The position numbers and the translations under genes are program-made. The notes below the pieces were generated by a model that was not told where the DNA came from, ran no database searches, and saw only the letters and a program-made list of their open reading frames with translations. 33,235 nt of DNA, taken from positions 1 through 33,235 of the forward strand of contig JACPAY010000013.1 in assembly GCA_016180575.1 (NCBI GenBank). Reading direction: 5' to 3'. Below, in pieces: positions 1 through 33,235 of the stretch. How positions within the stretch are numbered: the stretch's first letter is position 1; the number at the start of each line of letters is the position of its first letter. The DNA comes from Candidatus Omnitrophota bacterium (GTDB lineage Bacteria > Omnitrophota > Gorgyraeia > Aquiviventales > Aquiviventaceae).

Positions 1-92
1 CGCCGCTCAGGGTGCAGGAGCCGGCGAACCGAACCCGCGGTCCAGCTCACCAGCGTCAGCCCGACGGCGACGACAACGAGGAGGAGCCACAC
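1..92 (-). CDS. Partial small membrane protein (N-terminus only)
   Basis: Reading from a GTG at 92 towards the window edge gives an uninterrupted frame opening VWLLLVVVAVGLTLVSW, a clear single transmembrane segment, followed by a basic stretch containing RRLLHP. An in-frame TAA two codons upstream fixes the 5' limit, so translation would begin at or after this GTG. No Shine-Dalgarno sequence is visible. The LLHP motif recalls the HPRV and HPHV motifs of the two tiny membrane proteins at 2270-2374 and 2517-2666, but there the motif precedes the membrane segment rather than following it. The gene continues outside the window and its product is unknown. It lies just beyond the 294-bp inverted-repeat element that separates it from the PilZ gene. 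Confidence 0.35.
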   Translation of the reverse strand, partial: MWLLLVVVAVGLTLVSWTAGSVRRLLHPER

Positions 93-98
93 GGGTTA

Positions 99-392
99 AG
101 AGTTGGTTTCACAACCTCGCGCGAGCCGCGTTGCGCGCGCCAGGCGGCCAGCTCCAAGGAACGACGACGCCGGCGTACTGGGGTACCAGTACGTCAAGGA
201 GGAGTGACGCCGGAGATGGCCGCCTGCCGCCGCAACCGTAAGTCGTGACGATGGGCTGGGCCGATCTGCGTCGCATCGCGTCGTCGCTCGTCGTCGCCAT
301 ACTTCCGCTCCGTCAGTATGCCTTCCTCCTCGCTCCTCGCGCTGCTCGCAGCTCGGCCCAGCGCGGCCGCGGGAGGTTGTGAAACCAACTCT
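99..392. repeat. 294-bp inverted-repeat element with 20-bp perfect arms
   Basis: The left arm AGAGTTGGTTTCACAACCTC (99-118) is the exact reverse complement of 373-392. The interior holds further palindromes, including GTACTGGGGTACCAGTAC at 176-193, and GC-rich segments, and shows no convincing gene. The right arm overlaps the stop codon of the PilZ gene (391-393). Such an arm pair with a structured non-coding interior suggests a MITE-like element or a large structured RNA, but nothing shows which. It accounts for the roughly 300-base gene-free stretch here. Confidence 0.75.
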
Positions 393-753
393 ACGCGGGT
401 GACGAGCGGGCGGCCAGCCGTTGGCGGACAAAGCGGGAGATGGCTGCCCGGTGCTCGTCGCTCATCTCCGTGAAGTAGATCCCGACGTGGTAGCGTCCCC
501 GCTCGGCGGAGTCGACGATCGGCTCCGTCCGGACGACCGCGCCTTCCCCGCGGATGCGGACGCGGCGCGCGCCGTCGGGCAGCTCGAACTCCAGCTGCAG
601 CTTCGTCATCGGCGCGAGGAACCGGTCGATCACGCAGTAGGCCCCGATCGTGCTGAGGTTCTTCGTCTCTGCGCGGAACTCCGTCGCCTCGCCGCGCAGG
701 GCGAGCCATACCCGCTCCTCGACCCGCGGCGCCTGGCGCCGGTCCGAGCTCAT
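391..753 (-). CDS. PilZ domain protein (c-di-GMP binding)
   Basis: A 120-residue single-domain PilZ protein. Near the N-terminus it has RRQAPR, which supplies the RxxxR c-di-GMP-binding motif, followed about 25 residues later by NLSTIGAY, corresponding to the D/NxSxxG motif; a predicted beta-barrel with VGIYFTEM follows. PilZ proteins bind cyclic di-GMP and relay it to motility, polysaccharide export or secretion machinery in the cytoplasm. The ATG at 751-753 is chosen because the motif begins directly after it; upstream in-frame sequence is only the palindrome separating it from the HIT gene. Start codon and ribosome-binding region lie inside that palindrome. A second PilZ protein is encoded at 2816-3166. 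Confidence 0.85.
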   Translation of the reverse strand: MSSDRRQAPRVEERVWLALRGEATEFRAETKNLSTIGAYCVIDRFLAPMTKLQLEFELPDGARRVRIRGEGAVVRTEPIVDSAERGRYHVGIYFTEMSDEHRAAISRFVRQRLAARSSPA

Positions 754-780
754 CCCGCCACCTGCGGCAGGTGGCGGGAT
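752..780. repeat. Perfect palindrome filling the HIT/PilZ junction
   Basis: ATCCCGCCACCTGC (752-765) is exactly mirrored by 767-780 around one central base. It occupies the whole gap between the HIT stop codon (780-782) and the PilZ start codon (751-753). In the transcript the PilZ AUG and its GGUGG-like ribosome-binding sequence would be in the stem. Confidence 0.85.
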
Positions 781-1130
781 CATCCTGGCGGCCATCGCAG
801 CAGTCGTCCCCCCAGCAGATGGAAGTGGAGGTGCCAGACGGATTGCCCGGCGCCCGCCCCGCAGTTGATGACCAGGCGGTAGCCGGACGGCACGAGCTGG
901 TGCTGCCGCGCCAGGCGGTTGGCGAATTGCACGGCGCGGCCCAGCAGGGCGGTGTGGCCGTCGGTGGCGTCCGCGAGGGTGGGGATGTGCTCCGTGGGAA
1001 TGATGAGAAGGTGGGTGGGCGCCTGCGGATTGCGGTCTTTGATCGCCAGCAGCCCCTCGGCCTCCCCGACGACCTCCGCCGGCAGGCTGCGGCCGGCGAT
1101 CCGGCAAAACAGGCACTCCTGGGCGCTCAT
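780..1130 (-). CDS. HIT family nucleotide-binding protein
   Basis: A 116-residue histidine-triad protein. It starts MSAQECLFCRI, the usual HIT opening with a Cys-x2-Cys pair, and ends with HLHFHLLGG, the H-x-H-x-H catalytic triad motif, in the expected place for the branch-1 HINT-like family of about 110-120 residues. HINT-type enzymes hydrolyse nucleoside phosphoramidates and related AMP esters in the cytoplasm. The ATG at 1128-1130 matches the family start; upstream frame is repeat DNA. Transcribed with the PilZ gene downstream and separated from the zinc-ribbon gene upstream by an inverted-repeat element. Confidence 0.9.
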   Translation of the reverse strand: MSAQECLFCRIAGRSLPAEVVGEAEGLLAIKDRNPQAPTHLLIIPTEHIPTLADATDGHTALLGRAVQFANRLARQHQLVPSGYRLVINCGAGAGQSVWHLHFHLLGGRLLRWPPG

Positions 1131-1215
1131 CCCTCGACTCGCTTCGCTCGCTCGGGATGATGGTGAGCGAGCCCGTCGCGGAGGCCGCCTGGGGCGAGTC
1201 GAACCATCATCGCCG
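1129..1215. repeat. Inverted-repeat element upstream of HIT gene
   Basis: The segment runs from the HIT start codon to the end of the zinc-ribbon gene. TCGACTCGC near 1134 pairs with GCGAGTCGA near 1195-1203, and ATCCC/GATGAT-type sequence recurs at the ends. The TCGACTC motif is also found in the larger palindromic elements at 10828 and 28361 (module B), suggesting a shared family. It carries no gene. Confidence 0.6.
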
Positions 1216-1218
1216 CCA

Positions 1219-1479
1219 TCACGGGGAGGCCGGCTTCTCTCGCGTCTCCGGGGGCTGCTGCGAGCCGCCCGCCGCCTCAGCCGGCGCGGGCTTGGCGGCC
1301 TCGGCGTCTTTGGCCGCTTTGGCCGCATCGGCCTTGGCCGCGTCCTTCGCGGCCTTTTCCTGCTCGGTCACCCAGCAGCGCTGCTTGCAAAAATACTTGC
1401 CGTTGCGGTAGTACCACCGCTTGCGGTTGAGTCGTTTGCCGCAGGAGGTGCACGTGGCGGCTCGCGTGGCGATGCTCAT
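1219..1479 (-). CDS. Small zinc-ribbon protein with Ala/Lys/Glu tail
   Basis: An 86-residue protein of unknown function. Residues 10-13 (CTSC) and 31-35 (CKQRC) form a CxxC...CxxxC pattern typical of a zinc ribbon or treble clef, with basic and aromatic residues between (RKRWYYRNGKYF). From about residue 40 the chain is low complexity, rich in Ala, Lys, Glu and Pro, probably a charged helix and disordered tail. The ATG at 1477-1479 overlaps the stop codon of the MagIII-like gene in an ATGA, implying translational coupling. Nucleic-acid or ribosome contact is possible but only inferred from the fold and charge. Confidence 0.75.
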   Translation of the reverse strand: MSIATRAATCTSCGKRLNRKRWYYRNGKYFCKQRCWVTEQEKAAKDAAKADAAKAAKDAEAAKPAPAEAAGGSQQPPETREKPASP

Positions 1480-2168
1480 CTGGCGTTCACCTCAATCGTA
1501 TGGGGCAGATCCCCCAACGGGCACTGTGCGCAGTCCGGAGCGCGCCGGTGGCAGTACCGCTTCCCCACCGCCACCAGCAACGCATGGAATTCATTGTAGA
1601 GCGCCGCGTCCGCCGGCAGGGCGCGCATCGCGAGGCGCTGCACCGCGTCATACGCCGCGCGCCGGCCGAGGAGCCGGTGCCGCGCGAACACGCGGATGGT
1701 ATAGGCGTCGATGACGAAGACCGGCTGCGCCCCCGCATAGAGCAGGATGGAATCGGCGGTCTCCGGCCCGATCCCATGCAGCCCGAGCAGCTCGCGCCGC
1801 AGCGCCGGCCACGGCGTCCGGAACATCCGCCGGGCGCTGCCGGCGTAGCGCGCCGCGTACCAGCGCGCGAAGGCCTGGAGCCGTTTCGCCTTCTGCCGGA
1901 AATAGCCGGCCGGCCGGATGGCGTCCTCCAGTTCGCCGCGGCGCAGCGCCAGCAGCCGCTGGGGCCGGAGCGCCCCGGCGCGCCGCAGCCGCTCAATCGC
2001 CCGCTCGACGTTGCGCCAGTTGGTCGCCTGCGTCAGCACCGCGCCGGCCATCATCTCGAACGAGGTGCGCGCCGGCCACCAGCCCTGCGGGCCAAACGCG
2101 CGGAGCAGGCGGCGGTAGATGATCCGCAGCGTCGCCGGTGTTCCCTTCACGACGCGGTATGATAACAT
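1476..2168 (-). CDS. HhH-GPD DNA glycosylase, endonuclease III-like (MagIII type)
   Basis: A 230-residue member of the endonuclease III superfamily. The helix-hairpin-helix reads LHGIGPETADSILLY (about 130-144), followed by the catalytic aspartate D154 in FVIDAYTIR. Where true endonuclease III has the lyase lysine, this protein has E136, so it should be a monofunctional glycosylase, as in Helicobacter MagIII (3-methyladenine glycosylase). The C-terminal iron-sulfur loop has C206, C213 and C216 with the usual spacing, but the fourth cysteine is absent (PLGDLPH follows), so cluster binding is doubtful or uses another ligand. The canonical endonuclease III is encoded separately at 25950-26603. 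The start ATG at 2166-2168 lies next to a repeat element; its stop overlaps the zinc-ribbon start. Confidence 0.85.
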   Translation of the reverse strand: MLSYRVVKGTPATLRIIYRRLLRAFGPQGWWPARTSFEMMAGAVLTQATNWRNVERAIERLRRAGALRPQRLLALRRGELEDAIRPAGYFRQKAKRLQAFARWYAARYAGSARRMFRTPWPALRRELLGLHGIGPETADSILLYAGAQPVFVIDAYTIRVFARHRLLGRRAAYDAVQRLAMRALPADAALYNEFHALLVAVGKRYCHRRAPDCAQCPLGDLPHTIEVNAR

Positions 2169-2171
2169 AGT

Positions 2172-2250
2172 GCTCTTTCGGCCTCGCTCAGGATCCCGAG
2201 CGACCCACGGGAGTCGAGGGACGGCAGGCCCCGCCACGTGGGACGAGTTG
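2172..2250. repeat. Partial copy of palindromic element (module B only)
   Basis: The stretch from TTCGGCCTCGCTCAGGATCC through GAGTCGAGGGACGGCAGG matches the 3' half (module B) of the elements at 10828-10992 and 28361-28488. It lacks the GGGTGACGC half and no clear private inverted arm is visible, so it appears truncated or diverged. It separates the small membrane gene at 2270 from the glycosylase start. Confidence 0.65.
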
Positions 2251-2269
2251 TACCGCAGCGGAGCAACGG

Positions 2270-2374
2270 CTAGCGGAGGGTCCACACCACCCAGTGCCAG
2301 ACCAGCGAGAGCGAGAGGCCGATCGCCAGGCCGAGCACCAGGTCGGGGACGCGCGGGTGGAGGAACGGGAACAC
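2270..2374 (-). CDS. Tiny single-pass membrane protein, 34 aa
   Basis: A short gene supported by its signals. A GTG at 2372-2374 follows GAGGAG with a 7-nt spacer, and upstream is a near-consensus promoter (2425-2453). The product begins VFPFLHPRVPDLVLGLAIGL and continues with a hydrophobic stretch to SLVWHWVVWTLR before TAG: one transmembrane helix with a short N-terminal HPRV motif. The neighbouring tiny protein at 2517-2666 has the similar LFHPHV followed by a Gly-rich hydrophobic segment, so the two look like diverged paralogs. Function unknown; a small membrane regulator or subunit is conceivable. Confidence 0.65.
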   Translation of the reverse strand: MFPFLHPRVPDLVLGLAIGLSLSLVWHWVVWTLR

Positions 2375-2424
2375 CGGAACACTCCTCAACGGACCGGACA
2401 CGACACCGACGGTAAAATCGAGTT

Positions 2425-2453
2425 ATTATAGCCGGCAGCGACGGAGCGGTCAA
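2425..2453 (-). promoter_or_regulatory. Sigma70-type promoter for 34-aa membrane protein
   Basis: On the minus strand, TTGACC (2448-2453) and TATAAT (2425-2430) are separated by 17 nt. The -35 box directly abuts the T-tract of the upstream terminator, a compact terminator-promoter arrangement. Transcription would start near 2418, leaving a leader of about 40 nt with a good ribosome-binding site. Confidence 0.85.
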
Positions 2454-2454
2454 G

Positions 2455-2490
2455 AAAAAACGCCCCCGCCCCAATTCTGGGGCGGGGGCG
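2455..2490 (-). terminator. Rho-independent terminator
   Basis: A perfect 13-bp GC-rich stem with a 4-nt loop (2461-2490), followed on the minus strand by six T residues (2455-2460). It lies 27 nt downstream of the stop codon of the 49-aa membrane protein gene (2517-2666) and insulates it from the next promoter. Confidence 0.92.
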
Positions 2491-2516
2491 CAAAACCTTC
2501 TCGGGTCCCCGGCGGC

Positions 2517-2666
2517 TTACTTCGAGGTCACGACCTTTAGGCCCATGACCACCGCGAGGATCACGAGAATTCCCTTGTACGCCTCCAGCGGGAAGTACAG
2601 GCCGATGAGCCCGCCTAGTACGATTCCCGTGAGGACGTGCGGGTGAAACAGTTTCTCAAGTTTCAT
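2517..2666 (-). CDS. Tiny membrane protein, 49 aa, on its own transcription unit
   Basis: ATG at 2664-2666, preceded by GGAGGAGGTGA at good spacing, opens a 49-residue frame beginning MKLEKLFHPHVLTGIVLG and ending GLKVVTSK. Two hydrophobic segments (about 11-25 and 31-43) are separated by PLEAYK, so it is probably a membrane hairpin. It is flanked by its own promoter (2719-2747), a perfect operator-like palindrome in the leader (2686-2703) and a rho-independent terminator (2455-2490), so it is a complete monocistronic unit. The HPHV motif and Gly-rich helix resemble the 34-aa protein downstream. Family not recognised. Confidence 0.8.
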   Translation of the reverse strand: MKLEKLFHPHVLTGIVLGGLIGLYFPLEAYKGILVILAVVMGLKVVTSK

Positions 2667-2685
2667 TCTCGTTCTCACCTCCTCC

Positions 2686-2703
2686 TCTAGACATTTGTCT
2701 AGA
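2686..2703. promoter_or_regulatory. Operator-like palindrome in 5' leader
   Basis: TCTAGACATTTGTCTAGA is a perfect palindrome of 8-bp arms around TT. It sits between the predicted transcription start and the ribosome-binding site of the 49-aa membrane protein gene. The ACA-N2-TGT centre resembles operators of the BlaI/MecI/CopY group, but no such regulator is encoded in the window. A short RNA hairpin is the alternative reading. Confidence 0.55.
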
Positions 2704-2718
2704 ATTTACTGCACCATC

Positions 2719-2747
2719 ACTATACCACATCGGAGGAGAAATAGCAA
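2719..2747 (-). promoter_or_regulatory. Promoter for 49-aa membrane protein
   Basis: Minus-strand TTGCTA (2742-2747) and TATAGT (2719-2724) with a 17-nt spacer. The predicted start near 2712 places the TCTAGACA palindrome within the first 30 nt of the transcript. Confidence 0.75.
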
Positions 2748-2815
2748 GTCCACGATTGGAGAGGATAATTCTCATAAGATTAATTTATACAGGTAGTTAT
2801 GTAAAAATAGAAGCG

Positions 2816-3166
2816 TTAAACCGTGGCGGGACTGGCTGGGGAATCTTGCAAACAGGCAGACAAACGTCGCTTATCTCCATTTGAGAGATCGGAGAAAATG
2901 ATGCCCACGTCAAACTGCTCGCTCTCCGGGATCGCCCGGAACCACACCGTCCGCCCCTTGGCCACGATCGGCTCGCGGCCCTGAGGAAGCATGAGCTCCA
3001 CGCGCACCTCGCTGTCGACGGGGAGCACGGTCGCGCTCAACGAGCGGCACCCCCCGATCCCGAGGTCCTTCGTCAACGTCTCCACCATGCGCGTCGAGCG
3101 CCATGGGTAGAGGCGCACCGGGTAGTACACCCGGAGGCGCGGATGAGCCCGTCGTTCGTCAGCCAT
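2816..3166 (-). CDS. PilZ domain protein (second copy)
   Basis: A 116-residue single-domain PilZ protein. It begins MADERRAHPRLRV with the RxxxR motif at RRAHPR, and DLGIGGCR about 25 residues later matches the DxSxxG-type motif (Gly in place of Ser). VGIIFSDL closes the barrel, as VGIYFTEM does in the 391-753 paralog. Predicted to bind c-di-GMP. The promoter at 3173-3201 ends 6 nt before the ATG, so the mRNA is probably leaderless. It is divergently arranged with the ExeA-like ATPase gene, which could place c-di-GMP signalling and envelope assembly under one intergenic control region; that link is inference. Confidence 0.88.
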   Translation of the reverse strand: MADERRAHPRLRVYYPVRLYPWRSTRMVETLTKDLGIGGCRSLSATVLPVDSEVRVELMLPQGREPIVAKGRTVWFRAIPESEQFDVGIIFSDLSNGDKRRLSACLQDSPASPATV

Positions 3167-3172
3167 AACTGC

Positions 3173-3201
3173 ACCTTAGCATCGTTCCTCTCAGGAGTCA
3201 A
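3173..3201 (-). promoter_or_regulatory. Promoter of second PilZ gene, leaderless geometry
   Basis: Minus-strand TTGACT (3196-3201), 17-nt spacer, TAAGGT (3173-3178). Only GCAGTT lies between the -10 box and the ATG at 3166, so transcription should begin at or next to the start codon. Confidence 0.8.
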
Positions 3202-3213
3202 CGTGATATTTCC

Positions 3214-3242
3214 TTGCGCCGGGGGGTACCGGGCGCTACAAT
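3214..3242 (+). promoter_or_regulatory. Promoter of ExeA/GspA-like gene
   Basis: TTGCGC (3214-3219), 17-nt spacer, TACAAT (3237-3242). Predicted start near 3249, ahead of the GGCGGAG ribosome-binding site and the ATG at 3263. Divergent from the PilZ promoter, with 12 bp between the two -35 boxes. Confidence 0.75.
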
Positions 3243-3262
3243 GAACGCACAGCCGGCGGAGC

Positions 3263-4084
3263 ATGTATCTCGAATTCCTGGGTCTGCGCGACAAGCCGTT
3301 CTCCATCACCGCCGACCCCTCCTTTCTCTACCTCTCGCGCAAGCATCGCGAGGCGCTCTCCCACATGGTCTACGGCATCCGGGAGCGCAAGGGCTTCGTC
3401 GAGATCACCGGCGAAGTCGGCACCGGCAAGACGACGCTGTGCAAGACGCTCCTCCGGCAGCTCGACTCCACGATCAAGAGCGCCCTCATCCTTCAGCCGC
3501 AGCTCTCGGAGCTGCAGCTCCTCCAGTCGGTGGTCCAGGACTTCGGCCTCAACCCCATGCGGCAAAACCGCCTCGGGCTCTTCAACCAGCTCAACCAGTT
3601 CCTGCTTGATGAAACGGCGCGCGGCCACAACGTCGTCCTCATCATCGACGAGGCGCAGAACCTCAGCCTCCGCCTGCTCGAGCAGATCCGCATGCTCTCG
3701 AACCTCGAGACGGATAAGGACAAACTGATCCAGATCATCCTCGTCGGCCAGCCGCAGCTGCGCGAGAAGCTGGCCCAGCCGGCCCTCGAGCAGCTGCGCC
3801 AGCGCATCGGGGTGCGGTACCACATCACGCCGCTCGACACCGACGAGGTGCGCACCTACATCGACCACCGGCTGCGCGTCGCCGGATCCGACGGGACGCT
3901 GCAGTGGACCGACGACGGCGTGGAGGAGGTCTACCGCGACTCGCACGGCATCCCGCGCCTCATCAACCTCATCTGCGACCGCTGCCTGCTGGCCTGCTAC
4001 GTCTTCGGGGTGAAGCAGGTCGATCGCGACGTCGTCAGACACAGCTACCAGGAGCTCGCCGGCGAGGTGCTGGCGCCATCATGA
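3263..4084 (+). CDS. ExeA/GspA-like AAA ATPase
   Basis: A 273-residue ATPase of the ExeA/GspA family. It opens MYLEFLGLRDKPFSITADP, the typical family start, followed by Walker A GEVGTGKTT (50-58), Walker B VVLIIDEAQ (about 124-132), and a sensor region LVGQPQLREKL. The C-terminal part with HGIPRLINLICDRCLL is also standard. In Aeromonas, ExeA works with ExeB to help assemble the type II secretin through the peptidoglycan; related ATPases accompany exosortase and polysaccharide systems. No peptidoglycan-binding domain follows, so this is the short form. Preceded by GGCGGAG and its own promoter. The downstream GspB-like gene follows after 13 nt and is surely co-transcribed. Confidence 0.88.
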   Translation: MYLEFLGLRDKPFSITADPSFLYLSRKHREALSHMVYGIRERKGFVEITGEVGTGKTTLCKTLLRQLDSTIKSALILQPQLSELQLLQSVVQDFGLNPMRQNRLGLFNQLNQFLLDETARGHNVVLIIDEAQNLSLRLLEQIRMLSNLETDKDKLIQIILVGQPQLREKLAQPALEQLRQRIGVRYHITPLDTDEVRTYIDHRLRVAGSDGTLQWTDDGVEEVYRDSHGIPRLINLICDRCLLACYVFGVKQVDRDVVRHSYQELAGEVLAPS

Positions 4085-4097
4085 GGAGGACCGGGCC

Positions 4098-4682
4098 ATG
4101 AGCCTGATTGAGCAAGCGCTGCGCCGCGTGCAAGACCCGATGGTCGGGCAAGGCCCCCCCGCTCCCGCTGTTTCGCCGCCCGCCGCGGCGCCGCCGCCGA
4201 CGCAGGCCGCCCCGGCCCATTCCTGGCCCACGACGCCGGCCGGCGCCCCGCCGGCCTCCCCGGCTCCCGTGCGGGTCAACACGCTGATGGCGGTCGCGCT
4301 CGGTTTGTTTGCGTTGTCGGCGGTGCTCGTCATCGGGGGGGCGTTCTGGATGGGACGCGCCGTGGGCCGCCCCGCGCCATCCGCCCCGGAGCCGACGCCG
4401 CTCTCCTCGACGACGCCCACCGCGGTTCCCTTCCCGAAGCCCGCGCCGCTCAAGGAGCTCCCCCGCCTCTCCATCCCCTGGGTCAAGCGCGCGCCCCTGC
4501 AGGAGCAGTATGTGCTGAGCGGGCTGATCGAAGGGACCGGGGAGCCCTACGCGGTCATCAACGGGATGATCTTCGGGGTGGGCGAACGGATCGGAAACGC
4601 GACGGTGGTGGAGATTGGGAACGGGGCCGTGAAGCTGCTGCAGCCCAACGGCAAGGAAACCGTGCTACACTTGCCCCGCTGA
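4098..4682 (+). CDS. GspB-like membrane protein, ExeA partner
   Basis: A 194-residue protein. The N-terminal MSLIEQALRRVQ helix is followed by a Pro/Ala-rich cytoplasmic stretch, a transmembrane helix at about 64-85, a second Pro-rich periplasmic linker, and a C-terminal domain with LSGLIEGTGEPYAVINGMI and GERIGNATVVEIGNGAVKLL. The C-terminal domain matches the GspB/PilP-like fold that contacts secretin subunits, with the usual PYAVING signature. With the ATPase upstream it forms an ExeAB-like pair: the ATPase in the cytoplasm or at the inner membrane, this protein bridging to the periplasm. No secretin or pseudopilin genes are in the window. A GC-rich hairpin follows the stop codon. Confidence 0.8.
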   Translation: MSLIEQALRRVQDPMVGQGPPAPAVSPPAAAPPPTQAAPAHSWPTTPAGAPPASPAPVRVNTLMAVALGLFALSAVLVIGGAFWMGRAVGRPAPSAPEPTPLSSTTPTAVPFPKPAPLKELPRLSIPWVKRAPLQEQYVLSGLIEGTGEPYAVINGMIFGVGERIGNATVVEIGNGAVKLLQPNGKETVLHLPR

Positions 4683-4683
4683 G

Positions 4684-4725
4684 CCCCGCCCTTAAGGGCG
4701 GGGTGAGCGCCCGCCGAGCGGCGGG
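4684..4725. terminator. Convergent hairpins between GspB-like and EF-like genes
   Basis: Two stems sit between convergent genes: CCCCGCCCTTAAGGGCGGGG (4684-4703), a perfect 20-bp palindrome, and a 6-bp stem CCCGCC/GGCGGG (4710-4725). Neither is followed by a T-tract, so factor-independent termination is uncertain, but the position suits a bidirectional terminator. The same 20-bp palindrome recurs inside the phosphohexomutase gene at 14819-14838. Confidence 0.55.
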
Positions 4726-4989
4726 TCACGCGACGAGCTTGTAGACCACGTCGTGCTTGCGGCAGCGGCCGCTGACCTTGAGGCCGACGGCCTGTCCTGC
4801 CTGGGCCTCCTGGACCGGCGCCCGGTCGAGCTGCATCGACTCGACCGCCTGCTGGAAGTCGGTCGTGTGGCCTTTGATATACACGGTGTCCCCCAGCTTG
4901 AGAGGGGCCGTCAGGTCGATCACCGCCACGGAGGGGTGCGCAAAGAAGCTGTTGACGCGCCCGATCTCCTCCATCTTCGCTTCCGCCAT
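4726..4989 (-). CDS. Translation elongation factor-like protein (EF-Tu domain 2-like)
   Basis: An 87-residue protein made essentially of one beta-barrel similar to domain 2 of EF-Tu-type GTPases. Signature stretches are VAVIDLTAPLKLGDTVYIKG, the HTTDFQQAVESMQLD segment and AGQAVGLKV. This matches a conserved stand-alone family annotated as elongation factor-like; its role is not established. The ATG at 4987-4989 is chosen over an in-frame GTG two codons upstream because AGGAGG lies 7 nt before it. It follows aroB after 32 nt and probably belongs to the nnrE-aroB transcription unit. Convergent with the GspB-like gene. Confidence 0.8.
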   Translation of the reverse strand: MAEAKMEEIGRVNSFFAHPSVAVIDLTAPLKLGDTVYIKGHTTDFQQAVESMQLDRAPVQEAQAGQAVGLKVSGRCRKHDVVYKLVA

Positions 4990-5021
4990 CTCCACGCCTC
5001 CTTTCTCTGTCTGCCGCGCGG

Positions 5022-6101
5022 CTACTCGAGGTAGCGCGCGAGCACCCGCTGCACGACGGCGGCCGGCACGCGCTCCGTCACCACCACCCGGCCGATGCGG
5101 GTCGGCAGCACCCAGCGCGGGCGGCCGTGGATGAACTTCTTATCGTAGCGCAGCGCGCGCAGCACCGCAGCCCGCGGCACCGACCGGGCCCGCGTGGGCA
5201 AGCCGGCCGCCCGGATGAGCCGCGCGATCCGCTCGGCGTCTTTCCGCGGCAGCCATCCGAGTTCGGCTCCGAGGTCCGCGGCGGCGCACATCCCGATGGC
5301 GATCGCCTCGCCGTGCGTCCAGCGCCGGTAGCCGGTCGCGGCCTCCAGCGCGTGGCCCAGCGTGTGGCCGAAGTTCAGCCGCGCGCGCACGCCGCGCGTC
5401 TCCCGCTCATCGCGCGACACGATGGCCGCCTTGATGCGGCAGGAGCGCTCGAGCATCACGCGGACCGCCCGCGGCGACAGGTGGAGGCAGGCGGCGAGGT
5501 GCTGCTCGAGGTACGCGAAGAGCTGCCGGTCGGCGATCACCCCGTACTTGATCACCTCCGCGAGGCCTGACCGGCGCTGCCGCGGCGGCAGGGTGCGCAG
5601 CACGCGCACGTTGTGGCAGACGAACCGCGGCTGGTAGAACGCCCCCACCAGGTTCTTGCCCTGCGGGAGGTCCACGCCCACCTTCCCGCCGATCCCCGAA
5701 TCCACCTGCGCGAGGAGCGTCGTGGGCACCTGGATGTACGGCACCCCGCGGCGGAACAGCGCGGCCACCAGGCCCGTGAGGTCGCCGACCACGCCCCCGC
5801 CGAACGCGATGAGCAGGGGCGCGCGCATCGGCGCCGTGCGCCCGAGCTGCGCGATGACCCGCTCGACCATCGCGAAGGATTTCGACGACTCCGCCTCCGG
5901 TACGGCGAGCGTCGAGAGGCGCCACCCCGCCCGGCGCAGCGGCCCGAGCAGCGCGGGGCCGTAGCGGCCAAGCAGCCGCGCATGGGAGATGACCCATCCC
6001 TGGGTCGGCAGCCGCAGTCCGGCCAGCCATTCCGGGAGCCGGCGGTAGGAATCGGTGATCGCGATCCCGTAGGAGCGCTCGCCCAATCGAACGCGGATCA
6101 T
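5022..6101 (-). CDS. aroB: 3-dehydroquinate synthase
   Basis: A 359-residue AroB, normal length. It converts DAHP to 3-dehydroquinate in the shikimate pathway using NAD and a divalent metal. The NAD-binding and active-site block FGGGVVGDLTGLVAALFRRG, followed by PTTLLAQVDSGIGGKVGVDL and the metal-ligand region LNFGHTLGHALE, is fully conserved. The start ATG (6099-6101) overlaps the nnrE stop in an ATGA. Shikimate-pathway output feeds chorismate to the trp genes at 18568-30719, but the two loci are separate. Confidence 0.96.
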   Translation of the reverse strand: MIRVRLGERSYGIAITDSYRRLPEWLAGLRLPTQGWVISHARLLGRYGPALLGPLRRAGWRLSTLAVPEAESSKSFAMVERVIAQLGRTAPMRAPLLIAFGGGVVGDLTGLVAALFRRGVPYIQVPTTLLAQVDSGIGGKVGVDLPQGKNLVGAFYQPRFVCHNVRVLRTLPPRQRRSGLAEVIKYGVIADRQLFAYLEQHLAACLHLSPRAVRVMLERSCRIKAAIVSRDERETRGVRARLNFGHTLGHALEAATGYRRWTHGEAIAIGMCAAADLGAELGWLPRKDAERIARLIRAAGLPTRARSVPRAAVLRALRYDKKFIHGRPRWVLPTRIGRVVVTERVPAAVVQRVLARYLE

Positions 6102-6820
6102 GCCGCAGCGGTCTCCAGCAGCCTTCGGGGGATGGTGATGGGATCCACGACCAGCGTGCCCGTGTGCGCAGGCCCCTCCGCCAGGAGGCAGCCGCGTTTC
6201 GCCAGGCCGAAGGTCACCGTCATCGTCGCCCGGACCGCCACGCCCTGGATGCGGCCGGTGTCGGCGTCCAAGCCGGAGGGGATGTCCACGGCGACCACCG
6301 GCTTGCCCGATCGATTGATGCGCTCGATCATCGAGGCCGCCGGTTCCCGGACCGCCCCGCGGGCGCCGATGCCCAGCAGCGCGTCGATGACGAGGCGGCA
6401 CTCCGCGAGCCACTCATCCAGCGGCCCGAGCGCCTCGGCCGTGAGGCACTCGACCGGCGCAACCCCCAGCCCCCGGAGGATTCTCGCATACGCCGCCGGT
6501 TCCTCCCGCAGGCGGTCCAGCGGCCCGGTCACCGCCACCCGGAGCGGATGGCCGCGCTCATGCAGGTGCCGCGCCGCCGCCAACCCGTCGCCGCCGTTCC
6601 ATCCCGTGCCGCAACAGATGACCAGGGGGGCCGACGGATCCGGGACCAAGTGGTGGACCGCGCGGACCACCGCCAGGCCCGCGTGCTCCATGAGGAGCAG
6701 GCGGGGGATGCCGACCGCATCAATGGCCGACGCATCGATCTGCTGCATCCTGGCCACGGAGACGGCCCGGGAGAGGGGACTCGACGGTGCGCTAGGAGGA
6801 ACTCGAGGAGGGTGCGGCAC
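6098..6820 (-). CDS. nnrE: NAD(P)H-hydrate epimerase (YjeF N-terminal domain)
   Basis: A YjeF_N protein of about 215-240 residues that repairs damaged NAD(P)H by epimerising R- to S-hydrates. Hallmarks are AVSVARMQQIDASAIDAVG, the phosphate-binding CCGTGWNGGDGLAAARHL, VIDALLGIGARG and VAVDIPSGLDADTG. The C-terminal ADP-dependent dehydratase domain found in many bifunctional YjeF proteins is absent. The start is uncertain: homologs begin just before SVARM, and the only upstream in-frame candidate is a GTG at 6820, inside the 3' end of the small basic protein gene (29-nt overlap). A GTG at 6757 would cut into the conserved N-terminus. Overlaps aroB by 4 nt. Confidence 0.88.
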   Translation of the reverse strand: MPHPPRVPPSAPSSPLSRAVSVARMQQIDASAIDAVGIPRLLLMEHAGLAVVRAVHHLVPDPSAPLVICCGTGWNGGDGLAAARHLHERGHPLRVAVTGPLDRLREEPAAYARILRGLGVAPVECLTAEALGPLDEWLAECRLVIDALLGIGARGAVREPAASMIERINRSGKPVVAVDIPSGLDADTGRIQGVAVRATMTVTFGLAKRGCLLAEGPAHTGTLVVDPITIPRRLLETAAA

Positions 6821-7040
6821 CGGTGGCCGGCGCCTCCGCCGGCGCCTCTTCTTTTTCCTTCGCGGCCGCCTTGCGGACCTTCAGCTTGACCTGCTTGATC
6901 TTCGGCAACCCGTAGACCGAGCGCCCCTCGGGCCAGGCGCCCTGCGTCATGAGGTGGCGCACGCGCTCAAACCGCTTCAGGACGTTCCGCAGGGACGCGG
7001 TGACGCCCGTCGGGGTGCGCAGCGACGAGTGGATGGACAT
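6792..7040 (-). CDS. PVC-type small basic protein (TIGR04137-like)
   Basis: An 82-residue protein. The first 55 residues contain MSIHSSLRTPTG, RNVLKRFERVRHLM, and YGLPKIKQVKLKVRK, the pattern of the small basic protein conserved in Chlamydiae, Verrucomicrobia, Planctomycetes and Omnitrophota. It has been suggested to be ribosome-associated because of its size and charge. A low-complexity Ala/Glu/Pro/Ser tail ending in five serines follows, encoded partly by GC-rich inverted-repeat DNA. The ATG at 7038-7040 is unambiguous. This is the strongest taxonomic marker in the window. Confidence 0.88.
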   Translation of the reverse strand: MSIHSSLRTPTGVTASLRNVLKRFERVRHLMTQGAWPEGRSVYGLPKIKQVKLKVRKAAAKEKEEAPAEAPATGAAPSSSSS

Positions 7041-7055
7041 GAGCGATGGGTCCGG

Positions 7056-7700
7056 TTACAGCGCTCTCACGAAACAATCGCGATAGGCGGCCTTCAAGGC
7101 GCTCAGCTTCTCGGAGGCGTGCGTCTTCGAGGGGAACGGGCCGACATAGACCCGCGTGTGCCCGTTCAGGATCACGAGAAACGCCCGCTCGCCTTTGGCC
7201 TTCAGCCGCTCCATCTCCTGCCGGGCCAGCTGCGGCCGGCTGTACGTGACCACCTGGATCGCGTACCGCGACCCCCCCGACGGCGCCGCCGTTGGCGACG
7301 CGGCCTCGCCTGTTGAGGCGAGCCGGGTCGGCGGCTTCAACTTCGGGGTCGTCGCCGGCGCTGGCGAGGGCTTGCCCTTCGGAGCCTCGGCGGCCGCCTC
7401 CGCGGCCGGTGCCATATCCGTCGACGACGAACCGGAGCGGGCGGGCTGGCGCGGCGTCGCAGCGGCGGGCTGCTGGCGCGCCAGGAGCACGCGCTCCGAC
7501 CGGACCAGCTGCTTCCCGCGCTCCACGCCGCAGGCGAAGATGACCGTCACGCCGATCACGCCGGCCATCCCAACCAGCACCAGCTGGTCATGGCGCAACT
7601 GGAGGAAGATCCGGCCGACCAGCTCCCGATGCGGCCGACGCGGCGCCTGCGGCCGCAACTCAAACAGCTCTAACTGATTTTCACCGTGCTCCGCCGCCAT
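7056..7700 (-). CDS. SPOR-domain membrane protein
   Basis: A 214-residue bitopic protein. A cytoplasmic N-terminus of about 50 residues precedes one transmembrane helix (VLVGMAGVIGVTVIFACGV). A long Ala/Pro/Ser-rich periplasmic linker follows, then a C-terminal SPOR domain (YAIQVVTYSRPQLARQEMER...AFLVILNGHTRVYVGPF). SPOR domains bind denuded peptidoglycan glycans and target proteins to the division site. The ATG at 7698-7700 begins MAAEHGENQLELFEL. A promoter lies 13 nt upstream, so the leader is only a few nucleotides and has no ribosome-binding site. A short palindrome (CTCGCCT/AGGCGAG, 7309-7326) is embedded in the linker. Confidence 0.85.
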   Translation of the reverse strand: MAAEHGENQLELFELRPQAPRRPHRELVGRIFLQLRHDQLVLVGMAGVIGVTVIFACGVERGKQLVRSERVLLARQQPAAATPRQPARSGSSSTDMAPAAEAAAEAPKGKPSPAPATTPKLKPPTRLASTGEAASPTAAPSGGSRYAIQVVTYSRPQLARQEMERLKAKGERAFLVILNGHTRVYVGPFPSKTHASEKLSALKAAYRDCFVRAL

Positions 7701-7713
7701 CAAAGATGACGCT

Positions 7714-7742
7714 ATTGTACGTGATGGGACTTCGCGCGTCAA
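7714..7742 (-). promoter_or_regulatory. Promoter of SPOR gene, near-leaderless
   Basis: Minus-strand TTGACG (7737-7742), 17-nt spacer, TACAAT (7714-7719). With a start 6-7 nt after the -10 box, only about 6-7 nt would precede the ATG at 7700. Confidence 0.75.
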
Positions 7743-7746
7743 CTTC

Positions 7747-8367
7747 TCACGGGCCGCCGCGCGGACGGCCGGCCCGATGCTCGGTCCCGCGCAGGAGCCG
7801 GAGGATGTTCGCCCGATGGCGGGCGATGATCACCAGCGCAAGCGCACTACCCAGCCAGCGCTCCGGCAGGGGCCGATGCGCGAGGAGCTGGAGGAGCGGC
7901 AGCGTCGCGGCCGCGGCCAGCGACCCCACCGAAACGTAGCGCCAGATGAGAAACGAGCCGACCCACACCGCCAGGCACCCCGCGGCGATGAGCGGCACGG
8001 CGCCGACGAGGACGCCGATCGTCGTCGCCACGCCCTTCCCTCCCCTGAACCGGAGGAAGACGGGGAAGCTATGCCCCAGCACCGCCGCGAGCCCGCAGGC
8101 CAGCTGCGCCGCGGGCGTCACGGGCCGGGCGAGCCACGGGCTCATCCCCCACACGGCGATGAGCCCCTTGGCGACATCCAGGAGAAACACCACCGCCCCC
8201 GCTCCCATCCCCGCCACGCGCGTGACGTTGGTGGCGCCGACGTTCCCGCTGCCGACGGTCCGCACGTCCACGCGCTTGAGGCGCTTGACCAGCAGGTAGG
8301 CCGTGGGGATCGACCCCACGAGATACGAGCCCGTCAGGGCGAGGAGCGGTCCCCACGCGTCCATCAT
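7747..8367 (-). CDS. plsY: Glycerol-3-phosphate acyltransferase PlsY
   Basis: A 206-residue integral membrane protein with the PlsY signatures: SYLVGSIPTAYLLVK at the N-terminus, VGSGNVGATNVTRVAG (phosphate-binding motif), GHSFPVFLRFRGGKGVATTIG (second motif). It transfers acyl groups from acyl-phosphate to glycerol-3-phosphate in the first step of phospholipid synthesis. Start ATG ATG at 8362-8367 overlaps the der stop codon by one base (TGATG). PgsA, the downstream lipid enzyme, is encoded just beyond der, so this unit couples a ribosome-assembly GTPase with phospholipid synthesis. Confidence 0.95.
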   Translation of the reverse strand: MMDAWGPLLALTGSYLVGSIPTAYLLVKRLKRVDVRTVGSGNVGATNVTRVAGMGAGAVVFLLDVAKGLIAVWGMSPWLARPVTPAAQLACGLAAVLGHSFPVFLRFRGGKGVATTIGVLVGAVPLIAAGCLAVWVGSFLIWRYVSVGSLAAAATLPLLQLLAHRPLPERWLGSALALVIIARHRANILRLLRGTEHRAGRPRGGP

Positions 8368-9755
8368 CAGCGTCTGGCCCGCCGCGCCGGCGCCTCAACG
8401 ACGAGCCGGAGCGGCACGCCGGCCAAGTCGCCCGGCGCGTAGAGCGCCTTCTGGAGATAGTGGTGATACGACCCCGGCAGCCGGCCGGGCGGGGTGAGGC
8501 CCAGCTCGACCCGCACCGGGCGCCCCGGCACCCAGCGCGCCCGCGCAAGGCGGATCGCCCGGCCTCGGAGCCGCGGCGGGGGATGGGCCGCCCATGCGGC
8601 CCGCAGGCGCGCCAGGCACTCGGCCTCGTCCATCGGCCGGCGCATCCGCCGCGTGACGGCCAGCGCCAGCGTCAGGCTCCGCGACACCTGAAAGCCCGTC
8701 TTGGCGGAGATGGCGAGGACCGGCGCGAAGGCGGCAAACGGCAGCGCCTTCTGGACCGCGGCGGCCAGCGCCCGCGCGCTCGCCCGCTTCACCAGGTCCC
8801 ACTTGTTGACGAGCAGGACGAGCCCGCGCCCCGCCTCGCACACCTTGGCGACGAGCCGGCGGTCATCGCGCGTCACCCCCTGCGTCGCATCGAGCAGGAC
8901 CAGGGCGGCGTCGCACCGCTCAAGCGCCTGGATCGTGCGCGACATGGCGAAGAGGTCCACCGGATCCCTGACCTTCCGCCGGTGCCTGAGCCCCGCCGTG
9001 TCGACGAGGACCACCGGCTCTCCGCCGACGACGAGATGGCTGTCGACGGCGTCGCGGGTCGTGCCGGGCGTCTCGCTCACGATCACCCGCTCTTCCCGGA
9101 GGAGCGCGTTGAGGAGCGAGGATTTGCCGACGTTCTGGCGGCCGAGGATGGCGAGCGTCGCGGAGGGCCGGCGGGCGTCGTCGCGGCGCGGGGCGCCGCC
9201 TGCCTGCCGCGCCTCCGCAGCATCCGCTGGGCGTGGCGCAGGCAGGGCGGCGGACGCCAGGCTTCCGAGCAGGCGGTCGAGCAGATCGCCGGTGCCCCGC
9301 CCGTGCAGCGCCGAGATGGGCACCGGTTCCTCCACCCCGAGCGCGAAGAAGTCCGGGGGGACCGCGAGGCGGTGGTCCAGCTTGTTGATGGCCACCACCA
9401 GCGGCTTGCCGGCGAGGCGCACCCGCTCCAGGATCAGCTCATCGGCCGGCACGAGGCCCGCCTGCCCGTCGCAGACGAGCAGGACCGCGTCGGCCTCCTC
9501 GAGCGCCTGCCGGATCTGGCGCTGGACCGCTTCCGCGAGCCCGTTGCCCGCGCCCAGCTCAAAACCCCCGGTGTCGATCAGCGCAAATCGCGTCCCCCGC
9601 CACTCGGCCTGCCCATGGATCCGGTCGCGCGTCGTCCCGCGCGCGGGGGAGGTCACCGTCTGGCGTGATCCCACGAGGCGGTTGAACAGGGTGGATTTGC
9701 CGACGTTGGGACGCCCCACGATGGCGATGGCAGGCAGCGCGTCCTGGAGCCGCAT
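8367..9755 (-). CDS. der: Ribosome biogenesis GTPase Der (EngA)
   Basis: A 462-residue double-GTPase. The first G domain has GRPNVGKST (14-22) and a DTGG switch; the second has GRQNVGKSS and VDTAGLRH with NKWD as the G4 motif. A C-terminal KH-like domain ends the chain. Der acts in 50S subunit maturation. Residues about 170-186, in the linker between the two G domains (PAPRPADAAEARQAGG), are encoded by a 51-bp palindromic insert (9198-9248) also found in trpE. Start ATG at 9753-9755 is the family start. Confidence 0.95.
   Translation of the reverse strand: MRLQDALPAIAIVGRPNVGKSTLFNRLVGSRQTVTSPARGTTRDRIHGQAEWRGTRFALIDTGGFELGAGNGLAEAVQRQIRQALEEADAVLLVCDGQAGLVPADELILERVRLAGKPLVVAINKLDHRLAVPPDFFALGVEEPVPISALHGRGTGDLLDRLLGSLASAALPAPRPADAAEARQAGGAPRRDDARRPSATLAILGRQNVGKSSLLNALLREERVIVSETPGTTRDAVDSHLVVGGEPVVLVDTAGLRHRRKVRDPVDLFAMSRTIQALERCDAALVLLDATQGVTRDDRRLVAKVCEAGRGLVLLVNKWDLVKRASARALAAAVQKALPFAAFAPVLAISAKTGFQVSRSLTLALAVTRRMRRPMDEAECLARLRAAWAAHPPPRLRGRAIRLARARWVPGRPVRVELGLTPPGRLPGSYHHYLQKALYAPGDLAGVPLRLVVEAPARRARR
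9198..9248. repeat. 51-bp palindromic insert within der
   Basis: Left arm GCCTGCCTGCCGCGCC (9198-9213) is mirrored, with small gaps, by GGCGCAGGCAGGGC at the right end (9235-9248). It is the same length as the element at 30014-30064 in trpE and by hand count matches at 42 of 51 positions; the first 20 and last 11 bases are identical and the centre differs. It is translated in frame into the linker between the two G domains. Confidence 0.85.
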
Positions 9756-9778
9756 GGCGAGGGCACGGGCTGCCGCGC

Positions 9779-10321
9779 CTACCCGAGCAGGCGGATGCCC
9801 ACGCGGACGTAGCCAGCCGCCGACAGGACGGTCAGCGCGGCGGCCGCCGCGACGAGCCACGGCGTGCTGGCGAGGCCCAGGAGCACGGACGGGATGACGA
9901 GCATCTGCGCGAAGGTGGTCCACTTCCCGACCCAGTTGGGGCGGACGTTCCATCGGCCCCGGATGGCGAAGAGCACCATGGTCCCAGCCACCAGCAGGAT
10001 GTCGCGGCTGATCACGATGAGGTTGAACCACGCGGGGACGCGCATCCAGACCGGCAGCCCATGGATGGTGGCGCAGCTGATGAGCGTGCTCAGGATGAGG
10101 AACTTGTCGGCGATGGGGTCGAGGAGCGCGCCGAGCTCCGTCTGTTCGTGGTTGCGGCGGGCGAGGAAGCCGTCGACGGCATCCGAGAGGATCCCCACCA
10201 GGAACAGCCCCAGCGCCAGAAAGCGGAGCCAGTCGCGCGCCGGATGGTAGTACACGAGCGACGCCACGATCCCCGGGGCCAGCAAGATCCGGAAGATCGA
10301 GATCTTATTGGCCAGATTCAT
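9779..10321 (-). CDS. pgsA: CDP-diacylglycerol--glycerol-3-phosphate phosphatidyltransferase
   Basis: A 180-residue membrane protein with the CDP-alcohol phosphatidyltransferase motif D-x2-D-G-x2-A-R-x8-G-x3-D-x3-D, seen as SDAVDGFLARR and LGALLDPIADK. It begins MNLANKISIFRILLAPG, the standard PgsA opening. It makes phosphatidylglycerophosphate, the anionic phospholipid precursor. Several hydrophobic helices follow. The related CDP-alcohol transferases (for example for cardiolipin or inositol lipids) are alternatives, but sequence start and length favour PgsA. Confidence 0.88.
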   Translation of the reverse strand: MNLANKISIFRILLAPGIVASLVYYHPARDWLRFLALGLFLVGILSDAVDGFLARRNHEQTELGALLDPIADKFLILSTLISCATIHGLPVWMRVPAWFNLIVISRDILLVAGTMVLFAIRGRWNVRPNWVGKWTTFAQMLVIPSVLLGLASTPWLVAAAAALTVLSAAGYVRVGIRLLG

Positions 10322-10358
10322 CCCGCGGGGGGGATGGACGGGCTGGACCTCGGCGGCC

Positions 10359-10742
10359 TTATTCCTTGTACCGCAGCTCGACGCCGTGGGTGGGGCAGTA
10401 CTTGATGTCCTCGCCGTAGAGCTCCCCGCCGACCGGACAGAACTTCGTGCGGCCCGTCGCGAGCGGGGTGGACTGCTGCTGCGCCTTCTGCTCCTTCTCC
10501 TCGAGGGCGTGGCCGACCAGGCCGCCCCCGAGCGCCCCCAGCCCCGCGCCGATGGCGGTGCCGGCCCCGGCGTTGTCGCTCTGGTTCCCGACGATCGCGC
10601 CGGTCCCGGCGCCCAGCAGCCCGCCGAGCACCGCACCCTGCGTCGTCTTCGACTGGGCCGCCGTCCCCATGCTTTCGCACCCGCTCAGCAGGGCGGCCGC
10701 AACCGTCAACCCCACCAGACCGCTTCCAATGACATGCTTCAT
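10359..10742 (-). CDS. Glycine-zipper lipoprotein with C-terminal zinc-ribbon-like motif
   Basis: A 127-residue predicted lipoprotein. Signal peptide MKHVIGSGLVGLTVAAALLSGC ends in the lipobox LLSGC (Cys22). Residues 36-80 are a glycine-zipper repeat (GAVLGGLLGAGTGAIVG, then GTAIGAGLGALGGGLVG) that can form packed membrane helices. The C-terminus has CPVGGELYGEDIKYCPTHG, a CP-x-xG pair like a degenerate zinc ribbon and unusual for this family. ATG at 10740-10742 is preceded by AGGAGG at good spacing and a promoter at 10780-10808. Function not established. Confidence 0.82.
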   Translation of the reverse strand: MKHVIGSGLVGLTVAAALLSGCESMGTAAQSKTTQGAVLGGLLGAGTGAIVGNQSDNAGAGTAIGAGLGALGGGLVGHALEEKEQKAQQQSTPLATGRTKFCPVGGELYGEDIKYCPTHGVELRYKE

Positions 10743-10779
10743 GGCTCTGCCTCCTTGGTTTCGCCTCAAGACCACCCTC

Positions 10780-10808
10780 ACTCTAACACGAAGCCCCCCA
10801 GAACGCAA
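10780..10808 (-). promoter_or_regulatory. Promoter of glycine-zipper lipoprotein gene
   Basis: Minus-strand TTGCGT (10803-10808), 17-nt spacer, TAGAGT (10780-10785). Start near 10773, giving a leader of about 30 nt that includes the AGGAGG site. Confidence 0.7.
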
Positions 10809-10827
10809 CCCCGCCGCCTACCGGGTG

Positions 10828-10992
10828 GTGTCTCAATTTGGCGGGTGACGCAGAGCCGGGGACCCCGTCGCCTGCCCGCAGGCGAAGGCCGAGGACAGCC
10901 GACGGGGTGGCGGCGTCCTTCGACTCGGCCTTCGGCCTCGCCGAGCGACCCACGGGAGTCGAGGGACGGCAGGACCCGCCAAATTGAGACAC
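10828..10992. repeat. Palindromic element A, 19-bp perfect private arms
   Basis: GTGTCTCAATTTGGCGGGT (10828-10846) is the exact reverse complement of 10974-10992. Between them lies the family core GGGTGACGC...GACAGCCGACGGGGTGGCGGCG (module A) joined to module B, TCCTTCGACTCGG...GAGTCGAGGGACGGCAGGACCC. The outer 15 bp of the arms occur in no other copy. Located between the lepB stop and the lipoprotein promoter, with no T-tract, so not an ordinary terminator. Confidence 0.9.
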
Positions 10993-10998
10993 GACTGC

Positions 10999-11601
10999 CT
11001 ACCGGAGGGCGCGCCAGCGGGGGAGGGGCCAGAAGATGACCATGGCCCGCCCGATCAGGAGCCGTTTCGGCACGAAGCCCCAGAACCGGCTGTCGTGCGA
11101 GGAGCGGGAGTTGTCCCCCAGCACGAAGAAGGCGTCCTCCGGCACCGTCACCACCTCCCCCTCCGCGCCGTAGACCCCCTGGTTGGCGTAGCGGGTGGCG
11201 CCGAAGACCCCCTCCGCCACCGGGCGGCCGTCGATGAGGAGCCGGCCGTCCCGGATCTCCACCTGCTCGCCGCCGAACGCGGCCAGCCGCTTGATGAACG
11301 GCCGCTTGGGATCGTCGGGGTAGCGGAAGACGATGACCTCCCCCCGCCGCGGCGGCCGGAAGCGGTAGAGGAACTTGTTGACCAGGATGCGGTCCCCCTC
11401 GATGAGCGTCGGCCGCATGGAGCCGGAGGGGATCTTGAACGGCGCCATGACGAAGGTCCGGATGACCAGGGCCAGCGCCACCGCCCAGGCCAGCGACTCG
11501 AGGTTCTCGCGCCAGGCCGAGCCGGCGCCCTGCCGACCTGCCCCCACACCAGGGCTGGTGTGGGGGTCCCCGGTCCGCGCCGGCCGGCGAGCGCGGCTCA
11601 T
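10999..11601 (-). CDS. lepB: Signal peptidase I
   Basis: A 200-residue type I signal peptidase. It has a transmembrane helix at about 38-53, the catalytic serine S61 in IPSGSMRPTL, the catalytic lysine K104 in PFIKRLAAFGG, and the box E motif FFVLGDNSRSSHDSRFWGFV. It cleaves signal peptides of exported proteins at the outer face of the inner membrane. The ATG (11599-11601) overlaps the lepA stop in an ATGA. Residues 12-20 are encoded by a perfect 11-bp-arm palindrome (11541-11566), part of a Gly/Arg-rich N-terminal extension before the membrane helix. One membrane span is the short form common outside gamma-proteobacteria. Confidence 0.94.
   Translation of the reverse strand: MSRARRPARTGDPHTSPGVGAGRQGAGSAWRENLESLAWAVALALVIRTFVMAPFKIPSGSMRPTLIEGDRILVNKFLYRFRPPRRGEVIVFRYPDDPKRPFIKRLAAFGGEQVEIRDGRLLIDGRPVAEGVFGATRYANQGVYGAEGEVVTVPEDAFFVLGDNSRSSHDSRFWGFVPKRLLIGRAMVIFWPLPRWRALR
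11541..11566. repeat. Palindrome inside lepB coding region
   Basis: CCCCCACACCA (11541-11551) and TGGTGTGGGGG (11556-11566) are exact inverted repeats with a 4-nt loop. They encode residues 12-20 of the N-terminal extension of signal peptidase I, outside the catalytic region. Confidence 0.75.
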
Positions 11602-13391
11602 ATCTTCAGCACGGCGAGAAACGCGTCCTGCGGGATCTCGACGTTCCCGAACTGCTTCATCCGTTTCTTCCCCTCCGCCTGCCGCTCCCAGAGCTTGCGC
11701 TTGCGGGTGATGTCGCCCCCATAGCATTTGCCCGTCACGTGCTTCGCCAGCGGCCGGACGCTCTCGCGGGCGATGATGTGGCTGCCGACCGCGGCCTGGA
11801 TCGCCACCTCGAAGAGCTGGCGCGGGATGAGCGTCTTCAGCCGCTCCACGAGCGCCTTCCCCTTCTCGTACGCCTGGTCTTTCGCCACGATGGAGGAGAG
11901 CGGCTCGCAGATCTTGCCGTTCAGCAGGATGTCGAGCCGCACGAGCTTGGCCGGCCGGTAGCCGAGCAGCTCGTAGTCGAACGACCCGTAGCCGCGCGTC
12001 AGCGACTTCAGCCGGTCATAGAAATCCACGAGGATCTCGGCCAGCGGGATCTCGAACACCAGTGTGACGCGGGTCTCGCTCAGGTACTCGGTGGACTTGT
12101 AGACGCCGCGCTTCTGCATCGCCAGCTCCATGAGCGGCCCGACCGCCTCGGCCGGCGCCAGGATGACGGCGCGGACGTACGGCTCGGCGATCGCCAGGAT
12201 GGTCCCGGCGGCCGGGAGGTCGTGCGGCCGGTGGATCTCGAGCGTCTTGCCGCCGTGCGCGGTCACCTGGAACACGACGCTGGGCGTCGTGAGGACCAGG
12301 TCCACCCCGTACTCCCGCTCCAGCCGCTCCTGCACGATCTCCATGTGCAGGAGCCCGAGGAACCCGCACCGGAACCCCTGGCCCAGCGCGTCGGACTGCT
12401 CCGGCTCGAACTGGAACGCGGCATCGGTCAGCGCGAACTTCTCCATCGCGGCCCGCAGGGTGGCGAGCTCCTGCGCGCTGGCCGGGTAGATGCCGGCGAA
12501 CACCATCGGCTTCAGGCGCGCGAAGCCCGGGAGGGGTACCGCCGCTGGCCGGCTGCTGTCGGTCACCGTGTCGCCGGCCACCACGTCGTGGGGATGGCGG
12601 ATGTTCGCGGTGAAGTAGCCCACTTCCCCGGCCCGCAGCTCGTCGACCCGCTCCGGCCGCGGGGTCAGGACCCCCAGCTCCTGCACCTCGAAGCGCTGCT
12701 GGTTCCCCATGAAGGTGACGCCCATCCGCGGGCGCATCGTGCCGTTGAAGAGCCGCACGAAGACGACCACCCCCTTGTAGGCGTCGTAGCTCGAATCGAA
12801 CACGAGGCACGAGAGCGGCGCCGCGGGGTCCCCGGCGGGCGGGGGGATCTCGCGGACGACCCGCTCGAGCAGCTCCTCGATGCCCTTCCCTTCCTTGGCG
12901 CTGGCCCGGGTGATGCGCGCGCCGGGGTCCTGGAGGAGGTGGGCGATCTCCGCCTCCACGCGCTCCGGCTGCGCGTTGGCGAGGTCGATCTTGTTGAGGA
13001 CTGGGATGACCGCGAGCCCCCGCGCCCGGGCGAGCTGGTAGTTGGCCACGGTCTGCGCCTCGACCCCCTGCGTCGCATCGACCACGAGGAGGGTGCCGTC
13101 GCACGCCTGGAGGCTCTTCGTCACCTCGAACGAAAAATCCACGTGCCCGGGCGTGTCGATGAGGTTGAGCACGTACGGCCGGCCGTCGGCCGCGCGGTAG
13201 CGCAGGCGCACCGCCGAGGCCTTGATCGTGATGCCCCGCTCCCGCTCCAGGTCCATGTCATCGAGGACCTGGGCGCGGAAGGTCCGCTCGTTGACGGCCC
13301 CGGTCGTCTGCAGCAGCCGGTCGGCCAGCGTGGACTTCCCGTGGTCGATGTGCGCGACGATGCAGAAATTCCGGATGGCGCTAGCCTCCAT
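11598..13391 (-). CDS. lepA: Elongation factor 4 (LepA)
   Basis: A 597-residue translational GTPase, full length. Opens with IRNFCIVAHIDHGKSTLADRLL, followed by RERGITIKASAVRLRY, DTPGHVDFSFEVTKSLQACDG and NKIDL. The LepA-specific C-terminus YGGDITRKRKLWERQAEGKKRMKQFG is present. EF4 back-translocates or rescues stalled ribosomes. Start ATG at 13389-13391 has GGAGG 7 nt upstream, but both site and first codons are part of palindromic element B, so the start region can pair with upstream RNA. The stop overlaps lepB. Confidence 0.97.
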   Translation of the reverse strand: MEASAIRNFCIVAHIDHGKSTLADRLLQTTGAVNERTFRAQVLDDMDLERERGITIKASAVRLRYRAADGRPYVLNLIDTPGHVDFSFEVTKSLQACDGTLLVVDATQGVEAQTVANYQLARARGLAVIPVLNKIDLANAQPERVEAEIAHLLQDPGARITRASAKEGKGIEELLERVVREIPPPAGDPAAPLSCLVFDSSYDAYKGVVVFVRLFNGTMRPRMGVTFMGNQQRFEVQELGVLTPRPERVDELRAGEVGYFTANIRHPHDVVAGDTVTDSSRPAAVPLPGFARLKPMVFAGIYPASAQELATLRAAMEKFALTDAAFQFEPEQSDALGQGFRCGFLGLLHMEIVQERLEREYGVDLVLTTPSVVFQVTAHGGKTLEIHRPHDLPAAGTILAIAEPYVRAVILAPAEAVGPLMELAMQKRGVYKSTEYLSETRVTLVFEIPLAEILVDFYDRLKSLTRGYGSFDYELLGYRPAKLVRLDILLNGKICEPLSSIVAKDQAYEKGKALVERLKTLIPRQLFEVAIQAAVGSHIIARESVRPLAKHVTGKCYGGDITRKRKLWERQAEGKKRMKQFGNVEIPQDAFLAVLKI

Positions 13392-13521
13392 CCCAATACC
13401 TCCGCAGGCGGGTCCTGCCGCGCCGCCACCCCACCGGCTGTCCTCGGCCTCGTCGGCCTGCGGGCAGGCGGCGGGGTCCCCGGCTCCGCGTCACCCGCCT
13501 GATGGGATTGGGATGGAGGCT
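13383..13521. repeat. Palindromic element B, arm copies lepA start
   Basis: AGCCTCCATCCCAAT (13383-13397) is exactly inverted at 13507-13521. Its left arm contains the lepA start codon and the next two codons. After an internal loop the arms continue as AGGCGGGT/ACCCGCCT and enclose the family core in reverse orientation. The lepA ribosome-binding site lies in the internal loop. Confidence 0.9.
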
Positions 13522-13535
13522 GCGCGCTATAGCCA

Positions 13536-14960
13536 TCAGGGGCGCTGGGCCAGCGACACGCCGAACGCAAGGAGCCGAGCGAGCCGGCCGCGCTGCGGCG
13601 TCTCGGCGTAGATGCGGACGATCGGCTCGGTGCCCGAGCGGCGGAAGAGGAGCCAGGAGTCGTCGCGCCCGATGAGCTTCACGCCGTCGAGCCGATTGGC
13701 GTTGACCACGGGCACGTCGGCGAGCGACGCCGGCGGCTGACGCTGGAGCCGGGCGAAGAGCCGCTCGACCTGCGGGAACGTCAGATGGAGATCCTGGCGC
13801 CCGTAGTGCCAGCGGCCGTAGCGGCGCTCAAGGTCCGCCAGCAGGGCCGCGAGCGTCTGCCGCCGGACCGCCATCGTCTCCAGGAGGAGCAGCCCGTTCA
13901 GGACCCCGTCGCGCTCCGGGAGATACCCCTTCACCCCGATGCCGCCGGACTCTTCCCCGCCGATGAGGACATCGTCCTCCAGCATCAGCTTGACGATGTG
14001 CTTGAACCCGACCGGCACCTCGAGGAGGCGCAGGCCGAGATCCTCCGTCAGCCGGTTGATCATCATCGTGTTGGAGACCGTCTTGACCACGGCGCCCGTC
14101 GCCTGGCGCGCCGTGATGAGGTGCTCAAGCAGGACGCACAGCACCTGCCCGGGGTTGAGCCAGGCGCCCCCGGGTCCGACGATGCCGAGCCGGTCGGCGT
14201 CCCCGTCGGTGGCGATGCCGAGGTCCGCCCGGTCGCTCCGCACCGCCCGGCTCAAGCCCAGCAGATGCGACGGGATTGGCTCGGGCGCCTCGCCCCCGAA
14301 GAGTGGGTCCGGCTCGGCGCGCCGCGTCTCCACGCGGCAGCGGCCGCCCGCGAGCAGCCGCTCGATCACGCGGCCCCCGACGCCGTGCATCGAATCGACG
14401 ACGACGCGAAGCCCCCGGCGCCGGATCGCGGCGAGGTCGATGAAGGCCGCGATGCCCTTGAGGAACGCGGGCATGAAGTCGGCCTGCCGGACGGCGCCGG
14501 CGCGCACCGCCTCCTCGAACGGCGCTCGGCGGACCGGCGTGCGGCCGAGGCGGCGCTCGATCGACGCGACCGTCTCCGTCGTCGCCGAGCCGCCGTAGGC
14601 CTCCTTGACCTTGATGCCGTTGTAGGCCGCCGGGTTGTGGCTGGCGGTGATCATGATGCCGAGCGGGAGGCGCTTCGCCACGACGGCGCGGCTGACGGCG
14701 CAGGTGGGCACCGCGCGGTCGCTGAGGATGCTCCGGAGGCCGTTGCCGGCGAGCACCTCGCAGACGGCGCGGGCGAAGTAGTCGGAGAGGAACCGCGAAT
14801 CGTATCCGACGGCGATGACCCCGCCCTTAAGGGCGGGGCGGGCGAGGCCCCGCGCGTGGCCGGCGATGGCCTGGGCGACGAGGCGCACGTTGTCCGCCGT
14901 GAACTCCTCGGCGATCACCGCCCGCCAGCCCTCCGTGCCGAACGTGATGGGGGATCCCAT
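13536..14960 (-). CDS. Phosphoglucomutase/phosphomannomutase family protein
   Basis: A 474-residue alpha-D-phosphohexomutase. The catalytic serine loop is ITASHNPAAYNGIKV, the metal-binding loop GDADRLGIVG, the sugar-binding loop GGEESGGIG, and the phosphate-binding loop FRRSGTEPIVRIYAE; all four domains are present. It interconverts hexose 1- and 6-phosphates; substrate (glucose or mannose) cannot be settled, though a mannose-1-phosphate guanylyltransferase gene lies at 17356. Residues 42-47 (PALKGG), just before the conserved GYDSRF, are encoded by the perfect palindrome 14819-14838. It starts 2 nt after the rpe stop codon. Confidence 0.92.
   Translation of the reverse strand: MGSPITFGTEGWRAVIAEEFTADNVRLVAQAIAGHARGLARPALKGGVIAVGYDSRFLSDYFARAVCEVLAGNGLRSILSDRAVPTCAVSRAVVAKRLPLGIMITASHNPAAYNGIKVKEAYGGSATTETVASIERRLGRTPVRRAPFEEAVRAGAVRQADFMPAFLKGIAAFIDLAAIRRRGLRVVVDSMHGVGGRVIERLLAGGRCRVETRRAEPDPLFGGEAPEPIPSHLLGLSRAVRSDRADLGIATDGDADRLGIVGPGGAWLNPGQVLCVLLEHLITARQATGAVVKTVSNTMMINRLTEDLGLRLLEVPVGFKHIVKLMLEDDVLIGGEESGGIGVKGYLPERDGVLNGLLLLETMAVRRQTLAALLADLERRYGRWHYGRQDLHLTFPQVERLFARLQRQPPASLADVPVVNANRLDGVKLIGRDDSWLLFRRSGTEPIVRIYAETPQRGRLARLLAFGVSLAQRP
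14819..14838. repeat. 20-bp perfect palindrome inside phosphohexomutase gene
   Basis: CCCCGCCCTTAAGGGCGGGG, identical to 4684-4703 after the GspB-like gene. Here it codes for a short surface-loop segment (PALKGG) between the N-terminal helix and the GYDSRF strand. Confidence 0.85.
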
Positions 14961-14962
14961 GC

Positions 14963-15619
14963 TCAGCCTCGCAGCGACCGGATCGCGTCTTGGTACGACG
15001 GAGCGCGGAAGATGGACGTGCCGGCCACCAGCACGTTGGCCCCGGCCTCCCGACAGGCTCGTCCGGTGAGCGCGTTGATGCCCCCGTCCACCGCGAGGTC
15101 GCCCGCGAAGGCCTCCCGCAGCTTGCGCACCTTCGGCATCGCCTCCGGCATGAACGCCTGCCCGCCGAAGCCGGGCTCCACCGTCATGACGAGGACAAGG
15201 TCCACCGCGTCGAGGAACGGCTGCAGGGCCTCGGCGCTGGTGCGCGGGCGCAGCGAGAGCCCCGCCTTCGCCCCCGCGCCGCGGATCGCCTCGAGCGCCT
15301 TCCGGAGGACGCTCTCGGTGCGCAGCCCCTCGGCCTCCACGTGCACCGTCAGGTAGTGCGCCCCCGCGTCGAGGAACGGCGTGAGGAACTCCTGGGGGCG
15401 GTCGAGCATCAGGTGGACGTCCAGCGGGACGCGGCTCGAGCGCCGGATCGCCTCCACGACGGCCGGGCCGATGGTCAGGTTCGGGACGAAGTGGCCGTCC
15501 ATCACGTCCACGTGCAACCAGTCCGCCCCGGCCGCCTCCACCTGGCGCACCTCCTCCGCGAGGCGCCCGAAATCGCAGGCCAGCAGGCTGGGCGCGACGA
15601 TGATCCGATGAGCGGTCAT
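14963..15619 (-). CDS. rpe: Ribulose-phosphate 3-epimerase
   Basis: A 218-residue TIM-barrel enzyme of the pentose phosphate pathway interconverting ribulose 5-phosphate and xylulose 5-phosphate. It shows APSLLACDFGRLAEEV, HVDVMDGHFVPNLTIGP, VMTVEPGFGGQAF and VDGGIN, covering the metal ligands and phosphate-binding loop. Normal length. The ATG at 15617-15619 has AAAGGA upstream at moderate spacing. The phosphohexomutase gene follows almost immediately, suggesting one transcript. Confidence 0.96.
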   Translation of the reverse strand: MTAHRIIVAPSLLACDFGRLAEEVRQVEAAGADWLHVDVMDGHFVPNLTIGPAVVEAIRRSSRVPLDVHLMLDRPQEFLTPFLDAGAHYLTVHVEAEGLRTESVLRKALEAIRGAGAKAGLSLRPRTSAEALQPFLDAVDLVLVMTVEPGFGGQAFMPEAMPKVRKLREAFAGDLAVDGGINALTGRACREAGANVLVAGTSIFRAPSYQDAIRSLRG

Positions 15620-15647
15620 GGGTCTTTGGGTCCTTTCGTTGGGGATG

Positions 15648-16931
15648 TCAGCCGATCCGGCAGAGCGCGGAAAGGCGGTTTGCCTCCGGCTCCGCGATCG
15701 GGCCGACGATCGCCAGGTGCATCTTGTCCGTCACGAACAGGTGGCGCGCGACCCGACGCAGGTCCCGCTCGGTCACCCGCGCCACGTGCTCCAGCAGGCG
15801 CTCCGTCCGCGCGACGCGCCCGACGGTCACCACCTGCTCCCCCATCCACAGCATGTGGTCCATTGTGTCCTCGAGGCCCATCAGCAGCTGCCCCGTGTAG
15901 TAGTCCTTCGCCCGCTTGAGCTCCGCGCGGGACACGGCGCCCCGGCGCATGCGGGCCAGCTCCGTGAAGATGGTGCGGACCGTCTCGGCGAGCTTCCCGG
16001 TGTCGCAGCCGGCATGGACGACGAAGGCGCCGGTGTCGTGGAACCGCTTGATCTGCGTGCCGATCTCATAGACGAGCCCGCGCTTCTCCCGCACCTCGCG
16101 GAAGAGCCGGGAGGACATGTTGGCGCCAAGCACGACGTGGAGCAGCTCCAGCGCGAACCGGTCCGGGTGGGTGCGCGGGATCGCGTAGGTCCCGGCGCAG
16201 AGGTGGCTCTGCTCGGTGGGCTTGTTCCACACGCGCACCTGCGGGCCCCGACGGGGACGGGGGGCGCGGAGGAAGCCGTTGAAGCGGCGCCCGCCGCCGG
16301 TCCCGAACGCCCGGCGGGCCTCGCGCGCGATCGCATCGGGCTCAAGCCGCCCGGCCGCGGCGACCAGCAGGTTGGGCGGCTGGTACATCCGCCGCCAGTA
16401 GCGCGAAAGGTCCTGCCGCGCCATCCGCCGGACGGTGTCGATCGTCCCGGAGAGCAGGAGTCCCAGCGGGTGGTCCGGCCAGAGCAGCTGGCTGAACAGG
16501 TCATGGACGTACTGGCCGGGGGTGTCATCGTACATCCGGATCTCTTCGATGATGACGTCCCGCTCCTTCTCGACGTCGGACGCCGCCAGGCGCGGCCGGC
16601 ACACCATGTCGGCGAGCACGTCGAGCGCCCGCCGCGCGTGCCGGGCGGGCACCTTGGCCAGGTAGCAGGTGAACTCCTCCGCGGTGAAGCCGTTGAGCGA
16701 GCCCCCCACCCCCTCGATGGCCTGTTTGAGCGCCTCGCAGGAGCGCCGGCGCGTGCCCTTGAAGAGCAGGTGCTCGATGAAGTGGGAGATGCCGGCGAGG
16801 CCCTCCGTCTCGTAGCGGCCGCCGGCGCGGACCCAGACGCCCACCGCGACGGACTGGGCCTGCGGCATCGGCCGCAGCGCGATGCCGAGGCCGTTGGACA
16901 GCGTGGTCAGATGGTAGGGTGAGGTTGTCAT
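15648..16931 (-). CDS. M16 family zinc peptidase
   Basis: A 427-residue insulinase-like peptidase. The inverted zinc motif HFIEH (50-54) and downstream glutamate region GFTAEEFTCYLAK are intact, as is the second M16 signature SRLFREVREKRGLVYEI. This size fits the single-chain bacterial PqqL/YmxG-like processing peptidases rather than long pitrilysins. No signal peptide is seen, so it is probably cytoplasmic. Start ATG at 16929-16931 overlaps the ruvX stop codon in an ATGA. In-frame sequence upstream of this ATG belongs to the shadow of ruvX. Confidence 0.93.
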   Translation of the reverse strand: MTTSPYHLTTLSNGLGIALRPMPQAQSVAVGVWVRAGGRYETEGLAGISHFIEHLLFKGTRRRSCEALKQAIEGVGGSLNGFTAEEFTCYLAKVPARHARRALDVLADMVCRPRLAASDVEKERDVIIEEIRMYDDTPGQYVHDLFSQLLWPDHPLGLLLSGTIDTVRRMARQDLSRYWRRMYQPPNLLVAAAGRLEPDAIAREARRAFGTGGGRRFNGFLRAPRPRRGPQVRVWNKPTEQSHLCAGTYAIPRTHPDRFALELLHVVLGANMSSRLFREVREKRGLVYEIGTQIKRFHDTGAFVVHAGCDTGKLAETVRTIFTELARMRRGAVSRAELKRAKDYYTGQLLMGLEDTMDHMLWMGEQVVTVGRVARTERLLEHVARVTERDLRRVARHLFVTDKMHLAIVGPIAEPEANRLSALCRIG

Positions 16932-17353
16932 CGTGGCTCGCTCTGGCGCCGGCGGTCCAGGAAGTCCTGGAGGATCAGCTGGGCCGCCACCTGGTCGATG
17001 GCCGCCTTGCGCGCGCGGCGCGAGGCGCCGGTCTCCCGCAGGGCGCGCGCGCCCTGCACGGTCGTGAGCCGCTCGTCCACGAACTCCACGGGCACCGCGA
17101 CGCGGCGGCGCAGCGCCTCGGCGAAGGCGGTGACCTTCCCCGCCTGCACGCCGCGCTCCCCGCGCATCGTCAGCGGCAGCCCGACCACGACGGCGGAGGC
17201 CCCATACTGCTCGGCCAGCGCCTGCACCGCCTCCAGGTCCCGGGACATCCCCCGCCGCTCGAGGACGCTGACCCGCTGCGCCGTGAGCCCGAGCGGATCG
17301 CTCACCGCGATCCCGATGCGCCGATCGCCGACATCCAGGCCGAGCACCCGCAT
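16928..17353 (-). CDS. ruvX: Holliday junction resolvase-like RuvX (YqgF)
   Basis: A 141-residue RNase H-fold protein. MRVLGLDVGDRRIGIAVSDP contains the catalytic aspartate, VVGLPLTMRGE the second strand, and VEFVDERLTT the third acidic motif; DQVAAQLILQDFL closes the domain. YqgF acts in 16S rRNA 5'-end maturation and has been proposed as a resolvase. It starts 2 nt after the guanylyltransferase stop codon and overlaps the M16 gene by 4 nt, so all three are one transcript. Confidence 0.94.
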   Translation of the reverse strand: MRVLGLDVGDRRIGIAVSDPLGLTAQRVSVLERRGMSRDLEAVQALAEQYGASAVVVGLPLTMRGERGVQAGKVTAFAEALRRRVAVPVEFVDERLTTVQGARALRETGASRRARKAAIDQVAAQLILQDFLDRRRQSEPR

Positions 17354-17355
17354 CG

Positions 17356-18453
17356 CTACCGGTAGGCGGCCAGGCGCGGGTCCGACGCGATGCGCTGGAC
17401 CACCGCCCGCACCGCCTGCGCCCACTCCGGATGGCAGACCAATGTGGCGGTGGGCGTCTGGACGATGAGGAGGTCGCGCACGCCGATCGCCGCAATGAGA
17501 TGGTCCGGCCGGCCGATCGCCCTCACGTTTCGGCTCTCCACCTCGAGCAGGCGCACGCGGGAGCGGCCCAGGCGCGCCCAGGCATCCCAGCTTCCCAGGT
17601 CCGCCCAGGCGAAGCGGCCCTCGACGACGAGGCCGCCGCGCAGGTGGTCCATGACCCCATGGTCGAACGAGATGGCCTGCACCCGCCCGTACGCCGCGCC
17701 GGCCCGCCGGGCGAAGGCGGCCGCCTGCGCGCTCCCCGCGCGGCGCAGCAGGCTCGCAAGCGGCACGAGCCGGCGGGCGTGGTCCGGCAGCCACTCGGTC
17801 ACGCACTCGAGAAACTTGTCCGCCGTGCCGACGAAGGTGCCGCTGTTCCAATAGGTCCTGGCTCGTCGCAGCAGCCGCCGGGCCGCGGCGGGCGAGGGCT
17901 TCTCGATGAAGCGGCTCAACCGGAAGACGCGCGGGCCGCCCGAGCGCGCCAGGCTTGAGCCGGCGCACAGGTAGCCGAGCCCCGGATGCGGAGAGGTCGG
18001 CCGGATGCCGATCGTCGTGATCTCGTCATGGGCCGCCGCGGCGCGGATCGCCGCGCGCACCGCCGCCCGGTAGGCGGTGGCCTCGCCGATCCAGTGGTCC
18101 GCCGGCACCACCACCATGATGCGCTGCGGGTCGCGCACCGCCAGCGCCGCCGCCGCCAGCGTGATGCAGGCGGCCGTGCTCTTGCCTTTGGGCTCGACGA
18201 GCAATGCCTGCCGCAGCGACGGCGGCAGGGCCCGCCGCACCGGCTCGGCCTGCTCCCGCGTCGTCACGATGAGCCACTCCGCATCGGGCCACGAGATGCG
18301 CAGCCGGGCGATGGTCGCCTGCAGCAGGCTGCGGCGGCCATCCGGCGAGAGGCACACCTTCGGTGACGCCGCCCGCACGAGCGGCCAGAGCCGCTCGCCC
18401 TTGCCGCCCGCCATGATGACAAAGGTCACCGCCGGCCGCTGGTGACTACTCAT
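17356..18453 (-). CDS. Mannose-1-phosphate guanylyltransferase
   Basis: A 365-residue nucleotidyltransferase. MAGGKGERLWPLVRAASPK is the GxGxRLWP...PK nucleotide-binding signature, followed by VVVPADHW, FIEKP and YWNSGTFVGTADKFLE. It makes GDP-mannose for polysaccharide or glycan synthesis, and has the monofunctional length without the C-terminal isomerase domain. Start ATG at 18451-18453 has GAGGA close upstream. Together with the phosphohexomutase at 13536 it can form a GDP-mannose route, if that enzyme works on mannose phosphate. Confidence 0.88.
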   Translation of the reverse strand: MSSHQRPAVTFVIMAGGKGERLWPLVRAASPKVCLSPDGRRSLLQATIARLRISWPDAEWLIVTTREQAEPVRRALPPSLRQALLVEPKGKSTAACITLAAAALAVRDPQRIMVVVPADHWIGEATAYRAAVRAAIRAAAAHDEITTIGIRPTSPHPGLGYLCAGSSLARSGGPRVFRLSRFIEKPSPAAARRLLRRARTYWNSGTFVGTADKFLECVTEWLPDHARRLVPLASLLRRAGSAQAAAFARRAGAAYGRVQAISFDHGVMDHLRGGLVVEGRFAWADLGSWDAWARLGRSRVRLLEVESRNVRAIGRPDHLIAAIGVRDLLIVQTPTATLVCHPEWAQAVRAVVQRIASDPRLAAYR

Positions 18454-18469
18454 TCGTCCTCGCAGGTTC

Positions 18470-18565
18470 AGCCGCGGGTGACGCGGAGCCGGGGACCCCG
18501 TCGCCTGCCCGCAGGCGGAGGCCGAGGACAGCCGACGGGGTGGCGGCGCGGCAGGACCCGCGGCT
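18470..18565. repeat. Palindromic element C (short form)
   Basis: AGCCGCGGGT (18470-18479) is inverted exactly at 18556-18565, enclosing the module A core and the GGCAGGACCC end without module B. It lies between the trpA stop (18568) and the guanylyltransferase start (18453). At 96 bp it is the most compact copy and best defines the core. Confidence 0.88.
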
Positions 18566-18567
18566 TG

Positions 18568-19348
18568 TCATACCGCAGCTCGCAGACGCCGCACGAACGC
18601 CGCCGCCCGCCCGAGCGCCGCGCGGCCGCGCGCGCGCCCCATCGCGTGGATGAGGGCGCTGCCGACGATGACGCCGTCGGCAACCCGGGCCACCGCCCGC
18701 GCCTGCGCCGGCGTGGAGATGCCGAAGCCCACGCACACCGGCTTGGTCGTGACGAGCTTCAACTGCCGCACCCCTTGGATGAGCGTCGGCGGCAGGGCGC
18801 GGCGGATGCCCGTCGTGCCGGTCACCGAGACGTAGTAGATGAAGCCGCTCGAGGCGCGCGCGATGAGGCGCAGCCGCTCCGGCGGGCTGGTCGGCGCCGC
18901 CAGCGCGATGGCGGCGAGCCCTTCCCGGGCCGCCGCGGCCCGCAGCCTCGCCCCTTCCTCGACGGGCAGGTCCGGCACGATGAGGCCCGAGCAGCCGCTG
19001 GTGCGCGCCGCGCGCAGGAACCGCTCCGCCGCCCGCGGCCCGCCGCCGCCGAACTGCGCGATGGGATTCCAGTAGGAGAGGCACACGACCGGGGCGCGCA
19101 GCCGCCGCCGCACCGACGCCACCGCCGCCAAGACCCGTTGCGGCGTCGCCCCGCGCGCGAGCGCCCGGGCCGAGGCCGCCTGGATGACCGGGCCGTCGGC
19201 GAGCGGGTCGGAGAACGGGATCCCGATCTCGAGGAGGTCGGCGCCCGCCTGCTCAAGCGCCAGCAACAGCGGCCCGGTCAGCGCGAGAGAGGGATCGCCC
19301 CCCATGACGAACGGGATGAGCGCCTTGCGCCCCGCCCGCCGCAGCCGG

Positions 19349-19374
<26 letters not shown>
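18568..19374 (-). CDS. trpA: Tryptophan synthase alpha chain
   Basis: A 268-residue TIM barrel that cleaves indole-3-glycerol phosphate to indole and glyceraldehyde 3-phosphate. It contains [30 protein letters not shown] with the catalytic glutamate, [11 protein letters not shown] with the catalytic aspartate, and [10 protein letters not shown]. The ATG at 19372-19374 lies 26 nt inside the trpB 3' end. It is the distal gene of a trpBA pair that is separate from trpEGDC about 7 kb away. Confidence 0.96.
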
Positions 19375-20572
<1,198 letters not shown>

Positions 20573-20584
20573 GGGGAAATAACT

Positions 20585-20613
20585 ATCTTAACTGAAGGGT
20601 GTTAGGGTGTCAA
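20585..20613 (-). promoter_or_regulatory. Consensus promoter of trpBA, near-leaderless
   Basis: Minus-strand TTGACA (20608-20613), 17-nt spacer, TAAGAT (20585-20590). Predicted transcription start is about 5-6 nt before the trpB ATG. It shows that trpBA is transcribed independently of ocd and ychF upstream. Confidence 0.85.
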
Positions 20614-20640
20614 ACCAGGTCCGAAAGTGTCAGCTAAATT

Positions 20641-20695
20641 GGGGACAGCCACTAATTTTCTGGAGGCGACGTTGGGAAAATTAGTGGCTGTCCCC
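20641..20695. repeat. Inverted repeat with 19-bp perfect arms at end of ocd-like gene
   Basis: GGGGACAGCCACTAATTTT (20641-20659) and its exact reverse complement (20677-20695) flank a 17-nt loop. The GGGGACAG...AATTTTC type resembles REP-like sequences known near RAYT (REP-associated tyrosine) transposases in other genomes; no such transposase is here. The right arm supplies the last codons and stop of the cyclodeaminase gene. AT-rich base composition is unlike its surroundings. Confidence 0.8.
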
Positions 20696-21682
20696 GAATA
20701 TTCTGAGGCGGCGGCCCACCCCCAGCCGCTTGGCGCGGCGGAGGATGGCCGCCCCGAGCGCCACGTCGTGGATGGCCAGGCCCGTGGAGTCAAAGACGGT
20801 CAGCTCATCCGCCGAGCGGCGGCCCGGTCGCCGCCCGATGAGGACCTCCCCGAGGCTGGCGTGGATGCGGCGCGGATCGAACTGGCCCCGGCGGACGGGC
20901 ACGTTCAGCTCCCCGCCGTGGATGGCCTGGGTCCGCTCATCCACGACCACCGTCGCCGCCCGGAGGATCGCCGGGTCCAGCTCCTGCTTGCCGGGGGCGT
21001 CCGCCCCGATGGCGTTGACGTGCGTGCCCGGGGCGAGCCACGCGCGGCGGATGAGCGGGCGGCGGGATGGGGTGACCGTCACGAGGATATCGGTGCCGCG
21101 CGCGCACCGCTCAGGCGTCGCGCACGGCTCAAAGACAACACCAGGCAGCCGCCGGCGCATCCGCCGGCAGAACCGTTGGGCCTCGCGGAGCCGCAAGCCC
21201 CACACCTTGACCCGCGAAAGGCGAAAGACCTCGGCCAGCGCCTCCACCTGGGCGTCCGCCTGCGCGCCGCAGCCGATGAGCCCGACGACGCGGCTCTCGC
21301 GCCGCGCCAGGGCCTTGGCCGCGACCGCGGCGGCCGCGGCGGTCCGCAGCTTCGTCACGAGGAGCCCATCCAGCACGGCGAGCGGGACGCCCGTGGCCGG
21401 ATCGTTCATCACGATGACCGCCATCACCGTCGGCAGCCCGCGCGCGCGGTTGCGCGGGTGGACGTTCACCCACTTGATCCCGCAGGCCGGCGGGCGCGCG
21501 AGGAACGCGGGCATCGCGCGGAAGTCGCCGCCGCCGGGGAGCGGGAGGTAGACCTTTGGCGGCATGACCGTCTCTCCGCGCGCCATCGCCTCAAACGCCC
21601 CCCGCGCGACGCGGATGGCGATCCGCATGTCCACCAGGCGCGCGACGTCCCGCTGCGTCAGCACCAGCGTCTTGTGCCTCAT
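20681..21682 (-). CDS. Ornithine cyclodeaminase / mu-crystallin family protein
   Basis: A 333-residue NAD(P)-dependent enzyme. N-terminal VARLVDMRIAIRVARGAFEAMARGE, active-site GIKWVNVHPRNRARGLPTV and the Rossmann motif VVGLIGCGAQADAQVEAL identify the OCD/AlaDH family; GTHVNAIGADAPGKQELD is also typical. Members include ornithine cyclodeaminase, archaeal alanine dehydrogenase and ketimine reductases, and sequence alone does not settle the substrate. The last four codons and stop (GDSH*) come from the inverted repeat at 20641-20695. ATG at 21680-21682 overlaps the ychF stop in an ATGA. Confidence 0.9.
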   Translation of the reverse strand: MRHKTLVLTQRDVARLVDMRIAIRVARGAFEAMARGETVMPPKVYLPLPGGGDFRAMPAFLARPPACGIKWVNVHPRNRARGLPTVMAVIVMNDPATGVPLAVLDGLLVTKLRTAAAAAVAAKALARRESRVVGLIGCGAQADAQVEALAEVFRLSRVKVWGLRLREAQRFCRRMRRRLPGVVFEPCATPERCARGTDILVTVTPSRRPLIRRAWLAPGTHVNAIGADAPGKQELDPAILRAATVVVDERTQAIHGGELNVPVRRGQFDPRRIHASLGEVLIGRRPGRRSADELTVFDSTGLAIHDVALGAAILRRAKRLGVGRRLRIFGDSH

Positions 21683-22770
21683 GGGCCGACCCGGAAATGG
21701 ATGACGTCGCCGTCCTGGACGACGTACGCCTTCCCTTCGAGGCGCAGCAGCCCCTGGGCGCGGGCGTTGGCCTCGCTGCCGCAGCGCAGCAGCGTCTCCG
21801 CCGAAACGACCTCCGCGCGGATGAAGTGGCGCTCGAAGTCGGTGTGGATGACGCCGGCCGCCTGGGGTGCTTTGGTCCCGCGCGGCACGGTCCAGGCCTG
21901 GAGGATCTTCGAGGCGGTCGTGAAGAAGGTCACGAGTCGCAGGAGCGCGTAGCCCTCGCGGATCACCGCGGGCAGCGCCGACTCCGCAATCCCCCACTCC
22001 TGCATCATGGCGCGCCGATCCGCCGGCTCAAGCTCCGCCAGCTCCGCCTCGAGCTTGGCGCAGCAGACGACGACGCGCGCGCCCTCGCGCTCGGCCAGCG
22101 CGCGCACCCGCGCCACCGCCTCGGCGGCCGCCGCCTGGTCTTCCCCGACGTTCGCCGCGTAGAGCACGGGCTTTCCGCTCAGCAGCTCGACGCCGAATGC
22201 CCTGGGATGGGCCTCCGGCGCGAGGTCCAGGTTCCGGATCGGCGTGCCCGCGGCCAGCGCCGCGTGCCAGCGCCCCAGGCGCTCGACGAGCGTGGCCGCG
22301 TGCTTGTCGCCGCCCTTGGCCAGCTTCTGCTCTTTCTCCCGCCGGCGCTCCACCACCTCCAGGTCCTTCAGCAGCAGCTCCGTGTTGACGACCTCGATAT
22401 CGCGCAGGGGATCCACGCCGCCCATCGGGTGCGCGACGTTGGGGTCCTCGAAGCACCGCACCACGTGCAGCAGCGCATCCACCCCGGCGATGTGGCTGAG
22501 GAACTGGTTGCCGAGGCCCTCCCCGCGATGGGCGCCCTTCACGAGGCCCGCGATATCCACCACCTCGAGGCTCGTCGGGACCACCCGGTCCGGCGACAGG
22601 CCCTTCGCCAGCGCCTCGAGGCGCGGATCGGCCACCGGCGCCACGCCCACGTGCTGCTCAATCGTGGTGAAGGGGTACGGCGCCACCGCCGCGTGCGCGG
22701 TGGTGAGCGCATTGAACAGCGTCGACTTGCCCGCGTTCGGCAGCCCGACGAGGCCGAGCTTCGCGCTCAT
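21679..22770 (-). CDS. ychF: Redox-regulated ATPase YchF (OLA1 family)
   Basis: A 363-residue Obg-like ATPase. LGLVGLPNAGKSTLFNALTTA is the P-loop, DIAGLVKGAHRGEGLGNQFL the switch II region, and AANVGE replaces the NKxD motif, the change that gives ATP rather than GTP preference. The C-terminal TGS domain includes FFTTASKILQAWTVPRGTKAPQAAGVIH. It binds ribosomes and is linked to stress response. It starts within the EamA gene stop codon (ATGA) and overlaps the ocd gene by 4 nt. Confidence 0.96.
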   Translation of the reverse strand: MSAKLGLVGLPNAGKSTLFNALTTAHAAVAPYPFTTIEQHVGVAPVADPRLEALAKGLSPDRVVPTSLEVVDIAGLVKGAHRGEGLGNQFLSHIAGVDALLHVVRCFEDPNVAHPMGGVDPLRDIEVVNTELLLKDLEVVERRREKEQKLAKGGDKHAATLVERLGRWHAALAAGTPIRNLDLAPEAHPRAFGVELLSGKPVLYAANVGEDQAAAAEAVARVRALAEREGARVVVCCAKLEAELAELEPADRRAMMQEWGIAESALPAVIREGYALLRLVTFFTTASKILQAWTVPRGTKAPQAAGVIHTDFERHFIRAEVVSAETLLRCGSEANARAQGLLRLEGKAYVVQDGDVIHFRVGP

Positions 22771-23186
22771 TTGCGCAGCAGCAGGACCCCCGCCACCACG
22801 AACACGACCCCCAGCAGGCGCGGCAGCGTCAGCGGCTCCCGCAGCACCCACCAGCCGAGGAGCGCTGCCACCAGCGGATAGGCGCCGGCGACCGGCGTCA
22901 CCTGGGAGATCGCCCCGGTCCGCAGCGCGTGGTAGAACGCCAGCTGCCCCACGAAGCTCGCCAGGAACCCGCCGCCCATCAGGAGCGCCACGGAGCGCCA
23001 CGAGAGGCCCTGCAGCGCCGGCCACGGCGCGAGCCACCAGCCGAAGACGAGCAGGCCGGCCAGCACCCCGAAGCTCCGGACGACCACCGCCACCGTTGGC
23101 GAGCCGCCCGCGAGGCCGATTTTCTCCATCAGCGGGACCACGCCCCAGATGCCCGCCGTCAGCAACGCCCACAGAAACGCCGTCAT
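22767..23186 (-). CDS. Half-size EamA (DMT) transporter
   Basis: A 139-residue protein with four to five hydrophobic helices, corresponding to a single EamA domain instead of the usual tandem of two. Typical segments are LLTAGIWGVVPLMEKIGL, VVVRSFGVLAGLLVF, FYHALRTGAISQVTPVAGAYPLVAALLGWWVLREPLT and GVVFVVAGVLLL. The single-domain form probably dimerises, like small multidrug-resistance-type proteins; it is not evidently truncated, since it ends cleanly in LLLRK at an ATGA overlap with ychF. Substrate unknown. Confidence 0.85.
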   Translation of the reverse strand: MTAFLWALLTAGIWGVVPLMEKIGLAGGSPTVAVVVRSFGVLAGLLVFGWWLAPWPALQGLSWRSVALLMGGGFLASFVGQLAFYHALRTGAISQVTPVAGAYPLVAALLGWWVLREPLTLPRLLGVVFVVAGVLLLRK

Positions 23187-23200
23187 GCGCCTCCTCCCCT

Positions 23201-23352
23201 ACTAGATGGTATCCCAAAACCCTTTGGGGCGGGTCCTGCCGCCTCCGGCACCCCGCCGTCCGTCCTCGTCCCGCCGCTGGCGGGACTGCGGTCGGCGGCA
23301 GGGGCCCCCCTCCGGCGTCACCCGCCAGATGGGTTTTGGGACGACGTCTAGT
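23201..23352. repeat. Palindromic element D, arm includes THEP1 stop codon
   Basis: The left arm from ACTAGATGG through TCCCAAAACCC to GGCGGGT (23201-23234) is matched by the inverted 23320-23352 with a few mismatches. The right arm includes the stop codon of the NTPase gene (23348-23350). The core is reversed relative to elements A and C and has an inserted CCCGCCGCTGGCGGG hairpin. TCCCAAAACCC is private to this locus. Confidence 0.88.
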
Positions 23353-24076
23353 GCCGGAACTGCTGCCACAGCCGCCGGAACCGGCTGTCATAGAGCAGCT
23401 GGTAGAGCGCCTGCTTGTCCGGGAAGGCGCGGGCCACCGCCTCGCGCAGCGCCGCCTGCTGGATCTCGATGTCGATGAGGGGGACGTCCCCCGAGACGAT
23501 CAGTTCGCAGATCCGGTCCGCCTGCCGCTGGAGCGCGCGGACCGCCTCGTCCTCCGCGCAGAGCGCCGACAACCGCGCCGTCAGCTCCTCCTCGACCGCC
23601 GAGCGGTTGGCGCTCGTGAGCGGGATGAGCTCCACGTCCCGGCGGCGCTTGAGGGCGTCGAGGAACGGGAGGGGTGTCGTCCCGGCGGTCGCCACGATGG
23701 ACGGGCCGCGGTCGAACGCCTCCTGCACCGCCTGCGCAAACGCCGAGGAGCAGAACTCCATCCGCCCCAGCTCGTCCAGGAACAGCACGAAGGCCCGCTG
23801 AATCGCGCGCCGGATCACCGGCACCGCGACGTCGTCCAGCACCGAGACGTTGACCCGGTAGGGCCCGACCCGCACCCCGTCCACCATCCGCCGGTGCGCC
23901 AGCAGCACCTGCCGGCCGTCGAGCGGGCTGAGCCAGAACCCCATCCGCTGCTCCTGCTCCCGCAGCTCCTCCGTGAGGAACCCGTCGATGGCGCAGGCCC
24001 GCAGCGCCTGGACCAGCCGTTTCATCAGCGTGGTCTTGCCGACGCCGGGACGGCCGACGATGAGGAGGTGTTTCAT
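23348..24076 (-). CDS. THEP1-like nucleoside-triphosphatase
   Basis: A 242-residue NTPase of the THEP1/NTPase_1 family. P-loop IVGRPGVGKTTLMKRL at the N-terminus, then GFLTEELREQEQRMGFWL, VGPYRVNVSVLDD and the Walker B FVLFLDELGRMEFCS. Thermotoga/Aquifex THEP1 hydrolyses various NTPs slowly; the cellular role is unclear. The family core is about 180 residues, so the last 60 or so (QADRICELIVSGDV onwards) are an extension. Probably co-transcribed with the TIGR04073-like protein upstream. Its stop codon sits in the arm of element D. Confidence 0.85.
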   Translation of the reverse strand: MKHLLIVGRPGVGKTTLMKRLVQALRACAIDGFLTEELREQEQRMGFWLSPLDGRQVLLAHRRMVDGVRVGPYRVNVSVLDDVAVPVIRRAIQRAFVLFLDELGRMEFCSSAFAQAVQEAFDRGPSIVATAGTTPLPFLDALKRRRDVELIPLTSANRSAVEEELTARLSALCAEDEAVRALQRQADRICELIVSGDVPLIDIEIQQAALREAVARAFPDKQALYQLLYDSRFRRLWQQFRH

Positions 24077-24098
24077 CCGGCGGGGGACGGCGGACCGC

Positions 24099-24518
24099 TT
24101 ACTCGGAGGCGCGCGGGAGCGGCCGTTCCTTGGGCTCCCGCTGGAAGTACGGGAGGGTCGGCAGGATGGGGGCGAAGTCCTCCGGGTACGGCAGGAAGAA
24201 GGTCACCGTCTCGTAGGCGCCGACGCCGGTGCGGACGAGCCCCTTGAAGAGGCCGTAGGCCGCGCCGGTGAAGAGGCTGCCGGCCGTGTCGCTCATCGAG
24301 TAGCGCTGATGGAAGTTCAGCGGAATCTCAAGCCAGCCGCCGAAGGCATTGGAGAGCCCGCGGCCCAGCTTGACGAAGGCGGGGTGCAGGTTGTAGCGGC
24401 CCATGACCTCATCGACGCGGTCCGGCTGCCCGGCCGCCGGCGGTTCGTCCGCCCACCCGGCCGATACCCCAGCCCCCAAGACGCACCCCGCGATGATGAG
24501 CCATCGGACCAGCGTCAT
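24099..24518 (-). CDS. Exosortase system-associated protein, TIGR04073-like
   Basis: A 139-residue exported protein. The signal peptide MTLVRWLIIAGCVLGAGVSAGWA is probably cleaved after AGWA. The mature part has KLGRGLSNAFGGWLEIPLNF, AAYGLFKGLVRTGVGAYETVTFFLPYPEDFAPIL and a C-terminal Pro-rich end, the pattern of the TIGR04073 family found in genomes with exosortase/PEP-CTERM systems. Molecular function unknown. Preceded by AAGGAGG; the start is 11 nt after radC. Its presence, with the ExeAB-like pair, hints at an exosortase-type envelope system elsewhere in this genome. Confidence 0.8.
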   Translation of the reverse strand: MTLVRWLIIAGCVLGAGVSAGWADEPPAAGQPDRVDEVMGRYNLHPAFVKLGRGLSNAFGGWLEIPLNFHQRYSMSDTAGSLFTGAAYGLFKGLVRTGVGAYETVTFFLPYPEDFAPILPTLPYFQREPKERPLPRASE

Positions 24519-24528
24519 GAGCCCTCCT

Positions 24529-25299
24529 TCACGACTGTCCCGGGACCACGTCCCTGTTTCGCCTACCTCTTCCGACGGCGAAAGAGGGACGCGGTCTCCT
24601 CATTTGTACGCCGGCCGCCCGCAGGCTGACGACCCCCTCCGCACCCACGATCAGGTGATCCATCACCTCGATCCCGAGCAGCTCACCCGCCGCCGCGAGG
24701 CGCCTGGTGATCTCTACGTCGTGCGCGGACGGCGCCGGGTCGCCCGACGGGTGGTTGTGCGCCACGATGACCGCGGCCGCGGAAGCCGCAATCGCCTCCT
24801 TGAACAGCTCCCGCGGATGGACGAGGGTGGCAGAGAGGCTGCCGATCGCGATGGGGCTGGTCCGGATGAGCCGGTGGCGGTTGTCGAGCAGGAGGGCGAG
24901 GAAATGCTCTTTCTGCTTGTCGAGGAGGAGGGGTCGCAGCACCGCCGCGGCCGCCTCGACGCTGTCGATCGTCGGGCGGGCTTCTTGCGGCGCGCGGCTC
25001 AGGCGCCGGGCGACCTCGACTGCCGCCTTGAGCTGCGCCGCCTTCGCCGGCCCGATGCCGTGGACGCCCGCGAGCTGCTCCACCGAGGCGCCGCCGATGC
25101 CCTGCAGCGTGCCGAAGGCCGCCAGCAGCCGGCGGGCGCTGACCAGCACCGACTCGCCCGCCACGCCGCGCCCCAGCAGGCAGGCGAGCAGCTCCTGCTC
25201 CGAGAGCGATTCGGCGCCCAGCGCGGCGAGCCGCTCCCGCGGCCGCTCCGAGCGCGGCAGGTCCCGGACCGTCAGCGCGGGGGTGAGCGGCGCGGTCAT
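24529..25299 (-). CDS. radC: RadC-like JAB domain protein
   Basis: A 256-residue RadC. It has an N-terminal helix-hairpin-helix region (GIGGASVEQLAGVHGIGPAKAAQLKAA) and a C-terminal JAB1/MPN metalloprotease-like domain with the full JAMM motif HNHPSGDPAPSAHD. Once thought a recombination-repair protein, RadC's function is now uncertain. Most RadC proteins stop soon after VSLRERG-type sequence; here the C-terminus runs about 30 residues further, and this tail is encoded by an inverted repeat (24549-24591). It starts at ATG 25297-25299, overlapping the PQ-loop gene in an ATGA. Confidence 0.92.
   Translation of the reverse strand: MTAPLTPALTVRDLPRSERPRERLAALGAESLSEQELLACLLGRGVAGESVLVSARRLLAAFGTLQGIGGASVEQLAGVHGIGPAKAAQLKAAVEVARRLSRAPQEARPTIDSVEAAAAVLRPLLLDKQKEHFLALLLDNRHRLIRTSPIAIGSLSATLVHPRELFKEAIAASAAAVIVAHNHPSGDPAPSAHDVEITRRLAAAGELLGIEVMDHLIVGAEGVVSLRAAGVQMRRPRPSFAVGRGRRNRDVVPGQS
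24549..24591. repeat. Inverted repeat in radC 3' end
   Basis: CGTCCCTGTTTCGCC (24549-24563) and GGCGAAAGAGGGACG (24577-24591) pair at 14 of 15 positions around a 13-nt loop. The repeat lies in the coding extension of radC just before its stop codon. Confidence 0.75.
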
Positions 25300-25550
25300 G
25301 GCCGCCGGTACCGGAAGACCTGCAAGACGACGAGGGAAAACAGCGCGAGGTTGACGACCGTGAACGCCCGGAACACCGCGTCGGGCGAGCCGAGGCCCGC
25401 GGGCAGCATCAGCAGGAGGCAGCCCCACACGCCCATCGCCCACCAGGGGCTCACGTCCTGCGAGGACCGCCGCCGCTGGATCCGGACGATCAGCGGGATG
25501 TTCCACAGCGGCAGGAGGACCGCCGCGACCATCCCCACCGTCTCGCTCAT
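25296..25550 (-). CDS. Small PQ-loop-like membrane protein
   Basis: An 84-residue protein with three hydrophobic helices. MSETVGMVAAVLLPLWNIPLIVRIQRRRSSQDVSPWW resembles the first half of PQ-loop/SemiSWEET repeats, where a Pro in the helix is followed by KxSx(D/S)xS. SemiSWEETs are 80-100-residue three-helix half-transporters, which matches this length. The start ATG (25548-25550) is taken over the longer upstream frame because the helix begins there. Substrate unknown; the family assignment is probable rather than certain. Confidence 0.7.
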   Translation of the reverse strand: MSETVGMVAAVLLPLWNIPLIVRIQRRRSSQDVSPWWAMGVWGCLLLMLPAGLGSPDAVFRAFTVVNLALFSLVVLQVFRYRRP

Positions 25551-25563
25551 CGCCAAGGCGCCT

Positions 25564-25929
25564 TCATGCGGCGCGGAGGACGCGGGTGTCGGCCAGGCGG
25601 TCGCCCCAATGCCGGCCCGCCCGCTCATGCGAGAGGGCGTAGAGCCCGGTCAGCCCCATGGCGAGGTTGATCAGCGGAATGACCCAGAGCAGGTTGCGGA
25701 CCGCCGAGGCCACGAACGTGCACCGCGCATGAGCTGTCCCCACGACCACCTTCAGCCCCATGAGGCGCTTGCCGACGCTCTGCCCCTCGAAGAGCCCGTC
25801 CCGCAGGAGCCAGTAGCCGGTGCTGGCGATCCAGCCAAGACCCCCGAAGAACGCCCCGAGCCCCAGAAAGAGCAGGAGGTCGATGAGCCACGCGTAGATG
25901 CGCTGCTGGGCGAGAGTGGGTTTCGCCAT
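25564..25929 (-). CDS. RDD family membrane protein
   Basis: A 121-residue membrane protein. It has RIYAWLIDLLLFLGLGAFF, which carries the first RDD-type motif (R...D), then GQSVGKRLMGLKVV, the conserved GxSxGKxLxGLxV signature, followed by AVRNLLWVIPLINLAMGL. RDD proteins are small three-helix proteins, some reported as Na+/H+ antiporter-like. The predicted promoter at 25939-25967 gives a nearly leaderless message. Confidence 0.85.
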   Translation of the reverse strand: MAKPTLAQQRIYAWLIDLLLFLGLGAFFGGLGWIASTGYWLLRDGLFEGQSVGKRLMGLKVVVGTAHARCTFVASAVRNLLWVIPLINLAMGLTGLYALSHERAGRHWGDRLADTRVLRAA

Positions 25930-25938
25930 CGCTCGATT

Positions 25939-25967
25939 ACTTTACCACATCACCGGGAATGGGTCAC
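25939..25967 (-). promoter_or_regulatory. Promoter of RDD gene inside nth 3' end
   Basis: Minus-strand GTGACC (25962-25967), 17-nt spacer, TAAAGT (25939-25944). Only 9 nt separate the -10 box from the ATG at 25929, so a leader of about 3 nt is expected. It overlaps the last codons of nth. Confidence 0.55.
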
Positions 25968-26603
25968 CCCGAGTTTGGGGCAGACCCGCGCCAGCGGACA
26001 GCGGCTGCACCAGGGCGAGGTGGGATGGCACATGTTTTGGCCGAGCGTCACGAGGAGGTCGTTGTAGGTGCGCCAATGCCGCCGCGGAAGCCGACGGCGA
26101 AGCGCCTGCTCGGTCTGCTCCGGCGTCTTCGTCCGCACGTAGCCCCACCGGTTGCTGATCCGATGGACATGCGTATCGACGCAGATGCCGTCCTGGTCGA
26201 ATGCGAGCGTCACGACGAGGTTGGCGGTCTTGCGCCCGACCCCCTTGATGGTCAGCAGCTCCTCCAGGCTCGCCGGGACGCGGCTGCCGTAGCGCTCGCA
26301 CAGCGCGCGGCACACCGCGAGGATGGTCCGCGCCTTCGTGCGGTAGAACCCGACCGGGTAGATGGCGCGCTCGATGGCGGCGGGAGACAGCCTGAGCATC
26401 TGCTCAGGCGTCCGCGCCAGGCGGAAGAGCCGCTGGGAGGCCGCGCGGGTGACGGCGTCCTTCGTGCGCAGGCTCAGCAGGCAGCTGATGAGCGTCGTAA
26501 AGGGGTCGTCGCGGTAGTGGCCGACGACCGGTATTTCCCACCGCCGGATGAGCCGCTTCACGGTGCGGAGGACGCCGTCAATGTTGCGATTCGTGACCAT
26601 CAC
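25950..26603 (-). CDS. nth: Endonuclease III
   Basis: A 217-residue bifunctional DNA glycosylase/AP lyase. The hairpin IKGVGRKTANLVV carries the lyase lysine K125, D143 follows in CVDTHVHRISNRWG, and the C-terminus has the complete C-x6-C-x2-C-x5-C iron-sulfur cluster loop (CHPTSPWCSRCPLARVC). It removes oxidised pyrimidines in base excision repair. The ATG overlaps the trpC stop in an ATGA, so a repair gene is translationally coupled to tryptophan synthesis here. Confidence 0.96.
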   Translation of the reverse strand: MMVTNRNIDGVLRTVKRLIRRWEIPVVGHYRDDPFTTLISCLLSLRTKDAVTRAASQRLFRLARTPEQMLRLSPAAIERAIYPVGFYRTKARTILAVCRALCERYGSRVPASLEELLTIKGVGRKTANLVVTLAFDQDGICVDTHVHRISNRWGYVRTKTPEQTEQALRRRLPRRHWRTYNDLLVTLGQNMCHPTSPWCSRCPLARVCPKLGVTHSR

Positions 26604-27376
26604 ATGCCGGCGAACAGCTCCCGGACCTTCGCGGCGGGGTCGGGGGCGGTCATCAGCGCCTCGCCCACGAGGACGGCGTGGACGCCGAGGCGCCGCATCC
26701 GCCGGACGTCCTCGGCGGTCTGGACGCCGCTCTCGGCGACGACCACCGTCCCCGCCGGCACCTTGGGCATGAGGCGGGCAGAGAGGTCCGAGTCCATCGT
26801 CAGCGTGTCAAGGTCGCGGTGGTTGATGCCGATGACGCGGGCACCCGCCCGCACCGCCCGGGCGAGCTCCTCCTCCGCGTGGACCTCGACGAGCGGCTCA
26901 AGACCCAACCCCTGGGCCGCCTGCAGGCACGCGGCAAGCTGGGCGTCGCTGAGGATGCGCACGATGAGCAGGACCGCGTCGGCCTCGTAGAGCGCCGCCT
27001 CGTACACCTGGTAGGGGTCGAGGATGAAGTCCTTGCGCAGCGCCGGGATCTGGGTGAACTGCTTGGCGTCGCGCAGGAAATCGAGGTGGCCGCCGAAGTA
27101 CGGCTCGTCGGTCAGCACCGAGAGCGCGGCGGCCCCGGCGGCTTCGAGCGTCTGGGCCAGGCTCACCGGGTCGAACCGCTCGCGCAGCATGCCCCGCGAG
27201 GGCGACTTGCGCTTCAGCTCGGCGATGAGGGAGAGCTTGCCCGGGACCTCGAGTGCTGCGCGGAAGTTGCGCTCCACCGCATGGCGCGCGAGGCGCGCTT
27301 TCAGCTCAGCGAACGGCAGCCGCGCCTTCGCCTCGGCGACCTCTTGCTCCTTGCGCCGCACGATCTCATCCAGCAT
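26600..27376 (-). CDS. trpC: Indole-3-glycerol phosphate synthase
   Basis: A 258-residue TIM barrel. The IGPS signatures LIAELKRKSPSRG, VLTDEPYFGGHLDFL, ALRKDFILDPYQVYEA, IGINHRDLDTL and VVAESGVQTAEDV are all present. It converts CdRP to indole-3-glycerol phosphate. This is a monofunctional TrpC with no fused TrpF. Start ATG 27374-27376 overlaps trpD by 11 nt. Confidence 0.96.
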   Translation of the reverse strand: MLDEIVRRKEQEVAEAKARLPFAELKARLARHAVERNFRAALEVPGKLSLIAELKRKSPSRGMLRERFDPVSLAQTLEAAGAAALSVLTDEPYFGGHLDFLRDAKQFTQIPALRKDFILDPYQVYEAALYEADAVLLIVRILSDAQLAACLQAAQGLGLEPLVEVHAEEELARAVRAGARVIGINHRDLDTLTMDSDLSARLMPKVPAGTVVVAESGVQTAEDVRRMRRLGVHAVLVGEALMTAPDPAAKVRELFAGM

Positions 27377-28358
27377 GGCTGAGCGCCTTCACGCGGTCGA
27401 GCAGCGATGCGGCGCGCCCGCCGGCGAGTGTGGCGTGGGCCTGCGCCACGCCGTCGTGGATCGTCCGGGTGAGCCCCGCGAGGTAGATGGCGCAGCCGGC
27501 GTTGGCGGCGACGATGTCCGATGCCGGTCCCGGGCGGCCCTCCAGCACCTCGCGCGCCAGGCGCGCGTTGTGCGCCGCATCGCCCCCGCGCAGCGCCTCC
27601 AGCGTCGCGCGCGGCAACCCAAGCCCCTCGGGCTCCAACCGGCGCCCGGTCAGGAGGTCCGCCTGGACCTCCACGGCGTCGGTCGGGCCAGTCGTCGTCA
27701 CCTCATCCAGGCCATCGGCCCCGCGCACCACGAGGCCATGGCGGATGCCCAGGCGCACCAGTGTTTCGGCCACCGGCCGCAGCAGGCGCGCCTGCGCGAC
27801 CCCGACGAGCTGAAAGCTGAGCGGCGCCGGATTGGCGAGCGGGCCGATGAGGTTGAAGATGGTGCGGATCTTCAGTTCCTTCCGGATGGGGGCGACCGCC
27901 TTCATCGCCGGGTGGAACCGGGGCGCGAAGCAGAAGCCGAAGCCCAGCTCATCCACGCAGCGCGCGACGACCGCCGGTGAGGCCTCCAGGTTGACGCCGA
28001 GCGCTTCCAGCAAATCCGCGCTCCCGCAGCGGCTGGAGGCGGCGCGGTTGCCATGCTTCACGACCCGCACCCCGGCGGCGGCGGCGACAAGGGCGGCCAG
28101 CGTCGAGACGTTGAGCGTGTCCTGGCCGTCGCCGCCGGTCCCGCAGGTGTCGCAGAGGTCGCGCGGGTTGGCGAGCGGCAGCGGCACGACGTGCGCGCGC
28201 AGCACCTCCACCGCCGCGGCCAGCTCCTCCGCGGTCTCCCCGCGCTCGGCGAGCGTCGTGAGGAACGCGCGGATTTCCTCCGGCGGCGTGCGGCCCTCCA
28301 TGATGGCGCCCAGCACGCGCCGCATCTCCTCGGCGCTCAGCGGCTGCTCAAACGCCAT
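27366..28358 (-). CDS. trpD: Anthranilate phosphoribosyltransferase
   Basis: A 330-residue enzyme transferring phosphoribose from PRPP to anthranilate. CDTCGTGGDGQDTLNVST is the PRPP/anthranilate-binding loop and KHGNRAASSRCGSADLLEALG the second; GLDEVTTTGPTDAVE closes the site. Normal length. The trpG-trpD junction is interrupted by palindromic element E, which starts 3 bases from the trpD ATG. Confidence 0.96.
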   Translation of the reverse strand: MAFEQPLSAEEMRRVLGAIMEGRTPPEEIRAFLTTLAERGETAEELAAAVEVLRAHVVPLPLANPRDLCDTCGTGGDGQDTLNVSTLAALVAAAAGVRVVKHGNRAASSRCGSADLLEALGVNLEASPAVVARCVDELGFGFCFAPRFHPAMKAVAPIRKELKIRTIFNLIGPLANPAPLSFQLVGVAQARLLRPVAETLVRLGIRHGLVVRGADGLDEVTTTGPTDAVEVQADLLTGRRLEPEGLGLPRATLEALRGGDAAHNARLAREVLEGRPGPASDIVAANAGCAIYLAGLTRTIHDGVAQAHATLAGGRAASLLDRVKALSHAG

Positions 28359-28360
28359 CA

Positions 28361-28488
28361 GCTGCTCCGTCGACGGGGTGGCGGCGTCCTTCGACTCGGC
28401 CTTCGGCCTCGCTCAGGATCCCGAGCGACCCACGGGAGTCGAGGGACGGCAGGACCCGCGGCCCCGGCGGGATGTTAGACGGAGCAGC
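28361..28488. repeat. Palindromic element E between trpG and trpD
   Basis: GCTGCTCCGTC (28361-28371) is exactly inverted at 28478-28488. The interior has the end of module A and all of module B up to GGCAGGACCC, so the 5' part of the core is missing. Unlike other copies it is also bracketed by a direct repeat GCCATCAGC (28354-28362 and 28487-28495), possibly a target-site duplication, though part overlaps the trpD start and trpG stop codons. Confidence 0.82.
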
Positions 28489-28490
28489 CA

Positions 28491-29081
28491 TCAGCGAAAC
28501 CGCCGCCGAGCCGCCTTGGCGAGCGCGAGGAAGTTGCGCAGCAGGTCCTTGCCCACCGACGTGAGGATGGACTCAGGATGGAACTGCACCCCGTAGACCG
28601 GCAGCGCGCGGTGCGCGAGGCCCATGATCTCCCGGTCCGACGTCCAGGCGGTGACGCGCAGCGCGCGCGGCAGCGTCTCCCGCTTCACGATGAGCGAGTG
28701 GTAGCGGGTCGCCTCGAACGGGCTGGGCAGCCCGCGGAACATCGCCGACCGGTCGTGGTAGATGCGCGAGGTCTTCCCGTGCATGGGGCGCTTCGCCCGC
28801 ACGACCTCCCCGCCGAACACCTCCCCGATGCACTGGTGGCCGAGGCACACCCCCAGGATCGGGATGCGTCCGGCGAACGTCTTGATGAGGGCGTTTGAGA
28901 TCCCCGCATCCGACGGGCGGCCGGGCCCTGGCGAGATGACGATGCTGGAGGGCTTCAAGCGCGCGATGCCCTTCAGGGTGATGGCGTCGTTGCGCTTCAC
29001 GACGAGCTTCTCGCCCAGCTCGCCCAGGTACTGGACGAGGTTGTAGGTGAACGAGTCGTAGTTATCGACCATCAAGATCAT
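28491..29081 (-). CDS. trpG: Anthranilate synthase glutamine amidotransferase subunit
   Basis: A 196-residue class I amidotransferase. [19 protein letters not shown] at the N-terminus, [12 protein letters not shown], the nucleophile C79 in [11 protein letters not shown], and the HPE triad part in VQFHPESI. It supplies ammonia to TrpE; in some bacteria the same subunit serves PabB. ATG at 29079-29081 is preceded by AGAGGA. It is separated from trpE by a palindrome rather than coupled by overlap. Confidence 0.95.
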
Positions 29082-29112
29082 GGAACTAATCCTCTGGTTG
29101 ACGCGTTAGCCC

Positions 29113-29175
29113 GTTTGCGCGTTAGCGCGTTGCACGTCAGAACGCGCCAACGCACCAACTCGCTAACGCGCAAAC
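29113..29175. repeat. Palindrome between trpE and trpG containing trpE stop
   Basis: GTTTGCGCGTTAGCG (29113-29127) is exactly inverted at 29161-29175, with shorter GCGTTAGC-type repeats around it (29100-29160). The right arm contains the last three trpE codons and its TAG stop. It carries no T-tract and no leader peptide. Confidence 0.78.
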
Positions 29176-30719
29176 CTCCGTTCGGCGATGGCGATCGCCT
29201 GGAGCATCGCCTTCGCCTTATTGAGCGTCTCCTGGTACTCGCGCGCCGGCTGCGAATCGGCCACGATGCCCGCCCCGGCCTGGATGTAGGCCCGCCCGTC
29301 CTTGATGAGGATGGTGCGGATGGTGATGCACGTGTCGAGGTTGCCGGAAAAGCTCAGGTACCCCACCGCGCCGGCGTACGGCCCCCGGTCATACCGCTCA
29401 AGCTCGGCGATGAGCTCCATCGCCCGCACCTTGGGCGCCCCGGTCACCGTCCCGGCTGGGAAGGTCGCCCGCAGGACGTCGGCTGCCGTCCGCCCGGGCC
29501 GCAGCCGCGCCGTCACCCCGCTCACCAGGTGCAGCACGTGCGAGTACTTCTCGACGACCATGAGCTCGGGCGTGCGCACCGAGCCGACCTGCGCCACCCT
29601 TCCTAGGTCGTTGCGCCCCAGGTCCACCAGCATGAGGTGCTCGGCCCGCTCCTTGGGACTCGTCCTGAGCTGCTGGATGAGCCGCTCGTCCTCCCGCTCG
29701 GTGGCCCCGCGCGGCCGCGTGCCGGCGATGGGCCGCGTCTCAAGGCGGCCCTCCTCGCACCGCACGAGCATCTCCGGCGAGGCCCCGACCAGCGACAGCC
29801 CCCCAAACCTCAGCAGGAACATGTACGGCGAGGGGTTGAGCGAGCGCAGGGCGCGGTACACATCGAGCGGCCCGCACGTGAGGTCCCGCTCGAGGCGCTG
29901 CGAGAGCACCACTTGGATGACGTCGCCGGCGCGGATGTAGCCCTTGGCCTTCGCGACCATCGCCTCAAACTCCCCCTGGCTGATGGCGGAGCGCACCTGC
30001 CCGCGTCCGGCACGCCTGCCTGCCGCGCCTCCGAAGATGCTTCCTGGCGCGGCGCAGGCAGGGCGGCGGGCGGTGGCGCGACGAGTCGGGCGTGGCGGCT
30101 CGACGCGCAGCCGCTCGGCCATCGCCTCGATGGCCTGGATCGCGTGCCGGTAGGCCGCGCGCGGCATCACTCCGCGCGTCTGCGCGTTTGCCACGAGGCG
30201 CAGCGTATGCTGGGCGTGGTCGAAGATGGCCATCGTGTCGGTCAGCATGAGCATGAGGTCCGGCACGCGTAGGTCATCGAGCTGGTGCGCGGGCAGCCGC
30301 TCCAGGAACCGGACCACGTTGTAGCCAAGGTAGCCGACCAGGCCCCCGCAGAAGCGCGGCAACCCAGGCACCGGCACAAAGCGGAAGCCCCGCATGAGCC
30401 GCTCCACCTCGCGCAGCGGATCCTCCCGCGTCTCAAACCGCCGCACCCGCGGCGCCCCGCCCCGGCTAAACTCCGACACCTCCATGTGCCGCCCGGTGGC
30501 AGTCACGAGCCACCGGGGCCGGCTGCCGAGGAACGAGAAGCGCGCGACCTTCTCCGTCCCCTCGACCGATTCCAGCAGGTAGCTGAAGCGCCCGTCGTCG
30601 AGCTTCAGGAACGCGCTCACCGGCGTCTCCAGGTCCGCGAACAGCTCCCCGTAGACCGGGATGACGTTTCCCCGCCTGGCCAGCCTGAGAAACTCAGATT
30701 CCGTGGGATAAATGTTCAT
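29163..30719 (-). CDS. trpE: Anthranilate synthase component I
   Basis: A 518-residue chorismate-using enzyme. The N-terminal domain includes LLESVEGTEKVARFSFLG; the C-terminal chorismate-binding domain has PIAGTRPRGATEREDE, GRNDLGRVA and FPAGTVTGAPKVRAMELI. It converts chorismate and TrpG-derived ammonia to anthranilate. Residues about 219-236, between the two domains, are encoded by the 51-bp palindrome shared with der (30014-30064). The last residues FAR* come from the palindrome at 29113-29175. The start codon is abutted by element F. Confidence 0.95.
   Translation of the reverse strand: MNIYPTESEFLRLARRGNVIPVYGELFADLETPVSAFLKLDDGRFSYLLESVEGTEKVARFSFLGSRPRWLVTATGRHMEVSEFSRGGAPRVRRFETREDPLREVERLMRGFRFVPVPGLPRFCGGLVGYLGYNVVRFLERLPAHQLDDLRVPDLMLMLTDTMAIFDHAQHTLRLVANAQTRGVMPRAAYRHAIQAIEAMAERLRVEPPRPTRRATARRPACAAPGSIFGGAAGRRAGRGQVRSAISQGEFEAMVAKAKGYIRAGDVIQVVLSQRLERDLTCGPLDVYRALRSLNPSPYMFLLRFGGLSLVGASPEMLVRCEEGRLETRPIAGTRPRGATEREDERLIQQLRTSPKERAEHLMLVDLGRNDLGRVAQVGSVRTPELMVVEKYSHVLHLVSGVTARLRPGRTAADVLRATFPAGTVTGAPKVRAMELIAELERYDRGPYAGAVGYLSFSGNLDTCITIRTILIKDGRAYIQAGAGIVADSQPAREYQETLNKAKAMLQAIAIAERRFAR
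30014..30064. repeat. 51-bp palindromic insert within trpE
   Basis: Same element as 9198-9248 in der: arms GCCTGCCTGCCGCGCC and GGCGCAGGCAGGGC, length again 51 bp (17 codons). It is read in a different codon phase from der, giving RPACAAPGSIFGGAAGRRA here against PAPRPADAAEARQAGG in der. Confidence 0.85.
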
Positions 30720-30723
30720 GGAC

Positions 30724-30883
30724 GCATTGCTCTATCGAAGGGGCTTCGGAGCGGCGTCGCGGGTGACGCGGAGCCGGGGCCCCCGCCGCCTGCCCGCAGT
30801 CCCGCCATCGGCGGGACGAGGACAGCCGGTGGGGTGGCGGCGCGGCAGGACCCGCGACGCCAGGTCTTCGACCGGACGAATGC
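30724..30883. repeat. Palindromic element F between hisI and trpE
   Basis: Inner arm GGCGTCGCGGGT (30753-30764) is exactly inverted at 30850-30861; further out GCATTGCTCTATCGAAG pairs imperfectly with the inverted 30867-30883. The core is module A with a CCCGCCATCGGCGGG hairpin inserted, as in element D. It lies directly before the trpE start. The outer motif ATTGCTCTATCGAA recurs in element G. Confidence 0.88.
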
Positions 30884-30885
30884 CA

Positions 30886-31293
30886 TCACCGCCCATAGAC
30901 TTTCGTGGGATTGAACACGCGCCGCCCGACGGTGACCAGCCGCCCGCCCTTGAGCCGCCGGAAGTAGCAGGTGAAGTAGCCCGCGTGGCAGGCCGCGACC
31001 TTCTGGCGCACGAGGAAGACGAGCGACTTCCCCTCGCAGTCCACCCGCACCTCGCGCAGCTGCTGCACGTGGCCCGACGTCTCGCCCTTCAGCATGAGGC
31101 GCCGCAGCGACCGCCGGAAGACGTACACCTTCCCTTCCTTCAGGCTCCGTGTGAGCGCGGCGCGATTGAGGTAGCACAGCGTCAAGACCTGCCTGGTCTT
31201 GGCATCCTGCACCACCGCCGGAATCAACCCCTGCTCGTCGAACCGTAGGAGTGCCCATAACGCTTGGAAGTTTTGTTTCTTATCTTTATTCAT
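30886..31293 (-). CDS. hisI: Phosphoribosyl-AMP cyclohydrolase
   Basis: A 135-residue HisI (monofunctional, no HisE domain). LTLCYLNRAALTRSLKEGKVYVF and LMLKGETSGHVQQLREVRVDCEG carry the PR-AMP binding and Mg ligand regions, and ACHAGYFTCYF contributes the zinc cysteines. It opens the purine ring of PR-AMP in histidine synthesis. It stands alone among trp genes with no other his gene in the window. The product ends in KVYGR*. Confidence 0.9.
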   Translation of the reverse strand: MNKDKKQNFQALWALLRFDEQGLIPAVVQDAKTRQVLTLCYLNRAALTRSLKEGKVYVFRRSLRRLMLKGETSGHVQQLREVRVDCEGKSLVFLVRQKVAACHAGYFTCYFRRLKGGRLVTVGRRVFNPTKVYGR

Positions 31294-31323
31294 CTATCAT
31301 CCAAGGTCGCCAGATACAGACGC

Positions 31324-32589
31324 CTATTCATTAAAGTGGTACCGGACAAGCAGAGCATGATCCGTTGCCTCCGCAGGCTCGACACAGTAAAAATCTTCCC
31401 CATCCCAGCCTGCGGCAAGTCTTAGATCAGTAATCGCCTTATTACCTGGCAGCTTAACGGAACGTCCTGTTCGTAAATCCAAAATTGCAGGTATCCGACC
31501 TTCAAACAAATAGACTCGCCGCCCCGTTGGCGACCACGTCATGTTGTTATAGGCATACGCAAAGTCGCTTGAAATCAGATAACTCGGTACTGATGTATCC
31601 GACTCTCTCATCTGTAAGGCATAACGGCCATCAACTTTTTGCAACCACGAAAACCCCATGGGACCAATCCGGCTAGCATTGGCCAACCCACTCACGGGTC
31701 TGGTGGTCCCTGTATCTAGATCAACGACATGGAACTCATCAGTCCTCTTGTACGGTTCCTTGATCACTACACTCGCCTCATCCCACCAGGCCTCAAGTTG
31801 CGGCAAGCCCCACGACTTAGGCAGATCAATCTGCCGAGCTTGACCTTCTCCGTCACCAACGGTAAGTTTATTCACGATCTCCCTCTGACCTGTTGATGCC
31901 GTTGAGCCAAAGTATTTCAAGGCCAGAAAACTATGGTTTCCAGCCTTCCACATGAATTGATTTACTTCCCCAAGCACCCACACGTCCTGAGATGCTAGAT
32001 GCAGCAAGCCCATTGTGTTCATCCCGCTCTCGCCATCTTGGCCATATCGGTCCACGGTTCGTAGGACATGGCCATCCGGTGATACATTGATAAAGATGAT
32101 GTTGGGGGTGATGGACATCATAGGTTCAAGAGAGATGTGCTCGATAGTTTTTGCTGCCCAATCATATTTCCATGCATCAACCGCCACATCCAACCGGCTC
32201 AGCCCTTCGCCATAGCTAGGATCCAAATTAAGCCAGAATCCGTTCGAGAAATCATCGGTCGGTTCCGTCGACTTCTTCCGATATTGCAGCCAATGACGAA
32301 TCGGAACAATGAGATCGGCTTTCCGGTGCGTCACAATGAAGATGTGAGGGCCTCGAAGTTCGACTGAATAGATTGAATGGCCGTTGAGCAGAGACTGCTC
32401 AAGCTCAGTTAAATCGGCTACTACCGTCCGACTTGTTTGAGCATAAGAGGGCGTAGGAACGACAACTCCAACAGTATAGACTGCCAAGAGCCATGTTAAC
32501 TTCAGAACGCACATGCACCGTTCTCGGTCTCCGACTGAAAACCTCTCCTTCCAAATTTGGCCGAAGAGTAGGTATCCAATCACCTTCAT
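31324..32589 (-). CDS. Secreted protein of unknown function, AT-richer than surroundings
   Basis: A 421-residue frame of unrecognised family. Around residues 26-50 lies a signal peptide, MCVLKLTWLLAVYTVGVVVPTPSYA, with likely cleavage before QTS. Translation may therefore begin at the ATG at 32512-32514 (396 residues); the longer start at 32589 has GAGG 5 nt upstream and is kept as the outer limit. The mature part has repeated WSPTGRRVYLF, DLDTGTTRPVSG and ILDLRTGRSVKLPG motifs with spacing that suggests a WD40-like/TolB-type beta-propeller. The sequence is visibly lower in GC and codon bias differs from all neighbours, so horizontal acquisition is likely. Confidence 0.7.
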   Translation of the reverse strand: MKVIGYLLFGQIWKERFSVGDRERCMCVLKLTWLLAVYTVGVVVPTPSYAQTSRTVVADLTELEQSLLNGHSIYSVELRGPHIFIVTHRKADLIVPIRHWLQYRKKSTEPTDDFSNGFWLNLDPSYGEGLSRLDVAVDAWKYDWAAKTIEHISLEPMMSITPNIIFINVSPDGHVLRTVDRYGQDGESGMNTMGLLHLASQDVWVLGEVNQFMWKAGNHSFLALKYFGSTASTGQREIVNKLTVGDGEGQARQIDLPKSWGLPQLEAWWDEASVVIKEPYKRTDEFHVVDLDTGTTRPVSGLANASRIGPMGFSWLQKVDGRYALQMRESDTSVPSYLISSDFAYAYNNMTWSPTGRRVYLFEGRIPAILDLRTGRSVKLPGNKAITDLRLAAGWDGEDFYCVEPAEATDHALLVRYHFNE

Positions 32590-32626
32590 CCTGCCCTCGG
32601 GAATTCCGGTGCCACAAGCCTATTTC

Positions 32627-32962
32627 CTAATCCTCCCCCAACAACTCCCCCAACTGCTGAACGAACGCAGAGCGGGGCAGCACGGTGGTGCAGCCGGCCT
32701 CGAGCGCCTGGCGCTGGAGGTCTTGCTGGACGTGCGAGCAGTAGCCGACCACCGGCACCGCCGGGTACGCCGCCCGCAGATTGCGGACCATCGCCAGCGC
32801 ATCGCCGCGCAGGTTCAGGTCAATGAGCACCCGTTGGGGCGGCTCCGTCCCGCGCGCCGCGGCCTCAGCATCGGCGGCAATCGTCAGCGAAGCCCCCACC
32901 TGCCCGGCCGCCGCCTCCAGCTTCCCCCGAAAGAGCAGGTCATCCACGATGGCCAGGATCAT
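32627..32962 (-). CDS. Receiver-like response regulator domain protein
   Basis: A 111-residue single domain. MILAIVDDLLFRGKLEAAA begins the strand-helix with D7-D8 at the acidic pocket, RVLIDLNLRGD puts D48 at the phosphoacceptor position, VVGYCSH corresponds to the T/S strand, and LPRSAF has Arg where CheY-like proteins have the conserved Lys. It resembles stand-alone CheY-like proteins but with a degenerate switch, so phosphorylation is uncertain. Back to high GC. It precedes the AT-rich gene with 37 nt between them. Confidence 0.72.
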   Translation of the reverse strand: MILAIVDDLLFRGKLEAAAGQVGASLTIAADAEAAARGTEPPQRVLIDLNLRGDALAMVRNLRAAYPAVPVVGYCSHVQQDLQRQALEAGCTTVLPRSAFVQQLGELLGED

Positions 32963-32990
32963 AGATGACTATGTAGGCGTTATTGCTCTG

Positions 32991-33124
32991 TCGAATACCT
33001 CGCTGGGCCGCGGGTGACGCGGAGCCGGGGCCCCCGCCGCTTGCCCGCAGGCCGACGAGGCCGAGGACAGCCGGCGGGGTGGCGGCGCGGCAGGACCCGC
33101 GGCCACCCGAGGGTGTTCGGCCGA
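32991..33124. repeat. Palindromic element G upstream of receiver gene
   Basis: GGCCGCGGGT (33006-33015) is exactly inverted at 33095-33104, with further imperfect pairing outward (TCGAATACC against the inverted end near 33116-33124). The core is the complete module A in the same orientation as C and F. Outside the left arm, ATTGCTCTGTCGAA (32982-32995) nearly matches the motif in element F. Confidence 0.86.
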
Positions 33125-33136
33125 ATCCTCTCATCA

Positions 33137-33235
33137 TCAGGGTTGGCGAAGCACGTGATGGGTGCCGACTCGCCGCAACAGCACGCCTTCTTGGACGAAC
33201 TGAAACGTGATGCGGTAGTTGTCGCTGACGCGCAA
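33137..33235 (-). CDS. RelE/ParE-like toxin, 3' part only
   Basis: The last 32 codons of a gene running in from beyond the window. The frame reads LRVSDNYRITFQFVQEGVLL then RRVGTHHVLRQP* and fits the C-terminal beta-strands of RelE/ParE-type toxins, where a Y-R-I-x-F strand is followed by a V-x-x-H strand. Such toxins cleave mRNA on the ribosome and are neutralised by an adjacent antitoxin, which would be outside the window. Assignment rests on a short stretch. Confidence 0.5.
   Translation of the reverse strand: MRVSDNYRITFQFVQEGVLLRRVGTHHVLRQP

Follow-up and report, generated by a model that had tools for sequence, protein, structure and literature searches.

A putative MITE family with a conserved folded core and exchangeable ends in Omnitrophota genomes

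The window analysed in this work, a stretch of 33,235 nucleotides from contig JACPAY010000013.1 of a Candidatus Omnitrophota bacterium, carries near its left end a non-coding element lying between two genes (Table 1). To its left, a minus-strand gene probably begins with GTG at 92, as suggested by a membrane-helix-like translation and by conservation of the junction in the congener G001; it has no Pfam match. The right neighbour encodes a PilZ-domain protein, and its stop codon, a TAG at 393-391 on the minus strand, is composed of the target TA and the first G of the element, so that the overlap of the right arm with the PilZ stop described in an earlier note on this DNA holds. The same note had described a 294-bp element with perfect 20-bp arms. 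The arms are indeed exact reverse complements (99-118 and 373-392), with pairing that reaches 25 nt at 96% (99-123/368-392); the length needs correction, since the element proper is 292 bp and is flanked by target-site copies. A 19-bp arm allowed up to three mismatches had no further match within the window (0 expected in shuffles). Open reading frames inside the element are spurious only, a 111-aa frame crossing it has no Pfam match, and neither an intrinsic terminator nor a sigma-70 promoter was found at this copy.

Table 1. Features of the window copy and its flanking genes.
Feature	Position	Strand	Basis
Membrane protein gene, probable start (GTG, 92-90), cut by contig edge	1..92	-	
Left target-site copy, TAA, TNA type	97..99	+	G001 empty site; TNA flanks across copies
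MITE body, 292 bp	100..391	.	No coding capacity detected
Left terminal inverted repeat (GAGTTGGTTTCACAACCTC...)	100..123	+	Arm pairing
Inner hairpin H1	130..237	+	CGACGACG opposite GAGGAGGAG: tandem G.A/A.G mismatches between C-G pairs
Inner hairpin H2	253..364	+	Resembles the reverse complement of H1; minus strand has a related motif
Right terminal inverted repeat	368..391	-	Arm pairing
Right target-site copy, TAC, imperfect	392..394	+	Flanks across copies; empty-site comparison
PilZ-domain gene, approximate start	391..753	-	Pfam PilZ 5.6e-11; empty-site comparison

In G001, which belongs to the same genus, the locus is empty: the sequences corresponding to 1-98 and to 395 onwards meet at GGCTCAAGCC, where the target TCA, read as TGA on the minus strand, serves as stop codon of PilZ, and the occupied site of the window is longer by exactly 292+3 bp. 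Two more empty sites could be aligned, at a TGATG stop-start overlap between fusA and rpsJ (G001) and at an ATGA overlap between cofD and GH57 (G020), neither of which gave a clean target duplication. Across copies with GAG arms the right flank is TNA in 27 of 30, and the left and right flanking 3-mers are equal in 16 of the 30, against a shuffled mean of 8 and with none of 5000 shuffles as high; copies starting with GAA have TA/TA flanks in 11 of 16 cases. GAG-armed copies are thus associated with 3-bp TNA duplications and GAACCGG-armed copies with TA, while a perfect duplication is missing in several copies, among them that of the window (TAA/TAC).

The searches yielded 75 distinct copies or fragments, of which about nine lie in the window's own genome, a 1.3-Mb MAG in which the better-matching copies are 73-82% alike, and the remainder in related MAGs. 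A single-copy occurrence, which the earlier note had named as counter-evidence, is therefore not what is seen. The element is present in 16 of 40 relatives. Within the family 16 of 27 genomes carry it, and copies with GAGCCGG arms occur in a second family of the class. Named records bearing copies are Omnitrophota MAGs, one set of them labelled Planctomycetales. Viral contigs searched for the element gave no match, which speaks against an origin in viruses; integron attC sites also seem unlikely, as only CCTAAC-type arms resemble R boxes and the copies are dispersed without arrays. Among the individual copies, the one in L090 has in its second half (element 1491-1829) an inserted hairpin repeat of ~48 bp of the GTCGAG/CTTCGCTC type, and L204, L211, L214, L220 and L221 hold truncated remnants in which one arm stands alone, in some cases continuing into a few bases of the core.

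The earlier note had also remarked on arms that touch gene ends. At 32% of element borders a long reading frame ends, compared to 4.7% at positions taken at random from the same flanking sequences. The most frequent stop offset is -2, where a TAG is formed from the target TA and the G of the element, the other offsets being stops within the arms. Copies sit between co-directional essential genes (fusA/rpsJ and secY/adk) and upstream of ndk. The position of the arms at gene ends follows from target choice, from the stop codons in the element ends and from loss of harmful insertions, and the pattern is explicable without any gene-regulatory role.

A candidate source of transposase was found by searching for GAACCGG ends, which identified an intact 919-bp insertion sequence at L183:1501-2419 of the relative G022. 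It has the 20-bp end TAGAACCGGTTTCATAAATG on both sides, TA flanks and a two-frame IS4/5-type transposase (DUF4096 6.7e-27, DDE_Tnp_1 5.3e-16). The end of the GAACCGG-type MITE differs from that of the IS at one of 20 bases. Judging by its IS4/5 domains, size of ~0.9 kb, terminal inverted repeats and short target, this IS belongs to the IS5 family, within which it may be IS427/IS1031-like. The naming of the IS427 and IS1031 subgroups of IS5 follows PMC2516522 and PMC3196728. In G007 the same transposase domain adjoins a GAACCGG-type end, and in G010 several contigs end less than 100 bases from a GAACCGG-type IS end. When genomes were searched for the DDE_Tnp_1_2 and DUF4096 domains, only G022 and G007 gave the IS, the window's own genome having no match to either domain. 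No transposase with the GAGTTGG ends of the window copy was found among 384 genomes of the phylum, which are fragmented MAGs where multicopy ISs often break contigs; the search for this end returned only MITE copies, including those of the second family of the class, and one isolated weak match in G115. Mobilisation by an IS5-family transposase thus appears well supported for the GAACCGG arm type, and we infer it for the other arm types.

In nearly all full copies 20-22 of the 22 terminal bases are complementary. The arms fall into the types GAGTTGGTTTCACAACCTC, GAACCGGTTTCATAAATCC, GAGTGCGTCCCAGAATCTC, GAGCNCCTAACANAATNNC and GAGCCCATCCCTAAACC, with ACTGATGTC-like arms in a more distant subgroup. 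An apparently unusual feature of the family is that near-identical cores bear different arms, which would be exchanged in matched pairs: the cores of L077 and L034 are 93% identical and their arms just 57%. Among close copy pairs the arms show 130 double and 10 single changes, which indicates that arms are replaced as matched sets, whereas the inner helices, with 36 double and 68 single changes, drift and are then compensated. Two copies, L046 118-406 and L057 1484-1779, carry different arm types on their two sides and are either recombinants or assembly chimeras; they were left out as proof of recombination because assembly chimeras are possible at repeats.

The window element matches its own minus strand along its full length, and its two halves are therefore related by dyad symmetry. 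Either strand alone is predicted to fold into a Y, in which an outer stem bears a pair of inner hairpins (z of -9.5 and -9.4 relative to shuffles); the interior palindrome GTACTGGGGTACCAGTAC forms part of the apical stem in the first of the two hairpins. In a consensus structure of 31 copies, 96.8% of cells are paired and double changes occur in 43 of 85 pairs, so that the compensatory changes whose absence the earlier note would have held against a folded element are present. When the partners were slid by 1-3 columns pairing fell to 33-47%, and pairs with double changes to 15-18; it should be noted that relatedness of the copies affects the shuffle control and that the structure came from the same alignment, and is thus favoured over its slid versions, so weight is placed on the size of the gap. 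H1 contains four tandem G.A/A.G double mismatches (columns 65/66, 69/70, 72/73 and 75/76) separated by Watson-Crick pairs, and six of the eight positions are conserved in 29-31 of the 31 copies, the remaining two in 21 and 23. The opposite strand of H2 has a sequence related to this G.A motif, although less regular. These alignments suggest a core held to a precise fold across genera, from which we infer a selected function of the core.

The reading that we consider very probable is that of a MITE which is mobilised in trans by IS5-family transposases. The MITE identity proposed as one option in the earlier note agrees with a length within 50-500 bp, no transposase gene, terminal inverted repeats, target duplications, many dispersed copies, empty sites and, for one arm type, an IS with matching ends. 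A transposase from an IS elsewhere would bind both arms and move the element into TNA or TA targets, and insertions at gene ends and operon junctions would be tolerated and persist because the stop codons TAA and TGA fit TNA, the target TA joined to the element's initial G reads TAG, and additional stops lie in the arms. Selection on the fold of the nucleic acid would maintain the core with its tandem G.A block, the selected form probably being single-stranded or cruciform DNA during transposition and less likely a transcript. That near-identical cores bear different arm pairs suggests that arm exchange entails a switch to another transposase; speculatively, copies might recombine within the core, after which the hairpin would serve as a template for matching the second arm. 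A bolder version, which we regard as possible though somewhat doubtful, holds that selection acts on the folded core in its own right. The core would then be a module of structured DNA (or RNA) whose tandem G.A duplex is recognised by a protein, and it would persist by exchanging its ends among IS5-family transposases with different target rules.

Covariation could also arise free of selection if template switching during replication corrected imperfect palindromes and so perfected arms and stems mechanically. The almost solely matched changes of the arms are what such correction would produce, and it may act there; as an account of the whole element we think it rather unlikely, given the many one-sided changes in the inner helices and given that it would turn the G.A/A.G mismatches of H1 into Watson-Crick pairs. 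Their near invariance amid covarying helices thus favours selection on the fold and disfavours simple palindrome correction in the core. The strong covariation could also reflect a structured RNA that has spread as a repeat and acts in the transcript, its fold bringing an upstream stop near a downstream start so that operons keep working, and the MITE being also an RNA element. The copies between co-directional essential genes and the lack of a detected terminator at the window copy fit this account, as does an excess of G.T over A.C wobbles in the helices (45 to 25); the excess shrinks, however, to 34 to 25 without one wobble-rich column, leaving no clear strand bias. The element is moreover nearly its own reverse complement with both strands folding equally, the operon copies inspected occur in both orientations, and Rfam gave no match near threshold, all of which makes a role in the transcript improbable. 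Movement by a Y1 transposase related to TnpA-REP, as in REP/RAYT systems, is extremely improbable: a Y1_Tnp gene is found in the window's genome and in 18 others of the family, but some genomes that bear copies, among them G015 and G024, lack it, and a 292-bp element with terminal inverted repeats, target duplications and an IS5-type match does not fit such a system.

MITEs are usually viewed as decayed leftovers of insertion sequences that are held together by their ends alone. The present family contrasts with this view in having an interior that keeps a precise fold across genera and ends that are swapped in matched sets and differ in their target duplications. To our knowledge each of the ERIC/RU, Correia/NEMIS, RUP and Chunjie families has one type of terminal inverted repeat, whereas the Omnitrophota core occurs with at least five. 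REPINs are far shorter, are tied to RAYT Y1 transposases and are not known to have IS5-type inverted repeats and target duplications. The resemblance of our element to REPINs is that both are palindromic miniature mobile DNA in bacteria (PMC3116915), and to the prokaryotic MITE families listed above that all are non-autonomous, palindromic, mostly intergenic and predicted to give folded transcripts (PMC10969869). With IS427/IS1031-like members of IS5 it shares short TA/TNA targets and, for one arm type, the 20-bp ends of the 919-bp IS, but inside it holds no transposase and does not recognisably resemble the inner part of the IS, which makes it a type II MITE as defined in PMC10969869. QMITE1 of Coxiella burnetii, a MITE of 300-400 bp with terminal inverted repeats of 21-28 nt and direct repeats of 2-4 bp, is similar in its very stable fold and in overlapping the C-terminal ends of genes; it is from an unrelated lineage and is reported to have no orthologues elsewhere, and arm exchange, a covariation-supported core and a tandem G.A block are not described in the parts of that paper drawn on here (PMC5896051). 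A literature search found no paper joining Omnitrophota with miniature inverted-repeat elements, and the comparisons point to a new and structurally unusual MITE family, the novelty of which would lie in a conserved folded core whose end types can be exchanged. If this is true, a non-autonomous element with a structural function of its own hops between transposases, and it would offer a natural system for asking whether DNA fold matters in DDE transposition, together with a simple rule for the position of such elements on stop codons.

A number of further repeats were noted. The distant subgroup with ACTGATGTC-like ends (L071, L083, L091, L092, L100 1705-2002 and L108) has no clear target duplication, and several of its copies sit immediately upstream of gene starts, for example those of adk and ndk. 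Elements of about 145 bp with GAACCGG-like ends and a different interior containing GGTGATT repeats (G008, L172 1377-1520 and L185 1501-1650) apparently represent a second MITE with similar IS ends. Within the window, a palindrome ATCCCGCCACCTGCGGCAGGTGGCGGGAT is found where the PilZ and HIT genes meet (about 750-782), and a short palindromic repeat CCCTCGACTCGCTTCGCTCGCTCGGG at 1127-1175 has numerous matches in relatives. A separate element at 10825-10995, whose ends are inverted (GTGTCTCAATTTGGCGGGT / ACCCGCCAAATTGAGACAC) and whose interior is repeated, has relatives at 13408, 18474, 23245, 30759 and 33010 and is probably what the earlier note called the other element family.

What the first reader, a model, noticed from the sequence alone, without database searches (positions are those of the whole stretch)
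10828..33124. Family of intergenic palindromic elements with a shared core but locus-private matching arms
Copies at 10828, 13383, 18470, 23201, 30724 and 32991 share the ends GGGTGACGC and GGCAGGACCC and a GC-rich core; 28361 and 2172 are partial. In each full copy the core is enclosed by an inverted repeat of 10-35 bp whose sequence is unique to the locus, for example GTGTCTCAATTTGG at A, AGCCTCCATCCCAAT at B, TCCCAAAACCC at D. Ordinary transposons carry constant ends and make direct target duplications. Here the two flanks mirror each other instead. This suggests insertion into loops of existing hairpins, or inverted copying of the flank by snap-back template switching. All copies sit between co-directional genes.
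Basis: partly seen in the sequence, partly recalled or inferred. Interest (0 to 1): 0.88.

Follow-up and report, generated by a model that had tools for sequence, protein, structure and literature searches.

The report
Shared-core palindromic MITEs, also inside genes
The repeats are small transposon-like hairpin elements of a Candidatus Omnitrophota genome family that share one conserved folded core, carry one of at least three different sets of transposon ends, and have also inserted in-frame into essential protein genes; the 'locus-private arms' are mostly just those shared transposon ends.

Summary
The copies are real: six full ones in the window (model E-values 4e-9 to 2e-15) and about 70 in the 1.31-Mb draft genome, plus relatives in the same family of Candidatus Omnitrophota. 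The central claim fails for most window copies. Their arms are not private but three recurrent terminal-inverted-repeat 'shells': T1 (GGTSSTGTCTCAATTTG), T2 (TGCTCTGTCGAA) and T3 (CTAG-N5-ATCCCAAAACC). T1 makes 8-bp and T2 9-bp direct target duplications, so these are MITE-like. Copy A duplicates GCCTACCG; copy G splits an overlapping trpG/trpD stop-start (TGATG) and duplicates it. Permuting arms among copies of one shell leaves pairing unchanged. What remains unusual: one core with strong compensatory pairing sits in several shells with different duplication lengths. The core also lies in-frame inside CarB, PriA, BirA, MiaB and PolA, like Rickettsia palindromic elements. Insertion into pre-existing hairpin loops is neither shown nor excluded; snap-back copying is not supported for shelled copies. 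New variant of a known kind.

The parts
10824..10996 (+). Copy A: complete T1 element (TIRs GGTGGTGTCTCAATTTG / CAAATTGAGACACGACT around a long-form core)
10816..10823 (.). Left 8-bp target duplication of A, GCCTACCG
10997..11004 (.). Right 8-bp target duplication of A, GCCTACCG; it contains the stop codon of the signal peptidase gene
13390..13514 (-). Copy B: T3 element; its end carries GGAGG and the ATG read as the start of lepA
18474..18561 (+). Copy C: core without recognisable shell; short matched flanks AGCC/GGCT
23211..23342 (-). Copy D: T3 element with a diverged core; CTAG lies outside both ends
28363..28486 (+). Copy G: T2 element with partial core between trpG and trpD
28354..28362 (.). 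9-bp target duplication of G, GCCATCAGC; read on the minus strand it holds the trpD start ATG
28487..28495 (.). Second 9-bp duplication of G; read on the minus strand it holds the trpG stop TGA
30728..30855 (+). Copy E: left T2 end and full core; right end decayed
32984..33100 (+). Copy F: left T2 end and full core; right end decayed
2177..2234 (+). Copy H: fragment of the long-form core (right part only)

Best explanation
The window copies are MITE-like non-autonomous transposable elements. Each has a terminal-inverted-repeat shell of one of three types (T1, T2, T3) and a common, almost fully palindromic core of about 85-140 nt with conserved asymmetric internal loops. Shown: the shells recur at unrelated loci; T1 makes 8-bp and T2 9-bp direct duplications; most T3 copies have CTAG next to one or both ends; the same core occurs in all three shells and in relatives' variants of them; pairing in the core is kept by compensatory changes; copies also lie in-frame in protein genes. 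Inferred: transposases acting in trans on the shell ends moved shell plus core, and at least two kinds are needed because the duplication lengths differ. Also inferred: the core is a separate module that was exchanged between shells and can sit without a shell. The mirrored arms arise because transposon ends are inverted repeats and the core continues that stem, not because a flank was copied.
For: Recurrent ends. Flank agreement 0.86 against 0.26 at 8 bp for T1 and 0.86 against 0.30 at 9 bp for T2, near background at neighbouring lengths; an unsupervised scan picks offset 17/17 and length 8 for T1; the same lengths in relatives. Arms no better matched within than between copies of a shell. 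Copy G restores an overlapping trpG/trpD TGATG junction when its flanks are joined. Core covariation: 245 doubly changed cells against 73 in shuffles.
Against: No transposase gene bounded by T1, T2 or T3 ends was found; only two families were searched (IS1595 absent from this genome, one Y1 gene flanked by other palindromes). No duplication could be shown for T3. Many T2 copies have lost an end. Naked copies show no duplication. How one core came into several shells is not shown.
Confidence: 0.8

Rival explanations
1. Russian-doll model: the core is itself a mobile hairpin that inserts without target duplication into the centre of short palindromes or hairpin loops, including the centres of MITEs and coding linkers. 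The shells then amplify it secondarily. This is a modified form of the first reader's hairpin-loop idea and is compatible with the MITE reading of shelled copies.
For: Naked copies with matched 4-6-bp flanks and no duplication. One core in shells of different duplication length. MiaB and CarB positions that hold unrelated hairpins in other genera. Tips inside the core are swapped too.
Against: No coreless shell was found (biased sample); the only solo hairpin is a deletion derivative. No empty site with the matched flanks was seen. Short matched flanks may be the base of a stem that is kept by selection after insertion.
Confidence: 0.25
2. One reading: arms are private to each locus, made by inverted copying of the flank (snap-back template switching).
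For: Matched variable flanks in naked copies.
Against: Arms of shelled copies recur at unrelated loci, do not pair better within than between copies, and are followed by direct duplications. Most window copies have such arms.
Confidence: 0.05
3. The core is a structured RNA (cis-regulatory or small RNA) and the variable arms are its basal stem.
For: Conserved loops, compensatory pairs and more G-U than A-C on one strand (31 to 7, printed counts doubled).
Against: No Rfam match. Both orientations occur relative to genes in the window (A, C, E, F against, B and D with the minus-strand genes) and even at the same MiaB position (L284 against L327). Copies lie inside coding frames.
Confidence: 0.12
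4. Assembly artefact of the metagenome.
For: Some contigs end inside or near copies.
Against: Exact duplications at unique loci, open frames across copies and several independent genomes with the core at the same MiaB position.
Confidence: 0.02

Closest known systems
Prokaryotic MITEs (such as RUP, Correia/NEMIS, QMITE; reviewed in PMC10969869 and PMC2229807)
   Same: 50-500 bp, inverted-repeat ends, direct target duplications of fixed length, no coding capacity of their own, high copy number, strong hairpins next to genes.
   Different: One and the same core is shared by shells with different ends and different duplication lengths; shell-less copies exist; no parent insertion sequence found here.
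Rickettsia palindromic elements, RPE (Ogata et al. 2000, as described in PMC2229807 and PMC10969869)
   Same: About 100-150-bp palindromic repeats found both between genes and in-frame inside conserved protein genes, readable in frame without stops.
   Different: No sequence comparison with RPEs was made; GC-rich, other phylum; here ends with target duplications are demonstrable and the core shows compensatory pairing.
REP / RAYT-associated palindromes (PMC3733652)
   Same: Dispersed intergenic palindromes; one Y1 transposase gene in this genome is flanked by AAAAAGTACCGSGTACTTTTT palindromes.
   Different: REPs are 20-40 bp without duplications; the present elements are longer, with T1/T2 duplications. 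T2 copies insert into REP-like palindromes instead.
Integron attC sites
   Same: Works-like resemblance only (from general knowledge): folded palindrome with conserved unpaired bases, free stem sequence and variable tip.
   Different: Dispersed single copies with target duplications; no attC boxes seen; no integron integrase was looked for.

Membership tests
MITE | Terminal inverted repeats that recur at unrelated loci | tested here: met
   T1, T2, T3
MITE | Direct target duplication of fixed length | tested here: met
   T1 8 bp, T2 9 bp; T3 not demonstrable; naked copies not met
MITE | Ends shared with an autonomous insertion sequence | tested here: inconclusive
   IS1595 absent from this genome and ends of three relatives' copies do not match; other transposase families not searched
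Rickettsia palindromic elements | In-frame insertion in conserved protein genes as well as between genes | tested here: met
   CarB, PriA, BirA, MiaB, PolA
Rickettsia palindromic elements | Sequence homology to an RPE family | not tested
   no RPE sequence was compared; not filed as a member
REP/RAYT palindromes | 20-40-bp palindromes flanking a Y1 transposase gene | tested here: not met
   the one Y1 gene in this genome is flanked by different palindromes; size and duplications differ
IS630-type MITE (T3 only) | TA duplication, often within CTAG, and an IS630 transposase | tested here: inconclusive
   CTAG next to one or both ends in most T3 copies; transposase not searched; the CTAG preference is from general knowledge
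Known Rfam RNA family | Match at or above a gathering score | tested here: not met
attC site | attC boxes and an integron integrase | not tested
   boxes not seen by eye; integrase not searched

The most novel reading that the evidence does not exclude
The core is an autonomous kind of mobile hairpin that inserts without target duplication into the centres of existing palindromes. These include the centres of unrelated MITEs, which then carry it around, and permissive linkers of essential proteins. The result is nested palindromes whose matched flanks predate the insertion.
Probability: 0.22. Interest if true: 0.85.

Novelty: new variant of a known kind. Interest (0 to 1): 0.6.

Why it matters
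It extends the Rickettsia-type phenomenon of palindromic selfish DNA inside conserved proteins to an uncultured phylum and offers natural occupied/empty series (MiaB, CarB, PriA, PolA) across genera. It also shows one folded module riding on several transposon end types, which raises the testable question of how palindromes exchange their interiors. Annotators of such genomes should expect in-frame hairpin peptides and start codons supplied by elements.

Tried and rejected
Core as an element with 4-bp duplications next to TG..CA ends: AATT in T1, GGCC in MiaB and AATG in PolA looked right, but relatives' T1 variants (AGTT/AACT, CGTT/AACG) and frame arithmetic contradict it, and no offset gives direct repeats in naked copies. 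IS1595 as the T1 transposase: absent from this genome, ends of relatives' copies do not match. Y1/RAYT as mobiliser: one gene, flanked by different palindromes. Solo T1 hairpin at C8:22834 (L114) as an empty host: its interior is the start of the core, so it is read as a deletion derivative. Plasmids, phages, viral contigs: one weak partial plasmid match inside an adenine deaminase gene, otherwise none. Pattern hits in Actinobacteria and other phyla are chance: only Omnitrophota loci match the covariance model. Literature searches in the held library found no report for Omnitrophota and no prokaryotic MITE sharing an interior across different ends; that is absence in this library only.

Full report
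Setting. The window is contig C5 of a 1.31-Mb draft genome (84.6% complete, 28 contigs).

The observation. Five of the six full copies match GCGGGTGACGCNGAGCCGG without mismatch, where 0.5 matches are expected with three mismatches allowed; D belongs to a diverged variant. A covariance model made from 68 copies finds the six full copies with E 4e-9 to 2e-15 and nothing else below 0.2. In the whole genome the 11-mer GCGGGTGACGC gives 68 exact sites, and about 70 full copies were extracted (a few of these may be spurious pairings). Of 59 genomes searched, 18 have BLAST matches, all within the same family; the genomes of other families in the order and class have none. Phages and viral contigs lack it, and plasmids give one weak partial match.

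The arms are not private. Listing both flanks of every copy shows recurrent ends. T1 is GGTCGTGTCTCAATTTG at one end and GGTGCTGTCTCAATTTG at the other. T2 is TGCTCTGTCGAAnACC...GGCC. T3 is CTAG-N5-ATCCCAAAACCCCTCTG. Window copy A is T1, B and D are T3, and E, F and G are T2; C has no recognisable shell. If arms were private, a left arm should pair better with its own right arm than with another copy's. Within T1 (21 copies) and T2 (34 copies, including those keeping only the inner GGCC) of this genome it does not (positions 7-20: p=0.77 and 0.74). T3 has too few copies to say.

Direct target duplications exist. For 15 T1 pairs the 8 bp on either side agree at 0.86 against 0.26 when swapped. 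For seven T2 pairs the figure at 9 bp is 0.86 against 0.30. Neighbouring lengths are near background. An unsupervised offset scan over 44 T1-type copies of this genome and relatives selects 17 nt on both sides and length 8. Relatives' T1 and T2 copies keep the same lengths although their end sequences have drifted (GGTAGTGGTCAAGTTTG; TGCTCCGTCGAAAACC). Copy A duplicates GCCTACCG. Copy G is the clearest case: joining its flanks gives trpG ending in CGCTGATGGCG, overlapping the trpD start (TGATG), and the duplicated GCTGATGGC leaves both a trpG stop and a trpD start intact. Copy B's T3 end carries a GGAGG and the ATG read as the start of lepA.

No sign that the shells were hairpins waiting for a core. 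In 1.07 Mb of fetched sequence every convincing T1, T2 or T3 shell contains core sequence (the sample is biased because most loci were fetched through the core). The one coreless T1 hairpin (L114) still holds the first bases of the core and is best read as an internal deletion.

The core. Aligning 68 copies shows invariant or nearly invariant blocks facing each other across asymmetric loops (GGGTGACGC with GCGGCAGGACCC; CCCGCAG with CGAGGAC) and stems that change on both sides. For the predicted fold 96.5% of cells pair, 245 cells are changed on both sides (shuffled mean 73, slid versions at most 76) and the covariation score is 0.41 (shuffled 0.14). At the base part of this reflects a few shell types rather than many independent changes; inside the core (columns 22-23, 34-35) it does not. 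G-U exceeds A-C on the oriented strand (31 to 7 without the two outermost pairs, whose printed counts are doubled because the file was read twice), so one strand may be the one that folds, as RNA or as single-stranded DNA. Tips are replaced by different short hairpins. No Rfam family matches.

Naked copies. Fifty-two copies, nine of them in this genome, have no shell. They show no direct repeat at any offset, yet their flanks pair for 4.2 bp on average against 0.7 expected. Whether the flanks were there before insertion is not known.

Inside genes. Reading frames continue through copies in CarB and BirA, in PriA at the linker and at the N-terminus, in relatives' MiaB (both orientations) and PriA, and in PolA of one relative. 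Pfam domains lie on both sides. Among relatives the MiaB position is empty in some genera (G004, G006, G007, G012) and holds unrelated palindromes in others. The CarB linker carries the core only in this genome among those examined, and unrelated hairpins in many others. So permissive linkers are repeatedly colonised by hairpins of different kinds. This resembles Rickettsia palindromic elements as described in PMC2229807 and PMC10969869.

Mechanism. Best supported: trans-mobilised MITEs, at least two kinds because duplication lengths differ, sharing one folded module. Shown: recurrence, ends, duplications, covariation, in-frame copies. Inferred: the transposases, and that the module was exchanged between shells. 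Open: how the module enters a shell, how naked copies arrive, and whether the fold acts as DNA or RNA. Snap-back copying of the flank is not needed for any shelled copy.

Noticed in passing
window 9197-9256 (in the der/EngA ORF 8367-10031, minus) and 30013-30072 (in the trpE ORF 29163-30719, minus): A second, different palindromic repeat (83% identical between the two places) lies in-frame in the linker between the two GTPase domains of Der and between the two Pfam domains of TrpE.
   Followed up: partly
L434-L446, CarB interdomain linker of relatives: In many genera of the family the same CarB linker holds unrelated hairpins, several built of tandem units of about seven bases (such as GGGGCAT repeats facing GTCCCAC repeats).
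   Followed up: partly
L003, L007, L010, L014, L024, L093, L095; L289 in G001: T2 elements often sit in AAAAAGTGCCAGGCAC- or AAAAAGTACCGG-type palindromes, similar to those that flank the single Y1 (RAYT-like) gene of this genome (L276).
   Followed up: partly
window 29096-29176: A long hairpin made of GCGTTA-like tandem units between trpE and trpG.
   Followed up: no
window 13389-13414: The lepA start codon and a GGAGG upstream of it lie in the T3 end of copy B, so the element may supply translation initiation.
   Followed up: partly
window 4683-4711 and 14811-14839: The palindrome CCCCGCCCTTAAGGGCGGGG occurs twice, once inside the phosphoglucomutase reading frame and once directly after another ORF.
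   Followed up: no
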